DNA of 64,000 bases, from assembly GCA_030447925.1 (NCBI GenBank), contig JAUJNX010000003.1:62001-126000 (forward strand), read 5' to 3'. A model generated the notes under the pieces. That model did not search any database, was not told the origin of the DNA, and saw only the letters and a program-made list of their open reading frames with translations. The first letter of the stretch is position 1. Every line of letters starts with the position of its first letter. Below, piece by piece: positions 1-64,000 of this stretch. The stretch is from Egibacteraceae bacterium (GTDB taxonomy: Bacteria > Actinomycetota > Nitriliruptoria > Euzebyales > Egibacteraceae). A program made the position numbers and the translations under genes.

Positions 1-296
1 CGCAGCTTGGCGGTCGTCTCGTCGGCCGCCACGCAGACGACGCACCCGGCGCGCCGGCCGTGGATCTCGGCGATCCAGGCGGCCTCCCGCGCGGGGTCGT
101 GGCCGGCGGCGTAGTCGGCGACGATGCGCGCCACCAGGGCCTCGAAGCTGGTGTCCCAGCCGAACTGCTCGGCGTAGACCTCGCCGTGGGCCATCACCAC
201 CCAGCCGAGGTCGCCCGGCTGGTCCAGCGGGCGGATCGTGACCCGCGCTCGGTCCTGAGGCTTTCGCATCCGGTGTTCCTGGACCACCCCGCCCAT
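1..296 (-). CDS. GNAT-family N-acetyltransferase, N-terminal part (runs off the window)
   Basis: The first 98 residues of a GNAT acetyltransferase are present; the acetyl-CoA-binding core lies outside the window. The start is ATG at 296 preceded by GGAGGAGCC, a strong ribosome site. Visible signatures are the N-terminal RVTIRPLDQPGDLGWVV, the AHGEVYAEQFGWD segment and WIAEIHGRRAGCVVCV, typical of the GNAT module that also occurs fused to MarR domains. No MarR domain is present here. Such enzymes move acetyl groups from acetyl-CoA to amines; the substrate cannot be inferred. It is divergent from the TetR gene at 362, which probably controls it through the shared 65-bp gap. Confidence 0.85.
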   Translation of the reverse strand, partial: MGGVVQEHRMRKPQDRARVTIRPLDQPGDLGWVVMAHGEVYAEQFGWDTSFEALVARIVADYAAGHDPAREAAWIAEIHGRRAGCVVCVAADETTAKL

Positions 297-324
297 GGCT
301 CCTCCTCGCATGCCGCCCACCGCG

Positions 325-344
325 ACTGACACGACTGTTTCAGT
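325..344. promoter_or_regulatory. TetR-type operator candidate between divergent genes
   Basis: ACTGACAC, four bases, then GTTTCAGT: an inverted repeat with 7 of 8 pairs matching, placed between the GNAT start (296) and the TetR start (362). The position and dyad are what a self-regulating TetR repressor normally uses. The function is inferred from the symmetry and context only. Confidence 0.5.
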
Positions 345-361
345 GAGGCCAGAATGGCAGC

Positions 362-1000
362 ATGACGGCTGAGGACGCAACCCCTTCGGCGCGCAAGACC
401 GAACTGCTGGAGGCCGCCTACCGGTACGTGCTGGAGCACGGCCTGGCGGACCTGTCGCTGCGTCCGCTGGCGGCGGCGGTGGGGTCGAGCCCGCGGGTGC
501 TGCTGTACCTGTTCGGCAGCAAGCACGGCCTGGTTCGCGCGCTGCTGGCCCGCGCCCGCGCCGACGAGCTTGACCTGCTGGACCGGGTCCACGACCACGG
601 TGCCGAGGGCCCCGGCGGGCTGGTCGTGGTCGCCGGGCAGGTGTGGTCCTGGCTGGCCGCCGAGGAGCACCGGGCGCTGCTGACGCTGTGGGTGGAGGGC
701 TACGCCCGCTCGCTGGTCGACCCGGACGGACCGTGGGCCGGGTTCGCCCGCGCCACCGTCCAGGACTGGCTGGCGGTGCTGGCCGCCGCCCAACCGCCCA
801 CCGAACGCCACACCGCCGCTGCGCAGGCGCAGCGGACGGCGGTGCTCGCTGTCCTGCGCGGAGCCCTGCTGGACCTGCTCGCCACCGGCGACCTCGAGCG
901 CACGACCGCCGCGGTGCACCAGCAGCTCGCCGCCCTGCCCTCCCACGGCGGACACCGACCCGGCACCGGCCATGGTCAGGGCGGGACCACGTCGCCGTAG
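362..1000 (+). CDS. TetR/AcrR-family transcriptional regulator
   Basis: A 212-residue protein with the TetR N-terminal HTH: ELLEAAYRYVLEHGLADLSLRPLAAAVG, followed by the recognition part SSPRVLLYLFGSKHGLVRAL (about residues 13-60). The rest is a variable ligand-binding helical domain. The length is normal for the family. It is divergent from a GNAT gene and upstream of acyl-CoA dehydrogenase debris, so it may once have controlled a fatty-acid or small-molecule gene set; the present target is most likely the GNAT gene and itself. The ligand is unknown. Confidence 0.9.
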   Translation: MTAEDATPSARKTELLEAAYRYVLEHGLADLSLRPLAAAVGSSPRVLLYLFGSKHGLVRALLARARADELDLLDRVHDHGAEGPGGLVVVAGQVWSWLAAEEHRALLTLWVEGYARSLVDPDGPWAGFARATVQDWLAVLAAAQPPTERHTAAAQAQRTAVLAVLRGALLDLLATGDLERTTAAVHQQLAALPSHGGHRPGTGHGQGGTTSP

Positions 1001-1002
1001 GT

Positions 1003-1473
1003 GAAGACAAGGCGAAAGGAGCAAGCCGATGTATGTCGGCGCTGGACGGCGGCCGCCTGGGGATCGCCGCGTGCGCGGTCGGGTTGGTGCAGGCGCTTTG
1101 GACGTGGCGGTCGGCTATGCCACCGAGCGTCGGCAGTTCGGCCGGGTGATCGCCGACTTCCAGGGGGGTCCTTCCTGCTGGCCGACATGGCTACCGGCGT
1201 GGAGGCCGGCCGCGCGCTGTACCTGGCTGCGGCCGGCTTTGGGACGCCGGACAGCCATACTCCAAGGAGGCGTCGATGGCCAAGCTGTTCTGCATCGACA
1301 TGGCCATGCGGGTCACCATCGATGCGGTGCAGGTCCTGGGCGGCTACGGCTGCATCCAGGACTTTCCGGTGGAGCGGTACATGCGCGAGGCCAAGGTGCT
1401 GCAGAGCTTCGAAGGCACCAACCAGATCCGGCGCCTGGCCATCGGCCGCGCTCTGACCAGGCCGGCACGGTGA
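1003..1473 (+). pseudogene. acyl-CoA dehydrogenase remnant, C-terminal half, several frameshifts
   Basis: Reading across three frames gives a continuous acyl-CoA dehydrogenase C-terminal half. MSALDGGRLGIAACAVGLVQA is followed after a shift by LDVAVGYATERRQFGRVIADFQG, after another by LLADMATGVEAGRALYLAA, and after another by MAKLFCIDMAMRVTIDAVQVLGGYGCIQDFPVERYMREAK and FEGTNQIRRLAIGRAL. The last part holds the family's conserved GGYGC and FEGTNQI motifs. The N-terminal FAD/acyl-CoA domain is missing, and at least three frame changes occur in about 250 bp, so this is decay rather than one sequencing error. Confidence 0.85.
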
Positions 1474-1531
1474 CCGGCACGACGGCTACCGGACGGCACA
1501 TCAGGTCGATTCCACCATCAGGCGGGGTGCG

Positions 1532-2059
1532 ATGCGGCTGAGCGACCGGCCCACGGTGCAGGGCGACGTCGAGATCGACGCGCGCAGGGCGGTCGTCTGG
1601 GCGCTGGTCACCGATCCGGCCCGGATGGGCGAGTTCTCCCCCGAGAACACCGGCGGCGCCTGGGACCCGCCACACACCGGGCCGGCCCTGGGTGCCCGCT
1701 TCACCGCCGGCAACGCCCGCGGAGCGATGCGCTGGCATCGCACCGCCACCGTCATCCAGTGCGAGCCAGAGCGGGTCCTCGCCTTCGCCGTCACCGACCC
1801 GGCGGACCCGGCCGCCGACCCCGCCCGCCCGATCGCGGTCTGGCGCTACCAGCTGCACCCCACCCGCAGTGGCGGAACGTGGCTGGTGGAGTCGGTCGAG
1901 TTCGGCACCGCCGCCTCCCCGCTGACCGCCCGCATCGCCCAGGTCCCCGAGAAGGAGGAGCAAGTCGTCGCCGCCCGCTGCGCCGAGCACGCCCGCAACA
2001 TCACGACGACGCTCGACGCGATCAAGGCCGCCGCCGAGCGGCTGGCGCGCCGGCGATAG
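1532..2059 (+). CDS. SRPBCC (START/Bet v1-like) family protein
   Basis: A 175-residue protein with the SRPBCC pattern: an initial strand with VEIDARRAVVWALVTDPARMGEFSPE, a central GARFTAGNARGAMRWHRTATVIQCEPERVLAFAVTD, and a C-terminal helix (VPEKEEQVVAARCAEHARNITTTLDAIKAA) that closes the hydrophobic cavity. Members bind small hydrophobic ligands and act in polyketide or lipid handling or as detoxifiers; no specific ligand is indicated. It follows the acyl-CoA dehydrogenase remnant by 58 bases, so it may be a survivor of the same operon. Confidence 0.8.
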   Translation: MRLSDRPTVQGDVEIDARRAVVWALVTDPARMGEFSPENTGGAWDPPHTGPALGARFTAGNARGAMRWHRTATVIQCEPERVLAFAVTDPADPAADPARPIAVWRYQLHPTRSGGTWLVESVEFGTAASPLTARIAQVPEKEEQVVAARCAEHARNITTTLDAIKAAAERLARRR

Positions 2060-2301
2060 TTGAAGACGGCATTTCACGTGAGCCGGTGACGGCGACGCCA
2101 GGTCCCTGGCCGAACGACACGACGCCCGTTGGGCCCACGACCCCGGCAGCAGAGCCTACGTGAGCTTGCCGCCGGCGCCCCAGCCTCGACAGGTGCCTTC
2201 GCCCGGTCCCCCGGCGGGACCCGGCTCGCCCGGCAGGGCGGCCTTGCGCCCTTAGGGGAACGTCACCCCTTGAGGGCCTCCTTCCTGTGCGTGTCCCGCA
2301 T

Positions 2302-2818
2302 ATGGATGGTCAGCGGGTGAACACTGACGCGGTGGAGGCAGATCGATGGGGTGTCCCCTTCTGGATGTTCGGGGTGGTCGATGAGGATTTCTACGGCCTC
2401 GTCGGCCGCGTTGCTCTCGTCGCCACCCTCTTGGAGGATCGACTCCACGTGCTGTTCTGCGCCCTGCCGGCACGCGGCAGGACCGCCTGGCCGGCGAGTC
2501 AGGAACGACGCTCATTCAGGCCTGCGGGAAGCATCTGGACCGATTACCGACGGAGCGGCGCGGCGAGGTGATGGCACTCCTCGCGGACGCAAAGGCCGCG
2601 CTGCTGAAACGCAACGAAGTGATCCACAGCCTCTGGCCGTTCACCCAACGGAGCCAGGTGCGTGGCTGGCGCAACGTGCCCAAGGGCCGCCGCCGGCATA
2701 ACCGGCCCGTGGAGTGGACATCCCTCCACGCAGAGCAACTCCCCGACTTACTCAAGACCTCGTTGACTTGGTTCACCGTTGCCGCGAGGCCGAGCTGTGG
2801 GTCCCGGCCGCGTCATAA
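2302..2818 (+). pseudogene. HEPN-like protein gene broken by two frameshifts
   Basis: The first frame gives FYGLVGRVALVATLLEDRLHVLFCAL. After a shift near 2465-2475 the reading continues as DRLAGESGTTLIQACGKHLDRL, then MALLADAKAALLKRNEVIHSLWPF. A second shift near 2745 restores LTQDLVDLVHRCREAELWVPAAS before TAA at 2816-2818. KRNEVIH contains the R-x4-H arrangement of HEPN ribonucleases, within a helical protein of suitable size (about 170 residues). The HEPN assignment rests on that motif and the helical pattern only. The two indels suggest an inactivated gene, unless both are assembly errors. Confidence 0.5.
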
Positions 2819-2868
2819 GTAAGGGGACGGCGCACATGGCGTAGCTCCCGGTCAGCACGAGGCACGCG

Positions 2869-3090
2869 CTAGCCGCTTGGCGCCACCCTGCGGTAGCCGT
2901 AGGTCTGGCGTGACGCGGCGAACACGGCCTCGATGTCGGCGGTCAACTGCTCGCGTCGTTGCGCGGTGGCCGACGCGGGCCGGTTGCGCCATTTATAAAA
3001 CCCCGAACGTGACACCTGCGCCCAGCCGAACATCCAGGTCAGCGGGTAGTGCGCCTTCTGCGCGTCGATGAACTCATACTTGGAGCTCAC
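2869..3090 (-). pseudogene. IS3-family transposase OrfB, N-terminal fragment only
   Basis: Seventy-three codons match the start of IS3 OrfB: YEFIDAQKAHYPLTWMFGWAQVSRSGFYKWRNRP, then QLTADIEAVFAASRQTYGYRRV, the HTH_21-like region before the integrase core. After GYRRV the sequence leaves the family and stops. Full OrfB proteins are about 280 residues with a DDE triad; none of that is present. It overlaps OrfA by 17 bases. Confidence 0.85.
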
Positions 3091-3322
3091 CGATACTCCT
3101 GGGCGAAGAGGCCGTTGCTTTTCCCAGAAACTCGGCCTTCATCCGCAGCTCGCGGTTCTCCCGTTCAAGCTCACGCAGCCGGGCGCGTTCGCTGACCGTC
3201 AGCGGCGGCTCATCGCCGACGTGGTCTTTGCGATAGCGGTTGACCCAGTTGGCCAACGTGCCCTCGTTCATGCCCAACTCGCGGGCGACCTGGGCGATCG
3301 GACGCGACGACTCGATCACCAT
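3074..3322 (-). pseudogene. IS3-family OrfA (HTH protein) without a usable start
   Basis: It encodes MVIESSRPIAQVARELGMNEGTLANWVNRYRK, the IS3 OrfA helix-turn-helix, then the leucine-rich ERARLRELERENRELRMKAEFLGK coiled segment used for dimerisation. The family's conserved upstream residues RRKFSLEFRDEAVK are encoded in frame above 3322, but the open frame back to a TAG near 3405 contains no ATG, GTG or TTG. The natural start has therefore been lost, and only the internal ATG at 3322 remains. Confidence 0.8.
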
Positions 3323-3417
3323 CTTGACCGCTTCGTCGCGGAACTCAAGCGAGAACTTCCTACGCTGTTTGTGACAACAAACGCGCCTCCTACCAGGACA
3401 CCTATTCTAGTGGGGTC

Positions 3418-3726
3418 CTTGTCCGGAAGCCTCGGGGCACCTCAGGGTGCGGTATCGGCGCGTTGATGGCCTGGTCGGTGAGCGCGACGGGCAGACAGAT
3501 GTGCTCGCGCACGGGGTGTTGTGGGGTCGGTCGCGGAGCTGCAGGGGAGCGCTCGGCGTCGTCGCCGCAGAGTAGAAGTCGCCGACTAGGTTTGCGCGTG
3601 GCGTTGCAGTACAGCCCTCGGGCCCACTCCTTAAGGCCCTCCGGGTCGTGGTGGCCAAGCCGACATGTTCGGCGCCGTCCACCATGCCGGCCTCCGGCCG
3701 GGAGTGATTCGTGATACCCCTCGCTC
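3418..3726. other. 309-bp intergenic debris
   Basis: Between the IS3 remnant and the 61-aa gene. The open frames here are arginine/proline/serine-rich on both strands and show no family resemblance, so I call no gene. It is probably remains of earlier insertions. Confidence 0.4.
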
Positions 3727-3912
3727 TCAAATCGCTTGACGCAGTAGGCCGATGACTCGGGCGAGGATGGTGGGATCCTCAATCCTCTCCGGGATGCCTT
3801 GCGCCGCGCAAGAGCGCCGTACGAGTTCCCGGGCAGCACCGCCGCGGCGGTCGGGGGAGCCGCTCTCGTCGTCGTGGCGGGCGATGTCGTCCAGCGACGG
3901 ATGCCAACTCAT
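3727..3912 (-). CDS. 61-residue hypothetical protein preceded by transfer-type promoter
   Basis: A small acidic/basic protein beginning MSWHPSLDDIARHDDESGSP and ending with a likely helix PTILARVIGLLRQAI. The start at 3912 has GGAGAGG nine bases upstream. No family is recognised. Its interest lies in its promoter: the bipartite element at 3975-4008 is the same one found before the conjugation operons 30-45 kb away, and downstream of it the sequence GACGGCCCTC-CCCCGACA is shared with the copy at 42318. The gene may be a member of the element regulon or a relic of a related element. Confidence 0.6.
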   Translation of the reverse strand: MSWHPSLDDIARHDDESGSPDRRGGAARELVRRSCAAQGIPERIEDPTILARVIGLLRQAI

Positions 3913-3974
3913 CGTCGTCCTCTCCGACGCCCTCCTCTCCCAGTGGCCGTTGTCGGGGCGAGGGCCGTCATAGG

Positions 3975-4008
3975 CACTACCGGCGTGGCGGCTGGCGAGA
4001 GTTGGACA
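3975..4008 (-). promoter_or_regulatory. bipartite transfer promoter, copy A
   Basis: On the minus strand: TGTCCAA (4008-4002), 17 bases, GCCGGTAGTG (3984-3975). The same boxes with the same 17-base gap occur at four other places in the window, each before an operon start. This copy stands 62 bases upstream of the 61-aa gene start at 3912. Downstream it continues CCTATGACGGCCCTCGCCCC, nearly identical to copy B. Confidence 0.7.
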
Positions 4009-4112
4009 GCTGGCTGACGCGGGCCACCGCCGCCCAGCCCACCAGGTGACCACCGCCGCCCTCCACGAGGGGGAGCGGTTCACTCCACGATGATCCCGAC
4101 CTCGGACCTGCA

Positions 4113-4284
4113 GTGACCCGCGACACCGACGACAACTACGTCGCCCTCGCCGAGGCCCGCCCGCGTCGACGCGCTCGTCGCCGGCGACCACGACCACGAC
4201 CTGCTCACGGCCAGGACCGCCATCCCCGTTCTCTCCCCCCGCGCGTCCCTCGACCGGCTGGTCGAGGTCGGCGGGGATCGGTGA
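4113..4284 (+). pseudogene. PIN-domain toxin remnant, C-terminal part, frameshifted
   Basis: One frame gives TRDTDDNYVALAEA. After a one-base shift near 4160 it continues ARVDALVAGDHDHDLLTARTAIPVLSPRASLDRL and stops at TGA 4282-4284. This matches the end of VapC-type PIN ribonucleases, where D-x-D-D and AGDxD-LL hold the last acidic metal ligands and PVLSP is conserved. The N-terminal half with the first catalytic aspartate is missing, and no antitoxin partner is adjacent. Confidence 0.65.
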
Positions 4285-4365
4285 GGCCGGAGCGCCCGGC
4301 GCCGTTGACCTCCGCGTCTGAGGGCCCGAGGGCCTGCCAAGTCGTGGTGTGCGAAGCTGAGGGGG

Positions 4366-5397
4366 ATGAGGCTTCTGGTGCTGGGCGGGACTCGGTTCGT
4401 GGGGCGGGCGGTGGTGGACCTGGCGTTGGCCCGCGGGCATGCGGTGACGACGTTCAACCGCGGGCGCGCCGGCGTGGACATGGCTGGGGTTGCGGTGGTC
4501 CGCGGGGACCGGGAGGACCCCGGTGACCTGGAGCGGCTCGCGGCTGGGGGGCCGTGGGACGCGGTGGTCGATTGCAGCGGCTATGTCCCGGCGGTGGTCG
4601 CCGCGGCGGCGCGGGCGCTGGTGGGCCGGGCGGAGCGCTACGTGTTCGTCTCTACGGTGTCGGTGTACGCCGGCTGGCCGGTGGAGCCGCTGACCGAGAC
4701 GTCACCGCTGCTGGCTTGCCCGGCGGACGCCGGCGCGGACTACGGGGCGGACGACCCGTCGGGTAGCCCGACGCAGTACGGCATTCAGAAGGCCGGCTGC
4801 GAACGCGCGGTGCATCTGGTCTGGCCCACCGACGCGGCATTGATCGTGCGGCCGGGGGTGATCCTGGGGCCGCACGAGAGCGTCGGTCGGCTGCCGTGGT
4901 GGCTGTCGCGCATCGCGGTCGGCGGGCGAGTGCTCGCGCCAGGGGACCCGTCCCGGGTGATTCAGCCGATCGACGTCCGCGACGTCGCAGGCTTCGTCCT
5001 GGACGCAGTTGAGGCGGGGCGGGCGGGGGTGTTCAACCTGACCGCGCCGGTGGGTCGTGACACCTTCAGCGATCTGCTCAGCTGGTGCGCCGCGGCAACC
5101 GGCGCCGCCGCGGAACTGGTCTGGGTCGACGACGAATTCCTGGTCGCCGCGGGGGTCCGGCAGTGGACCGAGCTGCCGCTGTGGCGCACCGCGCCGGGCG
5201 CGTGGGCGGTGTCGTCGCGGCGGGCGCTGGCCGCGGGGCTGGTCTGCCGGCCGCTGGCGGACACCGTTGGTGACACTTGGGCGTGGCTGCAGGCGGGCGG
5301 GGTCGCGGCGCCGGACGAACAGGCGGCCTTCCACGGCATCGACCCGCTGCGCGAGCAGCAACTGCTGGACCTCTGGGCCGCCAGGTCGTCGTCCTAG
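4366..5397 (+). CDS. NAD-dependent epimerase/dehydratase (extended SDR) protein
   Basis: A 343-residue protein. The nucleotide-binding Rossmann motif is at the very N-terminus (LVLGGTRFVGRAVV, GGTRFVG fitting G-x-x-G-x-x-G). YGIQK near residue 139 is the catalytic Y-x3-K, with FVSTVSVYAG supplying the conserved serine region and RPGVILGP the following segment. The C-terminus contributes the substrate pocket. This type acts on nucleotide sugars or small hydroxy compounds; the substrate is unknown. It ends by overlapping the convergent regulator gene at 5394 by four bases, and no sugar pathway genes lie nearby. Confidence 0.85.
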   Translation: MRLLVLGGTRFVGRAVVDLALARGHAVTTFNRGRAGVDMAGVAVVRGDREDPGDLERLAAGGPWDAVVDCSGYVPAVVAAAARALVGRAERYVFVSTVSVYAGWPVEPLTETSPLLACPADAGADYGADDPSGSPTQYGIQKAGCERAVHLVWPTDAALIVRPGVILGPHESVGRLPWWLSRIAVGGRVLAPGDPSRVIQPIDVRDVAGFVLDAVEAGRAGVFNLTAPVGRDTFSDLLSWCAAATGAAAELVWVDDEFLVAAGVRQWTELPLWRTAPGAWAVSSRRALAAGLVCRPLADTVGDTWAWLQAGGVAAPDEQAAFHGIDPLREQQLLDLWAARSSS

Positions 5398-6764
5398 CGT
5401 CCCAGCGCCGGCGGCGGGCTGGCTCCACTCGCCAGCAGCGGCGGGGTCCTGGAGAAGGCGTTGATTCCCTCGACTAGGTCGCGGGCGACCTGGGCGTGAG
5501 CCAGGCGCGGTGCGGTCAGCAGCGCGGTGGCGGTGCCCAACCGTCGGTGGATGCCGTCGACACGGTGGTGGACGTGCAGGGTCAGCACCGGGCGTAACGC
5601 GTCGGCGGCGCCGTCGAGTTCAGCCTCAAGTAGGAAGGCGTTTGCCAGATCGACTCGGGCCGCGGCTTCGGCCTTGGGGCTGCGGTCCCCGGGGGGCAGC
5701 TCGTCGTACAGCGCGAGTGCGCGGCGGGCGTGGTGCGCCGCGGCGGGGGCGTGGCCGAGTTGGACGAAGGCGCTGCTGACACACCAGGCGTGGCGGGCGG
5801 CGTCGAAGCCGAACTCTCCGCCGATTCGGTCGTGCAGGTCGTCCTCGCCGCGTTCGCCCACGGAGGCCAGCCCGGCCGCGACCGCGTTGCTGGTACGTGC
5901 CGGGTCGCCGAGGTGAGACCAGGCGCGGGCGGCAATGCCGTGCAGACGCACCCGGGCGGGGCCTGACGGCGCGTGACGCAACCCGTCGGCGGCCAGCTGC
6001 TGGGCCTGCAGCGGCCGGCCGGACCAGGTGGCCAGCAGCGCCTGCATTCCGCGAGCCCAAGCTCGCAGGCCGTCGTGGGCGATCAGGCTGCCGTAGGTCC
6101 AGGCGGCGTCGGCGTGTGCGGCTGCGGCGTCGCGGTAGCCCAGGTCGAAGCTGGCGCCCGCTAGCAGGCCGCACGCGGCGCCGGCGACCAGGTACAGCTC
6201 ACGCGCCTGGCTGGGGCGGGGAGTGCGGTCAAGCAGCTGGTGCGCCAGTCGGCGGACTCGCTGGGCGCGGGGCAGGACCGCGCCGGGTGGCTGCCTGGCG
6301 AACTCTGCGGCCAGGGCGACAACCTCGTGGTGCAGCCGGTCGACGGCGAGCGGGTCGACGCCATTGGCGACCAAGTTGTCGGCGTGCTCGCGGGATTCGG
6401 CCGCTGCGGTGATCACCAAGTCGGCGACGTGGTCGGGGTCTGCGTGCGCTGTCGGGCCGTCTGACCGCGGCGGGACTGGGGCGGGCGGTGCGACCGCGGC
6501 GGGGACGGTGAACAGCTCGACGACCGGTCGGCTGAGCAGGCGCTCGAGGACCTGCCGCGCGCCGTCGCGGGGGAGGGTCTTGATCTCGCCGTAGAACCAG
6601 CGGTCGAACTGGCGGGGGCTGACGGTCAGGCGGGCCAGCCGCTGGTCGCCGGTCTCGCGTGCCAGAGCGCGGGCGGTGTCCTCGAAGCGGGCGCGGAAGG
6701 TGGGGTAGTGCTGCCAGTGGCGATCGACCACCAGTCGGCGCAGCAGGATCCAGTCCTCGGGCAT
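5394..6764 (-). CDS. large HTH transcriptional regulator with TPR-like C-terminal domain
   Basis: A 456-residue protein. The N-terminal ~90 residues contain RLTVSPRQFDRWFYGEIKTLPRDGARQVLERLL, the pattern of the DNA-binding domain in actinobacterial XRE-type regulators. The remaining ~350 residues are alanine-rich paired helices (GAACGLLAGASFDLGYRDAAAAHADAAW, HARRALALYDELPP) resembling tetratricopeptide repeats. Such proteins usually sense a small signal and regulate neighbours. A perfect 20-bp palindrome lies 15 bases upstream of its start (6779-6798), consistent with autoregulation. It is convergent with the SDR gene. Confidence 0.75.
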   Translation of the reverse strand: MPEDWILLRRLVVDRHWQHYPTFRARFEDTARALARETGDQRLARLTVSPRQFDRWFYGEIKTLPRDGARQVLERLLSRPVVELFTVPAAVAPPAPVPPRSDGPTAHADPDHVADLVITAAAESREHADNLVANGVDPLAVDRLHHEVVALAAEFARQPPGAVLPRAQRVRRLAHQLLDRTPRPSQARELYLVAGAACGLLAGASFDLGYRDAAAAHADAAWTYGSLIAHDGLRAWARGMQALLATWSGRPLQAQQLAADGLRHAPSGPARVRLHGIAARAWSHLGDPARTSNAVAAGLASVGERGEDDLHDRIGGEFGFDAARHAWCVSSAFVQLGHAPAAAHHARRALALYDELPPGDRSPKAEAAARVDLANAFLLEAELDGAADALRPVLTLHVHHRVDGIHRRLGTATALLTAPRLAHAQVARDLVEGINAFSRTPPLLASGASPPPALGR

Positions 6765-6778
6765 GTCTCGGTCCTTCC

Positions 6779-6798
6779 GGCGTGGCTATAGCCACGCC
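6779..6798. promoter_or_regulatory. perfect 20-bp palindrome, probable operator
   Basis: GGCGTGGCTATAGCCACGCC reads identically on both strands. It sits immediately upstream of the 456-aa regulator (start 6764). Its core TGGCTA/TAGCCA half-site recurs, in the opposite arrangement (TAGCCA-TCT-TGGCTA), just upstream of the GntR gene at 7745-7759. This suggests a shared or related binding specificity. Confidence 0.6.
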
Positions 6799-6978
6799 GA
6801 GGAGAGTAGCCGACCGATCGCCCGTAGCGACTGCAATGGCGGAAAGGTGACGTGGCACGCCGTGCCTGCGCCGGGAAGGGCGGGCGTAGCGGCGTAGCGG
6901 CGCCGGATGCGCAGGTGGACCGTGGAGGCGATGAGACAGGTACTCACGCCCGCTGGCCTGCGCTGTGGTGCGGCGGCT

Positions 6979-7734
6979 CTAGCCGGGGACGTCGTAGTAC
7001 AGGGCGTGCTTGTCGCCGGCGAGCAGCTGGTCGAGGACCTCCACAGGCCGCTGGTCGGTCCCCACCGCGACGCGGACGACGCGCAGGACGGGCACGCCGG
7101 CATCCAGGCGCAGGATCCGCCGCTCGTCGGGGCTGGGCATCCGCACGGTGACCTCGTCGCTGAAGCGGGCGACGGGGTGGCCGAGCTCGGCGAGGACCTG
7201 AAGGACGCCGCGGTCGATGTGGTCGAGCTCGGTCTCGATCGCGCTGCCCGCGACAAGGGTCTGAGGGAAGTAGCTGTCGGCCAGGGCGACGGGTTCGTCA
7301 TCGACGTAACGACGACGGCGACGGACCAGCGCCCGCTCGCCGGCGTCCAGGTCGAGCCGCTCGGCGATCTCGGCCGGTGGGACCAGGGTCGCGACCTCGT
7401 GGACCTCCTGGCGCGGCCGCCGGCCGGTGGCCTCGATCTCGGCGTTGAACGTCGCCAGCCGGCGGGCCTCCCGGCGGGAGGAGGCGTCCTGCACCGAGGC
7501 GAGGACCTGCACCAGCGGACGCTCGCGGATCGTCGTGCCGCGCCCATGGCCCGACGACACCAACCCCTCGGCCTTGAGCGCCTTCAACGCCAGGGTGACC
7601 GTGGTCCGCGACACGTCGTGCTGGTCCGCCAACTCGCGCTCGGACGGCAGCCGCTCCCCGGGCGCGAAGTCGCCGCGGCGGATCGCCACCCGCAGCTTGT
7701 CGGCCAGCCGCTCATACAGCGGAACGTCGCTCAC
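6979..7734 (-). CDS. GntR-family regulator, HutC/FadR-like with UTRA domain
   Basis: A 251-residue protein. The winged helix occupies the first ~70 residues (MSDVPLYERLADKLRVAIRRGDFAPGERLPSERELADQHDVSRTTVTLALKAL), the GntR signature. The rest fits the UTRA ligand-binding domain of HutC members (ALVRRRRRYVDDEPVALADSYFP, VLRVVRVAVGTDQRPVEVLDQLLAGD). The start is GTG 7734 with no clear ribosome site, so the mRNA may be leaderless. It is divergent from the operon beginning at 7825 and separated from it by two dyads, so it is the likely repressor of that operon. The effector is unknown. Confidence 0.9.
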   Translation of the reverse strand: MSDVPLYERLADKLRVAIRRGDFAPGERLPSERELADQHDVSRTTVTLALKALKAEGLVSSGHGRGTTIRERPLVQVLASVQDASSRREARRLATFNAEIEATGRRPRQEVHEVATLVPPAEIAERLDLDAGERALVRRRRRYVDDEPVALADSYFPQTLVAGSAIETELDHIDRGVLQVLAELGHPVARFSDEVTVRMPSPDERRILRLDAGVPVLRVVRVAVGTDQRPVEVLDQLLAGDKHALYYDVPG

Positions 7735-7744
7735 CCGGCCAGCC

Positions 7745-7759
7745 TAGCCATCTTGGCTA
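7745..7759. promoter_or_regulatory. inverted repeat upstream of gntR
   Basis: TAGCCA, TCT, TGGCTA: a perfect 6-bp inverted repeat 11 bases upstream of the GTG start of the GntR gene. The half-sites match those inside the 20-bp palindrome at 6779-6798. It is probably an autoregulatory operator, or a site for the neighbouring 456-aa regulator. Confidence 0.5.
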
Positions 7760-7768
7760 CATCCACTC

Positions 7769-7807
7769 TTGATCACCCTTCCACGCCTGGATACTTTGGC
7801 TGTATCC
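7769..7807 (+). promoter_or_regulatory. promoter with overlapping GntR operator
   Basis: TTGATC (7769-7774), 17 bases, TACTTT (7792-7797) fits a -35/-10 pair. GGATAC-TTTGGCT-GTATCC (7789-7807) is a perfect inverted repeat covering the -10 box and the expected start point. A protein bound there would block transcription of the 7825-14587 operon. The GntR protein encoded divergently is the obvious candidate. Confidence 0.6.
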
Positions 7808-7824
7808 AAACGAAGGGATTGGGG

Positions 7825-8103
7825 ATGGCGAGCCTTCGTCAGGCCGTGCCGCTGGAAACCCGCGTGTGGGCGATGACCATGCTCGAACGTCCTGGCGGCG
7901 CTGCGGCCACGTTCGGGGCGTGGCGGGCCGACGGCGACGTCGAGCGGGTCCGCTTCAACTCCGGCGGCACCCCGGCGGTGCTGCGCGCCGCGCTCGAGCG
8001 GACCCTGGAGGAACTGGACCGGGCCGCCGAGCCGTCGATCGGGGTGGCCGCGGTGCTGTTGGTCCAGGCGCTCGTGCTCGCCGTGGTCGACGAGCGCGGC
8101 TGA
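7825..8103 (+). CDS. 92-residue hypothetical protein, first gene of GntR-controlled operon
   Basis: The protein starts MASLRQAVPLETRVWAMTMLERPGGAAATFGAWRADGDVERVRFNS and ends in a long helix (PAVLRAALERTLEELDRAAEPSIGVAAVLLVQALVLAVVDE). No family is recognised. The start codon follows the palindromic promoter by 18 bases, and the stop overlaps the next start as TGATG, so it is translated together with the gene at 8103. Confidence 0.65.
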   Translation: MASLRQAVPLETRVWAMTMLERPGGAAATFGAWRADGDVERVRFNSGGTPAVLRAALERTLEELDRAAEPSIGVAAVLLVQALVLAVVDERG

Positions 8104-8480
8104 TGCGCCCGTCTGCCCCACAGGTCCCGCCCCGCGCACCGGCGCGACGGGAGTTCGCAGTGCAAGAGCGGCGGCGGGCGTGGCGGGTCCGCCAGCACTA
8201 CCGGCCCGACCACCCGACCGTCGTCGCGCTGCTGGACCACGCGCGGCTGCTGGAGGCCGCGATGCGCGCCGCAGGCATCGCGGTCGAACCGGCCTCGGTG
8301 CTGATCAGAACCGACGGGCTCACCGTCACCGTCACCGTCCACGACACCCGCGCCGCCGCGGCCAGCACCGCACGCGCGCGGATCGGCCAGCTCGCTGCCC
8401 ACGCCGGCGTCGACCCCGACGAGCTGGGCCGGCCCGGTGACGCCACCGTCCGCCCCGGGTGGCGCCCGGCCAGTCGATGA
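8103..8480 (+). CDS. 125-residue hypothetical protein, member 1 of a small-protein family
   Basis: The core RRAWRVRQHYRPDHPTVVALLDHARLLEAAMRAAGI, a strand LTVTVTVHDT and the helix AAASTARARIGQLAAHAGV give a beta-alpha-beta-alpha order. Two other proteins of this operon (8477 and 12891) show the same layout: a tryptophan-led strand, a helix, a strand of alternating hydrophobic residues and a second helix. They look like distant paralogs. The function is unknown; the fold may be ferredoxin- or ACT-like, which is inference. Start and stop overlap both neighbours. Confidence 0.6.
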   Translation: MRPSAPQVPPRAPARREFAVQERRRAWRVRQHYRPDHPTVVALLDHARLLEAAMRAAGIAVEPASVLIRTDGLTVTVTVHDTRAAAASTARARIGQLAAHAGVDPDELGRPGDATVRPGWRPASR

Positions 8481-8836
8481 CCAGGACCGGGAGGCCGATC
8501 GCCATGTACCGACCCTGGGACGAAGACCCGCGCCCCGCCTGGCAGGTGACGACCGTGTGGGCCACCCCGCGCGGGTACCACGACGCCGACGACGCCGACC
8601 TGCTGCTCAAGACCCTGCAGGAGACCGGCCACGTCCGCGGCCAGACCCTGGACACCGCCTACGGGCGGCTGACGCTGACCATGCTCGTCCGCGCCGACGG
8701 CCCCGAACGCGCCGAGCACGCCGCGGTGCGCATCGGCGAGGTCGCCTACCACGCCTCCGGCCTCGGCCCGCTGGGCAGCAACCTGTCCAGCACCGCCACC
8801 GCCCACCCGGCGAGCACATGCGAGAAGCCAGCGTGA
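8477..8836 (+). CDS. 119-residue hypothetical protein, member 2 of the small-protein family
   Basis: The ATG at 8477 overlaps the previous stop (ATGA). The pattern is PAWQVTTVWATPRGYHD, helix DADLLLKTLQETGHVRG, strand RLTLTMLVRADGP and helix ERAEHAAVRIGEVAYHASGLGP. This parallels the proteins at 8103 and 12891. Its tail (NLSSTATAHPASTCEKPA) is unstructured. No enzyme motif is visible. Confidence 0.6.
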   Translation: MTRTGRPIAMYRPWDEDPRPAWQVTTVWATPRGYHDADDADLLLKTLQETGHVRGQTLDTAYGRLTLTMLVRADGPERAEHAAVRIGEVAYHASGLGPLGSNLSSTATAHPASTCEKPA

Positions 8837-8879
8837 CGCCGCGACAGACCCTGGCCCTCGCAGCGCTGGACGGTGATCG

Positions 8880-10238
8880 GTGACCCCCCGGGAGGATGGT
8901 GGGGCGGTGCTGTCCCCGCCACGCCAGCTCGGTGGAGGTCTGTCGCCCACGGTGTTGGCCGGCAGGCGGGCCGGGCTGGTCGAGAAGCGCCACCTGGTGC
9001 TCTCGCGCTTGCTGCGCGGGCTGGCCGACGATCGTGGCGTCGCCTTCATCGACCTGGGCACCGACGGGCGGTACCCGTTCTACGACGGCTACCCGCCGAC
9101 GGAACTCGCCGTCGCCGTGCTGGGGCGCGCTGCCCCGGCGGCGCGGCGGTACCCGTCCTCGTTCGGGCTGCCCGGGCTGCGCGAGGTCACCGCCCGGCTG
9201 CTGGACGAGCGCTACGCGGTGAGCGTGGACCCCGCGGCCGAGGTGATGGTCACCACCGGTGCGTCGCAGGTCTTCGACGCGTTGTCCCGGGTGTTCGCAG
9301 GCGAGGTGGTGCTCGTCCCCGAGTTGGCGCTGAGCACGGTCACCGCGATCGCCGCCGGCAACGGCGCCCGGGTGGTCCGCATCCCTGACGCCGCGTCGGG
9401 GCTGCCTGACGTCGACGCGGCCGACCGGCTGCTCGACGAGCTGGGGGACCCGTCGGTGCGGTTCCTGTATCTCAACTCTCCGCAGAACCCGACCGGGCAG
9501 GTCGCCGACCTGGCCTACCTGACCCGGCTGGTGGGCTGGGCCCGTCGCCGGCGGGTGCTGGTCGTGCACGACCACGACAGCTGGGCGACGGTGCACGAGC
9601 CGGGCTTGGTCGTCCCCAACGTGTTGCAGGTCCCCGGGGCCCGCGACGTCGCCGTGACGGTGCTGTCGGTCAGCAAGGAGCTGGGGCTGCCGGGGCTGCG
9701 TGTCGGGCTGGTCGCCGGCGCCGGTGAGGCGATCCGGGCGTTGCGGGTCCACAACTCGGAGTTCTGCGTGATGCTGCCCGCCTTCGCCCAGGAGGCCGCG
9801 GCCGCTGCGCTCGTGCGCTACCTCCGCGACGGCGACCGGGCAGGGGTGGACCGGCGGATCGCTGCTGCCCGCACCGCCGCGCTGGACGGCTGGCGGTCGC
9901 TGGGCTGGCCCGACGCCGCGGTGTGCGCACCGCGGGCGGGCTACAAGTTCCTGCTTGCCGTCCCGCCCGCGTTCCGCGGTGACGACGAGGTCAGCGCGGC
10001 AGAGCTGTTCGACTTCCACGTCGCGTCGCAGGCGTTCGTGAAGCTGTCCACGGCCCGGTCGTTCAACGACGACGTCGGTGGCTGGGTCCGGACCGTGCTG
10101 ATGCAACCCGCCGACGTGCTGGACGACGCCTTCACCCGCCTGCGGCGGCTCGGCGTCGCCTGGGACATGCCCATGCCCGCAGGGCTGCGCCAGCGCTACG
10201 CCGACGCGCTGTTGTCCATCGACCTGCTCGACCTGTGA
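8880..10238 (+). CDS. PLP-dependent aminotransferase, class I/II
   Basis: Fold-type I aminotransferase of up to 452 residues. RRYPSSFGLPGLREVTARLL and VMVTTGASQVFDAL supply the N-terminal cofactor region; YLNSPQNPTGQV is the NPTG motif; VVHDHDSWATV holds the aspartate for the pyridine nitrogen; and SVSKELGLPGLRVG carries the Schiff-base lysine and the conserved arginine stretch. The start may be GTG 8880 or, better spaced from GGGAGGA, GTG 8907. It is followed by a dioxygenase gene and probably acts in the same unassigned small-molecule pathway. The substrate is unknown. Confidence 0.9.
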   Translation: MTPREDGGAVLSPPRQLGGGLSPTVLAGRRAGLVEKRHLVLSRLLRGLADDRGVAFIDLGTDGRYPFYDGYPPTELAVAVLGRAAPAARRYPSSFGLPGLREVTARLLDERYAVSVDPAAEVMVTTGASQVFDALSRVFAGEVVLVPELALSTVTAIAAGNGARVVRIPDAASGLPDVDAADRLLDELGDPSVRFLYLNSPQNPTGQVADLAYLTRLVGWARRRRVLVVHDHDSWATVHEPGLVVPNVLQVPGARDVAVTVLSVSKELGLPGLRVGLVAGAGEAIRALRVHNSEFCVMLPAFAQEAAAAALVRYLRDGDRAGVDRRIAAARTAALDGWRSLGWPDAAVCAPRAGYKFLLAVPPAFRGDDEVSAAELFDFHVASQAFVKLSTARSFNDDVGGWVRTVLMQPADVLDDAFTRLRRLGVAWDMPMPAGLRQRYADALLSIDLLDL

Positions 10239-10268
10239 CCCGAGGCCCAAGGCCCGAGGGAGGATGCG

Positions 10269-10997
10269 GTGAGCACCCGCAACGACTCGACAACCGCGTT
10301 CGCGATGACCGACACCCTGACCGTCAGCGGCTTCGCCGTCGTCCCCGCGGTACTCACCTCGGGCCAGATCATCGCCGCGGTCCTGGAATGTGAGCGGCTC
10401 GAGCAGCTGCACCGGAACGGCGGCGCGGCCGGCCACCCCGACTTCAACGTCGAGGCGGCGGGCGGCGGCTTCCACGCCCAGCACCCCAGCGACGGGCCGG
10501 TGCGGGCGTATGACCGGCTCCGCAAGGTCATGCACCCGGGCCGTCACTCCGGATGGTTCGCCGAGCTCGCGCAACACCGGCTGATCGTCGACCTGGCCCG
10601 GCTGGTCTACCCCGATCCCGAACTGGTGCTGTCGGTGCTGTGGTTCAAGCCGCCGCGGATCGGGTCGGCCAAGCCGCCGCACCAAGACGCCGCGTACCTG
10701 CCCGCGGACCGGCGCGACCAGCTGTCGGTGTGGATCGCCCTGGACGACGCCACCCCCGACAACGGCTGCCTGCAGATGCTGCCCGGCTCCCACCGGCGCG
10801 GGCTGCTGCCCCACATCGGCCGGGAGCCCCAGCTGCCCGACCTCGGCGAACTGCGACCCGTCCTGGTCCCGCTCGCCGCTGGCGACGCGGTGGTGTTCAC
10901 CGCGCTGACCGCCCATGCCTCCGGGATCAACCACACCGACCGGCCGCGCCGCGCGGTGTTGTTCCGCTTCGCGCCCCGCGACGCCGCGGCCGCGTGA
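10269..10997 (+). CDS. phytanoyl-CoA dioxygenase (PhyH) family protein
   Basis: A 242-residue Fe(II)/2-oxoglutarate oxygenase of the PhyH type. PPHQDAAYL gives the H-x-D metal pair and ALTAHASGINHTD the distal histidine, with RRAVLFRFAP the likely 2-oxoglutarate-binding arginine. WIALDDATPDNGCLQMLPGSHRRGLLPH is the strongly conserved PhyH strand region. The start GTG 10269 has GGGAGG in good position. It overlaps the next gene by one base (TGATG). Members hydroxylate or halogenate diverse metabolites. With the aminotransferase and propeller protein it suggests amino-acid-derived natural-product tailoring; this is inference. Confidence 0.9.
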   Translation: MSTRNDSTTAFAMTDTLTVSGFAVVPAVLTSGQIIAAVLECERLEQLHRNGGAAGHPDFNVEAAGGGFHAQHPSDGPVRAYDRLRKVMHPGRHSGWFAELAQHRLIVDLARLVYPDPELVLSVLWFKPPRIGSAKPPHQDAAYLPADRRDQLSVWIALDDATPDNGCLQMLPGSHRRGLLPHIGREPQLPDLGELRPVLVPLAAGDAVVFTALTAHASGINHTDRPRRAVLFRFAPRDAAAA

Positions 10998-12073
10998 TGC
11001 GCGACCCCGATCTGTCGCCCGATCTGCCCGCGGTGGCCGTCGATGCGCCGGACCGGTTGACGCTGGACTGGGTCGGCTCCGATGACGACCGGCCCGGCCG
11101 GCTGCTGCTGGCCTGCGTGTACACCACCCGCTTCTCGCTGCTACGGACCTTCTGGCGAACCCCCGGCACCGGCAGCCGCGCTCCGCTGGGGACCATGCGC
11201 ACCCCCGACTTCGACCTCGGCGGCGGGCTTGTCGTGTTCGACCTCGATGCAGGTGCGGTCGTCGGCTGGGCCGCCTTCCCCGCCCCCACCACCATCGCCG
11301 TCGACCCTGATGGCTTGTGGGTCGCCCACCGCATCGGCGTCGCCCGCTACACCGCCGGGCGGCTGGACCTGCTGATCAGCCACCCCTGGTTCAACGACCT
11401 GCGCTCGGTCACCCCCACCGACGGCCGGCTGCTGGTCACAAGCTCCGGCGTCGACGCCGTCTTGGAGGTCACCCACGGCGGCACCGTCACCTGGGCCTGG
11501 TGGGCCGCCGATCACGGGTACACCCACACCCCGCTGGGCGACCGGCGCACCGTCGACCGCGACCGCGATCACCGCGGCCGCGACATCCCCACCCTGGCGC
11601 AGACCACCCACGTCAACAGCGCCGTCGGCTACGGCGATCAGGTGCTGGCCAGCCTGTTCCACCAGGGCCAAGTCGTCGCCATCGACGCCGACACCGCCGC
11701 GACCCGCCCCGTCCTGGACGGGCTGCGGGCACCGCACTCGCTGCGACGGCATATCGACGGGCTCGCCCTCGCCGACGCCGGCAACGGCCGCGCGCTGCTG
11801 CTGGACCACCACCTGCGCGTCCGCGAGGAGCTGACCGGCGGTTGGGAGTGGGTCATCGACAGCGCCGAGGTCGGCCGGTGGATTGCGGTGGTGGACAACA
11901 ACGACTGCCAGCTGGTCCTGACCCCCCGCAGCCCCTACGGCGAGCCGCAGCGCAGCATCGCCTACGACCAGGACTGGGGTGTGCGCGCCGTCCGCTGCGT
12001 TGATCAGGCGTGGCTCCACGCCACCTTCGATGTACGCACCCGCAGCCAACGCCGCGCGGGCGGCCCGACGTGA
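10997..12073 (+). CDS. beta-propeller-like protein of unknown function
   Basis: A 358-residue protein without a signal peptide. Repeated segments with a strand-turn pattern occur: GGLVVFDLDAGAVVGWAAFPAPTTIAVDPDGLWVAH, GRLLVTSSGVDAVLEV, GQVVAIDADTAATRPVLDGLRAPHSL, and ADAGNGRALLLDHHLRV. TTHVNSAVGYGDQVLASLF and HSLRRHIDGLALAD resemble the conserved histidine and asparagine positions of SMP-30/arylesterase-type propellers. This suggests a six-bladed propeller that may bind metal. Start and stop overlap both neighbours, so it belongs to the PhyH/HAD operon. Confidence 0.6.
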   Translation: MRDPDLSPDLPAVAVDAPDRLTLDWVGSDDDRPGRLLLACVYTTRFSLLRTFWRTPGTGSRAPLGTMRTPDFDLGGGLVVFDLDAGAVVGWAAFPAPTTIAVDPDGLWVAHRIGVARYTAGRLDLLISHPWFNDLRSVTPTDGRLLVTSSGVDAVLEVTHGGTVTWAWWAADHGYTHTPLGDRRTVDRDRDHRGRDIPTLAQTTHVNSAVGYGDQVLASLFHQGQVVAIDADTAATRPVLDGLRAPHSLRRHIDGLALADAGNGRALLLDHHLRVREELTGGWEWVIDSAEVGRWIAVVDNNDCQLVLTPRSPYGEPQRSIAYDQDWGVRAVRCVDQAWLHATFDVRTRSQRRAGGPT

Positions 12074-12894
12074 CCGTCGATGCGGTGCTGTTCGACCTGG
12101 ACGACACGCTGCTGCCCGACCGGGCCGCCGCCGACGCCGCGATTCTGGCCGCCGCGCACACCGCCGTCGAGCAGGCCGGAGTTGACGCGGCGGCGCTCGC
12201 GGGAGCGCTCCGCGCGCACGCCCGAGCCCTGTGGCGCAGTTCACCCACTATCGGCTACGCCCGCCAGGTGGGCATCAGCTCGTGGGAAGGGCTGTGGGCG
12301 GACCTGACCGGCGACAGCGCCGGCCTGCATGCGCTGTGCCTGTGGGCACCTGTCTACCGGACCACCGCCTGGTCACGGGCGCTGAACGAGCAGGGCGTCC
12401 ACGACGCCCGGCTGGCCGGCGAGCTGGCCGCCCGCCTGCTTGACGAGCGCGCCGCCCGCCACCAGCCCTACCCAGACACCATCCCCACCCTCGACGGGCT
12501 CGCCGGCCGCTACCCCCTCGCGGTGGTCACCAACGGCGCGCCCGCACTCCAGCGCGCCAAGCTCACCGCCGTCAGCCTCGCCCGGTACTTCACCACCGTG
12601 GTGGTGTCCGCCGACGTCGGCGCGGCCAAGCCGGACCCGGCGGTCTTCCACCAGGCACTGCGCGACCTCGGCGTCCCCGCCGAGTCGGCTGTCATGGTCG
12701 GCGACGACCTCGTCCGCGACGTCCGCGGCGGCCAGGACGCCGGCCTGCAGGCCATCTGGATCCACCGCCAACCCAACAGCGAGGAACCCCCGTACGAGCC
12801 GCGCATCACCGACCTCACACCGCTGCCCGACCTCCTGCAGCGCCCTCCCGCCGCAGCGGGGCCCCCGGACACCCCGACCGGTACTGCGTCATGA
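12070..12894 (+). CDS. HAD-superfamily hydrolase
   Basis: A 274-residue haloacid dehalogenase-like phosphatase. Motif I is DAVLFDLDDTLLPD (DLDDT), motif II VVTNGA, motif III the lysine in GAAKPDP, and motif IV MVGDDLVRDVRGGQDAG. A helical cap lies between residues ~20 and 130. The GTG start overlaps the stop of the propeller gene. HADs of this type dephosphorylate small metabolites; within the operon it could remove a phosphate from the pathway intermediate. Confidence 0.9.
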   Translation: MTVDAVLFDLDDTLLPDRAAADAAILAAAHTAVEQAGVDAAALAGALRAHARALWRSSPTIGYARQVGISSWEGLWADLTGDSAGLHALCLWAPVYRTTAWSRALNEQGVHDARLAGELAARLLDERAARHQPYPDTIPTLDGLAGRYPLAVVTNGAPALQRAKLTAVSLARYFTTVVVSADVGAAKPDPAVFHQALRDLGVPAESAVMVGDDLVRDVRGGQDAGLQAIWIHRQPNSEEPPYEPRITDLTPLPDLLQRPPAAAGPPDTPTGTAS

Positions 12895-13208
12895 CCGCTC
12901 CGCTGATGGATGCGCGACCGCTGTGGCAGGTGCGGCTTCGCTATCGCAAGGGCGACAGCCTCCACCCTCGGGAACGGCTGGCGACCGCACGCTGGCTGGA
13001 CGATGCCCTGCCCGGCGCCGGTGCGCTCGCCCCGGTCACGTCGCTGCCGCTGACCAGCGGCTGGAACGTCACGCTGCACGTCCACGCCACCACCGGCCCG
13101 GACGCCGTCGCCGTTGCCGAGGTCCTCGTGGAGGAGGTCGTCGGTGACGCACAGCGCGTCCTTGGCGACCTGGTCGAGACCAAGGTCGCCCCCGCCCAGA
13201 GAGCCTGA
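12891..13208 (+). CDS. 105-residue hypothetical protein, member 3 of the small-protein family
   Basis: Begins MTAPLMDARPLWQVRLRYRKGD, then a helix (RERLATARWLDDALPG), a strand SGWNVTLHVHATTGP and helix DAVAVAEVLVEEVVGDAQRVLGDL. The layout parallels the proteins at 8103 and 8477. Overlap with the HAD gene is four bases (ATGA). The function is unknown; repeated occurrence in one operon argues for a structural or adaptor role. Confidence 0.6.
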   Translation: MTAPLMDARPLWQVRLRYRKGDSLHPRERLATARWLDDALPGAGALAPVTSLPLTSGWNVTLHVHATTGPDAVAVAEVLVEEVVGDAQRVLGDLVETKVAPAQRA

Positions 13209-13210
13209 CC

Positions 13211-13459
13211 ATGAGCCCGCCGCAGATGCTGCGCCTCGTCCGCCTCCTGACGGTCTGCAACGTCGCCCTGGCCGCGGCGGTCCTGGTCGGCGCGCCCCGC
13301 GCGCTGCAGGTCGCGTTCGCGGCCCTCACGTGCGCGATCGCGGTCTGGGGCATCGCCCACCAAGTGGCCAGCGCCGTCCTGGCCCCCCCGAGCCGCGACC
13401 CCGGACGCGTGGAGTGCGTCGGAGTGACCGAGCTGCGCCGACGGGATCGACAGTCGTAG
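13211..13459 (+). CDS. 82-residue small membrane protein
   Basis: Two hydrophobic segments are predicted by eye: LLTVCNVALAAAVLVGA (about residues 12-28) and ALQVAFAALTCAIAVWGIAHQVASAVLA (about 31-58), followed by a charged tail ending RRRDRQS. The start lies two bases after the preceding stop. No family is recognised. Confidence 0.55.
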   Translation: MSPPQMLRLVRLLTVCNVALAAAVLVGAPRALQVAFAALTCAIAVWGIAHQVASAVLAPPSRDPGRVECVGVTELRRRDRQS

Positions 13460-13469
13460 CCGAACGCTC

Positions 13470-13859
13470 GTGGACCTGGTCCTCATCGACCGCAGCGTCC
13501 ACACGCTGCTGGCCCACTGCCACGCCCTCACCCAGCGCACCGGCGCCGACTTCGCCACCGCCGCCGACCGCGTCGTGCGGCCCTCACCGCTGGCGGTCTG
13601 GCCCGACCTGATCCTCTACCTCGACGTCGGCCCCGACACCATCGACCGCCGCAACCGCGGCAAGTTCCCCCCCGGCAGCGTCTTCACCGACCCCGACTTC
13701 AACCACGCCATCCGCGCCTACTTTGCCAGCCTCGCGAACGCGGGAACACCGCCGGTTACCTGGCTCGAGGGCAGCACCGATGCAAGACTGCTCGCCGGCT
13801 CGGCAATGGCCGCCATCTCGGCCACCGCCGCCGCGTCAGTGCACCAGGAGGGCTCGTGA
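13470..13859 (+). CDS. thymidylate/deoxynucleoside kinase-like protein lacking its P-loop
   Basis: A 129-residue product from GTG 13470. DLVLIDRSVHTLLAHCHAL is the D-R-S motif that follows strand 2 in thymidylate-kinase-like enzymes. WPDLILYLDVGPDTIDRRNRGKF is the conserved strand plus the arginine-rich lid. The usual N-terminal GxxGxGKS ATP loop is absent here and upstream, where the membrane protein lies. The gene is thus a 5'-truncated kinase or a non-ATP-binding derivative. It is tightly coupled to the next gene (GTGATG). Confidence 0.6.
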   Translation: MDLVLIDRSVHTLLAHCHALTQRTGADFATAADRVVRPSPLAVWPDLILYLDVGPDTIDRRNRGKFPPGSVFTDPDFNHAIRAYFASLANAGTPPVTWLEGSTDARLLAGSAMAAISATAAASVHQEGS

Positions 13860-14587
13860 TGCAACAGCCGCCGCTGTGGCGACGGGTCGTGTTTGTCGAC
13901 TGGCACGGCGTCTTGTCCCGGGACCCCTTCTGGTCCTCCATCCTCCAAAGCGACAGCCACCCTTTACGCAAGCGGTTGCAGGCCAAGCTCGGCGACGTGT
14001 TCGCGCAGCCGGTGTCCCACGAGTGGATGAAGGGCTGCGTGACCTCCGAGCAGATCATCGAGCAGATGGCCCTCCAGCTGCCCGACAACTACGGGGAGGA
14101 CTACCTGCGCCGACGGCTGGATGACGACTGCCGCAACATGCGGGTCAACGTCCCGCTGTTCGAGCTGCTGCACAGCATCCGCGACGGCGCTCTGGTGGTC
14201 ATCGCCACCGACAATATGGACTGCTTCAAGGAGACCTTCGAGCGCATCCGCAGCGCGCGGCGCACGTCGCGCGTAGCGGCCGAACGCCTCGCCTACTGGG
14301 GCAAGCGTTGCGACGCCATCATCTGCTCCAGCGACGTTCAAGCGCTCAAGGCCGAAGACCCAGTGGGGTTCTTCGGACCGTTCCTGGCGGAGTGGGGCCT
14401 CGACTTCAGCGACGCGGCGCTGATCGACGACCGAGCCGACAACTGCCAGGCGTTCGCCCGACAAGGGGGAACCGCGCTCCGGTACGCGATGAAGAGCGAC
14501 CACCTCCACAGCGTGGAGGAGCCGCTTCGCGACTGGCTGCGTGGGGCTGGCACGGGGGCCGTGGCGGGCATGGTGAGCGTCGGCTGA
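13859..14587 (+). CDS. HAD-like protein (possible phosphatase)
   Basis: A 242-residue protein. The start ATG 13859 has AGGAGGG seven bases upstream; GTG 13856 is an in-frame alternative. The N-terminal VVFVDWHGVLSRDPFW resembles HAD motif I (D-x-D/H-G-V-L), with histidine where the second aspartate is usual. VVIATDNMDCF corresponds to motif II, and DAALIDDRADNCQAFARQGGTALRY to motif IV. The cap region is helical. The replaced general-acid residue makes ordinary phosphatase activity uncertain. It is probably the last gene of the GntR-controlled operon. Confidence 0.7.
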   Translation: MQQPPLWRRVVFVDWHGVLSRDPFWSSILQSDSHPLRKRLQAKLGDVFAQPVSHEWMKGCVTSEQIIEQMALQLPDNYGEDYLRRRLDDDCRNMRVNVPLFELLHSIRDGALVVIATDNMDCFKETFERIRSARRTSRVAAERLAYWGKRCDAIICSSDVQALKAEDPVGFFGPFLAEWGLDFSDAALIDDRADNCQAFARQGGTALRYAMKSDHLHSVEEPLRDWLRGAGTGAVAGMVSVG

Positions 14588-14869
14588 AGGCAGGGAAGGC
14601 AGGGGTGCAGCGCCGGCGCCGAGGGCCTCACCCCCGCTAGGGTCGGCGGTCGACCGGTGCACGGGAACCGCTGACGGCCACGCCCTGGGGCACACCCCCC
14701 CGGCTGGGACGCGACCTGCGCGGGCGGCTATGCTCGGTCTCGCCGGGATTGGGCAGCTAGGGTTCCGCTCCACCGTCGTGGGGGTCTGTGACCGAGCGCT
14801 GCGGCTCTTGCTCCTGGGCAAGAGGCACCTAGGGCACAAAATGCCGGAGGGGGAAGGCACAGCCGCGGC

Positions 14870-16150
14870 ATGCGCGCTGTGTTCTGTCCCTCGTCGGTAG
14901 CGGAGGCCCGCCCGGTGCTAGCTGACCATTTCGACGCATTCCTGCTGGACCTCGACGGCGTGCTGCACGTCGGGCCAGACCCCTTGCCCGACGCCGTCGA
15001 TGCGGTAGCCCGGCTGCGTCGGAGTGGAAAAGCGTTGCGCTTTCTCACCAACGACCCCCGGCCGACGCGAGCCGAAGTCGCCCAACGGCTCACCAGGATG
15101 GGCATGGAAGCCGACATCGCGGAGATTGTCACCGCTGCGTCGGCCACAGCCGCCCACCTCCAGAAGCGGGCTGTGGCGACGGCGTATGTGGTCGGCAGCC
15201 GTGGATTACGAGAGGAGCTGCGCGGGGCCGACGTCGAGTTCGTGGCACAGGGGCAGCCAGAGGTCGTGGTCGTGGGCTGTGACGAGAGCGTCCGCTACTC
15301 GGACCTCCGACAGGCGGTGACGCTCATCACCCGCGGATCCCGGTTCATCGCGACGAATCCCGACCCCACATTCCCCACCCCGGACGGACCGTGGCCGGCG
15401 ACCGGCGCCATCCTGGCCGCGGTCACCGCCGCCACCGGTGTGCGGCCCAGGGTGATCGGTAAGCCGTCTCCGCCCATGTTCGAGGCAGCGCTCATTGGCC
15501 TTCCTCGCGGCGCGCGGGCGGCGGTGGTGGGTGACAGTGCGGACACCGACGTTCTCGGCGCACACCAGGCCGGCCTCACCGCGATCCTCATCGCCCCAGA
15601 GGCGCCGTCCAACGTCCAAGGTGGCGACCCCCGCACACCGGATGCCACCATCACCACCATGGCCGGGCTGTTTAGCCCACGAGAGCCGCTGCATCGCCCG
15701 CTGCGCTTGACGTTCCCTTGGCCGCAGGAGATCCGGCCTGGCGTCGCCGCAGTCGTGCTCGACGAGAGGGGCGACGTCCTGCTCGTGCGGCGAGCCGATA
15801 ACGGGCTCTGGGGACTGCCGTCTGGGCACGTCGAACTCGGCGAGACCATCGCCCACGCCGCCGTTCGGGAGGTGTTGGAGGAAACCGGCCTGCAGGTACG
15901 CGTGTCGAGGCTTGTGGGGGTCTACTCCGAGCCGGAGTCGCAGGTGGTCGCGTACCTCGACGGCCGGGTCTGTCAGTTCATCACCGCGTCGTTCGCCTGC
16001 ACACCCGTGGGCGGAGCCCTGCGACCGGACGGGGTCGAGGCGGTGGCCGCCCGCTTCTTCCCCGTTGGGGAGATGCCGACGGACCTGCTGCGGATGCACC
16101 CCCAGTGGCTCGCCGACGCACTCGACGGCCTGATCGGCGCGTACCGATGA
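14870..16150 (+). CDS. fusion protein: HAD-IIA phosphatase domain plus Nudix hydrolase domain
   Basis: A 426-residue two-domain protein. Residues ~20-265 are a NagD-type HAD-IIA phosphatase: DAFLLDLDGVLHVGPD, FLTNDPRPTR, GKPSPPMFEAAL, and VVGDSADTDVLGAHQAGL. Residues ~285-420 are a Nudix domain with the complete box GHVELGETIAHAAVREVLEETGL. The pair could hydrolyse a nucleotide-linked compound and then dephosphorylate the product in one polypeptide. It stands alone after a 282-bp gap, so it may have its own promoter. The substrate is unknown. Confidence 0.9.
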   Translation: MRAVFCPSSVAEARPVLADHFDAFLLDLDGVLHVGPDPLPDAVDAVARLRRSGKALRFLTNDPRPTRAEVAQRLTRMGMEADIAEIVTAASATAAHLQKRAVATAYVVGSRGLREELRGADVEFVAQGQPEVVVVGCDESVRYSDLRQAVTLITRGSRFIATNPDPTFPTPDGPWPATGAILAAVTAATGVRPRVIGKPSPPMFEAALIGLPRGARAAVVGDSADTDVLGAHQAGLTAILIAPEAPSNVQGGDPRTPDATITTMAGLFSPREPLHRPLRLTFPWPQEIRPGVAAVVLDERGDVLLVRRADNGLWGLPSGHVELGETIAHAAVREVLEETGLQVRVSRLVGVYSEPESQVVAYLDGRVCQFITASFACTPVGGALRPDGVEAVAARFFPVGEMPTDLLRMHPQWLADALDGLIGAYR

Positions 16151-16452
16151 CCGGCGACCACGTAGGGACGACGACTAGTGAACCTCCCCCCGCGTCACGC
16201 CCGCAGCGGTCGTGGTCGAACGTCGGGCTGCGGCTGCGGCTGCGGCACCATTACAAGCCGCGCTCTGGTCGCTCGCTCGCCCGCCCGAGGCCCCCGAACA
16301 CCCCTGATAATTGCCTTTGTCACCGGTGACCGGGCGACACGACCTGGGAGTTCAAGGCGCGGCGGGGTGGAGTTATCACCGGCACGATCGACGCTAGCGG
16401 AAGTACCTCGCCGGACGCTGGCGAGCGGATCGCAGCGGGTAGGGGTCCCCAC
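16151..16452. other. 302-bp intergenic region
   Basis: Between the HAD-Nudix gene and the TIGR02391 gene. It contains a run of GGCTGC repeats and no convincing gene, promoter or hairpin by eye. Confidence 0.4.
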
Positions 16453-17157
16453 ATGCCAAGAAGCTGGACACTCACTGGGGAGCAGGTGCTCGCCCTCCCG
16501 CTGGACGAGCTGGCGCTGGAGGTGCTGTCAGACGCCGCGGAGAATCGAGAGTGGAACTCGCGCAACTGGTTCATGCGCATGCGGGACGCGTACCCACGCC
16601 AGCGCGAGGTGGTCCTGGCCCTGGCGGAGGCATGGCAGTGGCTGCGGTCCAAGGGCCTCGTTGCCCACAATCTCGAGCAGACGTCTGAACAGGCGATCTT
16701 CATCACCCGTCTCGGGCACCGGGTGCTGGCTGAGGGTCTGGCTGTGGTGCGCGCAGCCGAGCGCCTCGCGGTCGACCTGCAGCCGCAGCTGGAACGGCGA
16801 GTGCGCCGCCAGTTCCTCATGGGCGAGTACGAACTCGCCGCCTTCGCGAGCATGAAGGCGGTGGAGGTCCGGGTCCGCGAGCTCGCTGGCGCTCCCGACG
16901 CTCTCATCGGGGTGAAGCTGATGACCGAAGCCTTCAAGGAGAGCGGGGCTCTCATCGACCCGGCGCTCGAGCCCGGCGAGCGCGTAGCGCGGATGCAGCT
17001 GTTCGCGGGGGCCATGGGGGTATTCAAGAACCCCAGCAGCCACCGCGAGGTCGAGTTCGACGATCCCACCGAGGCCGCCGAGGTCGTGCTCCTGGCCGAT
17101 TTGCTGCTGCGCATCCTCAACCGACTCGACCCATCGAGGTCGAGCGGGTCGCCGTAG
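16453..17157 (+). CDS. TIGR02391 (Ymh-like) family protein
   Basis: A 234-residue protein. The C-terminal ~130 residues match the TIGR02391 pattern: RRQFLMGEYELAAFASMKAVEVRVRELAG, IGVKLMTEAFKESGALIDP, ERVARMQLFAGAMGVFKNPSSHREV, and DPTEAAEVVLLADLLLRILNRL. This family occurs on mobile elements and near restriction/defence genes and is considered HEPN-related; NPSSHR would supply the polar site. The biochemical role is not established. The N-terminal ~100 residues are helical. No partner gene is adjacent. Confidence 0.8.
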   Translation: MPRSWTLTGEQVLALPLDELALEVLSDAAENREWNSRNWFMRMRDAYPRQREVVLALAEAWQWLRSKGLVAHNLEQTSEQAIFITRLGHRVLAEGLAVVRAAERLAVDLQPQLERRVRRQFLMGEYELAAFASMKAVEVRVRELAGAPDALIGVKLMTEAFKESGALIDPALEPGERVARMQLFAGAMGVFKNPSSHREVEFDDPTEAAEVVLLADLLLRILNRLDPSRSSGSP

Positions 17158-17177
17158 CACCGCCCCTGCCGATCCTC

Positions 17178-17444
17178 CTAGGAGTCCGGGGAGCGTCGCG
17201 GCGCGCGCCCGATCGTCTGGAGGTTCTCGTAGATCCGTCGGAGCATCGTCACCAGCAAGACGATGAGCAGCGCGGTCGCCGCGAGGAACCCTCCCCAGGT
17301 CGCAATGAGGTCCGCGAGGCGTCCCGGCGTCGTCTCGAGCGCGGCCGGGCCCATCCAGTCCAGGAGGGCGCTGGCGGCCGCCATGAGCAGGGCGGCGCCG
17401 GCCAGCGCGAGGATCGGCTTCGTGCGGATGGGCGCGCGCGTCAC
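17178..17444 (-). CDS. 88-residue two-helix membrane protein
   Basis: The GTG start at 17444 is followed by two hydrophobic helices: ILALAGAALLMAAASALLDWM and LIATWGGFLAATALLIVLLVTMLRRI, then a basic tail. No family is recognised. It is divergent from the small-protein operon at 17502, sharing a control region with repeated GTGTAAGCGG boxes. Confidence 0.6.
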   Translation of the reverse strand: MTRAPIRTKPILALAGAALLMAAASALLDWMGPAALETTPGRLADLIATWGGFLAATALLIVLLVTMLRRIYENLQTIGRAPRRSPDS

Positions 17445-17451
17445 GGGCTCA

Positions 17452-17498
17452 GTGTAAGCGGTTCATTGACATCGGACGAGTGTAAGCGGCACGCTTAC
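17452..17498. promoter_or_regulatory. divergent control region with GTGTAAGCGG repeats
   Basis: GTGTAAGCGG occurs at 17452-17461 and 17480-17489. The second copy forms a perfect inverted repeat GTAAGCG-GCA-CGCTTAC (17482-17498). TTGACA at 17466-17471 is a good -35 box but no clear -10 follows. The region separates the membrane protein from the operon starting at 17502; a repressor, possibly the 17502 protein, is expected to bind here. Confidence 0.55.
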
Positions 17499-17501
17499 GT
17501 A

Positions 17502-17987
17502 GTGGTGAAGGACACGGAACGCGAAGGAACGGCGCGTCGCAGGCTCGGCGCCCGGTTCGGTACGCCGTCGCAGGCTGAGTTCGGCATGGCGCCGGTGGAT
17601 GCGGTCCGCGCCGTGCAGAGCGCCGCGGTGGCGGGGGAGCGCAACCGGCTGCTGGGCCGGCCTGACCCCAGCGACGAGGACCTGCTCGATGCGCTGCTGT
17701 TGGTCCGCGGCGCCCGGGACGACGTCGACTACTCGGAGTTGCACCTGATCGGTGCGGCTCGGGCGGCCGGCGTGTCCTGGCAGCGGATCGGCACCGCGCT
17801 CGGCTACGCCGAGCCGGCTGGCCGGCAGGGTGCGGTTGCCCGCTACCGCCGGCTGCGGGAGCGGTGGCCCGGCTGGAAGGCGCCGGGGGAGGACGGCGAG
17901 CGAGACGCACCTGTCACACCCCTGGCGCACGATGAGGGCCTGGACGACACGACCGCCACCGCAGTGGCGGGGGAGGACGACCGATGA
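17502..17987 (+). CDS. putative DNA-binding protein with HTH, first gene of small-protein operon
   Basis: About 161 residues from GTG 17502 (17505 also possible; an in-frame TTG at 17466 would place the start inside the operator). SELHLIGAARAAGVSWQRIGTALGYAEPAGRQGAVARYRRLRERWPG is a helix-turn-helix pattern common in actinobacterial plasmid and phage proteins. It may recognise the palindrome just upstream. The tail is acidic. It leads a run of eight overlapping genes to 20649. Confidence 0.6.
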   Translation: MVKDTEREGTARRRLGARFGTPSQAEFGMAPVDAVRAVQSAAVAGERNRLLGRPDPSDEDLLDALLLVRGARDDVDYSELHLIGAARAAGVSWQRIGTALGYAEPAGRQGAVARYRRLRERWPGWKAPGEDGERDAPVTPLAHDEGLDDTTATAVAGEDDR

Positions 17988-18370
17988 GCCGCCGGTACCC
18001 GCACGGGCCGCCGCCGCCGGAGCCGGAGCCGACCGCCGACGAGATCGCCGAGCGGCGGGCGCTCGCTTCCGCCGCTCGGGAGGCCGGGGTGGCGCTGGCC
18101 CGCGCCGTCGACCTGGCCAAGCTGGTGGGCGGCAAGCCCGACGGCTACACCGTCGATGAGCTCGCCGCCCTGGCTGCCACCCTGCGCGGCTGGGGGTTGA
18201 GCACGGCGATCGGCGCCGGCGCGATGGACCTCGTCCAGGACTGGACCGGCCGGGCCTTCACCGAGATCAAGGGCGTCGAGGGCGAGGACGGCATCCTCGA
18301 CTACCTCGCCAAGCACGACCCGTCCGGGACCGGCCGCGACAACGGCGAGGAGGGCGACGATGGCCGCTGA
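17984..18370 (+). CDS. 128-residue hypothetical protein
   Basis: A proline-rich start (SRRYPHGPPPPEPEPTADE), then helices (REAGVALARAVDLAKLVGG, DELAALAATLRGWGLSTAIGAGAMDLVQDWTGRAFTEI) and an acidic tail. Overlap with the previous gene is four bases. No family is recognised. Confidence 0.55.
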   Translation: MSRRYPHGPPPPEPEPTADEIAERRALASAAREAGVALARAVDLAKLVGGKPDGYTVDELAALAATLRGWGLSTAIGAGAMDLVQDWTGRAFTEIKGVEGEDGILDYLAKHDPSGTGRDNGEEGDDGR

Positions 18371-18599
18371 CACGAACAGGTACCTGACCGACGCGCACGG
18401 ACTGCCCGTCTTCAACGCGTTGCGGCAGCTGGAGACCGCCCTCCGGGACTACGGCGGCGCCTGCGGGCCCGCCGAGGCGCGCAAACTCGCCGGGTGGCTC
18501 TCAGGGCGCATGCACGACCAGGAGCGCGAGTTCGCGCGGGCGATGGCGCTGCGCGCGTCCGAGCCGCCGCCCGAGCCGACCTCACCGAGGCTCCGATGA
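18360..18599 (+). CDS. 79-residue hypothetical protein
   Basis: A helical protein (LPVFNALRQLETALRDYGGACGPAEARKLAGWLSGRMHDQEREFARAMAL) overlapping the previous gene by 11 bases and the next by four. No family is recognised. Confidence 0.55.
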   Translation: MAADTNRYLTDAHGLPVFNALRQLETALRDYGGACGPAEARKLAGWLSGRMHDQEREFARAMALRASEPPPEPTSPRLR

Positions 18600-19081
18600 G
18601 CAGCCTGCCCCGCCCGTACCCGCACCGGTCCGCAGAGCAGTGGGACCCCGACCGGCGGCGCAGCTTCCAGGCGAACGCGCCCGTCGGAGCGGTCGCCTGG
18701 GACAACCAGGACCGCCGCTGGCTGTACAGCGACGACGACGCTCTGGACCACCTCACCGACCACGACCTGGACTGGGCGGCCCCCGACGGCGGCGAGCCCG
18801 CCCGCCCCGCCCGGATCGTCTGGTGCCAGGACGCCGACGGGCCCGCCACCAACGCCGGCCGCGAGACGCTGGACCGCTACTACCCGGCGGTCACCGCCCT
18901 GCTGTCCGCCGCCTGGCGCGACGGCGTCGAGCTCGGCGACCTGCTCGCCGAGGCGCTCACTGCCGTCGCTCGGGAGGTCGGCGGCAGCGACCAGCTCGTC
19001 CGCTACCGGCCCGGCTCCTGGGAGGCCCAGCACCTGATCGCGCTCGCCGCGGCCGCCGACTACGCCGAGCAGCAGCGATGA
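18596..19081 (+). CDS. 161-residue hypothetical protein
   Basis: Soluble protein: an N-terminal region rich in aromatic and charged residues (QANAPVGAVAWDNQDRRWLYSDDDALDHL) followed by helices (YYPAVTALLSAAWRDGVELGDLLAEALTAVAREVGG and the C-terminal QHLIALAAAADYAEQQR). It overlaps both neighbours by four bases. The function is unknown. Confidence 0.55.
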   Translation: MSSLPRPYPHRSAEQWDPDRRRSFQANAPVGAVAWDNQDRRWLYSDDDALDHLTDHDLDWAAPDGGEPARPARIVWCQDADGPATNAGRETLDRYYPAVTALLSAAWRDGVELGDLLAEALTAVAREVGGSDQLVRYRPGSWEAQHLIALAAAADYAEQQR

Positions 19082-19503
19082 CCGCGGCGCCGCTGTTCGA
19101 CAGCGACTCCGAAGGCCGGCCGGACTTCGACACCGTCTACACCCGCTGCCCCGCCTGCGGGGTGGTCGCCGCCTCCTCGAGCGCGAGCTACCGGCTGACC
19201 GGCGACGGCGGCCTGGACCCGACCTTCCCGATCGAGCTGACCTGCTGGCAGGCCGGCCACCGCTACACCGTCACCTCCGCGGCGTTCCTGCCCCGCGACG
19301 CGCAGCGGGTGTGCGCCCGCCCCAGCTGCGGCGCGACCTTCGCCTGCCCCGCGCAGGCCGACGAGGTCACCTGCCCGGCCTGCCGGCTGCTCCAGCCCGG
19401 CCCGTTCCTCACCCCCGCCCGCAGCGACCACGTCCGGCAGGTCCGCGCCGACTACGCCGACACCGTGCGGGCGCTGCTACACCCGCCAGGAGGGCGGCCA
19501 TGA
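19078..19503 (+). CDS. zinc-ribbon-like hypothetical protein
   Basis: A 141-residue protein with CPACG near residue 20, a cysteine-containing CWQAGH, then C-A-R-P-S-C and CPACRLL. These pairs could bind one or two zinc ions. The folded part ends with a helical tail (DHVRQVRADYADTVRALLH). Zinc-ribbon proteins of this size often bind nucleic acid or act as adaptors; nothing more specific is visible. Confidence 0.6.
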   Translation: MTAAPLFDSDSEGRPDFDTVYTRCPACGVVAASSSASYRLTGDGGLDPTFPIELTCWQAGHRYTVTSAAFLPRDAQRVCARPSCGATFACPAQADEVTCPACRLLQPGPFLTPARSDHVRQVRADYADTVRALLHPPGGRP

Positions 19504-20012
19504 CCGCCGGCGGCGCCGACACACCGGCGCAGGTGTGGCCGACGGACCTGCTGGACCGGGCGGAGCGGCAGCTCGCCGAGCTCGCCGCAGACCTCGACGA
19601 CTGGGACAACCGCAGTGGCTCCGCCGCCAGGGGCGGCCACCGGCTGCTGGTCGACGCCGTCGCCGGCCACGCCCGCCAGGTGAAGACGCACGTCGCCGCC
19701 GCGGCCGATGCCGCCGCCCGGCTGGGCGACGTCCCCGACCTCGCGCGGCTGGTCCGCACCGCCGGCCACCTGGTCGACGACATCGACGGCGAGGTCGCCG
19801 AGCTCGCCCGCCCCGACCTCGACGTCGAGGACGAGGACGGCGCGTGGCTGGTGGCCGAGACCCGCGACTACTTGGGACCCCTCCAGACCGGCATCGAGGC
19901 CGCCGTCGGCCAGCTCGAGCCGCTCGAGCACGCTGCGGGCCGACCGCCGCTCACCCATGCGGAGGCGCTCGCGGACATCGCCGACCGGCTCACCTGGGGA
20001 CGGCGCCGGTGA
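19500..20012 (+). CDS. 170-residue helical hypothetical protein
   Basis: Almost entirely helical, with long amphipathic stretches (LLDRAERQLAELAADLDDWDNR, DAVAGHARQVKTHVAAAADAAARLG, LARLVRTAGHLVDDIDGEVAELARP) suggesting a helical bundle or coiled coil. It overlaps its neighbours by four bases. The function is unknown. Confidence 0.55.
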   Translation: MTAGGADTPAQVWPTDLLDRAERQLAELAADLDDWDNRSGSAARGGHRLLVDAVAGHARQVKTHVAAAADAAARLGDVPDLARLVRTAGHLVDDIDGEVAELARPDLDVEDEDGAWLVAETRDYLGPLQTGIEAAVGQLEPLEHAAGRPPLTHAEALADIADRLTWGRRR

Positions 20013-20371
20013 CCGGTGACGCGCCCGCCCTGCGGCCCGGCGACGCGCACCCGGGGTTGACCGTGACCGACCGGCTCATCCGCGGGCTGGTCACCGACCA
20101 CACCGCCGCGGCGGTGGCGGGCGGCTGGACGTTGACGTGGCTGCCCGGCCGGATCGTCACCCGCGAGCAGGCGCTCGCCGGCATGTCGCTGGCCGAGATC
20201 ATCGCCCGCACCCCACCCACCAACATCGGGGCCGGCAGGTGGCGGGAGGAGTGGGACCGCCTCGCCGCCGTCCTGGAGCTCGACGGCGCCGACGCGGTCA
20301 CCCGCGCCAGCGAGTCGCTGTGGTCGATGCGGATGCGGGGACAGCCGCCCGCCGCCGGCGAGCAACGCTGA
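20009..20371 (+). CDS. 120-residue hypothetical protein
   Basis: Soluble protein from GTG 20009: VTDRLIRGLVTDHTAAAVAGGWTLTWLPGRIVTREQALAGMSLAEII, then REEWDRLAAVLELDGADAV. No known domain is visible. It is co-translated with its neighbours (GTGA before it, TGATG after it). Confidence 0.55.
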   Translation: MTGDAPALRPGDAHPGLTVTDRLIRGLVTDHTAAAVAGGWTLTWLPGRIVTREQALAGMSLAEIIARTPPTNIGAGRWREEWDRLAAVLELDGADAVTRASESLWSMRMRGQPPAAGEQR

Positions 20372-20649
20372 TGACCGGCGACCGGACCGTCCCGCATCCT
20401 GATGGTGACCATCCCGACGCCGACGTGTTGGCCGCGGCGGCCGCCGGCACCCTCGACGAGCACCAGCGACGCGCCGTCGACGAGCATGCGCCCGGCTGCC
20501 TGCGCTGCGCAGCGGAGCTGGCCGAGTGGCGCCGGTTCGGCGAAGCGGTCCGCCGGGCCGAGGACTACGACGCCAAGATCGGCTCCCGCCGCGCCGCCAT
20601 CAGCCGGCTTCAACAGCGTCTCAGCGACCTGGGGCGACGAGGGGACTGA
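20371..20649 (+). CDS. small zinc-finger (anti-sigma-type) protein
   Basis: A 92-residue protein. DADVLAAAAAGTLDEHQRRAVDEHAPGCLRCAAELAEWRRF carries H-x3-C-x2-C, the pattern of the zinc-binding anti-sigma domain. A helical C-terminus (AISRLQQRLSDLG) follows. True ZAS proteins restrain ECF sigma factors; here no transmembrane part and no adjacent sigma gene are present. A link to the sigma-like protein at 33481 is possible but unproven. Confidence 0.6.
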   Translation: MTGDRTVPHPDGDHPDADVLAAAAAGTLDEHQRRAVDEHAPGCLRCAAELAEWRRFGEAVRRAEDYDAKIGSRRAAISRLQQRLSDLGRRGD

Positions 20650-20688
20650 TCTCAGCAGCCCGGTCCGCGTGATGGCCGACGTCGGAGG

Positions 20689-20931
20689 TCAGTCGTGCGT
20701 GTCCGCGTCGGGCTGCTTGGGGTCGGGGTAGAGGTGCTGGAGGCTGCCCGGTGCGATGCGGACCCGGTCGATGTAGGCGTCGATCTCGCCTTGCTGCAGT
20801 CGGATGACTCTGCCGAACTTGTAGGCGGGGACCTCCCCTTGATCGATGAGCCGGTAGAGGGTTCGCGCGCCGATGCCCAGCCGTTGGGCCGCCTCTGCGG
20901 TGCTCACCCACTCGATTTCGGTGCCCGCCAT
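20689..20931 (-). CDS. excisionase/HTH_17-type DNA-binding protein
   Basis: An 80-residue protein with the MerR-like excisionase HTH: EWVSTAEAAQRLGIGARTLYRLIDQGEVPAYKFGRVIRLQQGEIDAYID. Such proteins direct excision of integrative elements or regulate plasmid genes. It is separated from the long Tad operon by 100 bases and faces the small-protein operon. No complete integrase is present in the window, only a fragment at 60285. Confidence 0.85.
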   Translation of the reverse strand: MAGTEIEWVSTAEAAQRLGIGARTLYRLIDQGEVPAYKFGRVIRLQQGEIDAYIDRVRIAPGSLQHLYPDPKQPDADTHD

Positions 20932-21030
20932 GGTTTGGCAGCCTACCTCACGTCCGTGCCTAGCTTGTTGCGCCCGGCTAGTGGTGCTTCCTGCACGCCT
21001 GCTGCGAGGCCGAGTCGCTTCGGCTCGAGG

Positions 21031-24000
21031 TCAGGCGCCGCGCGCCCGCTGCTGCCGCCGGGTGAGTTCCTGGTAGAGCTGGCCGGTCTCGGGCTGGACC
21101 TCGTCGAGCGGGTCGTAGGCGTGGACGGCGCGCTGCGCCTCTCGGAACGCCTGGTCGACCCCGTCGAGGTCGCCCAACGCGGCGTGGGCGCGCATGCGTG
21201 CCCGGTACAGGCCCTCGTGGTCGGGGGTGACGCGGTGACCCTGCCGGGTGGCCCAGATGGCCAGCTGGGGGTCGTCGTCGAAGGCGAGTTCGGCGAGGCG
21301 GTGGGCGGCGTCGACGACGGCGACCTCGATGTCGGAGACGATCTGCTCGTCGAAGGGCCACTGCCAGGTGACGTCGTGGAAGGGCCGGCCAGCAACCAGC
21401 TCGAGGGCGGAACGCAGCAGCGCCCCGGCGTGGGCCGGCGGGGCGGTCCGCGCTGCAGCGGTGTAGCGACGGAACCGCTGCCAGTCGCTGGCGACCTCGT
21501 CGCTGAGCCGGTAGCGGCCGTCGGTGGCGTCGGGGAGGCGGTAGCTGCCGTCGCGGTTCAGGCCCAGCACGCGGCGGGTGCGCGACACGCTGTTCTTGGC
21601 GGTGCTGGCGTTGACCCCTTCGGGCCACAGGGCGGACCGCAACTTGTCGGTGGTGACCGGGCCGTCGTGGGTGGCCAGGTACACGACGATCTCGGTGGCC
21701 TTGTTCCTGGTCGCCGTCGGGGTGTCCCAGCCGGTGACGGTGACCGGCCCCAGGACGGTGACCTCCACGGGCCGCGCGGGCAGGTCGACGTCGGCGGGCG
21801 GGTCGCCCGGGTCGGGGTCGGGTCCGGCCACCAGCGGGGTGGGGCGGGTGAGGTCATCGGCGTCGGCCAGGGCCAGCAGCTCGGCGGCCGCCTGGGCGAG
21901 CTTGCCGTCCAAGCCCTGTGCGGTGACGCGCAGGCCGGTGGGCTCCAACGTGGCGCTGCCGTCGTCGCTGATCTGCAGCCGCCAGGTGGCCGGCATGGAC
22001 GGGTCGCTGACCAGCAGCGCGACGCTGCTGGTCTGGGCGAGGTCGGCGAGGTCGGCCAGCGGTGTGGGGTCGGCGACGGGCCCGGGCAGGACGGCGACGA
22101 CGGGGGGCCAGTCCTCGCCGTCGGGCTGCGCGCGGGCGGCGGTGGGGGTGTGCGGCTGGACGGCGGACTGCAGGGCGCGTGCCTGCTTGCTGACGCGCTC
22201 GGCGAGGGCGGCCAGGTCGGTGGTCGGCTCGACGCCGGGCTGCTGTCCGACCGGGTCGTCGGGGTCGGCGACCAGCAGGGGCACGGGGGTGAGCGACGCG
22301 GCCCACGGGGCGGTGGCCAGCTCCGCGGTGGCGGCCGCCAGAAACGCCTGCACGCCGTCTGCGGGCCCTTCGACCCGCAGCACGCCGAGCTGCTCGAGGT
22401 TCACCAGCACGGGGCCGTCATCGCCGGCGCCGATGGTGACCATGGCGGGGCACAGCGGCGGGGCGTTGCCGGCCGCCGCCTGCAGCTGCTCCAGCGACAG
22501 CTCGGGGTCCAGCTGCCAGACGTTGGCGTCGTCGCGGGCGACGAACCCGTCCGGCGCGTCCGGGTCGGGCCGGTCGAGCAGGACCTCGACGCCGCGGCTG
22601 TGGCTGACCTGGATGGTGATGGGGTTGGGTGGTGGGGTTGCGCGCTGCTGGTTGCGCAGCCGGACGGTGAGCAGCCGCAGGGTGGCGTCCAGCCAGGCGA
22701 TCGGCTGGCTCGCTGCGGCCGATCGGAGCTGGCGCTCGGCCTGCTGCAGGGGAGGCGACGGGCGGGGCAGGTCGCGTCCGGGCCGGCGGCGGCGGGCCTG
22801 GCGGCTGCGCATCTTGGTCAGCGCCCACAGCACGCTGCCGGCGGTGAGCGCGCTGGCGGCCGCGATGGCGGGGACCGCCAGGTCGACGTCGCCGTCGTCG
22901 GTCGTGGTGGCCGTCTCGGTCGTCACGGCGGGTCCGTTTGGTCGCGGGCTGGCAGCGGCGGGGGCGTCTGCCCGGGCGGCTGGCCCGGGGCGGCCCGGGG
23001 CGGGCGCCTGCTCGTCGGGCAGCAGCACCGGCGCCTCGGGGGCCGGTGCCGCCGGCACCTCGTCTCCGGGCTCGGCGGCGTCGCCGTCGGGGCTGGGCGG
23101 CGCCTCGGACGGTGGTGCGGTCGCCGCGGTAGGGGTGGGCGCGGGGGTCGCTGCGGCGCCTGGAGCGGCAGGGAGGTCCAGACGCCAGCCTGGGTGGAGG
23201 ACGTCGGGGTCGGTGAGCGCGTCCCCGTCGGCCTGGGGGCGACCGGCGTTGGCGTCGAAGATCCGCGGGTACTGGCCGGGGTCGCCGTAGACGTCGCCGG
23301 CGATCTCCGACAGCGACTCGCCGGGCGCGACGACGTGCGTGGCCTCGAGCGCTGGGGAGGGCGCGTCGCTGGGCAGGGCGAGGGTCCAGCCGGGCCGCAG
23401 CCCCTCGACGAGGTCGGCGGGCAGGCGGGTGCCGTCGGGCTGGAGCCGCCCGGCGTTGAGGTCGCGGATGCGGGGCCACTGGGAGCCGTCGCCGAGAGTT
23501 TGCTCGGCGATCTCCCACAGGGTGTCGCCGCGCTGGACGGTGTAGACCGGCCCGGCGTCGGAGGGGGCGGCGGGTGGCGCGTGGACCTGCTGGGCGGGTG
23601 CTGCCGGCTCGGGGGCGGCTGGGTCGGCCGCGACGGCGGTGGCGGCGGCTACGGGCGTGTGCAGGACGGCGAGGTCGGCGGCGAGCGCCGGTCTGGCGGG
23701 TCCGAGGGTGGACAGGACGAGCGTCGCGCTGGTGACCAGCTGGGCGGCGAGCCGCTGGGTGCCGGGGGTGATGGGCAGCCGCGGGGCGGGTCGTCCCCGC
23801 AGGGTCGCGAGGGTCTCGACGAGCAGCCCGAGCGTCAGCTGCGCCCACGTCACCCACACGACGGCGGCGAGGAGCACGATGACGACCTGGGCGTCGACGC
23901 GCCCTGCGGCCAGCCCGCCGCCGAGCCGCTGCCAGGCGGCGAGGCTGTCGGGGTAGCCGACGAAGCGGATCAGCGCCCAGGGGACGCCGACGGTGAGCGC

Positions 24001-24054
24001 GGCGATCGCGGCCAGGGAGCCGAGGCCGGTGAGCAGCGTGGTCAACCGACGCAT
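21031..24054 (-). CDS. membrane-anchored LysM-BTAD regulator of a Tad locus
   Basis: A 1007-residue protein. Transmembrane segments occur near residues 8-25, 55-80 and 105-125. Two LysM domains follow (YTVQRGDTLWEIAEQTLGDG near 172 and HVVAPGESLSEIAGDVYGDP near 240), then a proline/alanine linker. Another hydrophobic segment (VPAIAAASALTAGSVLWAL) lies near 395. The C-terminal third holds a winged-helix OmpR-like domain (VEVTVLGPVTVTGW and DKLRSALWPEGVNASTAKNSVSRTRRVLG, from ~760) and a BTAD helical domain. LysM binds peptidoglycan; BTAD proteins activate transcription. It may report pilus or cell-wall state to DNA. It is the last gene of the pilus operon. Confidence 0.85.
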   Translation of the reverse strand: MRRLTTLLTGLGSLAAIAALTVGVPWALIRFVGYPDSLAAWQRLGGGLAAGRVDAQVVIVLLAAVVWVTWAQLTLGLLVETLATLRGRPAPRLPITPGTQRLAAQLVTSATLVLSTLGPARPALAADLAVLHTPVAAATAVAADPAAPEPAAPAQQVHAPPAAPSDAGPVYTVQRGDTLWEIAEQTLGDGSQWPRIRDLNAGRLQPDGTRLPADLVEGLRPGWTLALPSDAPSPALEATHVVAPGESLSEIAGDVYGDPGQYPRIFDANAGRPQADGDALTDPDVLHPGWRLDLPAAPGAAATPAPTPTAATAPPSEAPPSPDGDAAEPGDEVPAAPAPEAPVLLPDEQAPAPGRPGPAARADAPAAASPRPNGPAVTTETATTTDDGDVDLAVPAIAAASALTAGSVLWALTKMRSRQARRRRPGRDLPRPSPPLQQAERQLRSAAASQPIAWLDATLRLLTVRLRNQQRATPPPNPITIQVSHSRGVEVLLDRPDPDAPDGFVARDDANVWQLDPELSLEQLQAAAGNAPPLCPAMVTIGAGDDGPVLVNLEQLGVLRVEGPADGVQAFLAAATAELATAPWAASLTPVPLLVADPDDPVGQQPGVEPTTDLAALAERVSKQARALQSAVQPHTPTAARAQPDGEDWPPVVAVLPGPVADPTPLADLADLAQTSSVALLVSDPSMPATWRLQISDDGSATLEPTGLRVTAQGLDGKLAQAAAELLALADADDLTRPTPLVAGPDPDPGDPPADVDLPARPVEVTVLGPVTVTGWDTPTATRNKATEIVVYLATHDGPVTTDKLRSALWPEGVNASTAKNSVSRTRRVLGLNRDGSYRLPDATDGRYRLSDEVASDWQRFRRYTAAARTAPPAHAGALLRSALELVAGRPFHDVTWQWPFDEQIVSDIEVAVVDAAHRLAELAFDDDPQLAIWATRQGHRVTPDHEGLYRARMRAHAALGDLDGVDQAFREAQRAVHAYDPLDEVQPETGQLYQELTRRQQRARGA

Positions 24055-24056
24055 GG

Positions 24057-24482
24057 TCAGTCCTCCGCCTGGTCGATGCCCGCGGCGGCGCGGGCCTGCC
24101 GGGTCGCGGTGACGGTGCGGGAGCCGACGCCGACCAGTCCCAGGAGCGGCAGGTCGATCTGGCGGCTGACGGTGACCGTGACGACGTCGCCGGTGACGCT
24201 GGCCGACCCGTCCTCGCCGAGGGTGTTCAGGTAGGCCCGGGCCGCTGCGGCGGCGGCGTCGGGCTCGAGGACGACGTCGCCGGTCTGGCGGAACGCCTGC
24301 AGGTCGACCTCTTGGGCGGCGGCGCGGGCCGCGCCGGAGGCGACGTCGCTGGCTTGGCGGCGGCCCGACAGCAGCCTGCCGCCGTCACCGACGAGGGCGA
24401 TGACGGCGATCAGCCCGATGGCGACGCCGGCGGCGAACGTGGTGGCGATGCCGCCGGCGTCGTCGGTTCGGCGGCGGGTCAT
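24057..24482 (-). CDS. TadG/TadE-like pilus assembly protein
   Basis: A 141-residue protein with the N-terminal hydrophobic segment GGIATTFAAGVAIGLIAVIALVGDGGRLLSGRRQASDVASGAARAAAQ, the usual start of Tad minor-pilin-like proteins. The rest is a small extracellular domain. It overlaps the preceding TadE gene by four bases. It probably inserts in the membrane and supports assembly of the Flp pilus. Confidence 0.8.
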   Translation of the reverse strand: MTRRRTDDAGGIATTFAAGVAIGLIAVIALVGDGGRLLSGRRQASDVASGAARAAAQEVDLQAFRQTGDVVLEPDAAAAAARAYLNTLGEDGSASVTGDVVTVTVSRQIDLPLLGLVGVGSRTVTATRQARAAAGIDQAED

Positions 24483-24904
24483 GTGCCTGCTCCTCGGTAG
24501 CGGTCGATGACTTCCCGGCCGGTGGCGGACAGGGTGCGGGTGGCGGGCACGTTGATGATGAGCAGGTCGGTCAGGTCGACCGCGCAGGTCACGTCGACGG
24601 TGACGACGCCGCCGGCGGCGAAGGCGCCGGTGTCGGTCGCCACGGTCAGGTTGGTGCAGGTGATGCCGCCGGCGGCGAGGTTGGCCGCAGCGGCCGCTTG
24701 GGCGGCGCCGGCGGCCGCGGCGGGGGTGCGTTCCAGCGACGCGGCGCGGGCGGCTTCGGCGGCGACGTCGGCGACCTCCGCGTCGGCCTGGGTGACCCGG
24801 AACGCCAGGACGGTGACCATGAGCACGGCGACCAGGGCGGGGGTGAGCAGCGCGAGCTCGGCGGCGCCGCTGCCGCGCTCCTCGGACAGCGGGCGGCGGG
24901 TCAT
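24479..24904 (-). CDS. TadE-family pseudopilin
   Basis: A 141-residue protein: GSGAAELALLTPALVAVLMVTVLAFRVTQADAEVADVAAEAARAA is the TadE signature, with the glutamate of the prepilin-type helix (AAELALL). The start ATG 24904 overlaps the stop of the previous TadE gene. It is the second of three consecutive TadE/TadG-like genes. Confidence 0.85.
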   Translation of the reverse strand: MTRRPLSEERGSGAAELALLTPALVAVLMVTVLAFRVTQADAEVADVAAEAARAASLERTPAAAAGAAQAAAAANLAAGGITCTNLTVATDTGAFAAGGVVTVDVTCAVDLTDLLIINVPATRTLSATGREVIDRYRGAGT

Positions 24905-25299
24905 GACGGCGGCCGGAAGCGCTCGACGGGGCCGCTGGCGGTGCGCGCGACGGTGACGGCGTTCAGGCCGGGGAACACCGCGGGGATCTGCCCGGTGACG
25001 GTCACCGACACGGTGGCTGCGGTGCGCTGGGCGGTCGCGGCCGGCTGCTCGAGGATCGGGCCGACGGTCTCGGCGAAGGCTTGCGCGGCGGCCTGCCCGG
25101 CGGCGGCCGACCCGAGCTCGGCCTGGGCGGCCTCCAGCCCCTCGTCGGCGGCGGCGTCGGCGACCTGCCCGGCGTAGAACAGCAGCCCGAACTGGATGGT
25201 CAGCATGATGACCAGCAGCAGCGCCGGGGTGAGGATCGCCCACTCGGTGGTGGCGATCCCGTCCTCGGCGCCGAACCCGCGCCCCGTGTCGCCGCCCAT
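24901..25299 (-). CDS. TadE-family pseudopilin
   Basis: A 132-residue protein: DGIATTEWAILTPALLLVIMLTIQFGLLFYAGQVADAAADEGLEAAQAE is a TadE helix with glutamate at the family position. The C-terminus is a small domain. It follows the Flp-like gene directly. Confidence 0.85.
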   Translation of the reverse strand: MGGDTGRGFGAEDGIATTEWAILTPALLLVIMLTIQFGLLFYAGQVADAAADEGLEAAQAELGSAAAGQAAAQAFAETVGPILEQPAATAQRTAATVSVTVTGQIPAVFPGLNAVTVARTASGPVERFRPPS

Positions 25300-25503
25300 T
25301 CAGTCGCCGGGGATGTTGGCCTGCAGGTTGCCGACGTAGTTGGTGATGAACACCCCGAAGGCGATCGCGACGCCGGCGATGACGGCGAGCAGCAGGGCGA
25401 TCTCGCTGGTGTTCAGCGCGCCGGTCTCGTCGTCGCGCAGGTCGGCGAGCCGGTCGTACAGGCCGTCGGTGACGGTCAGCAGGTAGGCGTACAGGGCGGT
25501 CAT
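25300..25503 (-). CDS. Flp-type major pilin candidate
   Basis: A 67-residue protein from ATG 25503, which has GAGGAG in good position; an upstream GTG at 25533 is less likely. DDETGALNTSEIALLLAVIAGVAIAFGVFITNYVGNL contains a hydrophobic helix with a glutamate near its start, the Flp/Fap pilin pattern. Its small size and position before the TadE genes mark it as the main fibre subunit. Confidence 0.75.
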   Translation of the reverse strand: MTALYAYLLTVTDGLYDRLADLRDDETGALNTSEIALLLAVIAGVAIAFGVFITNYVGNLQANIPGD

Positions 25504-25529
25504 GGCTGCTCCTCGAGACGGGCCGGGGG

Positions 25530-26405
25530 TCACTGGGTCCCGGCGATCAGGACGACGGCGGGGAACATCAGGAAGCCCACGAACCCGATGACGAGGATGG
25601 TCGTGGGGATGGTCATCTGTTCGGTGGAGGTCTGCGCCTCCGCTTCGGCGTCGGCGAGCTGGTGGGCGCGCAGGGTGGCGGCCTTGGCCGCCAGCGAGTC
25701 CGCGGCGCGGGCGCCCTGGCTGCCGGCGAGCTGCACGCTGGCGGCGAGCTCACGCAGCTCGGCGACGCCGAGGTCCTCGCCGAGGCGGGCCAGCGCCACC
25801 CAGGGCGACTCGCGGTGGACGCGGGCGTGCTCCAGGGCGCGGCGCAGCTCCAGGAACGACCAGCTGTCGCCGGTGCGCGCGGCGACGGTCAGGGCGGTCT
25901 CCATGTGTCCGCCGCCGGCGAGCAGGATGGTGACCAGGTCCAGGTAGCTGGCCAGCGCGGTCCGGAACGACGCGCGCCGGTCGCGGGCGCGTTCGCGGAC
26001 CCGCCGGTCGGGCCACAGGAACCCCAGCGGCGCGCCGAGAACCGCGGCGGCGAGGACGCCGGCGAGGGGCAGCTGCACGCCGGCCAGGGCGAGCAGCCCG
26101 GCCAGCAGGGTCGGGTAGCCGCCGCCGACCAGCGCGCCGGTCAGCTTGGCCAGCGCGTGCTGCTGGGCGGTGCGGCCCACCACCGCCAGCTCCTGGGCGA
26201 TCCGGTCGGCGCCGATGGCGCCGAGGCGGGCGGCGCGCTGCTCCAGGCCGGCACGCAGCCCGCCCGGGGTGGCGGAGGGGGCGGCGGTGAGCCGGTCGAG
26301 GCGGTCCAGCGCGTCGGCCAGCGGCGGGCGGGCGGGCAGCAGGCCGCGCTGGAGCAGCAGCAGACCCGCCCCAACCCCGGCGCCGAGCAGCAGCGGGACG
26401 ATCAC
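25530..26405 (-). CDS. tadC: TadC-like inner-membrane platform protein (T2SF domain)
   Basis: A 291-residue protein from GTG 26405, whose codon overlaps the stop of the TadB gene. Three to four hydrophobic helices are visible: VPLLLGAGVGAGLLLLQRG, YPTLLAGLLALAGVQLPLAGVLAAAVLGAPLGF, and the C-terminal PTTILVIGFVGFLMFPAVVLI. The cytoplasmic part FRTALASYLDLVTILLAGGGHMETAL is typical of T2SF/GspF domains. It pairs with TadB as the platform for pilus extrusion. Confidence 0.85.
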   Translation of the reverse strand: MIVPLLLGAGVGAGLLLLQRGLLPARPPLADALDRLDRLTAAPSATPGGLRAGLEQRAARLGAIGADRIAQELAVVGRTAQQHALAKLTGALVGGGYPTLLAGLLALAGVQLPLAGVLAAAVLGAPLGFLWPDRRVRERARDRRASFRTALASYLDLVTILLAGGGHMETALTVAARTGDSWSFLELRRALEHARVHRESPWVALARLGEDLGVAELRELAASVQLAGSQGARAADSLAAKAATLRAHQLADAEAEAQTSTEQMTIPTTILVIGFVGFLMFPAVVLIAGTQ

Positions 26406-27259
26406 GCGGCCTCGTCTCCCAGCTCGCGGGTGAACAGCCGCTCCGGCGGGGTGGTGGCGGCCAGGCGGGTCAGCAGCCACAGGCCGAACAGGAACACCCC
26501 GCCGACCAGGGCGAGGACCAGCTGGCCGCCGACGCTGTCGTAGGGCTGCAGGTACTCGCGGCGGAACGCGACCATCGCGACGGCGAACAGCACGAAGACC
26601 GAGGAGATGATCGCCACCGACGTGCGGATGCTGGTGCGGCTGACCTGCACGCGCAGCAGCATCCGCGCCTCCTGTTGCGCGCTGTCGGCGAGCTTGCCGA
26701 GCAGGCCGGACAGGTCGCCGGCGCCGCTGCTCGCCGCGGCGGTTAGCGCGACGGTGAGCTTGTCGGCCAGCGGGTCGTCGACCTCGTCGGCGAACACGCG
26801 CAGCGCCTCGGGCAGCGGCATGCGACCGGCGCGGCGGGCCAGCCGGCGGACCGGGTCGGCGATCGCCGCGGGGGCGACGTGGGCGCTGGCCTCGATCGCC
26901 TGCTCCAGACCGCCGGCGGCGGCGATGGTGTCGCGCAGCTGCAGCGCCCAGGTGGCCATCGCCTCGGTCCGCGCGATCGCCGCCTTGCTCTGGCCGCGGC
27001 CGCCGCCGACCAGAGCGGGGGCGAGCAGCACCACCAGACCGGCCAGCACCGCGCCGGCGACCCAGCCGGTCGCCACGAGCACGAGTACGGCGGCCGCGGC
27101 GGCGGCCGCGGCGCGCAGGACGTTGCGCTGGGCGGCGGGGCCGGCCGGCCCGCCGCCGGACAGGCGGGGCAGCGCGCGGCGGCCGGTCAGCCCGGCGAAC
27201 AGCAGGTACAGCCCGACGCCGATGCCGGCACCGAGCGCGGCGGGCAGCAGCGCGGTCAC
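26402..27259 (-). CDS. tadB: TadB-like inner-membrane platform protein (T2SF domain)
   Basis: A 285-residue protein from GTG 27259 (overlapping the ATPase stop). Helices near the N-terminus and the C-terminus (SVFVLFAVAMVAF, LVLALVGGVFLFGLWLL) frame the cytoplasmic T2SF region ATWALQLRDTIAAAGGLEQAIEAS and KLTVALTAAASSGAGDLSGLLGKLADSAQQEARMLLRVQ. It works with TadC and the ATPase. Confidence 0.85.
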   Translation of the reverse strand: MTALLPAALGAGIGVGLYLLFAGLTGRRALPRLSGGGPAGPAAQRNVLRAAAAAAAAVLVLVATGWVAGAVLAGLVVLLAPALVGGGRGQSKAAIARTEAMATWALQLRDTIAAAGGLEQAIEASAHVAPAAIADPVRRLARRAGRMPLPEALRVFADEVDDPLADKLTVALTAAASSGAGDLSGLLGKLADSAQQEARMLLRVQVSRTSIRTSVAIISSVFVLFAVAMVAFRREYLQPYDSVGGQLVLALVGGVFLFGLWLLTRLAATTPPERLFTRELGDEAA

Positions 27260-28557
27260 TGGTCCCACCACCCGTCGGGCTTGTCCAGCAGGTGGAAGGC
27301 GAAGCCGGCGGCGTCCAGCCGGGCCGTGGTGGCGTCGGTGAACGCCACCCCGGCGGGGACTGCGCGCCCGTCGAAGCGGGGTGCGAACACCTCGTTGGAG
27401 ATGACGTGGCGCGGGTCGGCCGCGGCGACCTCCCGGACGCTGGACACGACCCGGGTGCCGTCGGCGGCGCGGCCGAGGTGGACGACGAAGTCGACGGCGT
27501 TGGCGACCAGCCGGTAGGCGAACTCCGCGGAGTAGTGCTGCTCGCTCATCGATGCGTACTGCGCCAGCCGGTCGAACATCTCCCGGGTCGACGAGGCGTG
27601 GATGGTGCACATCGACCCGTCGTTGCCCTGGGTCATGGCCAGCAGCATCGACAGGACCTCGCCGCCGCGGGCCTCGCCGACGATCACCCGGTCGGGGTCC
27701 ATGCGCAGGGCCATGCGCACCAGGTCGTCCATGGTGATCGCCCCGGCGCCCTCCAGGTTGGCGGGGCGGGCCTCGAGGACCTCGAAGTCGTGGTGGCGGT
27801 CGGCGAAGCGGTCCAGGCCGAGCTCAAGGTCGTCCTCGACGGTGATGATCCGCTCGGTCGCGGGGACCTCGTTGAGCAGCGCGCGCAGGAAGGTGGTCTT
27901 GCCCGCGCCGGTGCCGCCGCCGACGACGATGTTGAACCGGGCCTTGACCGCCGCGGACAGGAACTCGGCGAGGGCCTGGTCGATCATGCCCAGGCGGCGC
28001 AGCTCGCCCAGGTGGCTCCACTCGAAGTTGTGCAGGCGGACCGAGATGTGCGGGCGGGACGACACCGACATGACCGCGTGGAAGCGGGCGCCGTTGGGGA
28101 GCCGCAGGTTCAGCTCGGGGCTGGCCTCGTCGAAGCGGCGAGGGGTGCGGCCCTGGCGGGCGCCGATCCAGCGGATCAGCTCGACCAGCTCGGCGTCGCT
28201 GCCGGCGATCGGCCGGCCGCGCTTCTTGGTCCCGTCGCGCAGCTTCAGCACGACGTTGTCGTGGCCGCGGACGTGGATGTCGGACAGGTTGGGGTCGTCG
28301 ACGTAGCGCTGCAGCGGCCCCACGCCGAACAGCCGGTCGAACACGTCGCGGCGCAGCTGCTGCTCGGCGTCCTCGGTCAGCGGCGGGCGCCCCTGCCGCA
28401 TCCTGGTGCCAGCCATATCGGTCAGCAGTCGCGACAGGATGGTGTCGGCGAAGGCGCGCTCGTCCTCGCTGGTCGCCGGGGAGGCGGCGTCGCGGCTGTC
28501 CAGCCAGCGCGACAGGGCGGTGCGGACCGCGGTGACCAGCTCGTCGAGCTCGTTCAT
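27256..28557 (-). CDS. tadA: CpaF/TadA-type pilus assembly ATPase
   Basis: A 433-residue secretion ATPase. The Walker A motif is GGGTGAGKTTF (residues 213-223), the Asp box IITVEDDLELGL, the Walker B region DDLVRMALRMDPDRVIVGEARGGE, and the His box MLLAMTQGNDGSMCTIHASS. The length is typical. It energises pilin polymerisation at the inner membrane. Overlaps with the CpaE-like gene before and TadB after are four bases each. Confidence 0.95.
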   Translation of the reverse strand: MNELDELVTAVRTALSRWLDSRDAASPATSEDERAFADTILSRLLTDMAGTRMRQGRPPLTEDAEQQLRRDVFDRLFGVGPLQRYVDDPNLSDIHVRGHDNVVLKLRDGTKKRGRPIAGSDAELVELIRWIGARQGRTPRRFDEASPELNLRLPNGARFHAVMSVSSRPHISVRLHNFEWSHLGELRRLGMIDQALAEFLSAAVKARFNIVVGGGTGAGKTTFLRALLNEVPATERIITVEDDLELGLDRFADRHHDFEVLEARPANLEGAGAITMDDLVRMALRMDPDRVIVGEARGGEVLSMLLAMTQGNDGSMCTIHASSTREMFDRLAQYASMSEQHYSAEFAYRLVANAVDFVVHLGRAADGTRVVSSVREVAAADPRHVISNEVFAPRFDGRAVPAGVAFTDATTARLDAAGFAFHLLDKPDGWWDQ

Positions 28558-29291
28558 GCGCTGCGCGCCGTCTGCACGGCCAGCAGGTCGGAGAGGCGTT
28601 CGGCGAGGCTGCGGGCGTGGCGGATCAGCGGCGAGCGGCGCAGGTCCCGTGGCGTGGCGGTGCGGTCGGCCAGCGCCCGGGCGGTGCGCGGGTCGTCGGG
28701 CAGCGACCCGACCACGCCGACCGCGACGCGGTCGCCGAACAGCCGGTCGACCTCGGCGACGGAGTAGCCGCCGCCGGTCAGCAGCAACCCCACCCGCGTG
28801 GGCGGCGGACGCTCCTCCAGCCGCGCGAGCGCCAGGCGCAGCTCCTCCAGCCGTGGTCGGCACACCAGCACCAGCAGGTCCGCGGCGTCGGCCAGCGGCC
28901 GTGCGGGCGACCCGGCGGACAACCGGCCGCAGTCGGCGATCGCGGTGACCTCCGGGGTGCCGGCGAGCTGCTCGCCGAGCGGCCGGGCCAGCGCGGCGAC
29001 CGCGGCGGCGGCCTGCCCGGGCGCGGGGGAGGTGGGGATGGCGGCCAGCCCGCCGGGCAGGGTCTGGACATGCTCGGCGACCAGCTGGCGGGACAGCCGG
29101 TGGCGGCCCGCCGCCGCCAGCGACGTCAGGCCCGGCCCGTCGGCGGGCAGGTCGAAGCGGGTCACCAGCGACCCGCCATCGGGGTCGGCCTCGACCAGCA
29201 CCACCTCGGGCTGCGGCCAGACGCTGGCCAGCGCCACCGCCGCGGTGGTGACCCCGGGGGCTGCCTTGAGCGAGGCGAGGGCGAGCAGCAT
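28554..29291 (-). CDS. CpaE/MinD-like P-loop protein
   Basis: A 245-residue protein. The deviant Walker motif SLKAAPGVTTAAVALASVWP lacks the lysine of the canonical KGGxGKT. VVLVEADPDGGSLVTRFDLP supplies the switch aspartate, and DAADLLVLVCRP the later strand. This class localises the Tad machine (CpaE role). The altered loop suggests weak or no ATP hydrolysis, as often seen in actinobacterial Tad operons. Confidence 0.8.
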   Translation of the reverse strand: MLLALASLKAAPGVTTAAVALASVWPQPEVVLVEADPDGGSLVTRFDLPADGPGLTSLAAAGRHRLSRQLVAEHVQTLPGGLAAIPTSPAPGQAAAAVAALARPLGEQLAGTPEVTAIADCGRLSAGSPARPLADAADLLVLVCRPRLEELRLALARLEERPPPTRVGLLLTGGGYSVAEVDRLFGDRVAVGVVGSLPDDPRTARALADRTATPRDLRRSPLIRHARSLAERLSDLLAVQTARSA

Positions 29292-29294
29292 CCG

Positions 29295-29975
29295 CTACTC
29301 CCCGCTCACGGCGAGGCGGACCGCGTCCTGGCTGGCCGCGCCGGCGACCGGCGCGGCCAAGCTCTCGGGCACCAGCACGGTGACCAGCAGCCGGTCGCTG
29401 CTGTCGCTCACCGGGGCGACCTCGAACACCTCGGCGGCGTCGACGAGGACCTCGGCAGCGGGGGCGGTCGTCCCGGTCGCAGCGCCCGCGACGGTGGGCG
29501 TGGCGATGACCTGGACCTGGTCGCCGGGCCGCAGCTGCGTGGTCGGGTAGCCGCCCGGGTCCAGCGCCAGCCCGACCGAGCTGAGCCCCGCGGGGACCGC
29601 CGACCGGTCGGCGAGCACGTCGCGGGTGAGCGGCACCCCCGGCGACAGCGCGACGCGGGCGACCCGCCCGACCAGCTCGTCCAGCTCGCCGGCCGGGATG
29701 GTCACCAGCCCGTCGCCTGCGGACACCCCGACGGTGGCCAGGTCCGCGGCGGCCAGCGCCGCACCGGCCGGCACCTGACGGGCGACGGTCACCACCGGCG
29801 TCTGGCCGCGGACCGACGTGACGTACACGAAGACCCCCAGCGCACAGCCCGCCACAAGCAGCAGCCCGATCAGCGTCTCAGGCAGCCGCCGCTGGCTCCG
29901 CGACGCCGGCGGCTGCACCCGCACCGGCTCCGGCCCGCGCCGACCGCTCGACACGTCCGTGACTGCCCGCACCAT
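29295..29975 (-). CDS. SAF-domain protein (CpaB/RcpC-like)
   Basis: A 226-residue protein from ATG 29975 (GTG 29978 is also possible). One N-terminal transmembrane helix (ETLIGLLLVAGCALGVFVYVTSV) is followed by a SAF domain: VVTVARQVPAGAALAAADLATVGVSAGDGLVTI, LVGRVARVALSPGVPLTRDVLADRSAVPAGLSSVGLALDPGGYP. CpaB-type proteins sit in the cell envelope and help pilus assembly or stability. The sequence fits that role in this operon. Confidence 0.8.
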   Translation of the reverse strand: MVRAVTDVSSGRRGPEPVRVQPPASRSQRRLPETLIGLLLVAGCALGVFVYVTSVRGQTPVVTVARQVPAGAALAAADLATVGVSAGDGLVTIPAGELDELVGRVARVALSPGVPLTRDVLADRSAVPAGLSSVGLALDPGGYPTTQLRPGDQVQVIATPTVAGAATGTTAPAAEVLVDAAEVFEVAPVSDSSDRLLVTVLVPESLAAPVAGAASQDAVRLAVSGE

Positions 29976-30024
29976 CACTCCGACCCTTCCATCCCGCGCC
30001 CCCGCCCGGGGCGTGGTGTGTGCG

Positions 30025-30927
30025 CTACTGGCGCAACGCCTGCACCTCGGCAACCGGGATCTGCAGGGCCGCCGAGCGGGTGAGCTCGCCGAGATCCCCA
30101 TCCGTCCCCGGCAGCGTCGAGGTCCACGACACCGCCCAAGTGACCGTCACCGACGCGCTGTAGACGTTCCCCGGCTGCGTCGATGAGCTCGCCAGGTACG
30201 TATGTGCGCATTCCGAGGCGTCTTCCTCGCTGCCCGGCGTCCACGCGGTGCCCGGACCCGCGCAGGGCACCACCGCACCGTCGCCCATGCTCCACTGCGC
30301 AACGGTCGGCTCGGCGGTCACCGTCGCGCTCACACCGGCCGCCGACGCCGTCGCGCTGCGCGGCTGCCAGTAGCCCCCGTCCAGCCACAGCCAGGTGGGC
30401 ACCGCCACCAGCGACCGCTGGCCCGGCGGCGGGTTGGTCGCCGCCGGCGGGTCGGGGATCTCCAGCGACTGCAGTGCCCGTTCGGCAAGCACCCGCGGGT
30501 CGACCACCACCACACCGCCGCCCGCCTCGGCACCGGGCACCACCTGGTAGGACGCCAGCGTGCCATCGGGGTACCGGCAGTACTCAGCGTAGTAGGTGCC
30601 GGTGGAGCTTCCCCCAATCGCCCCCTCAGGGTCGTAGGGCTGGTCGCCGGCCCCGGGGTTCACATGGTCGTTCACGTTGGAAGCGGGCGGGGACAGCGGC
30701 TCGTAGGTGCAGGTGATGCCGGAGGACGAAGCGCCACCACCGCCGTTGCCGCCACCACCTCCACCGCTGGTGCTGCCCGGGGTGGTGTCCACGTTCTCGA
30801 CCGTCGCGGTCGGGCTCCCGCCTGCCGGCAGGTCACCGCCCGGCCGCGGACCAGCCAGCGCCGCCGGCGCGGCCACGGTCAGCAGCACGCAGGTGAGTCC
30901 CGCGACGTGAGCTACTCGACTGCGCAT
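30025..30927 (-). CDS. secreted protein of the Tad operon
   Basis: A 300-residue protein. The signal peptide MRSRVAHVAGLTCVLLTVAAPAALA is cleaved after ALA; a glycine/serine linker (GSTSGGGGGGNGGGG) and a domain with six cysteines follow. The C-terminal part (VSATVTAEPTVAQWSMGDG, ECAHTYLASS, SASVTVTWAVSWTS) has the beta-sandwich look of PKD domains. It is probably surface-exposed and pilus-associated. The start overlaps the end of the lipoprotein gene by 16 bases. Confidence 0.7.
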   Translation of the reverse strand: MRSRVAHVAGLTCVLLTVAAPAALAGPRPGGDLPAGGSPTATVENVDTTPGSTSGGGGGGNGGGGASSSGITCTYEPLSPPASNVNDHVNPGAGDQPYDPEGAIGGSSTGTYYAEYCRYPDGTLASYQVVPGAEAGGGVVVVDPRVLAERALQSLEIPDPPAATNPPPGQRSLVAVPTWLWLDGGYWQPRSATASAAGVSATVTAEPTVAQWSMGDGAVVPCAGPGTAWTPGSEEDASECAHTYLASSSTQPGNVYSASVTVTWAVSWTSTLPGTDGDLGELTRSAALQIPVAEVQALRQ

Positions 30928-31547
30928 CCCGCGACCCCTTCCCAGTCCCTCTGATTGGCGGGGTAGGCGACCTTCCAGCTGCCGTCCTCGCGCACCATGT
31001 CCGCGACGATCAGCCGGGTGCCCACCCCTTCGCCCTGCCGCTCCCCGGTAGCCAGCGTCTCGGTCCAGCCGTCATCGATGTAGCAATCACGCACCTTCGC
31101 GGTGTCACCGGTGATCTCCAGCACGCTGGTCCGATGCTCGACGATGCTGTCGGGCGGGCTGCGGAACACCTGCCCCGCCGCCCGGAACCGCGAGGTGGAC
31201 TCCGTGACGGTCCTAAGCGCCTCCCCGGTGGCGTAGCGCGCGAGGTCGGGGTAGTCCGCCGTCGGTGGGCTCTGGTTCGCCGCGACATAGGTGTCCCAGT
31301 AGGCCTGGTAAGCGGCGAGGACCTCTGCCTCGGCAGGGTCGGCCGTAGAGGCGGGCGACAGGGCTGGGGTCGCGCTTGGGGTCGCCGTCGGCGCGCTTGA
31401 GCTGGCGGCGGGGCCGTCCGTGGGCTCCTCGGCGGGTGCGGCGGCCTCGGGGTCGGGCGCCTCGCTCTCCGACTGGCAGGCCGAACCCCCCAGCGCGGCG
31501 ACCAGGACCATCGCGAGGACCCGCGATCGGTAGCACCAGCGCGTCAT
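30912..31547 (-). CDS. lipoprotein, first gene of the Tad operon
   Basis: A 211-residue protein with signal peptide and lipobox (VLVAALGGSAC, cysteine 24), an alanine/proline/threonine linker, and a C-terminal domain AYQAYWDTYVAANQSPPTADYPDLARYATGEAL...SVLEITGDTAKVRDCYIDDGW. The latter resembles the NTF2-like domain of small actinobacterial lipoproteins. It opens the 12-gene pilus operon. No clear promoter is seen in the 170 bases upstream. Confidence 0.75.
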   Translation of the reverse strand: MTRWCYRSRVLAMVLVAALGGSACQSESEAPDPEAAAPAEEPTDGPAASSSAPTATPSATPALSPASTADPAEAEVLAAYQAYWDTYVAANQSPPTADYPDLARYATGEALRTVTESTSRFRAAGQVFRSPPDSIVEHRTSVLEITGDTAKVRDCYIDDGWTETLATGERQGEGVGTRLIVADMVREDGSWKVAYPANQRDWEGVAGCAVE

Positions 31548-31720
31548 AGCCCCCCACCGCCCGACCTAGCCAGGCGACGGTAGCACCGGCGATCTAGACC
31601 CTCTGTGACCACCACATCCTCCTTTGACTGCTCTGGGTAGTTCGTCGTGTGGCCGGTCGAACGACCCCCAATCGGGGGAAGCCCCTTGAACTGCGATGAA
31701 TGGTCGTGCAGCAGCGGGGG

Positions 31721-33484
31721 CTAGTGTCGGAGGCGCCGCCGCTGGCGGTAGTAGGGGCGGGCGTGCAGGTGGGCGGGCGGCAGCGTCCCGTGGACGAGCA
31801 GCGCCTGGCTGGGCGCGACGCGGCGCAGCAGCTCGGCGGGCAGCAGCTTGGCCGACGTCCCGGAGTGGTTCACCGACCTGGGCCCCGCGGCGGTGAGCAG
31901 GTGGTGGTCGGCGGTGACGGACTGCTGGCGGAGCTCCTCGTCGCCGAGCAGGCTGCTGGCGTACTCCAGGGTGGCGCGGTCCGACACGCCGGAGAAGAAG
32001 ACCTTGCTGCCGTGGTTGGTGACGACGCTGTCGGCCAGCCGGCCGTAGGCGTGGTCGACCTGCGCCTTGCTCTGCCAGATGGTGACCAACAGGATGCCGA
32101 TGCCGGCGCAGGTGGACGCGACCTGGGGCAGCCAGCCGAGCGGGGTGTTGCCGGCCTCGTCCAGGACAACCAGCGTGGGCGGCAGCGGCTGGTTGGTCCG
32201 CCCGGCCCGCTCGTAGGCCTGCTGGAACAGGTCGCCGAGCAGCCCGCCGAAGACCGGCGCCAGACGTGCCTGCTCGTGCAACGGCCCGGACAGGTACAGG
32301 GTGTTGCTGCCGGCCAGCAGCCAGTCCAGGTCGATGTCGGGCCGGGTCGCGGTGTCGGCCACGGAGGGGTCCTGCCAAGGCAGCAGCAGGGTGCTGCAGG
32401 TGGCGTAGGTGCCACCGCGGGTGCGCTCGTCCAGCCCCCAGATGGCTTCGGCTGCGGCCTGGGCGCGGGCGGCGTCGGCGCGGATGCCGGGGTCGGGGTG
32501 GGCGGTGAGGCGTGCGAGGCGTTCGCCGACGCGGCCGAGGTCGTGCTCGACCGGCCGGTCCGCGCGCAGGACCCAATCGACGACGTCGGACATGCCGTCG
32601 CCGGTGGCGGCGGCGGCGAACAGCAGCGGCCACAGCAGCTGCTGGGCCATGGCGAGGAAGAACTGCAGGTTCTCCGCGCCGTTCTGCGGTCCGGCGTCGG
32701 TGAGCGCCCGGGCGGCCTTCTGCGCGCCGGCGGCGGTGGCTGACGCGCGCAGGGGGGACCAGTGGGCGCTGGGCTGGCCGGTGCCGCCGGTCGGGTCGAA
32801 CACCTTGACCTCACCCACGGCCTGGCGGGCTTGGAGGGTGGCGGCGAGCAGGTCGTTCTTGACCGACGACAGGATGGCCGGCCCCTGCCACTCGAGGATG
32901 CCGGTGATGGTGTTCGCGGTCTTGCCGCAGCGGCTAGGGCCGATGACGATCACCGAGGAGCGGTCGCCCTGGCGGGCGCCGCCGCGGCGGCCGGGACCGG
33001 CTGCGGAGCGGTCTTCGGTGGCGACGAGCCGGCCGTGGACGGTGCCCAGGATCAGCCGGCCGGCGACGGGTCGGCGCAGCACCAGCGGCGCGAGCTCGGC
33101 GAGGGTGGCGAACCGGGAGCGCGTGTCCACGCCCAGCCGGACGCGCCGCCCGACGCCGACGCGCGGGTGCAGGGCGTGCGCGGCGAGAAGCACGGCCGCC
33201 AGAACCGCCAACGCGACGGCCCCGGTGCACACCCAGTACAGCCAGGGCGGTCCAAGCTGGGCGGCGAGGGCGCTGCCCCACGCAACGTCGGGGTGGGGCC
33301 AGGCCGCGGGCAGCCGGACGCCGGCTCGTGCGGCGGCGGCGAGGTCGGCGGGCAGGGGACGGCCGGTGGACAGCAGCGCCGACAGCTGGGCGCCCGCCCA
33401 CACCACCCCGGTGGCCGCGCAGGAGGCGGCGACCACGACGCCGGCGAGCAGCTCGAGCGGGCTGGAGGCGGCACGGCCGTTCAC
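31721..33484 (-). CDS. TraG/VirD4-type conjugative coupling ATPase
   Basis: A 587-residue protein with two N-terminal transmembrane helices (residues ~10-35 and ~82-105). Walker A is IGPSRCGKT (residues ~181-189), followed by SVKNDLL, and Walker B is PTLVVLDEAGNTPLGWLPQVASTCAGIGILLVTIWQSKAQ. These are the TraG/VirD4 signatures. It hands the relaxase-DNA complex to the secretion channel. The N-terminal GTVHGRLVATEDRSAAG is typical of actinobacterial members. It overlaps the sigma-like gene by four bases. Confidence 0.95.
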   Translation of the reverse strand: MNGRAASSPLELLAGVVVAASCAATGVVWAGAQLSALLSTGRPLPADLAAAARAGVRLPAAWPHPDVAWGSALAAQLGPPWLYWVCTGAVALAVLAAVLLAAHALHPRVGVGRRVRLGVDTRSRFATLAELAPLVLRRPVAGRLILGTVHGRLVATEDRSAAGPGRRGGARQGDRSSVIVIGPSRCGKTANTITGILEWQGPAILSSVKNDLLAATLQARQAVGEVKVFDPTGGTGQPSAHWSPLRASATAAGAQKAARALTDAGPQNGAENLQFFLAMAQQLLWPLLFAAAATGDGMSDVVDWVLRADRPVEHDLGRVGERLARLTAHPDPGIRADAARAQAAAEAIWGLDERTRGGTYATCSTLLLPWQDPSVADTATRPDIDLDWLLAGSNTLYLSGPLHEQARLAPVFGGLLGDLFQQAYERAGRTNQPLPPTLVVLDEAGNTPLGWLPQVASTCAGIGILLVTIWQSKAQVDHAYGRLADSVVTNHGSKVFFSGVSDRATLEYASSLLGDEELRQQSVTADHHLLTAAGPRSVNHSGTSAKLLPAELLRRVAPSQALLVHGTLPPAHLHARPYYRQRRRLRH

Positions 33485-34248
33485 GCCGCGACCTCCAATG
33501 CGCCGGCGAGGTGCAGCTCGGCGCGGCGGCGGCGCTTGGCGGCGGCCCAGTAGTCCAGCTCCACGCGGTGAGCGACCGCGGTCGTGGTCAGACCCAGGAC
33601 GCGGGTGCCGTAGATCAGCGCGCCGTCCACCGGGCCGATCGCGCCGCTGCGGACCGCGTCGTGCAGCACGACGCCGGCTCGCTCCTCCCAGGGGATCGCC
33701 GCGACGAGGTCGACGTCGTGGACGGTGTCAACCTCGTCGACGTCCAGCGCCACGCAGCGCCGGCCGTGCGCGCGGTCGCGGTCGACCTGCTGGCGAACCC
33801 GCCGCCACACCTGCCCGAGCAAGACAGAGGCCGGCCAGGCCAGCTCGCTGCCAGCGTGGGCGGCGACGCGGCTCCACGCGAGCGTGAGCAGCTCCTGGTC
33901 CAGCTCGTCGCAGTCGCGCCAGGCCCCGCGGTCCCGGCATCCGACCCACCCGGCCCGCTGAGCCCGCCGCGCCATCGCCGCCAGCCCGGGCAGCAGGGCC
34001 TGCAGGACGGCCCGGCGGGCGAGCGCATCGGCGCCGGCGCGGACCAGCAGCGCCGCGAGAGCGGCGTTGGCGGCCGCCGGGTCGCCGCGGCGGTGACACC
34101 GCGCCAGGATCTCGTCCAGGTCCGCGCAGCCGGCCAGCCGCTGATCGGCGGCAGCCCAGCGGGCGGCGGCCGCGCGGGTGCGGAGCTCGGCGGCCAGCGC
34201 CGTCCACTCGGCCTGCAACTGCTTGAGGGTGCTGCCCAACGTCGTCAT
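33481..34248 (-). CDS. sigma-factor-like protein encoded with the coupling ATPase
   Basis: A 255-residue protein from ATG 34248 (34263 is also possible). The middle contains ELDQELLTLAWSRVAAHAG and RVRQQVDRDRAHGRRCVALDV, resembling sigma region 2. The C-terminus GALIYGTRVLGLTTTAVAHRVELDYWAAAKRRRRAELHLAGAL has a helix-turn-helix in the place of region 4. This looks like a divergent sigma-70 family member or a derived regulator. It is the best in-window candidate to recognise the five bipartite promoters, but that link is inference. Confidence 0.55.
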   Translation of the reverse strand: MTTLGSTLKQLQAEWTALAAELRTRAAAARWAAADQRLAGCADLDEILARCHRRGDPAAANAALAALLVRAGADALARRAVLQALLPGLAAMARRAQRAGWVGCRDRGAWRDCDELDQELLTLAWSRVAAHAGSELAWPASVLLGQVWRRVRQQVDRDRAHGRRCVALDVDEVDTVHDVDLVAAIPWEERAGVVLHDAVRSGAIGPVDGALIYGTRVLGLTTTAVAHRVELDYWAAAKRRRRAELHLAGALEVAA

Positions 34249-34282
34249 GGGCGGCACCGTCAAAGGCGCAGGTCACAGCGCC

Positions 34283-34315
34283 GGTCGCATCCAGGTCGCG
34301 GTCCGGGTCGCATCC
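34283..34315. repeat. GATGCGACC repeats, cluster 1
   Basis: Two copies of the 10-mer GGTCGCATCC (reverse complement of GGATGCGACC) at 34283-34292 and 34306-34315. They lie 23 bases apart in the 240-bp gap upstream of the sigma-like gene. Related GGTCGCG and GTGCGACC variants surround them. Confidence 0.7.
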
Positions 34316-34432
34316 GCCGGCGACCCCGATTCGTACCGGAGGTCGGGCGACGGGCGGTCGTGCGACCGGGTCGCGTGCCGTCGGGGAGGCACGACCGCGG
34401 CGCGCACCGCCGCGAGAGGAATCGTCAACGGC

Positions 34433-34466
34433 TGTCCAAGGAGACCCAGGCGGGGCGCCGGTAGTG
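34433..34466 (+). promoter_or_regulatory. bipartite transfer promoter, copy D
   Basis: TGTCCAA (34433-34439), 17 bases, GCCGGTAGTG (34457-34466), then GGGTGACAG. It stands 37 bases before the 47-aa gene that leads into the AbiEi gene, pointing toward it. Confidence 0.75.
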
Positions 34467-34503
34467 GGGTGACAGCACGATCCCCGAACCCCTGGAGACG
34501 CCG

Positions 34504-34647
34504 ATGACCCCCGCGACCGAGCAGCTGTGCAGAACCACGCTCGTTGAGCAGCTGCTCGCCGACCCGCCGTGCACCCTCGCGTCCGTGCTGGACCTGGCCC
34601 CCGGCTCGCTCGCGCCGGCCGGGCGGCTAGCGGAGGCGGGGCGGTGA
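34504..34647 (+). CDS. 47-residue peptide gene leading the AbiEi operon
   Basis: ATG 34504, with GGAG at a good distance, encodes MTPATEQLCRTTLVEQLL followed by a short tail ending LAEAGR. Its TGA overlaps the GTG start of the next gene (GTGA). It follows promoter copy D, so it occupies the same place as the leader peptides after copies C and E. Confidence 0.6.
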   Translation: MTPATEQLCRTTLVEQLLADPPCTLASVLDLAPGSLAPAGRLAEAGR

Positions 34648-35327
34648 GCAGCCGACTGGGCGCGCTGGGCAGGCTGGCCGACCTCGCCGAGCATCAGCAC
34701 GGGCAGTTCACCCTCGCCCAGGCCGGCCGGTGCGACGTCGACGCCGACCGCGTCGACCAGCTGGTCGCTGCGCGGCTGCTGGAGCCGGTCGCCGCCGGCG
34801 TGGTCCGCCTCCGCGGCGGGGCGCGGCATCCGCGGTCGCAGCTGTACGCCGCCTGGCTGATGCTGAACCCCGAGGTGCCCGCCCGGCGGCGGCGCGGCCC
34901 GGACTGCGGTGTGGTGTCGCACCTGTCGGCGCTGGCGCTGCACGGTCTGCCGGGGGTCGAGCCGCGTGGCAGGCCCGCCGAGTTCACCGCGCCGGCAGCG
35001 CTGGTCGCACCGCACGCCTCGGTGACCGTCGCCGACCTCGCCGAGTGCGACTGGCAGGTGCTCCACGGGCTGCCCGTCACCCGGCCCGAGCGGGCGCTGA
35101 TGGACCTGGCCCTTGACGGCGTCGACTTCGGCCAGCTGGGGCGCCTCGCCGATGACCTGGTCCGGGCAGGCCTGGCTGACGAGCAGATCCTCGCCGACGC
35201 GCTGGACCGCGCGCTGCTGGTGTTCCAGCGTCACCGCCAATCGCCGACGACCGCGGCGGCGGCGCGGCCGTGCCGAGGCGATCGGTACCGGTGCTTGCAC
35301 AGCCGGCTCGTGCCGGCCGCGGATTAG
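34644..35327 (+). CDS. abiEi: AbiEi-family antitoxin of a type IV toxin-antitoxin system
   Basis: A 227-residue protein. The N-terminal winged helix reads GRLADLAEHQHGQFTLAQA, then LEPVAAGVVRLRGGARHPRSQLYAAWLML, the AbiEi antitoxin N-terminal pattern. VVSHLSALALHGLPGV and VTVADLAECDWQVLHGLPVTRPERALMDLA are the conserved C-terminal segments. AbiEi proteins bind their own promoter and counter AbiEii. No toxin follows directly; the convergent HIT gene overlaps its end. A second AbiEi and a toxin follow at 35841-37674. Confidence 0.85.
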   Translation: MSSRLGALGRLADLAEHQHGQFTLAQAGRCDVDADRVDQLVAARLLEPVAAGVVRLRGGARHPRSQLYAAWLMLNPEVPARRRRGPDCGVVSHLSALALHGLPGVEPRGRPAEFTAPAALVAPHASVTVADLAECDWQVLHGLPVTRPERALMDLALDGVDFGQLGRLADDLVRAGLADEQILADALDRALLVFQRHRQSPTTAAAARPCRGDRYRCLHSRLVPAAD

Positions 35328-35809
35328 CCGTAGGCGTCGGCGGTCACCTCGTGGATCGCGCGGGTCAGCGCGTGGCGCAGCGGGCGGTGGCGGTCGCCCA
35401 GCGCGTGATCGGGTCCGTTGCGGTCGGGGTAGCGCCACACCGGCCCGCGCCGGTAGATCTCGGGTTCCCACAGGTAGCGGGGGTGCACGTGGCCGTGCAG
35501 CTGGTGGTGGCTGTTGCCGAGCACCTCGTAGTTGAGCCGCCAGAACTCCGGGTCGGCCGCACCGCAGGCGAGCTGGACGGCCTCGCCGAGCAGCGCCAGG
35601 TCGTACAGGAACGCCGCCCGCCGCGCGCGGGGCAGCTCGACGAGCTGATCGACCCCGGGGTCCTCGTACAGCAGCAGGCTGTAGCCGGGCAGGTGCTGGG
35701 TGTCGCCAATCACCGCCCACCCGGTGCGCATGCGCGCGAGCACCGTCGGGTTCTCGCCGCGCTCGGCCGCCCCGACCCGGTCACTGCGCCAGTCCGTGTC
35801 CGTGTCCAC
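35324..35809 (-). CDS. HIT-like hydrolase
   Basis: A 161-residue protein from GTG 35809. VLGNSHHQLHGHVHPRYLWEP contains H-x-H-x-H-x, the histidine triad that carries the nucleotidyl intermediate. The preceding LPGYSLLLYEDPGVDQLVELP fits the HIT N-terminal strands. These enzymes hydrolyse dinucleotides or nucleotide phosphoramidates. It lies between two AbiEi genes, divergent from the second by 31 bases and overlapping the end of the first by four. Confidence 0.75.
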   Translation of the reverse strand: MDTDTDWRSDRVGAAERGENPTVLARMRTGWAVIGDTQHLPGYSLLLYEDPGVDQLVELPRARRAAFLYDLALLGEAVQLACGAADPEFWRLNYEVLGNSHHQLHGHVHPRYLWEPEIYRRGPVWRYPDRNGPDHALGDRHRPLRHALTRAIHEVTADAYG

Positions 35810-35840
35810 CTGACCACCGTCCTAGCACAGGAGCCGTGCC

Positions 35841-36497
35841 GTGAAGGAACTGCAACACCTCGCCCGCCTGGTCGACCTCGCCGAGGGCCAGTACGGCCTG
35901 GTCACCGTCGCCCAGGCGACCGGCCGCGGCGTCCCGCCCCGCCGCCTTGACGACCTGGTCGACGGCGGCGTACTCGAGCCGGCCGCCGATGGGGTGGTCC
36001 GTCTCCGCGGCGGCGCCCGCCACCCCCACCCGCGGCTGCTGGCGGCTTGGCTGCTGCTGGACCCCGCTACACCTGCGTGGAGCCGGCCGGCACCTGCCGG
36101 CGGGGTCGTGTCGCACACCTCGGCCGTGCAGCTGTACGGGATCGGCGACCGACCCGGTCCCGGTCACGAGTTCACCGTCCCCCGCCCCGCGCCGGGCGTC
36201 GCGCACGCCACCGTCCACGTCGCCGACGTCGACGACACCGATTGGCGCGAGCTGCACGGCCTGCCCGTCACCCGGCCCGGCCGCACGCTGGTCGATCTGG
36301 CCGTGGGCGGCACGCTGGACCTCGACGAGCTCGGGCGCGTCGCAGACGGGCTGATCCGCGGCCGCTGGGCCGACCACGAGGACCTGAGCGCGGCACTGGA
36401 CCGCCATCTGCGCGCCACCGGCCAGCGCGGCGACGGGGCTGCCTGGCTCGACGGTCTGCTCGCCGCGGCCGGTCGCGATCCGGCGTCCGCCGGCTGA
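35841..36497 (+). CDS. abiEi: AbiEi-family antitoxin, second copy
   Basis: A 218-residue paralog of the protein at 34644: ARLVDLAEGQYGLVTVAQATGRGVPPRRLDDLVDGGVLEP, VVRLRGGARHPHPRLLAAWLLL, VVSHTSAVQLYGI, WRELHGLPVTRPGRTLVDLAVGG. The next gene, seven bases later, is its likely toxin partner. The two antitoxins may cross-regulate. Confidence 0.9.
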   Translation: MKELQHLARLVDLAEGQYGLVTVAQATGRGVPPRRLDDLVDGGVLEPAADGVVRLRGGARHPHPRLLAAWLLLDPATPAWSRPAPAGGVVSHTSAVQLYGIGDRPGPGHEFTVPRPAPGVAHATVHVADVDDTDWRELHGLPVTRPGRTLVDLAVGGTLDLDELGRVADGLIRGRWADHEDLSAALDRHLRATGQRGDGAAWLDGLLAAAGRDPASAG

Positions 36498-36504
36498 CCC
36501 GCCA

Positions 36505-37674
36505 ATGACCACCTACGACGAGGCAGGCGACCTGGAGCCGCATGTCGGCGCCGAGTTCCGCCAGGCGTTTCCCACCTGGGCGGCGTTGCGCGGCGAGGTC
36601 GCCGACCGCGCCCGCTATCCCGAGTTCGACACCGACCGCGCGGTCCGCCAGATCCTCATGGCCGACTTCCTAACCCGGCTGTCTCGCGACGAGGTGTGGA
36701 TCGTGCAGGGGTCGCTGGGGCTGCCCGCCCGCCCGCCGCGCGACATGGACTGGCCCGCCGACTTCCGCGTGCCGGGCGTCACCGGCGTCGACCAGGCCCA
36801 CCTGCTCGCCCGCGCCGCCTTCGACATCGACCTGTACGCACCGGGGATCGACACGCGCACCCGCACCGCGCCGGACCCGGCCGCCGCCTACGGCGCCGCC
36901 GCCGACGCTGCGGTCCGCGCCGCGTGCGCGCCGGCAGACCGCCCGTCGGACCCGGCCGGCCGCGGGCTGGGCGGACTGGTGCACTACCGGCCCGGCGAGC
37001 TGGTCGTGCGGCCCGGCGGGAAGGTCACCGGCACCGTCATCGCGCAGCCCGTCGACCCCCGCTTCCCCGACGTGCGGCCCGTCGACGATCCTGTGGCGAT
37101 CGAGGTGGACATCAGCCCGGGCAGCGGCCAGCAGTTCACCAGCCCCCCCGACCGCGGCGAGCGGCCGCTGGTCGCGCTGGACCTCCCCGGCTTCGAGCCA
37201 ACCCGGCCGCTGCTGTACCCGCTCGCCGACTACCTCGCCGACAAGATCGCTCTGCTCACCGGGCCGCCGATCTCCCACCGCCCGCTGCCCGCCGGGCCGT
37301 GGCACCGGTACAAGGACCTGTTCGACCTGCACTTCGTGCTGCGCACCTGCCGCATCGAGCCGCACCGGGTGCGCACCGCGATCGCGACCAACCGGAACTG
37401 GCGCCGGCTGCCCGCCGGTCTGCCCCGCCCCTACCGGCTGTACGGCCAGCCCCCCCACCAGCCGGGCGAGCCCGCGGTCCCGTGGCACGAGGGCGTGGAA
37501 AAGCTGCGCGCCAGCTCCCCGCAGCTGGCCCGCTACCCCTCCTTCGCCGCCATGTCGACTGGCATCGCCACCTACGTCGACACGGTCGCCGCCTCACCCA
37601 GCCCGCACCGTGGCGAACTGGGGCCGGGACGCCAGCCGGGCCCGCCGGGCGGGGCCACCCTGGCTCCCTACTGA
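36505..37674 (+). CDS. abiEii: AbiEii/AbiGii-family nucleotidyltransferase toxin
   Basis: A 389-residue protein. VWIVQGSLGLPARPPRDMDWPADFRV is the nucleotidyltransferase core: the G-S-L loop, then R-x-x-D-x-D metal ligands. AIEVDIS could add a third carboxylate. YPLADYLADKIALLTG and HRYKDLFDLHFVLRTCRIEPHRVRTAI are the C-terminal helices typical of AbiEii. The toxin is thought to block growth by transferring nucleotides to RNA or proteins. It stabilises the element with the AbiEi protein encoded just upstream. Confidence 0.85.
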   Translation: MTTYDEAGDLEPHVGAEFRQAFPTWAALRGEVADRARYPEFDTDRAVRQILMADFLTRLSRDEVWIVQGSLGLPARPPRDMDWPADFRVPGVTGVDQAHLLARAAFDIDLYAPGIDTRTRTAPDPAAAYGAAADAAVRAACAPADRPSDPAGRGLGGLVHYRPGELVVRPGGKVTGTVIAQPVDPRFPDVRPVDDPVAIEVDISPGSGQQFTSPPDRGERPLVALDLPGFEPTRPLLYPLADYLADKIALLTGPPISHRPLPAGPWHRYKDLFDLHFVLRTCRIEPHRVRTAIATNRNWRRLPAGLPRPYRLYGQPPHQPGEPAVPWHEGVEKLRASSPQLARYPSFAAMSTGIATYVDTVAASPSPHRGELGPGRQPGPPGGATLAPY

Positions 37675-37721
37675 TTCAGCCGCCGAGCGGCATGCCCCAT
37701 GAGCTGCTTGCGTCGCGGTGG

Positions 37722-39014
37722 CTATAGGGCCAGCCGGGCGTTGGTGTCGATCAGCGGCCACTCGTCGGGGGCGACGCGGTGCTGGACGACGGCGGTGCGG
37801 TCGGCGACCTTCCACAGCGCGCGGCCCTGCGCGAGCTCGGGCAGCAGCGCGGCCTCGGCGGCGGTGAGGCCGAGCAGTCCGCGGGCCTGGGCGACCTGGT
37901 CGGGTCCTTGGCGCAGCAGGACGCGGGTCTGGGTGTCGGCGAGCAGGCCGGCGGCGACCTTGGCGGTGGCGGTGCCGTCGTCGGCCTGGGCTTGCAGGTC
38001 GCTGATGCGGTGGGCGACGGCGATGTTGGCGACCCCGTAGGCGCGGGCGAGCTTGAAGGTGGCCTGCAGGTACTTGGCGGTGTGCTCAGAGCCCAGCAGC
38101 GCCCAGACCTCCTCCAGCACCTGGTAGCGGCGGGGGGCGGGCCCACCGCCGCTGCCGGCCATGATCGACTGCAGCCAGCCGGTGGCGGCGACCATGACCA
38201 GCCGCAGCGCGCGCGGGTCGGAGTGGACGGCGGACAGGTCCAGCACGAGGCCGCGGCCGCCCGGGTTGACGGTGACGGTGGAGGGGCCGTCGAACATGCC
38301 GCGCAGGTCGCGGTCCAGCAGCTTGCCCAGGGCGTGGCGGACGGGGGCGAGCTCGCGGGCGAGTTCGGGTGCGGTGAGTCCGGACTGGTCGACCATCTCG
38401 CTGGTCGGGTCGGCGAGCAGGCGTGCCGCGTCGGCCAGGACGGGCGGCCGGCCGCGGGGGGAGCGGGTGAGCGCGGCGACGGCCCAGCCGAGCGCGGCGT
38501 CCTCGAGCGGGGTGAGCGCCCGGTCCAGCAGCTCGGTGACCAGCGCGACGATCAGCCGGGTCCGTTCGGTGAGCAGCGTGTCGGGGTCGGTGCTGGTGCC
38601 CCCGTCCAGCGGGTTGATGCGGGTGGTCCCGCCGGGCCGCAGCCGCAGCAGCGCCAGGCCGAGCGACTCCGCGGTCGCCTCGTACTCGCCCTTGGGATCG
38701 AGGACTGCGGTCCAGCGGGGCAGGCCGCCGGGGGAGCCGAGCACGCCGACGGAGCGGTTGAGCAGCGTCTTGACCACGGTGGACTTGCCGGAGCCGATCT
38801 CGCCGAGCACGAGCATGTTGGGGGAGGTCAGCACGCCCTGGGTGTACAGCTCGAACGGGTCGTAGCAGAACGCGCCGCCGCCGCTGAGCAGGTCGTTGCC
38901 GAGGTACACCCCGCGTGCGCCCAGCCCTTGGCTGGCCTGGAAGGGGTAGACGGCGCCGAGGTTGGCGGTGGTGGCGCGGTGTCGGGGCAGCCGCAGCCCG
39001 GGCGGCACGATCAT
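37722..39014 (-). CDS. VirB4/TraC-like conjugation ATPase
   Basis: A 430-residue ATPase. Walker A is VLGEIGSGKSTVVKTLL (residues 70-80). RWTAVLDPKGEYEATAESLGL is the next conserved strand, PRRYQVLEEVWALLGSEHTAKYLQATFKLARAYGVANIAVAHR the Walker B region and following helix, and ADTQTRVLLRQGPDQ a later motif. It lacks the N-terminal half of full VirB4; the SCO6880-type gene just upstream (overlap ATGA) supplies that, so the two act as a split VirB4. It is the last gene of the secretion operon. Confidence 0.9.
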   Translation of the reverse strand: MIVPPGLRLPRHRATTANLGAVYPFQASQGLGARGVYLGNDLLSGGGAFCYDPFELYTQGVLTSPNMLVLGEIGSGKSTVVKTLLNRSVGVLGSPGGLPRWTAVLDPKGEYEATAESLGLALLRLRPGGTTRINPLDGGTSTDPDTLLTERTRLIVALVTELLDRALTPLEDAALGWAVAALTRSPRGRPPVLADAARLLADPTSEMVDQSGLTAPELARELAPVRHALGKLLDRDLRGMFDGPSTVTVNPGGRGLVLDLSAVHSDPRALRLVMVAATGWLQSIMAGSGGGPAPRRYQVLEEVWALLGSEHTAKYLQATFKLARAYGVANIAVAHRISDLQAQADDGTATAKVAAGLLADTQTRVLLRQGPDQVAQARGLLGLTAAEAALLPELAQGRALWKVADRTAVVQHRVAPDEWPLIDTNARLAL

Positions 39015-40519
39015 GCCGTCACCGCCCTGGCGGCCAGGCCGCGGGCGAGGGGGAGGGTGACCGCGACGGCTTGGTCGTGGCGGCCGTCCAGGGGCCGCAG
39101 TTCCACGCCGCAGGAGGCGGCGAGCTGGACGGTCTCGTCGCTGGCGCGGTCCAGCTCGTCGGGGTCGGCGGCGGTGACCACGACCAGGCCGGCGTAGTCC
39201 AGCTCGCCGAACCCGGCGACGAGTTCCTGTTCGCGTTCGTCGACGGCGGCGGCGGCGCGGCGGTGGCGGGCGCCGACCCGGAAGCCGCGCGACTGGCGGT
39301 GCTCGGCGTCGGACTCCAGCCGGGCGGCGTCGCGGACGACGCGCCGCTGGCTGGCCGACCGCGACACCGGTTCGTAGCTGACGGTCACGGTGCGGGTCGC
39401 GCCAGCGTGCAGCAGCAGGTCGCGCAGCCAGTCGGCGCGGACCTCCAGCAGCGGCCAGCGGGCGACGAAGAACGCCCGGTGGTAGGCGCCGTCGGCCTGC
39501 CAGTGGGTCCAGCTGTCGGCGGTGGCCAGCGGCCCGGCGTTGCGGGGCAGCACCACGCCGGCGCTCTCGCCCAGGCTGCGGCGCCGCTGGTCCAGGACGG
39601 CTGCGCAGGCGGGATCCAACCGCACCCGCACGGCGCGGGCGACGTCGCCGGGGGACAGCGGCGAGGACACCAGCAGCCCGGCGGTCTCCATCGCCCTGGT
39701 GAAGTGGGCGAGCTCGCCGAGCAGCGTCTCGACCGCGGCGGCTCGCCGGTCGCGGCGGTGGCGGGAGGCGGGCAGCCGCGACGCGGCCACCGACAAGGTG
39801 ACCAGCACCTCGTGGCTGGTGATGAGCGGGCCGGCACTGGCGAGCAGCTGCTGGTAGGCGGCGTGGGCGGCGGGAACCGGCTGGGCGGCGAGGTGCTCGG
39901 CGAGGTAGTCCTGCTGCTGGCGGCTGCCGGCGGGAGCGGTCCACTGGCTCCACCGGATCGCCGCCACCGGGGTCCGCTCGGCGCAGAACGCCGCCAGGGT
40001 GGTGCCCCACCACTGCACCAGCTGGTCCTGGTCGGCGGGTTCCAGGAGAGTGAACCGGCGCCCGGCGACACGGACGGTCGCTGCCCAGGTGTCGGTGACG
40101 GCGTCGTGGACGACGCCGAGCTGGCCGATGCCGGCGCCGTAGGCGAAGTCCGCGGCGCTGACGGCGAGCAGGGACTGGCCGGCCAGCGGCGGGGGGAGGA
40201 CCGGCTGCTGCCCGTCGGCGCCGCCGGCGAGGGGCAGTTGCGCGTACCAGCGGTTGCGCCCGCCGATCCGCCCGCGCAGCCAGCGGACGGCGGCGGGAAG
40301 GCTGGCCAGGGCGGGCTGGCCGTTGAGGCGGGCGATCCCCACGCCAGCGCCGACGGCGAACACCGCGACGCCGGCGGTGGCGTGCTGGTAGGCGGCGATG
40401 AAGACGCCGGCGATCAGGGCGGCGGCGGTGACGGCCACCTGGATGCCGGTGAGGCCGAACACCACGCCGATGTCGTCCAGGGGGTGGAGCCGGTAGCGGC
40501 GGGCAGCGGCGTCGGTCAC
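39011..40519 (-). CDS. SCO6880-family transfer protein
   Basis: A 502-residue protein from GTG 40519 with AGGAGG at ideal spacing. Two transmembrane helices near the N-terminus (GVVFGLTGIQVAVTAAALIAGVFIAAYQ and GVAVFAVGAGVGIARL) resemble the PrgI/VirB3 hairpin. A soluble domain follows (DTWAATVRVAGRRFTLLEPADQDQLVQWWGTTLAAF, LITSHEVLVTLSVA, THWQADGAYHRAFFVARWPLLEVRADWL), as in the N-terminal domain of VirB4. It forms one functional unit with the ATPase downstream. Confidence 0.9.
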   Translation of the reverse strand: MTDAAARRYRLHPLDDIGVVFGLTGIQVAVTAAALIAGVFIAAYQHATAGVAVFAVGAGVGIARLNGQPALASLPAAVRWLRGRIGGRNRWYAQLPLAGGADGQQPVLPPPLAGQSLLAVSAADFAYGAGIGQLGVVHDAVTDTWAATVRVAGRRFTLLEPADQDQLVQWWGTTLAAFCAERTPVAAIRWSQWTAPAGSRQQQDYLAEHLAAQPVPAAHAAYQQLLASAGPLITSHEVLVTLSVAASRLPASRHRRDRRAAAVETLLGELAHFTRAMETAGLLVSSPLSPGDVARAVRVRLDPACAAVLDQRRRSLGESAGVVLPRNAGPLATADSWTHWQADGAYHRAFFVARWPLLEVRADWLRDLLLHAGATRTVTVSYEPVSRSASQRRVVRDAARLESDAEHRQSRGFRVGARHRRAAAAVDEREQELVAGFGELDYAGLVVVTAADPDELDRASDETVQLAASCGVELRPLDGRHDQAVAVTLPLARGLAARAVTA

Positions 40520-41961
40520 GAGGTCCTCCTGTGCGGGGCGGGCGGCAGCGGCAGCGGTCCGGGCGGTGCGGCGGCGGCGGGTGGGGCAGGCGTGGGGGGG
40601 GGCGGGCCGCCCGCCCCGACCGGCGGCGGGGTCGGCGGTGGAGCGGCCGCGGTGGGCGGCGTCCGGGGCGCCGGCGGCGGTGCGGCGGCTGCGGGCCGCG
40701 AGGGATGCGGGGGGCGGCGGGCACCCGGGGGGCGGTCGGGAGCTCGGGGGCGGCGGAACCGGCGTCGCCGGCGGGATCTCGGGGCCGGCCTGCAGGTCCG
40801 GCGGTGGGGGCAGCGGCGGCGCCGGCGGGACCTGCGGCGCGGCGGCGGCGGGCGGGGGCGGCGGGATCGGCGACGCGGGCGGGATCGGCGACGCGGTGGG
40901 CAGTGGCGGTGCCGGCGGCACCGCCGGTCCGGGCGGCACGGTCGGTCCCGGCGGGATGTCGGGCGGCGGGGGAACCCGCGTGAGGGCGACCCGCCGGCGG
41001 CGGGCGGGGAGGAGGGGCCGGGCCCGCCGCCGGAGGACGGCGCGGACGGCGGGGCGGGCGGCGGGGGGGCCGATGCCGGCCCGCCGCCGGCGAGCCCGGC
41101 GCCCTTGAGGTAGTAGCCGTACTGCAGGCCCTGCATGGCGGCGCGGGCCGGGGCGCCGCGGATGCCCTGGGCGACCGTGGCGGCCTGCACGACCTGGAAC
41201 AGCTGCAGCAGCGTGTAGGGGATGAACGCGGCGATGAGCAGCAGCACCGCCCCGCCGAGCACGCCGGCAGGGTCGACGTCGCCCTCGGCGCCGCCGTTGA
41301 TCGCTTCGGCGCCCAGCCGCAGGGCGACGACGATCACGAACTTGGACAGGATCAGCGCCAGGCCCGCCTCGACGGCTTTGTGCCACAGCGTCTTGGCGGC
41401 GGGCCAGACGCGGGCGGCCAGCAGCAGCGGCGCGAGGGCGACGAGCAGGTAGATGAGCGCCTCGCGGATCACCAGTTCGGCCCACAGCAGGAACCCAGCA
41501 AGGGCGACCACGCCGACGAGCAGACCGGTCAGCGGGCCGCCGCCGGGGAGGGTGAGGTTGCCAACGGCCCGGCTGATCGCCGACCCGTCGCCGTAGATCG
41601 CGGCGGACGCCGCGTCGGTGAAGTCCAGCAGCAGCCCGGTGACGCCGGTGAGCAGGACGATCCCTGCCACCGACACTGGCGCCTCGACGGCGAAGGCGCG
41701 GGCGACGCCGCCGGGGTCGCCGGCGAGCAGCCCCTGCAGCAGCGCCAGGAACAGGCAGCCGACCATCAGCGCGGCCGCGAGCGCCAGGACCGCGCGCAGC
41801 ACCTGCTGGGCGGACGGGTCGGTCCACCAGCCGGAGGTGAACGACACCCGGGTGGTGGCGTCCAGCAGCACCGCGAGCATCTGCTGCAGCACCTGGGTGG
41901 CGGTGCGGTTGACCAGCTCTTCCAGCCAGGTGCCGAAGCTGTCGTACACCAGCGAGCTCAT
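40516..41961 (-). CDS. TrbL/VirB6-like membrane protein with disturbed proline-rich tail
   Basis: A 481-residue protein from ATG 41961 with at least six hydrophobic helices: VLRAVLALAAALMVGCLFLALLQG, VSVAGIVLLTGVTGLLLDF, LTGLLVGVVALAGFLLWAEL, ALIYLLVALAPLLLAARVW, LALILSKFVIVVALRL and GGAVLLLIAAFIPYTLLQLF. This is the SCO6881/TrbL channel component. The C-terminal ~170 residues are odd: from about 40990 to 40720 this frame is arginine-rich while the neighbouring frame is the expected proline-rich tail (VPPPPDIPPGPTVPPGPAVP). After 40720 this frame becomes proline-rich again. Two compensating indels are likely. Confidence 0.85.
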   Translation of the reverse strand: MSSLVYDSFGTWLEELVNRTATQVLQQMLAVLLDATTRVSFTSGWWTDPSAQQVLRAVLALAAALMVGCLFLALLQGLLAGDPGGVARAFAVEAPVSVAGIVLLTGVTGLLLDFTDAASAAIYGDGSAISRAVGNLTLPGGGPLTGLLVGVVALAGFLLWAELVIREALIYLLVALAPLLLAARVWPAAKTLWHKAVEAGLALILSKFVIVVALRLGAEAINGGAEGDVDPAGVLGGAVLLLIAAFIPYTLLQLFQVVQAATVAQGIRGAPARAAMQGLQYGYYLKGAGLAGGGPASAPPPPAPPSAPSSGGGPGPSSPPAAGGSPSRGFPRRPTSRRDRPCRPDRRCRRHRHCPPRRRSRPRRRSRRPRPPPPRRRSRRRRRCPHRRTCRPAPRSRRRRRFRRPRAPDRPPGARRPPHPSRPAAAAPPPAPRTPPTAAAPPPTPPPVGAGGPPPPTPAPPAAAAPPGPLPLPPAPHRRTS

Positions 41962-42280
41962 GGCGGGCCCAGCCGGCCGCGCCGAACAGGGAGTTGACGA
42001 TCGAGGGGGCCAGCGCGGCCAGGCCGGCGCCGATCCCGCCGCCGATGGCCATCTTGCGACCGTTGCCCGCCTGGTAGCTGTTGCCGTGGTGCTCGGCGAG
42101 CCCCCAGGTGGCGGCGCCGTACAGCATCGCGGCCAGGCAGCCCCACAGCGCCAGCTGGGCGCCCCAGTTGAGCAGGGTCTGGAAGAACGCCGCGCCGGGC
42201 AGCCCCTGGGCGCTGGGGTCGGCGTTGACCAGGCCCGGGGGCGCGGCGGCGAGCACGAACGCGAGGTTGAGCGGGTGCAC
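41960..42280 (-). CDS. DUF6112/VirB2-like small membrane protein, 3' end uncertain
   Basis: GTG 42280 with AGGAGA starts MHPLNLAFVLAAAPPGLVNADPSAQGLPGAAFFQTLLNWGAQLALWGCLAAMLYGAATWGLA, then KMAIGGGIGAGLAALAPSIVNSLFGAAG. Two transmembrane helices around a short basic loop are the VirB2/TrbC-like pattern of DUF6112 proteins that precede TrbL. A stop should occur near the TrbL start (41961), and a TGA is present there one frame away. In the sequence as given the frame stays open to 39011, suggesting a one-base indel near 41970. Confidence 0.75.
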
Positions 42281-42317
42281 GGGTCGTCTCCTGTGTCGGG
42301 GTGAGGGCCGTCACAGG

Positions 42318-42351
42318 CACTACCGGCGGGCGCGGCGGACCCGCTTGGACG
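42318..42351 (-). promoter_or_regulatory. bipartite transfer promoter, copy B
   Basis: On the minus strand: CGTCCAA (42351-42345), 17 bases, GCCGGTAGTG (42327-42318), then CCTGTGACGGCCCTCACCCC. It lies 37 bases upstream of the GTG start (42280) of the secretion operon. It is back-to-back with copy E. Confidence 0.8.
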
Positions 42352-42390
42352 CCGCACGCCAGGAATCTCCACGACGCCGGCGGGCCGCGA

Positions 42391-42424
42391 CGTCCAACCC
42401 GGCGGGGCCGCGCCGCCGGTAGTG
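42391..42424 (+). promoter_or_regulatory. bipartite transfer promoter, copy E
   Basis: CGTCCAA (42391-42397), 17 bases, GCCGGTAGTG (42415-42424), then GGGTGACCGCTCGTCGAGGAGG. It drives the DNA-processing genes beginning with the leader at 42457. Downstream, GCTCsTCGAGGAGG and CAGGCATGCC are shared with copy C. Confidence 0.8.
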
Positions 42425-42456
42425 GGGTGACCGCTCGTCGAGGAGGCCCCGCAGGC

Positions 42457-42540
42457 ATGCCCGCACCGCATCGCACCGACGCCGGCCGAACGATCCGCTC
42501 GGGCCGGCCCTGCCGGGCCCGGCGCGGCCGCCGCGCCTAG
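42457..42540 (+). CDS. 27-residue arginine-rich leader peptide
   Basis: ATG 42457, ten bases after AGGAGG (42441-42446), reads 27 codons rich in arginine and stops at TAG 42538-42540. The next start, ATG 42542, follows after one base and has no ribosome site of its own, so its translation should depend on this leader. The same arrangement occurs after promoter copy C. Confidence 0.55.
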   Translation: MPAPHRTDAGRTIRSGRPCRARRGRRA

Positions 42541-42541
42541 C

Positions 42542-45500
42542 ATGCCCAGGAGACGGGCGAAGCCGGTCGGCCGGCAGCTGTCGCTGGACGATCTGCTCGG
42601 CGAGCAGCCCGCCGCGGCGCCGGAACACGAACCGCAAGGGAAGGGACGGGGCGATGAGCGTGGAGCACGCGGAGGCGGCCCGCCGCCACCTGCAGCAGCA
42701 CCGCCCGGCGATGTACGCCGAACTGATGGCCGACCCGGCGGCGGGGGAGCGGTACCTGGAGGAGCTGGGCGGCCAGGTGACCGACCGGCTGGCGGTGGTC
42801 TGCGACCAGCTGCTGGCGTCGTCCGCGGTGGACCCGACGGCGGACCCGCAGCGGCGGACGGCGATGGCGCAGGCGATGGCGCAGGAGCTGGTCTACAGCG
42901 AGCTGGTGTGGATCGGCGACGAGCAGACCGAGGCGATGGTCGGCCCGTCGGGCGGCTACGAGGGCTGGGAGCCGGGGGTCGAGCCGCTGACGGCGACCCT
43001 GGACGACGACCTGGAGTAGACCCGCCGGCGCCGACCGCGGCGCCGGCCGGCGCGCGGGCCAAGGCCGCCGCCAACCTGGCCGCGCTGGCGACGCTGCGGC
43101 TCCTGGAGTCCGAGCGGCGGCCCGCGACCGCCGCCGAACAGGACACGCTGGCGGGCTGGTCGGGCTGGGGCGCGCTGCCGCAGGTCTTCGACGACACCGC
43201 AGACGCCTGGGCGCAGGTCCGCGCCGACCTCGCCGAGCTCCTCGACGCCCAGGAGTGGGCCGCTGCACGCGCGTCGACGGTCAACGCCCACTACACCAGC
43301 CCGCAGGTGGCCGAGGCGATGTGGTCCACCGTCGCCGCGCTGGGGTTCACCGGCGGGCTGGTCCTGGAGCCCGGCTGCGGGTCGGGGACGTTCCTGGGTC
43401 TGGCGCCGCCGGGCGCGCGGCTGCTGGGGGTGGAACTGGAACCGGTCACCGCCCGCATCGCCCAGGCCCGCTACCCCCACGCCGATATCCGCGCCGAGGG
43501 GTTCGAGACCACCAGGCTGGCGTCGGCGTCGGTCGACCTGGTGATCGGCAACGTCCCCTTCGGCAACTACCGGCTGCACGACCCGTTCCACAACCCCGAC
43601 CGCCACAGCATCCACAACCACTTCCTGCTCAAGGCCGCCGACCTGGTCCGCCCCGGCGGGATCGTGGCGGTGCTCACCAGCCGCTACACCCTCGACGGGC
43701 AGGGCCGCACCATCGCCGCGCGCCGGCAGCTGGCCGCCGGCGCCGACCTGCTCGGCGCCGTCCGGCTGCCCTCCGGCGCGTTCGCCGACGTCGCCGGCAC
43801 CGACGCCGTCATCGACCTGCTGGTGCTGCGCCGACGGCTGGACGGCGAGGCGCCGCTGCCGACCGCCTGGGAGCACACCGCGCCGCTCGCGCTGGCGGAG
43901 GGCACGGTGGCGGTCAACGAGTACTTCGCCGCCCGCCCGCACCTGGTGCTGGGCCGGCCGCGGCTGGGGCGCGGGCTGTACCGCGACGGCGAGCTGATCG
44001 TCGACCCCGACGACGCCCGCCCGCTGGGCGACGCGCTCGCCGAGGCGACCGCGGAGATCGTGGCCGACGCCGGCCGCCAGCAGCGCACCTGGGTGGCGCC
44101 CCGGCCCGCCGCGGTACCCGTCGCCGAGCCGCAGGCGGCGCGCGACGACCGCCCTGCGGTGGCGGGGGCCGACGAGGGCTCCTACCTGCTGGACCGGGCA
44201 GGCACGGTCTACCGCGTCGCCGGCGGCCGGGCCGAGCCGGCGGCGGTGAAGCCGCAGCGCGACCTGCCCGAGCTGCGCGCGCTGATCGGGCTGCGCGACG
44301 CCGTCGGCGACGTCCTCGCCCGCCAGCACGACGACGCCGCAGCGCTCGCCGACGCCCAGCAGCGGCTGCACCAGCTGTATGACCGCTACGTCGGCCGGTA
44401 CGGGCCGCTCAACCGGTTCACCGTCTACCAGCACGGGGTCGACCCCGACACCGGTGCGCCGCGGCTGCGGCGGCGCTACCCGTCCATGGGCGGGTTCCGG
44501 ACGGACCCAGGCGTCCACCTGGTCCTGGCGTTGGAGGTCTTCGACGCCGAGACCCAGACCGCGGCCAAGGCGGCGGTGTTCGACCAGCGGGTGATCGCCG
44601 CGGCCGCGCCGCGTACGACCGCCGACACCGCACAGGACGCCCTGGCGATCAGCCTGGAGGAACGCGGCCGCGTCGACGTGGACCGCATCGGCGCGCTGCT
44701 CGGCGTCGACGCGGACCAGGCCTCCACGGCGCTGGGCGACCTGGCCTTCGACGACCCCGCCGACGGGACCTGGCAGACCGCCGAGCGGTACCTGTCGGGC
44801 AATGTCCGCGCGAAGCTGGCCGCCGCCCGCGCCGCCGCCGCCCGTGACCCGCGCTGGGCGCGGCACGTCGCGGCGCTGGAGGCGGTCCAGCCGGCCGACC
44901 TCACCCCAGCCGAGATCGACGGGCGCCTGGGCGCCCCGTGGATCCCCGCCGCCGATGTCAGCGCGTTCACCGAACAGGTGCTGGCCGCCCGCCTGCGGAT
45001 CGAGCACGCGCCGCTGACCGCCAGCTGGACCGTCGAGGCGGCCCGCTGGGCCCGCTCGGGGGTGGTGATGACCAGCGAGTGGGGCACCGGCCGCGCCGAT
45101 GCCGTCCGCATCCTGGAGGCGTCGCTGAACCAGCAGGCCGTCACCGTCTACGACGAGCTCGACGACGGCCGGCGGGTGGTCAACGCCGCCGAGACCCTCC
45201 TGGCCCGCGAGAAGCAGGACGCGCTGGGCCGCCGCTTCGCCGAGTGGCTATGGGAGGACCCCGCCCGCGCGCAGCGGCTCGCCGGGGTCTACAACGAGCG
45301 GTTCAACAGCGACGTCGTCGCCCGCTACGACGGCAGCCACCTGCTGTTCCCCGGGCTGGCGGCGACCTGGACGATGCGGCCCCACCAGGCCGACGCGGTC
45401 TGGCGGATCGTGACCGAGGGCGGCGCGCTGCTCGGCCATGTGGTCGGGGCCGGTAAGACCGCCACCATGGTCGCCGCGGCGATGGAGCTCCAGCGCCTCG

Positions 45501-47998
45501 GGCGGGTCGCCAAGCCCGCCTTCGTGGTCCCCAACCACATGCTCGAGCAGTTCACCCGCGAGTTCCTGCAGCTGTACCCGGCCGCCCGGGTGCTGGTCGC
45601 CGCACCCGAGGACGCCAGCCGCGACGGCCGTCAGGCGTTCGTGGCGCGCTGCGCCACCGGCCGCTGGGACGCGGTGATCCTGACCCACAGCGCCTTCGGG
45701 CGGCTGCCCGTCAGCGCCCAGGCCCGCGCCGACTACGTCGGGCGGCAGCTGGACCGGTTCCGCGCCGCCCACGCCGAGCTGGCCGACGCCGGCGGCCGCC
45801 GGACGGTCAAGCAGCTGGAGAAGGCGATCAAGAACCTGGAGGAGAAGCACGCCCGGCTGCTGGCCGAGCAGCACAAGGACGACGGCGTCACCTTCGAGCA
45901 GACCGGCATCGACTACCTGCTCGTCGACGAGGCGCATGCGTTCAAGAACCTGCCGTTCCCGACCCGCATCCAGGGGGTCGGCGGGCAGGGCTCTCAGCGC
46001 GCCGAGGACCTGTTTCTGAAGCTGGACCTGCTGCGCCGCCGCCATGGCCGGCAGGTCGCCACCTTCGCCACCGCCACGCCGATCGCCAACTCGGTCGCCG
46101 AGATGTACGTGATGCAGTCCTACCTGCAGCCCGACGCGCTCGAGCAGCGGGGCATCGGCCCGTTCGACGCCTGGGCGGCGACGTTCGGGTCGACCGTGAC
46201 CGCGATGGAGCTCGCCCCCGACGGCGGCTCCTACCGGATGCACACCCGCTTCGCCCGCTTCCGCAACGTCCCCGAGCTGACCGGCCTGTTCGCCCAGGTC
46301 GCCGACGTCCAGACCGCCGAGACGCTGCAGCTGCCCACCCCCGCGATCGCCGGCGGCGGCCCGCAGACCGTGGTGGTCCCCGCCTCCGACGGGCTGCGCG
46401 GCTACGTCGCCGACCTGGTCCGCCGCGCCGAGCAGGTCCGCGCCCGCGCCGTCGACCCGGCCGAGGACAACATGCTCAAGGTCACCGGCGACGGCCGCCG
46501 CGCGGCGCTTGACCTGCGCCTGGTCGGCGAGGAGCCCGACCCGGCCGGCGGCAAGATCGCCGCGGTCGCGGACCGCACGGCCGCGATCTACCGGGAGCAC
46601 CGCGACCGGGTGTACCGCGGCCGCGACGGCGCCCCCTCACCAGTCACCGGCGCGTTGCAAGTGGTCTTCTGCGACCTGGGCACCCCGCGCCCAGGCGGCG
46701 GCTGGAGCGTCTACCAGGCCGTCCGCGACGCGCTGGCCGACCGGGGAGTCCCCGCATCGGCGATCCGGGTGGTCCACGACGCCGCCAGCGACCGGGACAA
46801 GGCGGCGCTGTTCGCCGACTGCCGCGCCGGGCGGGTCGCAGTGCTGCTGGGCTCCACCGAGAAGATGGGCGTCGGCACCAACGTCCAGGACCGCCTGGTC
46901 GCTCTGCACCACCTCGACGCCCCCTGGCGGCCCGCCGACATCGAGCAGCGCGAGGGGCGCATCGTCCGCCAGGGCAACCAGAACGCGCAGGTGCAGATCC
47001 TGCGCTACGTCACCGAGGGGTCCTTCGACGTCTACATGTGGCAGACGCTGGAACGCAAGGCCGGGTTCATCGGCCAGGTCGTCAGCGGGCGTACCGCCAC
47101 CCGCGAGGTCGAGGAGGTGTCCGCCGCCGCCCTGTCCTTCGCCGAGGTCAAGGCGCTGGCCACCGGCAACCCGCTGGTGCTGGAGAAGGCCGAGGTCGAC
47201 ACCGAGGTTGCCCGGCTGCAGCGGCTCGCCCGCGCGCATGAACGCGACCGGCGCAGCCTCGCCGGCGCCGAGCAGTCCGCGCTGACGTCGGCGGCGGCGC
47301 ACACCGCCCGGGCGGACCGCATCGACGCCACGATCGCGGGCCGCCGCGACACCCGCGGCGACCGGTTCGCCATGCGCGTCGACGAGGCGACGTTCACCAG
47401 CCGCGGCGACGCCGGCGCGGCGTTGCGCGCGCAGCTACTGGCCGCCCGCAGCGACTTCGTCGCCTCCGGCGAGCCGGTCGCCGGCCCGCTCGGCGCGCTG
47501 GGCGGCTACCCGCTGCGCGTCGAGGTCCGCCGCAGCCTGCTCGCCACCGACGGCGACAACGTCGACATCGACGTGCTGTTCGACGCCCCGCAGCCGCTGC
47601 GGGTCACCTTCCGCCGCGGCGAGCTCGGCGCCGACCGCGACCCCCGCCAGACCGTCCAGCGGCTCGAGCGTGCGCTGCACAACCTGGAGGCCGACGCCGA
47701 CCGCGCCCGGCGCACCGCCGACCTCGCGGTCCAGGAGGCGGGCAGGGCGGCGCAGCGCCGCGCGCTGGCCTTCCCCGACGCCGAGCGGCTCGCCCAGCTG
47801 CAGGTCCGCCAGGACCAGATCGAGGCGCAGCTGGCCGCCGACCTCGCCGAGCCCGACCTTCCCGCCGCCGAAACCCCGCTGGCCGGGACCCCTGCGGCCG
47901 ACGCCCAAGGCCCCGCCGCCCCTCCGGCCGCCCTCCCCGCAGCCGACCCGCCGGGGCCCGCGCCCGCCGCGCCGCCCGCCGACGGCCTGTCGCTGTGA
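42542..47998 (+). CDS. N6-DNA methylase / SNF2-type helicase fusion protein
   Basis: The open frame of 1818 codons encodes a large DNA-processing protein. Recognisable homology begins near residue 165 (AKAAANLAALATLRLLESERRPATAAEQDTLAGWSGWGALP). The methylase core is LVLEPGCGSGTFLGLAPPGARLLGVELEP with VIGNVPFGNYRL (N-x-P-F near residue 337). The helicase has GAGKT (~970), DYLLVDEAHAFKNLPF (~1131) and MGVGTNVQDRLVALHHLDAPWRPADIEQREGRIVRQGNQ (~1440-1480); a coiled coil follows. Residues ~38-160 are low-complexity and overlap another gene, and no start codon lies just before the conserved part. The true N-terminus is unresolved. Confidence 0.85.
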   Translation: MPRRRAKPVGRQLSLDDLLGEQPAAAPEHEPQGKGRGDERGARGGGPPPPAAAPPGDVRRTDGRPGGGGAVPGGAGRPGDRPAGGGLRPAAGVVRGGPDGGPAAADGDGAGDGAGAGLQRAGVDRRRADRGDGRPVGRLRGLGAGGRAADGDPGRRPGVDPPAPTAAPAGARAKAAANLAALATLRLLESERRPATAAEQDTLAGWSGWGALPQVFDDTADAWAQVRADLAELLDAQEWAAARASTVNAHYTSPQVAEAMWSTVAALGFTGGLVLEPGCGSGTFLGLAPPGARLLGVELEPVTARIAQARYPHADIRAEGFETTRLASASVDLVIGNVPFGNYRLHDPFHNPDRHSIHNHFLLKAADLVRPGGIVAVLTSRYTLDGQGRTIAARRQLAAGADLLGAVRLPSGAFADVAGTDAVIDLLVLRRRLDGEAPLPTAWEHTAPLALAEGTVAVNEYFAARPHLVLGRPRLGRGLYRDGELIVDPDDARPLGDALAEATAEIVADAGRQQRTWVAPRPAAVPVAEPQAARDDRPAVAGADEGSYLLDRAGTVYRVAGGRAEPAAVKPQRDLPELRALIGLRDAVGDVLARQHDDAAALADAQQRLHQLYDRYVGRYGPLNRFTVYQHGVDPDTGAPRLRRRYPSMGGFRTDPGVHLVLALEVFDAETQTAAKAAVFDQRVIAAAAPRTTADTAQDALAISLEERGRVDVDRIGALLGVDADQASTALGDLAFDDPADGTWQTAERYLSGNVRAKLAAARAAAARDPRWARHVAALEAVQPADLTPAEIDGRLGAPWIPAADVSAFTEQVLAARLRIEHAPLTASWTVEAARWARSGVVMTSEWGTGRADAVRILEASLNQQAVTVYDELDDGRRVVNAAETLLAREKQDALGRRFAEWLWEDPARAQRLAGVYNERFNSDVVARYDGSHLLFPGLAATWTMRPHQADAVWRIVTEGGALLGHVVGAGKTATMVAAAMELQRLGRVAKPAFVVPNHMLEQFTREFLQLYPAARVLVAAPEDASRDGRQAFVARCATGRWDAVILTHSAFGRLPVSAQARADYVGRQLDRFRAAHAELADAGGRRTVKQLEKAIKNLEEKHARLLAEQHKDDGVTFEQTGIDYLLVDEAHAFKNLPFPTRIQGVGGQGSQRAEDLFLKLDLLRRRHGRQVATFATATPIANSVAEMYVMQSYLQPDALEQRGIGPFDAWAATFGSTVTAMELAPDGGSYRMHTRFARFRNVPELTGLFAQVADVQTAETLQLPTPAIAGGGPQTVVVPASDGLRGYVADLVRRAEQVRARAVDPAEDNMLKVTGDGRRAALDLRLVGEEPDPAGGKIAAVADRTAAIYREHRDRVYRGRDGAPSPVTGALQVVFCDLGTPRPGGGWSVYQAVRDALADRGVPASAIRVVHDAASDRDKAALFADCRAGRVAVLLGSTEKMGVGTNVQDRLVALHHLDAPWRPADIEQREGRIVRQGNQNAQVQILRYVTEGSFDVYMWQTLERKAGFIGQVVSGRTATREVEEVSAAALSFAEVKALATGNPLVLEKAEVDTEVARLQRLARAHERDRRSLAGAEQSALTSAAAHTARADRIDATIAGRRDTRGDRFAMRVDEATFTSRGDAGAALRAQLLAARSDFVASGEPVAGPLGALGGYPLRVEVRRSLLATDGDNVDIDVLFDAPQPLRVTFRRGELGADRDPRQTVQRLERALHNLEADADRARRTADLAVQEAGRAAQRRALAFPDAERLAQLQVRQDQIEAQLAADLAEPDLPAAETPLAGTPAADAQGPAAPPAALPAADPPGPAPAAPPADGLSL
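42654..43019 (+). CDS. 121-residue hypothetical protein overlapping the helicase frame
   Basis: ATG 42654, after GGGAAGG, encodes a normally composed helical protein (VEHAEAARRHLQQHRPAMYAELMADPAAGERYLEELGGQVTDRLAVVCDQLLASS, then MAQAMAQELVYSELVWIGDEQTEAMVGP) ending LTATLDDDLE. The same bases in the helicase frame give only glycine/arginine/proline-rich sequence, so this frame is the coding one here. No family is recognised. Confidence 0.65.
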   Translation: MSVEHAEAARRHLQQHRPAMYAELMADPAAGERYLEELGGQVTDRLAVVCDQLLASSAVDPTADPQRRTAMAQAMAQELVYSELVWIGDEQTEAMVGPSGGYEGWEPGVEPLTATLDDDLE

Positions 47999-48031
47999 CC
48001 CCGCCGACGGGCGGCGCCGCGGCCACGCGGA

Positions 48032-48065
48032 TGTCCAACCAGGAGGTCAGACCCCGCCGGTAGTG
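48032..48065 (+). promoter_or_regulatory. bipartite transfer promoter, copy C
   Basis: TGTCCAA (48032-48038), 17 bases, GCCGGTAGTG (48056-48065), then CCTGTGACAGCTCCTCGAGGAGG. It precedes the leader at 48096 and the operon of muralytic enzyme, primase and relaxase. Confidence 0.8.
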
Positions 48066-48095
48066 CCTGTGACAGCTCCTCGAGGAGGTCCAGGC

Positions 48096-48137
48096 ATGCC
48101 CCCCACCCCCGCCGTGCGACCGCAGGCCACGTCATGA
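48096..48137 (+). CDS. 13-residue leader peptide
   Basis: ATG 48096, seven bases after AGGAGG (48083-48088), encodes MPPTPAVRPQATS and stops at TGA 48135-48137, which overlaps the ATG of the next gene (48134). The next gene has no other ribosome site. The layout matches the 27-aa leader after copy E. Confidence 0.5.
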   Translation: MPPTPAVRPQATS

Positions 48138-49180
48138 AGCGCGCCGCGGTGGCCGCCGCCGCCCTCGTCGCGCCGCTGGCGCTCGCCGCCGTCGTGCTGC
48201 TCGCCCCGCTGGCCGCGCTGTCCGGCGCCCTGGCGTCGCCGCTGACCCCGTCGACGGCGGCGCTGTCGGACATCCCCGCCGAGCTGCTGCCGATCTACCA
48301 GCAGGCCGCAGGGCGGTGCACCCTGCCGTGGACCGTCCTCGCCGGCGTCGGCAAGGCCGAGACCGACCACGGCCGCTCCACCCTGCCCGGCGTCGCCAGC
48401 GGCGCCAACGCCGCCGGCGCGGCCGGGCCGATGCAGTTCGGCATCGGCGGGCGCGCCGGCAACACCTGGGGCGGCGCCCCTGTCCGCAGCGTTCCCCCCG
48501 ACCTTCGCTTCGGCGTCGACGGCAACGGCGACGGGGTCGCCAACGTCTATGACCCCGCCGACGCGATCCAGGCGGCCGCCGGCTACCTGTGCCACCTCGG
48601 CGCCGACACCGACCTGCGCACCGCGGTCGCCTCCTACAACGCCGGGCCCGGCAACCCCGCCGCCGGGATGGGCTACGCCGACCGGGTCCTGGCGATCGCC
48701 GACGGCTATGCCCAGCCCGCCGAGCCCCAGCCGGCCTCCGGCCCAGGCGCCTGGGGCGACCACGCCAACGGCCGGATCCCCGCCGAGGCGCTGTGCCCCA
48801 TCGACCCGTCCGGTGAGCAGCGGCTGCGCTGCGACGCCGCCGCGGCGTTCGCCCAGCTGGACGCCGCCTACCGCGCCCGGTTCGGCAGCGGCATCAGCAT
48901 CACCGACAGCTACCGCTCCTACGACGACCAGGTGCGGCTCAAGGCGTCCTGGTGCGACCGCGGCGCCTGCCACATGGCCGCCACACCTGGCACCTCCAAC
49001 CACGGCTGGGGCCTGGCGCTGGACCTCGGCGGCGGGATCAACGACTTCGGCACCGCCCCGCACGACTGGATGCAGGCCAACGCGCCCGCCTTCGGCTGGC
49101 ACCACCCCCACTGGGCACGCCAGGGCGGCGGCAAACAGGAACCCTGGCACTGGGAGTACGGCACCGGGGCGGCCCGATGA
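48134..49180 (+). CDS. bifunctional muralytic enzyme: lytic transglycosylase plus D,D-carboxypeptidase domain
   Basis: A 348-residue exported protein with an N-terminal hydrophobic signal/anchor. The SLT domain includes WTVLAGVGKAETDHGRS (catalytic glutamate), AGPMQFG, and TAVASYNAGPGNP. The C-terminal VanY-like domain has ISITDSYRSYDDQVRLKASWC, GTSNHGWGLALDLGGGINDFG (S-x-H and D-L metal region) and PWHWEY. It would open peptidoglycan locally for the conjugation channel by cutting both glycan and peptide. It overlaps the primase gene by four bases. Confidence 0.9.
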   Translation: MKRAAVAAAALVAPLALAAVVLLAPLAALSGALASPLTPSTAALSDIPAELLPIYQQAAGRCTLPWTVLAGVGKAETDHGRSTLPGVASGANAAGAAGPMQFGIGGRAGNTWGGAPVRSVPPDLRFGVDGNGDGVANVYDPADAIQAAAGYLCHLGADTDLRTAVASYNAGPGNPAAGMGYADRVLAIADGYAQPAEPQPASGPGAWGDHANGRIPAEALCPIDPSGEQRLRCDAAAAFAQLDAAYRARFGSGISITDSYRSYDDQVRLKASWCDRGACHMAATPGTSNHGWGLALDLGGGINDFGTAPHDWMQANAPAFGWHHPHWARQGGGKQEPWHWEYGTGAAR

Positions 49181-50682
49181 GCGCCGCGACCCCCCGCACC
49201 GCCGGCCGCCCCACCCGCGAGGAACTGCTCGCCCGCGTCGACCTGCCCGCCCTCGCCGACCAGCTGCTGCCCGGCGGACGGGGCAAGGGCCGCGGCCGCC
49301 GCTGGGCCTGCCCCGCCCCCCAGCACGGCCCCCAGACCGGGAACACCCCGCCGGTCAGCCTGTACACCCGCGGCCGCGAGCAGCGCTGGAAGTGCCACGG
49401 CTGCGGCGCCGGCGGCACCGCGGTCGACCTGGTCATGCACGTCCGCGGCGTCGACCTGCGCGGCGCCTTCGACCACCTCCGTGACCTCGCCGGCGCCGCC
49501 CCCGCAGCGCCGCCCCGACCCGCCGCCCCGGCTCCGCCGGCCCCACGATCCGAGCCGGACCCCGCCGTCGTCGCCTACGTCCGCCGCGCCGAGCAGCTGC
49601 TGTGGACCGGCCTCGGCGCCGCCGGCCGCGACTACCTGCACGCCCGCGGGCTCACCGACGAGCTGCTACGCGCCAACCGCATCGGCTTCGACCCCGGCCC
49701 CCGCCACCTCGCCCGCCCCCGCGGGCTGCCCAAGGGCGGCCCGGCGATCGTGCTGCCCGCCGTCTACGACCACGGCCAGCTGCGCTACTTCCAGGCCCGC
49801 TACCTGAACCCCGACCCCGACGGCGGCCGCGGCAAGTACGACAGCGCCGTCGCCGACCTGATCGGTGCGTCCCCCCGCGTGGTGTTCCCCCGCAGCACCG
49901 CCCCCGCCGCCGACCCGCACACCATCCTGATCTGCGAAGGCCAGCTCGACGGGCTGTCCGCCGCCCAGGCCGGCTACACCGCCGCCGCGGTGCTCGGCTC
50001 CGGCTACCCCGACGACCGCGTCGCCCGCGCGCTGCTGGACCGCTACCCCGACCAGCGGCTCGTGATCGTCTTCGACGACCACCCCTCCGGCCACGCCGGC
50101 GCCGCGCGCCTGGCCGACCTGCTCCGCGAGCACGGCGCGAACGGCCGCGTCGCCCAGGTCACCCCCCCGCACGGCGACGACGTCAACCACTGGCTGCAGA
50201 CCGCCGGCGCCGAGTTCGCCGACCAGCTCCGCGACCACCTCGACGCGACCGCCGACACCCGCCCGGTCTGGTCCGCCCACGTCCTGCACGCCGGCCGCGA
50301 CGGCCGCCTCGTGCACGTCCACACCTTCTGGCTGACCCAGCCGCTCATCGACGCCGAGATCGGCCACGCCGCGGACCCCACCCGGCGGGCCGACCCCGCC
50401 CTGCTGGCCGCCGACGTCGCCGCCGACCTCGCAGCCACCCCTGCTGAGCAGTTCCACGGCGTCTACCACCACCTGGCCACCGACTACGCCCGCCAGCGGC
50501 TGCGCCCCTTCACCGCCGGCGACGCCGTCCTCGTCACCGCCCCCGACGGGTCCCGCGCCGGCGGGTTGCAGCTGACCCCTGGCGGCTGGCAGACGCTCGA
50601 GGGGCCAGACCCGCCCGCCCCCGTCGCCACCGCACCAGCCGCTGCCGCCGTCCCGCCTCCTGCCGTCGGCGGGCTGTGGTGA
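49177..50682 (+). CDS. DnaG-like primase with CHC2 zinc finger and Toprim domain
   Basis: A 501-residue protein. The N-terminal zinc finger (RRWACPAPQHGP, RWKCHGCGAGGTAVDLVMHVRGVDLRGAFDHL) is CHC2-like. VAYVRRAEQLLWTGLGAAGRDYLHARGLTDELLRANRIGFDP and AIVLPAVYDHGQLRYFQARYL form the core. HTILICEGQLDGLSAAQAGY holds the Toprim glutamate, and LVIVFDDHPSGHAGAARLADLL the aspartates. It should prime the transferred single strand in the recipient or the replacement strand in the donor. The C-terminal ~150 residues are unassigned. Confidence 0.9.
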   Translation: MSAATPRTAGRPTREELLARVDLPALADQLLPGGRGKGRGRRWACPAPQHGPQTGNTPPVSLYTRGREQRWKCHGCGAGGTAVDLVMHVRGVDLRGAFDHLRDLAGAAPAAPPRPAAPAPPAPRSEPDPAVVAYVRRAEQLLWTGLGAAGRDYLHARGLTDELLRANRIGFDPGPRHLARPRGLPKGGPAIVLPAVYDHGQLRYFQARYLNPDPDGGRGKYDSAVADLIGASPRVVFPRSTAPAADPHTILICEGQLDGLSAAQAGYTAAAVLGSGYPDDRVARALLDRYPDQRLVIVFDDHPSGHAGAARLADLLREHGANGRVAQVTPPHGDDVNHWLQTAGAEFADQLRDHLDATADTRPVWSAHVLHAGRDGRLVHVHTFWLTQPLIDAEIGHAADPTRRADPALLAADVAADLAATPAEQFHGVYHHLATDYARQRLRPFTAGDAVLVTAPDGSRAGGLQLTPGGWQTLEGPDPPAPVATAPAAAAVPPPAVGGLW

Positions 50683-50713
50683 CCGCCGCGCGCGGACTCC
50701 GACAGGCCGTCCG

Positions 50714-53701
50714 GTGCTGAGCATCAGCAAACTCGCGGCCGGCAAGGTCAGCTACTACCTGCGCACCGTCGCCTCCGGCGTCGAGGACTACTACACCGGC
50801 AGCGGCGAGGCGCCGGGCTACTGGACCGGCGCGTCCGCGCAGCGGCTGGGGCTGCACGGCCAGGTCAGCGAACGCGACTTCGTGCGGGTGCTCGCCGGCC
50901 TGGACCCCCGCGACGAGACGCCGCTGACCGGCGCAGGACGTGGACGCAAGCGCACCATCCCCGGCTTCGACGCCACCTTCTCGGCGCCCAAGAGCGTCTC
51001 GCTGCTGTGGGCGCTCGGCGATCCAGGGACCTCCCGCACCGTCCGCCGCGCCCACGACCGCGCCGTCGCCGAGGCGCTGGGCTATCTGGAACGCAACGCC
51101 ACCTCCGTCCGCCGCCGCGGCCAGCAGGTCAAGGCCGAAGGGCTGGTGGGCGCCGCCTTCCGTCACCGCACCAGCCGCGCAGGCGACCCGGCGCTGCACA
51201 CCCACGTCGTGGTCGCGAACCAGGCGTTCACCGTCGACGACGGCGTCTGGCGGACGCTGGACGCCCGGGTGCTCCGCCACCACATGCTGACCGCCGGCTA
51301 CGTCTACCAGGCGGTCCTGCGCCACGACATCGCCCGCGATCTCGGCGCGTCCTGGGGCCCGGTCACCAAGGGTTACGCCGACCTTGCCGGCGTGCCGCGA
51401 CCCCTCATCGAGGCGTTCTCCACCCGCTCGCGCGAGACCCGCAGGCTGCTCGAGGAGCTGGGCGTCACGGGCGCCAAGGCGGCCCAGATGGCCGTGCTGG
51501 CCACCCGGCGGGCCAAGACCAAGCCGCCACCCGGCGCGGTGCTCCCCGCTCCGGGCTCCCGCGACTACCAGGTCGACCCGGGCGGGCTCCAGCAGCACTG
51601 GCTGCAGCAGGCGCACCAGCACGGCTGGACCGGCGAGCGCATCCGCGGGCTGCTGCACGCCCAGCCCCACCGGCCGCCCACACCCGCGGCCGCCGCGGTG
51701 ATCGCCGCCACCCTCGCCGGACTGGACGGGCTCACTGCTCACCACAGCGTGTTCACCCGCCAGGACGCCATCCGGGGATGGGCGCAAGCGCTCGGTCAAG
51801 GCGCCGCGACCGCACAGCAGCTCGAGGGGCTCGCCGACGCGCTGCTGGATGACCGGGCGGGCGCCGTGATCCGCCTCACGCGCGCCGACCCCGACGTCGG
51901 CGGCGCCGACCGCACCGCCGTCGACCAGGTCGTCGACCGGCTCGCGGCCGGTCTGCTGCCCGACGACGCCGCTACCGCCCGCGCGTCGGGCCCGCTGGCC
52001 GAGGCCGTGGGGCGCGCCCTGGCCGCCGGGATGACCGGCGACCAGCTCGTCGCCGCGCTCACCGAACGCGAGCTGCACAGCGCCGACGACCCTGCCGCCG
52101 TGCTCGTCTGGCGCGCCCGCCAGCTCGCGCCGCCACCCTCGGCACCCGCAGGAGGCGGGGTCATCCGCCTCGCCGACGGCACGACGGTGACCGCCCAGCT
52201 CGGCGAGCACCGCTACACCACCCGCGACCTGCTCGCCCTCGAGCAGCGGCTGGTCACCGCCGCGGCCGCGCGGCGCGGGGCTGCAGCCGGGTTCGCGGCG
52301 CCCGACTGTCTCGACCGTGCGCTCGCCGCCGACCCCGGCCTCACCCACGAGCAGGTCGGCATGGTCCGCAACCTCACCGGCACCGGCACCGGCGTCCAGG
52401 TGGTCTACGGTCCCGCCGGCAGCGGCAAGACCCGCGCGCTGGCCGCCGCCCGCGCGGCCTGGCAGGCCAGCGGCGTCGCGGTGGTCGGCACTGCCTTGTC
52501 GGCCCGCGCCGCCGCCGAACTGGCGGACAAGGCCGGCATCCCCTCGGTCACCGTCGCCAAGCTGCTCACGCTCGCCGACCAAGGCGACGGGCTGCCCGCC
52601 GGCGGCGTGCTCATCGTCGACGAGGCGGCGATGGTCGGCACCCGCCAGCTCGCACGGCTGCTGGACCTCGCCGAGCAGGCCCAAGCCAAGATCGTCCTCA
52701 CCGGCGATCACCGTCAGCTCCCCGAGATCGAGGCAGGCGGCGCGTTCCGCCGCCTGCACAGCGACTTGGACCCGGTGGAGCTGACCGCCAACCGGCGTCA
52801 GCAGCGCCGGGAGGACCGCCACGCGCTGGCGCTGCTGCGCGACGGCCGCGTCGAGGAGGCGCTTGCGGCCTTCGCTGAGGACGGCAGCGTCGTGGTGACC
52901 GGTGACGCCGACGACGTGCTCGACCGGATCGTGGGCGACTGGTGGTCCGCTGCCACCGACCCTGACGACGCGGCCGCGCACGGGGTCATGCTCGCCGTGC
53001 GCCGATCCGACGTCGCCGAGCTCAACAGCCGCGCCAGGGCCCGCCTCCGGGAGCTCGGTCGCCTCGCCGGTGATCAGGTGGAGGCGGCGGGCCGGCACTT
53101 CGCCGTGGGCGACGCGGTCGTGTGCACGCGCAACGCCCGCGCGCTCGGCGTCCACAACGGGCTGCGCGGCCGCGTCGTCGCCGTGAACGCCGCCGCCGGC
53201 AGCGTGCAGCTGCGCGGCAACGACGGCGAGCTGCGCGACCTGCCCCGCTCCTACCTCAGCGACGGTCACCTGCTGCACGGCTACGCGATGACCGTCCACC
53301 GCGTCCAGGGCGCCGACCTGCCCAGCGCCTGGGTCCACAGCGGGGTGCTGTACCAGGAGGCCGCCTACACCGCCCTGTCGCGCCACATCCGCACGGTGCG
53401 GCTGTACGAGCAGGCCGCCCGCCCGATCCCCGACTGGGTCGAGCACCCCCAGGTCCTCGCCGAGGACCCGCGCACACCGCTGCAGCGGCTGACCCACACC
53501 GTCTCGGTGTCGCATGCCCAGCGCCTCGCGCTGGACCACCTGGACGACGACCTCACTGTCCTGGGCGACGCCGACCGCGAGGGCCTCCACGCGCTGCTCG
53601 CAGCCGCCCTCGACGATCGTCTCGCACGACCGCAGCCACAGCGGTCTGCCCCTCCAGCGGCCGTACCGGCGTCCAGCCCTGACATCGAGCTAACGCCGTG
53701 A
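50714..53701 (+). CDS. MobF-family conjugative relaxase-helicase
   Basis: A 995-residue protein from GTG 50714. The TrwC relaxase domain (residues ~1-290) has tyrosines near residue 14 (KVSYYLRTVA), GFDATFSAPKSVSLLWAL, and the histidine triad ALHTHVVVAN near residue 161. The helicase domain starts near 535: VVYGPAGSGKTRAL (Walker A ~566), VLIVDEAAMVGTRQL (Walker B ~635), VLTGDHRQLPEIEAGGAFRRL, and MTVHRVQGADLPSAWVH with YTALSRH near the end. It nicks the origin, stays on the 5' end and unwinds the strand for export. The nick site itself was not identified. Confidence 0.95.
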   Translation: MLSISKLAAGKVSYYLRTVASGVEDYYTGSGEAPGYWTGASAQRLGLHGQVSERDFVRVLAGLDPRDETPLTGAGRGRKRTIPGFDATFSAPKSVSLLWALGDPGTSRTVRRAHDRAVAEALGYLERNATSVRRRGQQVKAEGLVGAAFRHRTSRAGDPALHTHVVVANQAFTVDDGVWRTLDARVLRHHMLTAGYVYQAVLRHDIARDLGASWGPVTKGYADLAGVPRPLIEAFSTRSRETRRLLEELGVTGAKAAQMAVLATRRAKTKPPPGAVLPAPGSRDYQVDPGGLQQHWLQQAHQHGWTGERIRGLLHAQPHRPPTPAAAAVIAATLAGLDGLTAHHSVFTRQDAIRGWAQALGQGAATAQQLEGLADALLDDRAGAVIRLTRADPDVGGADRTAVDQVVDRLAAGLLPDDAATARASGPLAEAVGRALAAGMTGDQLVAALTERELHSADDPAAVLVWRARQLAPPPSAPAGGGVIRLADGTTVTAQLGEHRYTTRDLLALEQRLVTAAAARRGAAAGFAAPDCLDRALAADPGLTHEQVGMVRNLTGTGTGVQVVYGPAGSGKTRALAAARAAWQASGVAVVGTALSARAAAELADKAGIPSVTVAKLLTLADQGDGLPAGGVLIVDEAAMVGTRQLARLLDLAEQAQAKIVLTGDHRQLPEIEAGGAFRRLHSDLDPVELTANRRQQRREDRHALALLRDGRVEEALAAFAEDGSVVVTGDADDVLDRIVGDWWSAATDPDDAAAHGVMLAVRRSDVAELNSRARARLRELGRLAGDQVEAAGRHFAVGDAVVCTRNARALGVHNGLRGRVVAVNAAAGSVQLRGNDGELRDLPRSYLSDGHLLHGYAMTVHRVQGADLPSAWVHSGVLYQEAAYTALSRHIRTVRLYEQAARPIPDWVEHPQVLAEDPRTPLQRLTHTVSVSHAQRLALDHLDDDLTVLGDADREGLHALLAAALDDRLARPQPQRSAPPAAVPASSPDIELTP

Positions 53702-53736
53702 AGGCCGGTCGTGCCCGGAGAGGCCGCCCGAGCAAC

Positions 53737-53952
53737 TCACGGACCGTCGAGGTCGACATCCTCTTCCGGGAGACGGCCCGTGCGGTCGGCCCACAGCACG
53801 GCGGTAGTCCTCCACCAAAGGGGGACACCAGAGATCACCCCGTCTGGCGTGGGTAGCACCCCGCGCTGCCGCCACTTCTTCACCGTGTCGGCCTCAACCC
53901 CGCAGAGGTCCGCGATCTGCTGTGGACCGAAGACCTGCTCGGCCAGAGTCAT
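53737..53952 (-). CDS. 71-residue HTH protein
   Basis: ATG 53952 encodes TLAEQVFGPQQIADLCGVEADTVKKWRQRGVLPTPDGVISGVPLWWRTTAVLWADRTGRLP: a short MerR/AlpA-like helix-turn-helix with a wing. It is likely a regulator of the relaxase operon or of the neighbouring non-coding repeats. It is convergent with the relaxase gene. Confidence 0.7.
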   Translation of the reverse strand: MTLAEQVFGPQQIADLCGVEADTVKKWRQRGVLPTPDGVISGVPLWWRTTAVLWADRTGRLPEEDVDLDGP

Positions 53953-54329
53953 GCGTGTGCCCGCCCTGCGTTCCACGTGCCCCTCCCCACCGACCCTGCG
54001 ACCAGAAGCTCGTCCCCCGCAGGAGGACGCTTCTGACAGCTTCCCAGCCACCCGCCCGTAGTTGTACGCCTCCGGCACTGACGGTGGACGGCCCGAGGAA
54101 GGCTGCGACGCCGCCGAACAGGCCGCCGTCTCCACGTGGGCGCGCACCGCGGGGAGCGACGTTGCGCATCCGCCCGGTCGCATCCTCCCGCCCCCCCGTC
54201 GCATCGTCCCGGGGACACGGGGCGCATCCTGGTCGCCTCCAGTCGGTCGCTGGTTGAGTCCCCACGGCCGCATCGACCTGCCGACCCACATGCGGCGTCT
54301 GCCCCCACGACCGCCCTACCGGGGCATCG
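53953..54329. other. 377-bp non-coding region with GATGCGACC-type repeats
   Basis: No convincing gene. It contains GGTCGCATCC (54176-54185), GTCGCATCG (54198-54206) and several GCGCATCC and GCATCG variants. It separates the two small DNA-binding proteins at 53737 and 54330, either of which could bind here. Confidence 0.55.
54176..54206. repeat. GATGCGACC repeats, cluster 2
   Basis: One exact inverted copy (GGTCGCATC, 54176-54184) and a near copy (GTCGCATCG, 54198-54206), with further partial matches around 54150-54260. Part of the element-wide family. Confidence 0.6.
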
Positions 54330-54542
54330 TCACCGCACGACGTCAGCCGGGCCCGCGCCGGCTGGCCCGTCGGCCTGCGCGCGGGCCAGGTGGGCGTCAA
54401 CCGCCGCGCGGACCTCCGCCGCCACCGTGGTCCGCCGTGCGTCGGCCAGGGCCCGCAGCGCCTCGACCTGCTCCGGATCGAAGCCGGTCACCAGACGCTC
54501 GGTGAACCGCGGCGCCGGACCCCGCCGCCGCTGCTCGGCCAT
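54330..54542 (-). CDS. ribbon-helix-helix-type protein
   Basis: A 70-residue protein: RFTERLVTGFDPEQVEALRALADARRTTVAAEVRAAVDAHLARAQ has the strand-helix-helix order of CopG/Arc repressors. It is divergent from the ParB-like gene across 155 AT-richer bases containing the 54650 box. It is probably a regulator of that operon or of copy/partition functions. Confidence 0.7.
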   Translation of the reverse strand: MAEQRRRGPAPRFTERLVTGFDPEQVEALRALADARRTTVAAEVRAAVDAHLARAQADGPAGAGPADVVR

Positions 54543-54649
54543 CCCTGCCCCCCAATACCACTCGACGCACCCGCCCCGGCAACTTCGCCATCACAGTATC
54601 AGCAAGAAGATGCAGATGTTCACCACTCTCCGCTTGCCGCCTCCTTTCT

Positions 54650-54679
54650 CTGATGCTAGAGTTATATCATAGATAAGGC
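54650..54679 (+). promoter_or_regulatory. AT-rich box upstream of the ParB-like gene
   Basis: The 30-bp stretch containing TGATGCTAGAGTTATATCAT matches the box at 56440-56469 in 23 of 30 positions. It lies 19 bases upstream of the ParB-like start (54698) and is strikingly AT-rich for this window. It is probably a promoter with an operator. Confidence 0.65.
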
Positions 54680-54697
54680 ACGGATAGAGAGGCGGGC

Positions 54698-56284
54698 ATG
54701 GAGGCGGCAGTGGCGGGGACCGTGCTGCAGGAGGTCGACCCGCGCTTGCTGCTGGTCGACGCCAACGTCCGCATCGACGCGCGGCTGGACGCCGCGTTCG
54801 TGCAGGACATCCGCGAGCGGGGGGTGCGGCAGCCGATCACGGCGAACCCGACGGCGGACGGCCGGCTGCGGGTCAAGACCGGGCACCGCAGGACGCTGGC
54901 CGCGATCGAGGCGCGGTGCGCGACTGTGCCGGTGCTGGTCACGCCCGCCGAGGGCAGCGAAGTGGACCGCATCGTGGATCAGTGGGCCGAGAACGAGCAC
55001 CGGCTGGCGCTGACCGCCGCCGAGCGGGTCGGCGTGGTGGAGCAGCTCACCGCCTTCGGCCTGGGCGCCGCGCAGGTCGCCAAGCGCCTCAAGGTCAAGC
55101 GCGCCGTGGTCGACGCTGCCGTCGCCGCCGCCGCGAGTGACCTGGCCAAGGCGGCCGCCCAGCGCTACGCCGTTCTCACCCTGGAGCAGGCCGCGGTGCT
55201 GGCCGAGTTCGACCAGGACCCCGAGACGGTCAAGGCGCTGGTGGCCGCTGCGCACGAGTCGCCGGGCAGCTTCGACCACGTGGCGCAGCGCGCCCGCGAC
55301 GACCGCGAGCAGGCGGCCCGCGAGCAGGCGGCCCGCGACGCGATCGCCGCCAGCGGGGTCACGGTGGTGGACGGCGCCCCGCCGTGGTTCCACTACGACG
55401 GCCCCAGCCGCAAGCTCAGCGACCTCCTCGACAGCGAGGGGACCGAGCTGACCGCCGCCCGCCACGCCGACTGCCCCGGCCATGCAGCCCACCTCGGGGT
55501 GCGCCGCGGGGAGTGGACCGACGAGGAGGCGGCGACGGTGCTGGTGCACGACGAGCCCGGGCACCCCAACGCCGACGACCTGGACCCCGACGACGACCTG
55601 TACGACGACGAGGACCCCGACGACCACGACGGTGGCGCGACGGCCGAGCGGCGCTACCAGGCCCGCTACGCCGCGATCTACGTGTGCACCGACTACGCAG
55701 CCCACGGCCACCGGCCGCGCTGGGAGACGGGCGGAGGCGCCGGTGCGTCGGCGCCTGCCGCGCGCACCGAGGCCGAGGAGCAGCAGCAGCGTGAGGCCGC
55801 CCGCGCCGAGCGGCGCCGGGTCATCGACAACAACAAGGCCTGGCGGTCCGCCGAGACGGTCCGCCGGGCGCACCTGCAAACCCTGGTGAAGGCCAAGACG
55901 CCGCCGAAGGACGCCCCGGTGTGGGTGGCGCGCATGCTGGCCTCCGCCCCCTACGAGTTCACCCGGCAGGCCAACGAGGGCCACCCGCTGGCCTGCGAGC
56001 TGCTCGGGGTCGAGCGCCATCTCAGCTACCGCGCCGCCACGGGTCCCGGGCTGCTCGAGCTGCTCGACGGCGCCACCCCCGCCCGCGCGCAGGTGATCAG
56101 CCTCGGGCTGATCCTCGCCGCCTTGGAGGCCGCCACCGGCACCCACTCCTGGCGTCAGGTCAGCGGCGTCACCGCCTCCTACCTGAACTTCCTCGGCGAG
56201 CACGGCTACACCCTGTCCGATGTCGAGCGGCTCGCCTGCGGCGACGACGTCACCCCCGACCCCGTCTCCGAGCCGGACGCCTGA
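54698..56284 (+). CDS. ParB/RepB-like nuclease-domain protein
   Basis: A 528-residue protein. The ParB N-terminal domain reads NVRIDARLDAAFVQDIRERGVRQPITANPTADGRLRVKTGHRRTLAAI (the G-x-R-R box). It is followed by RIVDQWAENEHRLALTAAERVGVVEQLTAFGLGAAQVAKRLKVKRAVV, the HTH. A highly acidic stretch (DDLDPDDDLYDDEDPDDHDGG) lies near residue 300, then helices. No ParA is encoded in the window. It may organise DNA at the GATGCGACC repeats, or act as a regulator. The N-terminus is clear; the C-terminal half has no recognised family. Confidence 0.85.
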   Translation: MEAAVAGTVLQEVDPRLLLVDANVRIDARLDAAFVQDIRERGVRQPITANPTADGRLRVKTGHRRTLAAIEARCATVPVLVTPAEGSEVDRIVDQWAENEHRLALTAAERVGVVEQLTAFGLGAAQVAKRLKVKRAVVDAAVAAAASDLAKAAAQRYAVLTLEQAAVLAEFDQDPETVKALVAAAHESPGSFDHVAQRARDDREQAAREQAARDAIAASGVTVVDGAPPWFHYDGPSRKLSDLLDSEGTELTAARHADCPGHAAHLGVRRGEWTDEEAATVLVHDEPGHPNADDLDPDDDLYDDEDPDDHDGGATAERRYQARYAAIYVCTDYAAHGHRPRWETGGGAGASAPAARTEAEEQQQREAARAERRRVIDNNKAWRSAETVRRAHLQTLVKAKTPPKDAPVWVARMLASAPYEFTRQANEGHPLACELLGVERHLSYRAATGPGLLELLDGATPARAQVISLGLILAALEAATGTHSWRQVSGVTASYLNFLGEHGYTLSDVERLACGDDVTPDPVSEPDA

Positions 56285-56439
56285 CAACGCCCGCGAGAGG
56301 GGGTCGGCCCTTGCGGCCGCCCTCTGCCCGCGTTGCTCCCGCCGGTGCACCGCGCGGGCTGGGTGGGCGAGCGACGGCAGCCCGAACAGGAACCCCGCCC
56401 GCCCCCGCCACACGGGGCGCTACTTGCTCCCACTAAACC

Positions 56440-56469
56440 TTGATGCTATAGTTATAGCAGAAATAACGG
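56440..56469 (+). promoter_or_regulatory. AT-rich box with palindrome, second copy
   Basis: It contains TGCTATA-GT-TATAGCA (56444-56459), a perfect 7-bp inverted repeat, within a 30-bp stretch that matches the 54650 box at 23 of 30 positions. It lies 19 bases upstream of the 56489 gene, the same distance as in the first copy. It is likely the same promoter/operator used twice. Confidence 0.7.
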
Positions 56470-56488
56470 GTGGACGAAGGGGGCGGGC

Positions 56489-56749
56489 GTGAGCAGCAGC
56501 GCAGCGGTGGACGACGTCGACGGCGACGAGCACGTCATCGAGGAGCACGTGAAGGTCTATCTCGTGCGACGCGGCGACCGGTGGGTCATCGACCCGGTTT
56601 CCGACGACGGCTACCCGCTGGACGGGCTGGAGGACGGCCCGTCCTGCAACGTCGGCCACCGCTGCGACCTGCCGCACCCCGACGACAGCCCCGCGCTGCC
56701 GACCATGCGCCAGCTGCTGCACCTCATGCAGGACCACTACCTCCGGTGA
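56489..56749 (+). CDS. 86-residue hypothetical protein
   Basis: The start after GGGGGCGGGC gives SSSAAVDDVDGDEHVIEEHVKVYLVRRGDRWVIDPVSDDGYPLDGLEDGPSCNVGHRCDLPHPDD and a C-terminal helix. A strand-rich centre and two cysteines are present. No family is recognised. It is controlled by the repeated AT-rich box and followed closely by two more small genes. Confidence 0.6.
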   Translation: MSSSAAVDDVDGDEHVIEEHVKVYLVRRGDRWVIDPVSDDGYPLDGLEDGPSCNVGHRCDLPHPDDSPALPTMRQLLHLMQDHYLR

Positions 56750-56778
56750 GCGGCCGGAGCCGAGACAAGGGGACGGGC

Positions 56779-57165
56779 ATGGCCGAGCTTCAAGTGACGG
56801 TGCTGCACAACTACGCGCTCGAGCGCTTCCTGCGGCCCGAGCCCACCTACGAGGACGGCGACTGGCTGCGCCGGGTGTTCGACGCCCGGGTGGAGGCGGA
56901 CCACGTCGACGCCGGCGGCCTTGCGGTGGCGCTGGAGGTGGCCTACGCGTTGACCAACAGCCACCCCGCCGAGCTGCTCGTCGACGCCCGCTACCGCGCC
57001 CAGGTCGCCGCCTACCGCGCCGAGAGGCTGCGCTCGACCAGCGTCGGTGACGTCCTGGTCGTGGGCGAGGCCGCCTACGCGGTCGACCGGTTCGGGTTCG
57101 CCCACCTCGACCGACAGCCCACTTGGCACGACGGGTGCCCGGGGGCCGAGGGGACGGCGCGATGA
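56779..57165 (+). CDS. 128-residue hypothetical protein
   Basis: A soluble alpha/beta protein (AELQVTVLHNYALERFLRPEPTYEDGDWLRRVFDARVEADHVDAGGLAVALEVAYALTN, RSTSVGDVLVVGEAAYAVDRFGFAHL). The tail has aromatic and cysteine residues. No family is recognised. It overlaps the next gene by four bases. Confidence 0.6.
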   Translation: MAELQVTVLHNYALERFLRPEPTYEDGDWLRRVFDARVEADHVDAGGLAVALEVAYALTNSHPAELLVDARYRAQVAAYRAERLRSTSVGDVLVVGEAAYAVDRFGFAHLDRQPTWHDGCPGAEGTAR

Positions 57166-57545
57166 GCTGCCAGGAGTGGACCGGTGTCCGCCGCATCGAC
57201 CTCGGCGACGGCGCGGCCGACCGCTGGACCACCGACTGCCAAACCTGCGGCTGGTTCGGCCCCGATCGCACGACTCGCCCGCAGTCCGACGCCGACGCCG
57301 ACGCCGACGCCGAGGCGCACTGCGGCGGTGGATACCACCCACCCGGCCCGGACTGCGACGAGCTCGACCCGCCGGAGCCGCACCGGTGCCACGCCACCGC
57401 GTGCGCCCACGAGACCATGACCCTTGAGCAGTGGCGCAGCGACCCGTACCGCCACACCGGGCTCGACTGGCAGCCCTACGTCCTGCGCTTCGTGCCGGGC
57501 GCCGGTACCTGCCTGGTTCCGGTGCAGATCATCGAGCCGACCTAG
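57162..57545 (+). CDS. 127-residue cysteine/histidine-rich hypothetical protein
   Basis: It contains CQTCGWFGPD, HCGGGYHPPGPDCDEL, and HRCHATACAHE, which could bind zinc. A four-fold GACGCC tandem repeat encodes alternating Asp-Ala in the middle. The C-terminus is strand-rich (WQPYVLRFVPGAGTCLVPVQII). Last gene before the repeat-rich non-coding region. Confidence 0.6.
   Translation: MSCQEWTGVRRIDLGDGAADRWTTDCQTCGWFGPDRTTRPQSDADADADAEAHCGGGYHPPGPDCDELDPPEPHRCHATACAHETMTLEQWRSDPYRHTGLDWQPYVLRFVPGAGTCLVPVQIIEPT
57288..57311 (+). repeat. (GACGCC)4 tandem repeat in coding sequence
   Basis: Four perfect hexamers encoding Asp-Ala pairs within the 57162 gene. Such a tract is prone to length change in multiples of two residues without losing frame. 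Confidence 0.7.
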
Positions 57546-58134
57546 CAGGGGCCCCCGCGACGCCGTCGCGGGTCGCATCGACACCAGCGAAGCGACCCGC
57601 GAGCGGGGTGCTGCGACCCGCGACGCACGCGATGCGACCCGCGACCGGCACGTGACGACCACGATGCGACCCGTCCCCAGGGACGATGCGACCGGGCGGG
57701 TCGCGTCGACCCGCGCACCCTACGGCACGCGACCGCGCGGGTCGCACCGTAAGGGGCCGGGGATTGACGCGCTGACGATGGGGCGCGCGGCCGCTGGGGT
57801 GGCGTGGTGGCGACCTCGCAGCCGGCGCCGCGGCGAAGGTGGCGACCAGGCGAGCCAGAGGGCTTCGCGAAGGCCCCGCGGGCGTCCGCCGCCCGTAGCG
57901 CACGAAGGCGCCGCGCGGTACCCGGCAAGGCGCAGTGAACCTTCGTCGCACGGGGCGCCCGAGCTTCGCGGCTCCTCGCCGATGGGCCGTCGCCTTCGCC
58001 TCGGCGGCCCAGCCCCAGCGCGCTCCCGCGTCACCCGCCCCCGCGCAGCACGCGAGCTGCGCGGGACTGCGGCGCCCTCGCACGCCGCCCGCGCGGTCAC
58101 CTCGACCCCGCCGGAGGCTCCCCGTCGGCACGGC
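57546..58134. other. 589-bp non-coding region rich in GATGCGACC repeats
   Basis: No gene is supported on either strand. The first 200 bases are packed with GATGCGACC and GCGACCCG variants in both orientations. The rest is arginine-codon-like G/C sequence up to the IS5-type element. It could be an origin, a partition site or an oriT; the sequence alone does not decide. Confidence 0.6.
57571..57693. repeat. GATGCGACC repeats, cluster 3 (densest)
   Basis: Exact copies at 57571-57579 (inverted), 57631-57639, 57663-57671 and 57685-57693 (direct), plus TGCGACCCG, GCGACCCGC and GGGTCGC variants between them. Four exact copies in 123 bp. Confidence 0.8.
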
Positions 58135-58138
58135 CTAG

Positions 58139-59212
58139 GGCGTGTCTGACGAAGGTGGTTGCGCGGGTTTGGGGGTGCGGGCCGGTAGACCGGCGGCATG
58201 CAGAGTCGTCATGATCTTTCGGATGCGGAGTGGGCGGTGATCGAGCCGTTGCTGCCGGATGCCACGCCGCGGCGGGGGGGCCGGTGGCGGGATCACCGGC
58301 AGGTGGTCAACGGGGTGGTGTGGCGGGCCCGGACGGGGTGTCCGTGGCGGGACTTGCCGCCTGGGTATGGGCCGTGGCAGACGGTGTATGAGCGGCATCG
58401 CCGCTGGTCTGGCGACGGGACGTGGGAGCGGGTGCTGGACGGGCTGCGGGTCGGCTGTGACGCCGGGGAGGGCGAGTGGACGGTGGGGATCGACTCGACG
58501 GTGGTGCGGGCGCATCAGCACGCCGCCGGCGCCCGCCACGCCCCGCCCGCCGACGTGCCCGCCGCCCGGCTGGTCGGCGTGCTGGAGGGTGTGGCGGGAC
58601 CCTCCGGTCCCACAGGGGGCGCTACCGAATCACAACGATCCGCCGCCTGACCGCACTGACGGTGACGTTGGTGACCGCCGGTCGCGGCGGCGGGCGGATC
58701 GGGAGGGGATCGGGCGGTCCCGCGGCGGGCTGAGCACCAAGATCCATCTGCTGGCCGACGCCCGCGCCAGGCCGCTGGCCAGGGTCACCACCGCCGGCCA
58801 GCGCGGCGACGCGCTGGCCGCCGGGCCGCTGCTGGACCGGCTCAAGGTCCGCCGGCCAGGGCGGGGCCGCCCGCGGACCCGGCCGGGCCGGCTGCTGGGC
58901 GACAAGGCCTACTCCAACCGGGCGCTACGCGCCCAGCTGCGCGCCGGCGCGTCCGGGCGGTGATCCCCGAACCGGCCGACCAGCAGGCCAACCGGCGCCG
59001 CCGCGGCAGCACCGGCGGCCGCCCTCCCGTCTTTGACGCCCAGGTCTACAAGCAGCGCAACAGCACCGAGCGGTGCGTCAACAAGATCAAGGCCTACCGG
59101 GCGGTCGCGATGCGCACCGACAAACGCCTGTACGTCTTCGAAGGCACCATCGACGTCGCCTCCATCGCATCTGGACCCGCGACCTCACCCGCCACCATCC
59201 GTCAGACACGCT
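58139..59212 (+). mobile_element. IS5-type insertion sequence (about 1074 bp) with CTAG duplications
   Basis: The left end GGCGTGTCTGACGAAGGTGG (58139-58158) and the right end, which on the minus strand reads AGCGTGTCTGACGGATGGTGG (59212-59192), are terminal inverted repeats. CTAG flanks both sides (58135-58138 and 59213-59216), fitting a target duplication used by several IS5 subgroups. The single transposase gene is frame-broken, so the copy is probably immobile on its own. Confidence 0.85.
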
Positions 59213-59216
59213 CTAG
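58198..59216 (+). pseudogene. IS5-family transposase, frame broken at three places
   Basis: The first frame gives SRHDLSDAEWAVIEPLLPDATPRRGGRWRDHRQVVNGVVWRARTGCPWRDLPPGYGPWQTVYERHRRW and VGIDSTVVRAHQHAAG, the IS5/DUF4096 N-terminus with a catalytic aspartate. After a break near 58600-58690 it continues GRSRGGLSTKIHLLADARARPLARVTTAGQRGDA and RLLGDKAYSNRA. After 58960: VIPEPADQQANRRRRG and RCVNKIKAYRAVAMRTDKRLYVFEGTIDVASI (third catalytic residue region). After a break near 59166: RIWTRDLTRHHPSDTL with TAG at 59214. All domains are present but in pieces. Confidence 0.85.
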
Positions 59217-59561
59217 CCGCCGCGTCGACGGCGCGCTCAGGCCGCCTCCAAACGCCCCGCGCCTCTGGCCCTCTGCATCGCACCGGACGCCCTGCGCCGC
59301 TCCGAAGGCCGTCCTGACGCGCAGGACGGCACGCCCGGCCTGCGAGGCCCCGCCGTCGCGCACGCTCCCCGCCGCGCCCGTCCCAAGATCCCCTCGAGCG
59401 CGCAGCGCGTCCGACGCTCCGGCGCGCGACCGGCCCTCCTGACCGTCCGGACCGCCATCCTTCGCGCGAGGACTGACCGCCGCGCCCATCGGCGGTCAGC
59501 ATCGATCTGCTAGGCCTCCCGCCAGCCGCCCGTCCTCCTCGGCGCGGCTCCGGCCGCCGCG

Positions 59562-60031
59562 ATGCGACCGGCCCCACCTCCCCGCCCGGCGTCCGGACGC
59601 GACCGCAGGACCGCAGCCGCGCCACCCGACCGCCCACACACCTGCAAATTGCGTTTGCGGGATGCGACCGATGGCTCAACAGCTCCCCCCCGGCCGACAG
59701 CGGAGGCGATGAACCTCGTTCCCAGCCCGTATCGCCCGCGCGCTCCGGCCGGTGGCTGACGTTCTGCGCGGCTGGCGAGCTCGACGGCGAGCCGACACGA
59801 GCGCCTGCTCGACCAACACCTCGCGGCCGCGCTTGCGCGCGCCGGCGCGCCCTGCCGCCAGCCACCACCACAACGATCAGGGCCACCAGCACAACGACCA
59901 GGGCCGCCAGCACCGCGGAGCGGGTGACACGACTCGTCACGGGATCAGCTCCGCGCCTTGGCCGCGGGGGCCGGTACCCGTCGCCGCGGGCACTGGGGAC
60001 CGCGGTCGCATCGGCCAGAACCGATGCGACC
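59562..60031. repeat. GATGCGACC repeats, cluster 4
   Basis: Exact copies at 59562-59570, 59661-59669, 60004-60012 (inverted) and 60023-60031. Near copies at 60044-60051 and 60064-60071. The last two exact copies form the arms of a perfect inverted repeat. Confidence 0.75.
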
Positions 60032-60034
60032 GCG
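60001..60034. repeat. perfect 14-bp inverted repeat containing two GATGCGACC copies
   Basis: CGCGGTCGCATCGG (60001-60014), six bases, CCGATGCGACCGCG (60021-60034). The arms are exact reverse complements. This is the best single candidate for the binding unit of the repeat family. Confidence 0.8.
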
Positions 60035-60284
60035 ATCTGGCGGGTGCGACCCTCCACGAGGTCGATGCGATTGGGATGAGGCTGGGACGCGACCGGTGCA
60101 AGACGACGCAACCTGTCCGCCGCAGGCGAGGTCACCGCGGCGGGCCTCGCAGCGCAGGTTGAGGTACGTGACAGCGGGTCTTCCACCGCGTCCAGGTCGA
60201 TCACGAGCTCGAGTAGCCCTGCGGCGAACCCGGAGCGCCGAGGTCAGATTCCTCGTCGGCGACGCCGCCCCCTACCACCGCGGG

Positions 60285-60533
60285 CTAGCCCACGGCCGCG
60301 GCCGCGGCGAGCTGGTCGCGGGCGATAGCGGGCATCGGTGTGTCCTGGCCGAGCAGCCGGACCAGGATGTAGCCGTAGGTGCGGCGGCTCCCGTCATCCA
60401 GGCTCTCGCGGGCGAGGAACGCCGCAGCCGCCGCCTCCAGGGACGGCGCCTGTTCGTGGTGGAGCGGGAGCACGTGCCCCACTTGTGGCCCAGATCCTGG
60501 GCCACAAGTGGGGGAGTGCGGCACGGAGGTCAC
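60285..60533 (-). pseudogene. tyrosine recombinase/integrase N-terminal fragment
   Basis: The 82-codon product contains SLEAAAAAFLARESLDDGSRRTYGYILVRLLGQDTPMPAIARDQLAAAAAVG. This is the SAM-like core-binding N-terminal domain of tyrosine integrases (conserved R-x-T-Y in a helix, then L-x-x-I-x-x-x-Q-L). The catalytic domain with R-H-x-x-H and Tyr is absent; the frame stops at 60285. It marks a probable end of an integrated element, or a second, decayed one. Confidence 0.6.
60477..60513. terminator. perfect 17-bp hairpin, terminator or recombination site
   Basis: CCCCACTTGTGGCCCAG, ATC, CTGGGCCACAAGTGGGG: arms of 17 exact pairs around a 3-base loop. It lies 30 bases after the stop of the minus-strand gene at 60543 and overlaps the start of the integrase fragment. 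There is no U-run, which is common for actinobacterial terminators. The overlap with integrase debris also allows an attachment-site relic. Confidence 0.55.
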
Positions 60534-60542
60534 GCCTGCCGT

Positions 60543-61076
60543 TTAGAACGGCGTGCCCAGCTGCTCGACCGCCGTCTTCGCCCACTCCTGCGCGCCCTCC
60601 CCGGCGCCCTGTGACAGCCCGGTCGCGACCGGGCTGAGGTAGCCGCGTAGCGCCGCCGCGAGCCGACGGATCTTGCCGTCGTCGGGCTCCGGCTCGACGA
60701 CCTCGGCGAGGACCTCTTCGCCGGCGATCCGGGCGTCCTGCTCCTGCTCGGCGGGCAGCCCGAGGCCCGGCAGCCCCTCGAGGGTGCGCAGCACGGCCTG
60801 GCTGATCGGTTCGTACCCGGTCGTGATCGGCCGCTCAACGTGGGTGCTGACGTTCTGCGTCATGCCGCCGCCGAAGGTCAGCACTGCCCCGTCCGCGCTG
60901 CCCTGGATGTTGATCACCGTGCCGCCCACGGAGACTGCACCCCGACCGGAGGCGGACAGCCCCTGGGGGCCGTCGGTCTGGAGCGGGATGCGGATGGGGT
61001 GCTTGTCGAACTCGCGCTGCATGTCCTTCGCGATCTTGGCGATCGCGCGCTTGTCGATGCCGCCGCTGCGGGCCAC
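60543..61076 (-). CDS. 177-residue hypothetical protein
   Basis: GTG 61076, preceded by GGAGG at six bases, starts VARSGGIDKRAIAKIAKDMQREFDKHPIRIPLQTDG. SVGGTVINIQGSADGAVLTFGGGMTQNVSTHVE is a strand-rich stretch, and the C-terminus is helical (LAAALRGYLSPVATGLSQGAGEGAQEWAKTAVEQLG). The N-terminal ~40 residues resemble phage- and plasmid-encoded proteins of unknown role. It is probably an operon with the genes up to 61550. Confidence 0.6.
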   Translation of the reverse strand: MARSGGIDKRAIAKIAKDMQREFDKHPIRIPLQTDGPQGLSASGRGAVSVGGTVINIQGSADGAVLTFGGGMTQNVSTHVERPITTGYEPISQAVLRTLEGLPGLGLPAEQEQDARIAGEEVLAEVVEPEPDDGKIRRLAAALRGYLSPVATGLSQGAGEGAQEWAKTAVEQLGTPF

Positions 61077-61253
61077 TGCGTCCTCCACTCCGAGTACGCC
61101 TGCCGCGAGTCGGCAGGAAACCACGCTGCTTCACCATACGGCGCTCGCGAGGTGGAAGCGTGGAACGTGGTTGCGCTGCGGAGGCGGTCAGCGGGCAGAC
61201 GGAGGGGGTCGGCAGAGAACCGAGCATGTTCTGCCGACGTGATGTGGGGTCGC

Positions 61254-61550
61254 TCAGGGCGCTGACGTCGACGCGGGCACCGGCAGCCGGTCGAGCGCGC
61301 TGCCCGCCGCGTCGACCACGCGCCCACCCGCGTCCCCCGCGGTCCGCAGCGCCGCCGACGTCGAGTCGGGGGCGAGGACGTAGGCGGCGGCCAGGATCAG
61401 CAGCACGAGCAAGACCCAGTTCACGCCCGCCTCGTCGGTGCGGGAAGCGCGTCGCCTCGTCGACGTGGCCGACCAGGAGCTCCCGGGCGACGAGCGGTAG
61501 TGCGGGCGGACCCAGCGGCCGTTGCGGTAGTGGCCGCGAACGTGTGGCAT
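61254..61550 (-). CDS. 98-residue membrane protein with RGHYRNGRWVRPHYR motif
   Basis: It begins MPHVRGHYRNGRWVRPHYRSSPG, a basic aromatic motif seen at the N-terminus of several actinobacterial proteins. Later one transmembrane helix (VNWVLLVLLILAAAYVLAP) and an alanine-rich tail follow. It lies between the 177-aa protein and the Shedu gene. Confidence 0.65.
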   Translation of the reverse strand: MPHVRGHYRNGRWVRPHYRSSPGSSWSATSTRRRASRTDEAGVNWVLLVLLILAAAYVLAPDSTSAALRTAGDAGGRVVDAAGSALDRLPVPASTSAP

Positions 61551-61699
61551 CTCCGTCTCCGTTGAGAGGCAACATCAACGCATCGCGGGGCACCACGGGG
61601 GGATGCCGACGCAGCTGGCGGGCTGGCGGGACCTCGGGGAAGACGGGCGCCTCGTGCGATTGCGAAGACACCCTAGCGCATCGAACGCAGGTTCGGGGG

Positions 61700-62989
61700 C
61701 TAGTCCGTAACCCCCTCCTGGGGGCCCTGCTGGGTGTCGACGATCCACTCCGCGCGGGCGAGCACCTCGTCGTAGGTGAGAACTTCCGGCTCGGTGATCG
61801 AGGCGCGGAACAGCTCGAAGGAGCGGATCCGCTCTACGTGGTCCCCGCCAGCCTCACCGATGAGGTCGTCCAACTTCCCGACGATGAGGAAGGACCGTGG
61901 GCGGTACAGGTACGTGAACCGGCCGGGGATCTCGCTGCGGTCGTTGGCCAGGTCCGCCAGCCGGTCGCCGATGTCACGGACCGCCTGCTGGACGGTGCCC
62001 TGAGCCTGGGCGACGCCGCCGGCGACGTCCTCCGACACCGACCAGCAGCCGCCGCGGTACTCCCTGCGCAGCAGGGACACGTCGTGACGCTTGAACTCCG
62101 CGAACACCATAGACCGCACGCGCCCCGACGTGCGCAGCAGCGCGTCGGTGACCTTGCCGCCGCCGGTGACCGACGACCCCACCACGGACTGTTCCAGCCG
62201 TGCCTGGTCCCACGACGTCAGCAGCTGCCCGGCGAGGGACACGCCGAGGACCCAGGGGTTCTCCTCGAAGAACCGCTGCCACACCGTCTCGGGCTTCCGC
62301 TGGGCTGGGGTCGAGACCTGTGTGAGCTCCACCTCGAAGTAGTTCGGATCATCCAGCAGGCGCCGGAAGCGGTCCACCTGCTCGCGGCGGTGGGCGAGCG
62401 CCACCACGTCGCGAGCCGCGGCGTCGTCGGTGATGAGCTGACGGAAACGGTCGGGGTCCCGGTGGTACAGCTCCACCAGCGAGTCGGGGTTGGCGAACAA
62501 GTCCTGCACCAGGGCGTCGTCCACCCGGACCGTGTGGCCGCCCTCCACTGGGATGTGGTCCAGGTTGCGGAGCAGCTGGATGAGCCGGTTCGCGTCATCG
62601 CGGCCCAAGTTGAGCCGTACCCTGACCTGGCCCTGAGCGTCGTTGGCGGGAACCCGCTCGACCCACAACTCCTTGACCGCGCCGGCCTCGCGCGCGACCA
62701 GCAGCTTGACCTGGTAGCGGCCCTTCTCGGTCTCCGACACCACCCACTCGCTGCCGTCGTAGACGGCTTGCGACTCGCCTTCCGGGTCGAACACCTTGTA
62801 GACGAACCGTGCTGGCTGCCCGTAGTCCCGCGACGCCCGCTGGGGCACCGGGAAGCTCTTGGACACGTAGGTGCGCTCCGGGAGTCGTCTCTGCGCGTAG
62901 TCGGTCTCGGTGAGCGCGGGGGACTCGTCCCACGGCTCATCCGGCCACGGCTCGTCCGGGATCCCCGCCGACCACGCTGGATCTCCCAC
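61700..62989 (-). CDS. sduA: Shedu-type (DUF4263) defence nuclease
   Basis: About 429 residues from GTG 62989. The C-terminal half matches the Shedu/DUF4263 PD-(D/E)xK nuclease: RFFEENPWVLGVSLAGQLLTSWDQARLEQSVVGSS, GGGKVTDALLRTSGRVRSMVFAEFKRHDVSLLRREYRGGCWSVSEDVAGGVAQAQGTVQQAV, and FLIVGKLDDL. Here D (TDALL) and E-x-K (AEFK) are the catalytic residues. The N-terminal half (TYVSKSFPVPQRASRDYGQPARFVYKVFDPEG, RVRLNLGRDDANRLIQLLRNLDHIPVEGG) is a sensing domain. Shedu proteins protect against phages as single-gene systems. The start codon is uncertain within the first 30 residues. Confidence 0.9.
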   Translation of the reverse strand: MGDPAWSAGIPDEPWPDEPWDESPALTETDYAQRRLPERTYVSKSFPVPQRASRDYGQPARFVYKVFDPEGESQAVYDGSEWVVSETEKGRYQVKLLVAREAGAVKELWVERVPANDAQGQVRVRLNLGRDDANRLIQLLRNLDHIPVEGGHTVRVDDALVQDLFANPDSLVELYHRDPDRFRQLITDDAAARDVVALAHRREQVDRFRRLLDDPNYFEVELTQVSTPAQRKPETVWQRFFEENPWVLGVSLAGQLLTSWDQARLEQSVVGSSVTGGGKVTDALLRTSGRVRSMVFAEFKRHDVSLLRREYRGGCWSVSEDVAGGVAQAQGTVQQAVRDIGDRLADLANDRSEIPGRFTYLYRPRSFLIVGKLDDLIGEAGGDHVERIRSFELFRASITEPEVLTYDEVLARAEWIVDTQQGPQEGVTD

Positions 62990-63066
62990 CGGACCCCCGT
63001 CCCTTGGGTGGTGATTGTCCCCCGAGTGTGCCCTATTGCTCGGAGGTGGGAGGTGCGTGTCGCGGG

Positions 63067-63758
63067 TCAGCGAGCTTGGGCGGGGTCGACGCAGGCGAGG
63101 ACCTCGTCGTAGCCCTCGACGGTGCTGTTGACCGGCTGCATAATCAGCCCGGGAGCGCGGACCTCGCGGCTGGCGGGCCAGATGCTGTAGTCGACGGCGG
63201 TGCTGTTGACCGCCACCGTGAGCCCGTTGCCGCTCTGGGCGGCGCCGACGGCCCACAGTCCGACGCGATCGACGCCGGGGATCCGCGCGGCGACGAAGGT
63301 AACCTCGGGCCGTTCGGGACTGACGAGCATGGCGGCGTCGGTGAGCTCGCCGCCGGTCTGCACCACCGCAGCGGTGGCGACCGCTCCGTCCCGCTGCCAG
63401 CCGTTGCCGGCCATCGCCAGACCCTCGGCCACGGTCTCCACGAGTTCGGCCGGAGGCTGCTGGCACGCTGCCGGAGGGGATGGGGCCGGGGACGGCGACG
63501 CCTCGCGTTCCTGCTCCGACGCCGGCGTCGTCGCGATCGGCGGCGGCGGCGGCGCGGCCGACGTCGACGGCGCCTCCCTCCGCGGGGCCGCAGCCACGTG
63601 CGTCGGCTCCTCGGTGTCGGCCGCGTCGTCGAGCGCGGCCATGCTGACGACCACGAGCAGGACCATGCAGGCGAATAGCCCGCCCACCACGCGAGGACGA
63701 TCTTGGCCCACAGCGGGAAGCCACGGCGGGGCGGCGGCGCCGCGTGCATGTCGTTCAC
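63067..63758 (-). pseudogene. membrane-anchored protein split by one frameshift
   Basis: From ATG 63758: MNDMHAAPPPRRGFPLWAKIVLAWWAG. After a one-base shift near 63680 the other frame continues LFACMVLLVVVSMAALDDAADTEEPTHVAA, completing a single membrane helix. A proline/alanine linker and a soluble domain follow (CQQPPAELVETVAEGLAMAGNGWQRDGAVATAAVV, VTFVAARIPGVDRVGLWAVG, EGYDEVLACVDPAQAR). Joined, it would be about 229 residues. The later frame alone could also start at GTG 63711. The break is either recent inactivation or a sequence error. Confidence 0.6.
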
Positions 63759-63878
63759 GTCCGCAGGATCAGCATCTGCCGCCGAGCCGTTGAGGAACCG
63801 CTGATGGAGCGGTGCCGGATTCGCGAAGGGTGGTCCGCGGCGCTGGTGTTGTTGGTGGACAGGGCGTTCAAGCCAGGG

Positions 63879-63907
63879 TTGAGTTTCTGGCGCCCGGTGG
63901 GTACATT
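63879..63907 (+). promoter_or_regulatory. strong promoter candidate at the window end
   Basis: TTGAGT (63879-63884), 17 bases, TACATT (63902-63907). GTG codons at 63912 and 63914 fall where transcription would start, suggesting a leaderless mRNA. Confidence 0.5.
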
Positions 63908-63913
63908 GCTGGT

Positions 63914-64000
63914 GTGGACCCGCCCCCCATACGGGGATCAGCGGGTCTGCTTGTTTTCCGGCACCTACAGCAGCACCGGGCCCCCGTTGACGTCCGCGGC
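63914..64000 (+). CDS. possible leaderless gene start, truncated by the window end
   Basis: GTG 63914 opens a frame VDPPPIRGSAGLLVFRHLQQ that continues to the edge without a stop. The parallel frame from 63912 is also open. Only 29 codons are visible and no family can be named; the support is the promoter placement. Confidence 0.25.
   Translation, partial: MDPPPIRGSAGLLVFRHLQQHRAPVDVRG

Follow-up and report, generated by a model that had tools for sequence, protein, structure and literature searches.

The promoter signature of the ECF41 sigma factors is TGTCACA-n16-CGTC (PMC3426412). Among mobile elements, the ConjTn1549-family integrative conjugative elements (ICEs) of streptococci share a sigma factor said to have a possible part in regulating transfer (PMC4701971), SigN (ZpdN) of the Bacillus subtilis plasmid pBS32 leads to cell death after DNA damage (PMC6751061), and the SetCD regulon of the SXT/R391 ICEs is a multi-operon transfer regulon under an element-encoded master switch (PMC4344509). 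The locus described here resembles each of these in part. With the ConjTn1549 family it shares an ICE-encoded sigma proposed as the controller of transfer, but it belongs to another phylum and has another conjugation module, and the available account of that family gives no promoter set. As with SigN, the proposed sigma is carried by a mobile replicon, whereas the role described for SigN is in cell death, in an account that mentions no transfer regulon. The likeness to SetCD, as far as the published outline goes, lies in an element-borne master switch of several transfer operons. SetCD is an activator complex rather than a sigma factor. The literature searched held no description of how transfer is switched on in T4SS-type conjugative elements of the present kind.

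The window, a 64,000-nucleotide stretch of the genome of an Egibacteraceae bacterium, carries an element that has the relaxase, coupling protein, T4SS ATPase, and integrase of an ICE. A serine recombinase at C20:131210-132724, 5 kb beyond the window, is presumed to be part of the element; att sites, sought as words shared between the presumed ends, gave nothing above the control. The motif YGTCCAA-N17-GCCGGTAGTG (box A, spacer, and box B) is present five times in the window, with both strands represented and every copy before a gene start. The five copies reported by the sequence-only reading were all recovered with the exact 17-nt gap, where 100 dinucleotide shuffles gave an expectation of 0. 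Box B lies 30 to 62 nt from the start codon, within the 30 to 65 bases that had been claimed, and all sites fall in what a simple gene caller takes to be non-coding sequence. Housekeeping sigma factors recognize TTGACA and TANNNT hexamers separated by a spacer of 16 to 19 bp; judged by eye, neither hexamer stands at the conserved columns.

Site 1 (positions 3975 to 4008, minus strand; TGTCCAA-N17-GCCGGTAGTG) lies 62 nt from the start of a 61-aa gene (3727 to 3912, minus strand), which its position makes a candidate excision factor. Site 2 (34433 to 34466, plus strand) stands 37 nt before a 47-aa open reading frame that begins a plus-strand stretch (34504 to 37674) with genes for an AbiEi-like protein (34644 to 35327; weak match), AbiEi (35841 to 36497), and AbiEii (36505 to 37674); a gene on the opposite strand (35324 to 35809, minus strand) lies inside this stretch, between the AbiE-like genes. 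Site 3 (42318 to 42351, minus strand; box A CGTCCAA) is 38 nt from the T4SS operon (37722 to 42279, minus strand), which encodes a TrbL/VirB6-like protein (weak match), a 502-aa protein, and a TraG-like ATPase. At the remaining two sites the closest start is that of a short leader open reading frame ahead of the main gene: 32 nt separate site 4 (42391 to 42424, plus strand; box A CGTCCAA) from a 27-codon leader followed by a methylase-helicase gene of 1818 aa (42542 to 47998, plus strand), and 30 nt separate site 5 (48032 to 48065, plus strand) from a 13-codon leader followed by the operon for VanY/SLT, Toprim primase, and TrwC relaxase (48134 to 53701, plus strand). These two leaders resemble each other. 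The gene for the T4SS coupling protein (31721 to 33484, minus strand) is directly 3' of the candidate sigma gene considered below, and Tad/Flp-type pilus genes (T2SSE and T2SSF) are found together with that of an HTH_17 protein at 20689 to 30675 (minus strand); a search of the window ahead of the candidate sigma gene and directly upstream of this Tad block found no copy of the motif.

Mean pairwise identity among the five sites is 0.91 for box A and 1.00 for box B, compared with 0.38 for the spacer and 0.34 for the 60 nt upstream (random 60-mers, 0.31), and with spacers and upstream sequence so close to what chance gives, the boxes look selected. The 30 nt downstream of box B have a mean identity of 0.39, rising to 0.80 for sites 1 and 3, and TGAC follows box B by 3 or 4 nt in all five. 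One additional match in the window, at up to three mismatches, lies within a predicted gene. The search of the rest of the genome that the earlier reading had proposed, over 4,657,027 bases, found no exact match besides these five. Up to two mismatches brought 6 additional matches (1 with one and 5 with two), for a total of 11 against 21 for the reversed-pattern control, and the one-mismatch copy (contig C22) has no predicted same-strand gene within 1.5 kb downstream. An exact search of genome_contigs and viral_contigs for the 20-base form that includes the TGAC extension came back empty; these two sets possibly exclude the own genome. Near copies in 18 related loci did not exceed shuffles, and a comparison of upstream regions for general 40-bp similarity, made for one contig, was swamped by the GC-rich background. 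In the related genome G035, a relative of the 61-aa gene is preceded by a 14-mer that contains box B. This 14-mer was dropped as a candidate; it stands without box A, and its one-mismatch copies are rarer than those of the reversed control.

Conservation upstream of homologous operons, which the earlier reading had made a test of its proposal, was found in architecture and not in letters: none of the 29 other genomes in the order, of which 20 belong to the same family, has the exact motif, but four related, syntenic elements, in the genomes G045, G041, G046, and G035, have the same design with box pairs of their own. The G045 motif, TGTCAC-N17-GGCCTTCTC, has 4 exact copies genome-wide, every one inside the element, and no one-mismatch copy in G045; none lies upstream of the G045 relaxase. 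G041 has TGTCAC-N18-ACAACTCCCTT in 4 exact copies, all element-borne, plus one with 2 mismatches, and a search of four genomes at up to one mismatch found no copies beyond the 4 exact ones. G046 and G035 share GTCAC-N19-(N)CAGTCCCT, with 5 sites each (two of those in G046 with one mismatch), one site apiece for xis, Tad, T4SS, VanY, and relaxase, the G035 sites being spread over four contigs. In the form GTCAC-N19-SCAGTCCCT there are 3 exact copies in G046 and 3 in G035, all ahead of transfer or excision genes, and 0 in three other genomes; one-mismatch copies outside the elements number 2 in G046, 4 in G035, 2 in G000, 1 in G041, and 1 in G045, compared with 2, 9, 2, 2, and 1 for the reversed control.

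Across the 24 sites of the five elements, GTC is invariant and the second box begins 23 to 26 nt after the initial base of box A. The first box is similar throughout (NGTCAC or YGTCCA; TGTCAC in 15/24 and GTCAC in 19/24), and the second is element specific. T4SS and VanY/SLT genes are targets in all five elements, and relaxase, Tad pilus, and excisionase genes in most. In the four other elements box A lies 22 to 398 nt from the next predicted start, with some starts distant or overlapping, a spread that is partly due to crude gene calls. The recurrence in four elements of an own box pair with GTC, at similar spacing and before largely the same operons, gives stronger support to the proposal of a promoter-type transfer regulon. 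The claim that no promoter of this form has been described did not hold up: two boxes at -35/-10 spacing, in one orientation and upstream of predicted starts, are the geometry of an ECF-sigma promoter, of which the ECF41 signature, as given in outline, is an example (PMC3426412).

How far this design extends was surveyed in several ways. A search for hexamer pairs without a seed, run on the window and 12 related contigs in regions predicted to lie upstream of genes, recovered TGTCAC-N17-GGCCTT.. in three regions of G045 (0 in 5 shuffles) and ATGTCA..TCGAAGACAACTC in three regions of G041 (0 to 1 in 5 shuffles); it gave 0 for the window itself and overlooked the sites of G046. The motif-bearing members of these 12 contigs are G045, G041, and G046, and no motif of this type was found in the other nine, several of them truncated by contig ends and one (C19) being another T4SS locus from the window's own genome. 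G035 was added later via another protein; it was the one new motif-bearing element among 21 VirB2-like loci in 20 of 396 genomes of the phylum. At 81 other T4SS-ATPase loci (80 from genome_contigs and 1 viral), box pairs did not exceed those of control seeds (5, compared with 6 to 24), in a scan that overlooked two of the five window sites and all of those in G046. The automatic scans are thus incomplete, and absence of the motif elsewhere is weak evidence.

All five elements seem to carry a gene for a divergent sigma factor of their own. For G041, G046, and G035, sequence comparison identifies this as an ECF-like protein. The best NCBIfam matches are sigma models (E values of 0.0013, 1.7e-4, and 0.0014, respectively, all below the cut-offs of the models), and PHROG 1740, "RNA polymerase sigma factor," is matched at 6.1e-5, 1.2e-7, and 3.2e-4. 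Aligned as a group to 20 ECFs with hhalign, the three are homologous over sigma regions 2 and 4 (95.7%, E 9e-9, 160 columns; best of 60 shuffles, 1.9e-3), and with the ECF profile members of the group rank 1/40 and 1/42 among the proteins of their elements. The Pfam model r4_2 is matched below its cut-off in two of the three (4.9e-4 and 0.032), and a PDB sequence search with the sigma-like proteins returned no significant match (for the G041 group, the ECF sigma CnrH at E 0.53). The predicted structure of the G041 protein (pLDDT 61) places ECF sigma L at rank 1 with an E value of 0.26, most rows being unrelated helical proteins. No relatives of the sigma-like proteins were found in plasmids or viral contigs, and among the listed matches to canonical sigma region 4 (PF08281), of 328, none fell inside the G000, G045, G041, and G046 elements. 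In eight of the nine motif-less contigs (all but C19), none of 24 proteins (the top 3 of each contig, 90 to 420 aa) had an alignment with the ECF profile longer than 84 columns. The best-scoring of them (40.3) is an integrase-like protein that matches over 46 columns.

The window's candidate is a 255-aa protein (33481 to 34248, minus strand) whose gene overlaps the start of the coupling protein gene. G045 shares this protein, and its likeness to ECF sigmas comes from predicted fold and paired profile only, the 255-aa protein having no match to the family models searched. With Foldseek, 40 of the best 50 of 216 rows (E up to 10) are sigma factors or chains of initiation complexes or holoenzymes, an example being SigK (E 0.072, probability 0.94), but no match is as strong as E 0.001. 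The model, built from two sequences, is of low quality (pLDDT 57 on average). Superposed over its full length it fits badly, at a query TM near 0.2 and an rmsd that mostly exceeds 15 A; the region-4 part alone superposes (rmsd 2 to 7 A), and KorA fits there too (7/50 rows). Against the 20 ECFs, the window/G045 pair scores 32.2 over 128 columns in hhalign, above the maximum of 60 shuffles (22.4) and of 19 other window/G045 protein pairs (19.6). As a single sequence the 255-aa protein ranks 3/67 with a score of 20.5, less than the best reversed control (23.4), and its G045 counterpart is outside the top 5 of 46 proteins, with two other HTH proteins ahead of it. The G041/G046/G035 and window/G045 groups do not align convincingly with each other (hhalign 2.1%), and all five candidates, of 227 to 255 aa, terminate with a region-4-like helix.

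We put at roughly two in three the probability that the five sites are -35/-10 promoters of one ICE regulon read by a divergent ECF-type sigma that the element encodes. The sigma, for which the 255-aa protein is the likeliest candidate in the window, would direct host RNA polymerase to the five sites, and its production would switch on together the secretion genes, the hydrolase/primase/relaxase operon, the methylase-helicase, the AbiE-like cassette, and the candidate excision gene, triggering excision and transfer. In the related elements, a similar -35-like box would be combined with a private -10-like box, a pattern that fits co-divergence of each sigma with its promoters. The boxes could instead be a co-regulation signal bound by an activator or repressor of the element, such as the small excisionase-like HTH_17 protein, an AbiEi-like wHTH protein, or some other HTH regulator, with transcription by a host sigma. 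HTH_17 proteins occur in all five elements, AbiEi-like proteins are located under site 2, the HTH stretches of two G045 proteins (36 and 57 columns) align best to the ECF profile there, and box B, at 9 to 11 nt, is longer than the usual ECF -10. We regard such a regulator as unlikely, as the boxes are asymmetric, keep a fixed order and orientation, and are spaced like -35 and -10 elements; moreover, the HTH_17 gene is itself a motif target in four of the five elements, and no relatives of the AbiEi-like protein were found in the G045, G041, and G046 elements.

That the element borrows an ECF sigma of its host, such as one of the ECF41 type, is less probable still and would be surprising. Most sites share the ECF41 -35 box TGTCAC, the -35 to -10 distance, counted from the first T, is 23 nt in ECF41 and so close to the 23 to 26 nt here, and sigma region 4 is matched 67 times in the host genome, but the exact copies of each motif are confined to its element and the downstream box varies from one element to the next. 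The ECF41 -10 (CGTC) is at the -10 position in 0/24 sites, the -35 of the window reads YGTCCAA, the candidate sigmas leave no room for the C-terminal domain fused to ECF41, and the targets here are conjugation genes, all differences from ECF41 as it is described in outline. It is very improbable that a promoter-leader cassette was recently duplicated, or that the copies arose by chance, with no common regulation. The 80% identity of sites 1 and 3 over 30 nt downstream and the similar leaders of sites 4 and 5 would suit duplication, but the spacers and the sequences upstream are hardly more alike than chance would make them, chance predicts 0 copies, and four other elements have this architecture with different letters.

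Two GATGCGACC repeats, 23 bp apart (34283 to 34314, minus strand), precede the candidate sigma gene by about 35 and 58 nt, and as a guess this pair might be an operator that holds the gene off. That these elements form a lineage in which a fast-diverging, barely recognizable sigma of their own and about five promoters, with a -10-like box that changes along with the sigma and a -35-like box that does not, serve as a private transcription channel for the excision, pilus, secretion, and DNA-processing genes, with the GATGCGACC repeat as off-switch in the window, seems to us an evenly balanced proposition. If the sigma-regulon reading is true, one gene and about five promoters would constitute the transfer switch, and further elements could be found by searching ahead of T4SS, VanY, and relaxase genes for recurrent copies of an NGTCAC-N17-19-box. 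The elements would then provide a natural series of co-diverged sigma/promoter pairs, useful for studying the evolution of sigma specificity.

The five copies of the box A-N17-box B pair described in the sequence-only reading were all recovered exactly where it had placed them, with none expected in shuffled sequence, and a whole-genome motif search found no further exact copies in the genome of this Egibacteraceae bacterium (G000). The reported spacing of exactly 17 nt holds at all five sites, and each copy is indeed aimed at a gene start, 30 to 62 nt away (the 61-aa gene, the AbiE cassette, the type IV secretion system [T4SS], the methylase-helicase operon, and the VanY/SLT-primase-relaxase operon for sites 1 to 5, respectively). 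Box A reads TGTCCAA at three sites and CGTCCAA at two, box B is GCCGGTAGTG at all five, and TGAC follows box B after 3 to 4 nt in every case. Mean pairwise identity is 0.91 in box A and 1.00 in box B, whereas identity in the spacers (0.38) and in the upstream flanks (0.34) is near that of random 60-mers (0.31), so selection rather than recent copying appears to have preserved the boxes. Sites 1 and 3 are more alike, with 80% identity over the 30 nt downstream. Short leader open reading frames follow the putative promoters of site 4 (27 codons, 42457-42540) and site 5 (13 codons, 48096-48137); both begin with MP and end just ahead of, or overlap, the main gene start, and translational coupling with the main genes is possible.

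The window holds a T4SS-type conjugative element that includes genes for a TrbL/VirB6-like protein, a TraG-like ATPase, a coupling protein (T4CP), a TrwC relaxase, a Toprim primase, a VanY/SLT hydrolase, a Tad-type pilus block, a ParB-like protein, and a Shedu-like protein. A search for the ends of the element did not find them; a serine recombinase located 5 kb past the end of the window is presumed to belong to it. The AbiE-like cassette (34433-37674), which has its own copy of the putative promoter, lies reversed between the T4SS ATPase gene and the candidate sigma and T4CP genes; in the related element of genome G045, the ATPase and T4CP genes adjoin. Two further features were read by eye: an IS-like transposase region that appears to be frameshifted (58190-59230) and a likely HTH_17-type open reading frame of 70 aa (53740-53952, minus strand) that is absent from the gene calls. 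Some 18 to 20 kb to the left of the window, a CRISPR-like array (positions 1-1914 of locus L074, C20:42001-43914 on the window's contig) contains about 25 copies of a roughly 36-nt repeat spaced mostly at 70 to 78 nt (first 2,000 bases searched).

Conservation upstream of homologous operons, which the sequence-only reading had named as a check, held in altered form: the exact motif is absent from relatives, and syntenic loci carry box pairs of their own. The exact motif had no copies in 29 further genomes of the order, of which 20 belong to the same family, and its TGAC-extended form had no match in the genome_contigs or viral_contigs sets, which possibly lack the source genome itself. Syntenic loci, collected through a 502-aa T4SS protein in 16 of 66 genomes of the class (the source genome included), were therefore screened without a seed for repeated box pairs in upstream regions. 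This returned, above shuffles, TGTCAC-N17-GGCCTT(CTC) in G045 and ATGTCA-N-TCGAAGACAACTC in G041, each in three predicted upstream regions; it returned neither the G046 sites nor anything for the window, whose starts are missed by the gene caller. Inspection gave four sites in G045 (before the T4SS, VanY, Tad, and HTH_17 genes) and four in G041 (before the T4SS, VanY, relaxase, and HTH_17 genes), with an extra G041 site carrying two mismatches ahead of the Tad block, within a predicted open reading frame. Visual inspection of the divergent T4SS/VanY region revealed the G046 sites, which were then confirmed, and those of G035 were picked up by seeded comparison. Both genomes have five sites genome-wide, with a single site for each of xis, Tad, T4SS, VanY, and relaxase; two in G046 have one mismatch to GTCAC-N19-SCAGTCCCT, and two in G035 have T in place of S. 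The G035 sites are spread over four contigs, presumed to represent one element.

Genome-wide, the G045 motif occurs four times exactly, with no one-mismatch copy elsewhere in G045 and one such copy each in G041 and G046; the G041 motif also has four exact copies, and allowing one mismatch adds none in the four genomes. The G046/G035 pattern has three exact copies in each of its genomes and none in G041, G045, or G000, and its one-mismatch background is near the reversed-control level. Scans known to overlook sites found no such motif in nine other related contigs or 81 further T4SS-ATPase loci. In motif-less related elements (G042 C16, G059 C23, G040 C287, and G030 C24), DnaA-box-like words (TTATCCACA, CTGTGGATAA, and near forms) were seen by eye around the T4SS/VanY divergent region, near the T4SS start.

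Alignment of 24 sites from the five elements (5+4+5+5+5) reveals a common design. GTC is present in all 24, preceded by T (18), C (5), or G (1). As first box, 19 sites have NGTCAC (TGTCAC in 15), and the remaining five, which are the window sites, have YGTCCA. The second box begins 23 to 26 nt from the first base, T occupies +29 in 20 of 24 sites, and the box is element specific except for a related TCCCT-type box common to G041, G046, and G035. The distance between the boxes is that of a -35/-10 pair. In the other elements, box A lies 22 to 398 nt from the next start, as crudely predicted. The ECF41 promoter signature, TGTCACA-n16-CGTC (PMC3426412), has the -35 box TGTCAC of most of these sites, but its -10 box is not matched by them. 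We put the probability that the sites form a promoter-class regulon at about 0.9, and the proposal of a transfer regulon is supported by box pairs before transfer modules in related elements.

One motif target in four elements is an HTH_17 excisionase-like gene. An integrase lies near it in G041 and G046 (by Pfam) and in G045 (by similarity to the G041 integrase), and on the same contig in G035 (by eye). The odd target in the window is the 61-aa gene (3727-3912), whose product belongs to a small protein family and has six matches in other genomes (E values of 1e-6 to 0.006). Four of these six relatives, in loci L053, L054, L055, and L056, lie 0.6 to 6 kb from a large serine recombinase; longer stretches were viewed for all but the two weakest matches. 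Since the window element also has a serine recombinase, the 61-aa protein may, judging from its position, be an excision factor, that is, a candidate recombination directionality factor.

Among the matches listed, no canonical sigma region 4 was found inside the G000, G045, G041, and G046 elements. A reading of proteins common to motif-bearing elements picked out one of 227 to 234 aa, present in G041, G046, and G035, whose C-terminal helix-turn-helix is sigma-like. Sigma models are its top hits in NCBIfam, below cutoff, and all three versions hit PHROG 1740 ("RNA polymerase sigma factor"); two of the three also hit Pfam region 4, again below cutoff. Against a profile of 20 chromosomal ECF sigmas, 160 columns aligned with an E value of 9e-9, versus 1.9e-3 for the best of 60 shuffles, and the protein came top among the 40 element proteins tested from G041 and among the 42 from G046. 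AlphaFold modelled it with low confidence (pLDDT 61); Foldseek ranked ECF sigma L first at an E value of only 0.26 and returned SigR region 4 (probability, 0.87) together with many unrelated helical proteins.

The window and G045 have another protein in common, of 255 aa (33481-34248, minus strand, overlapping the T4CP gene start) and 240 aa (phmmer, 3e-8), which no family model matched. The model of the 255-aa protein is poor (pLDDT 57), and 40 of its best 50 Foldseek rows were, by our count, sigma-factor or initiation-complex/holoenzyme chains (SigK, SigL, SigH, sigma-E, AlgU, and others), with chain F taken by us as sigma by convention; the rest were the plasmid regulator KorA (seven) and integrative models under other names (three). 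The top row had an E value of 0.045 (probability, 0.94). Full-length superpositions gave TM-scores of only about 0.2, with rmsd mostly above 15 Å, and the region-4 part fit at 2 to 7 Å. Compared with the ECFs, the window/G045 pair scored 32.2 over 128 collinear columns, against maxima of 22.4 in 60 column shuffles and 19.6 in 19 other window/G045 pairs. Counting against a sigma reading, the 255-aa protein as a single sequence ranked third of 67, under the best reversed control, and its G045 counterpart did not place among the first five of 46. In the four NGTCAC elements, the presumed recognition helices are similar (..LKQR, ..LRQR, ..MRQR, and ..LRQQR), and that of the window, whose box is YGTCCAA, is unlike them; this apparent match between helix and box differences is suggestive only.

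A second element-specific repeat may bear on the candidate sigma gene. GATGCGACC has 11 exact copies in the window versus 1.1 expected (34283-34314, 54176-54205, and 57571-60031), flanking the ParB-like gene and also standing as a pair before the candidate sigma gene. GATGCGAC has 12 copies versus 3.7 expected, and one in 60 kb of flanking contig sequence. Ten of the 12 lie at 54 to 60 kb, on both sides of the ParB-like gene; the other two, spaced 23 bp apart, are immediately upstream of the candidate sigma gene. It is our guess that a repressor or partition protein acts on this gene.

Searches of open-licence papers on actinobacterial ICE promoters and sigmas, plasmid- or ICE-encoded sigmas, Nitriliruptor conjugation, and sigma/Tad/excisionase regulons listed no title or opening of an abstract describing this system. 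ConjTn1549 ICEs are reported to carry a sigma factor with a possible role in regulating transfer (PMC4701971), the plasmid pBS32 encodes a sigma, SigN (PMC6751061), and a review of Gram-positive conjugation mentions a sigma for ICEBs1 phrI (PMC6540685). Across the element family, an element-encoded sigma is probably the reader of the sites, and the 255-aa protein is, with somewhat less confidence, the likely sigma that reads those of the window. Most likely, the window element drives its transfer regulon with its own ECF-like sigma.
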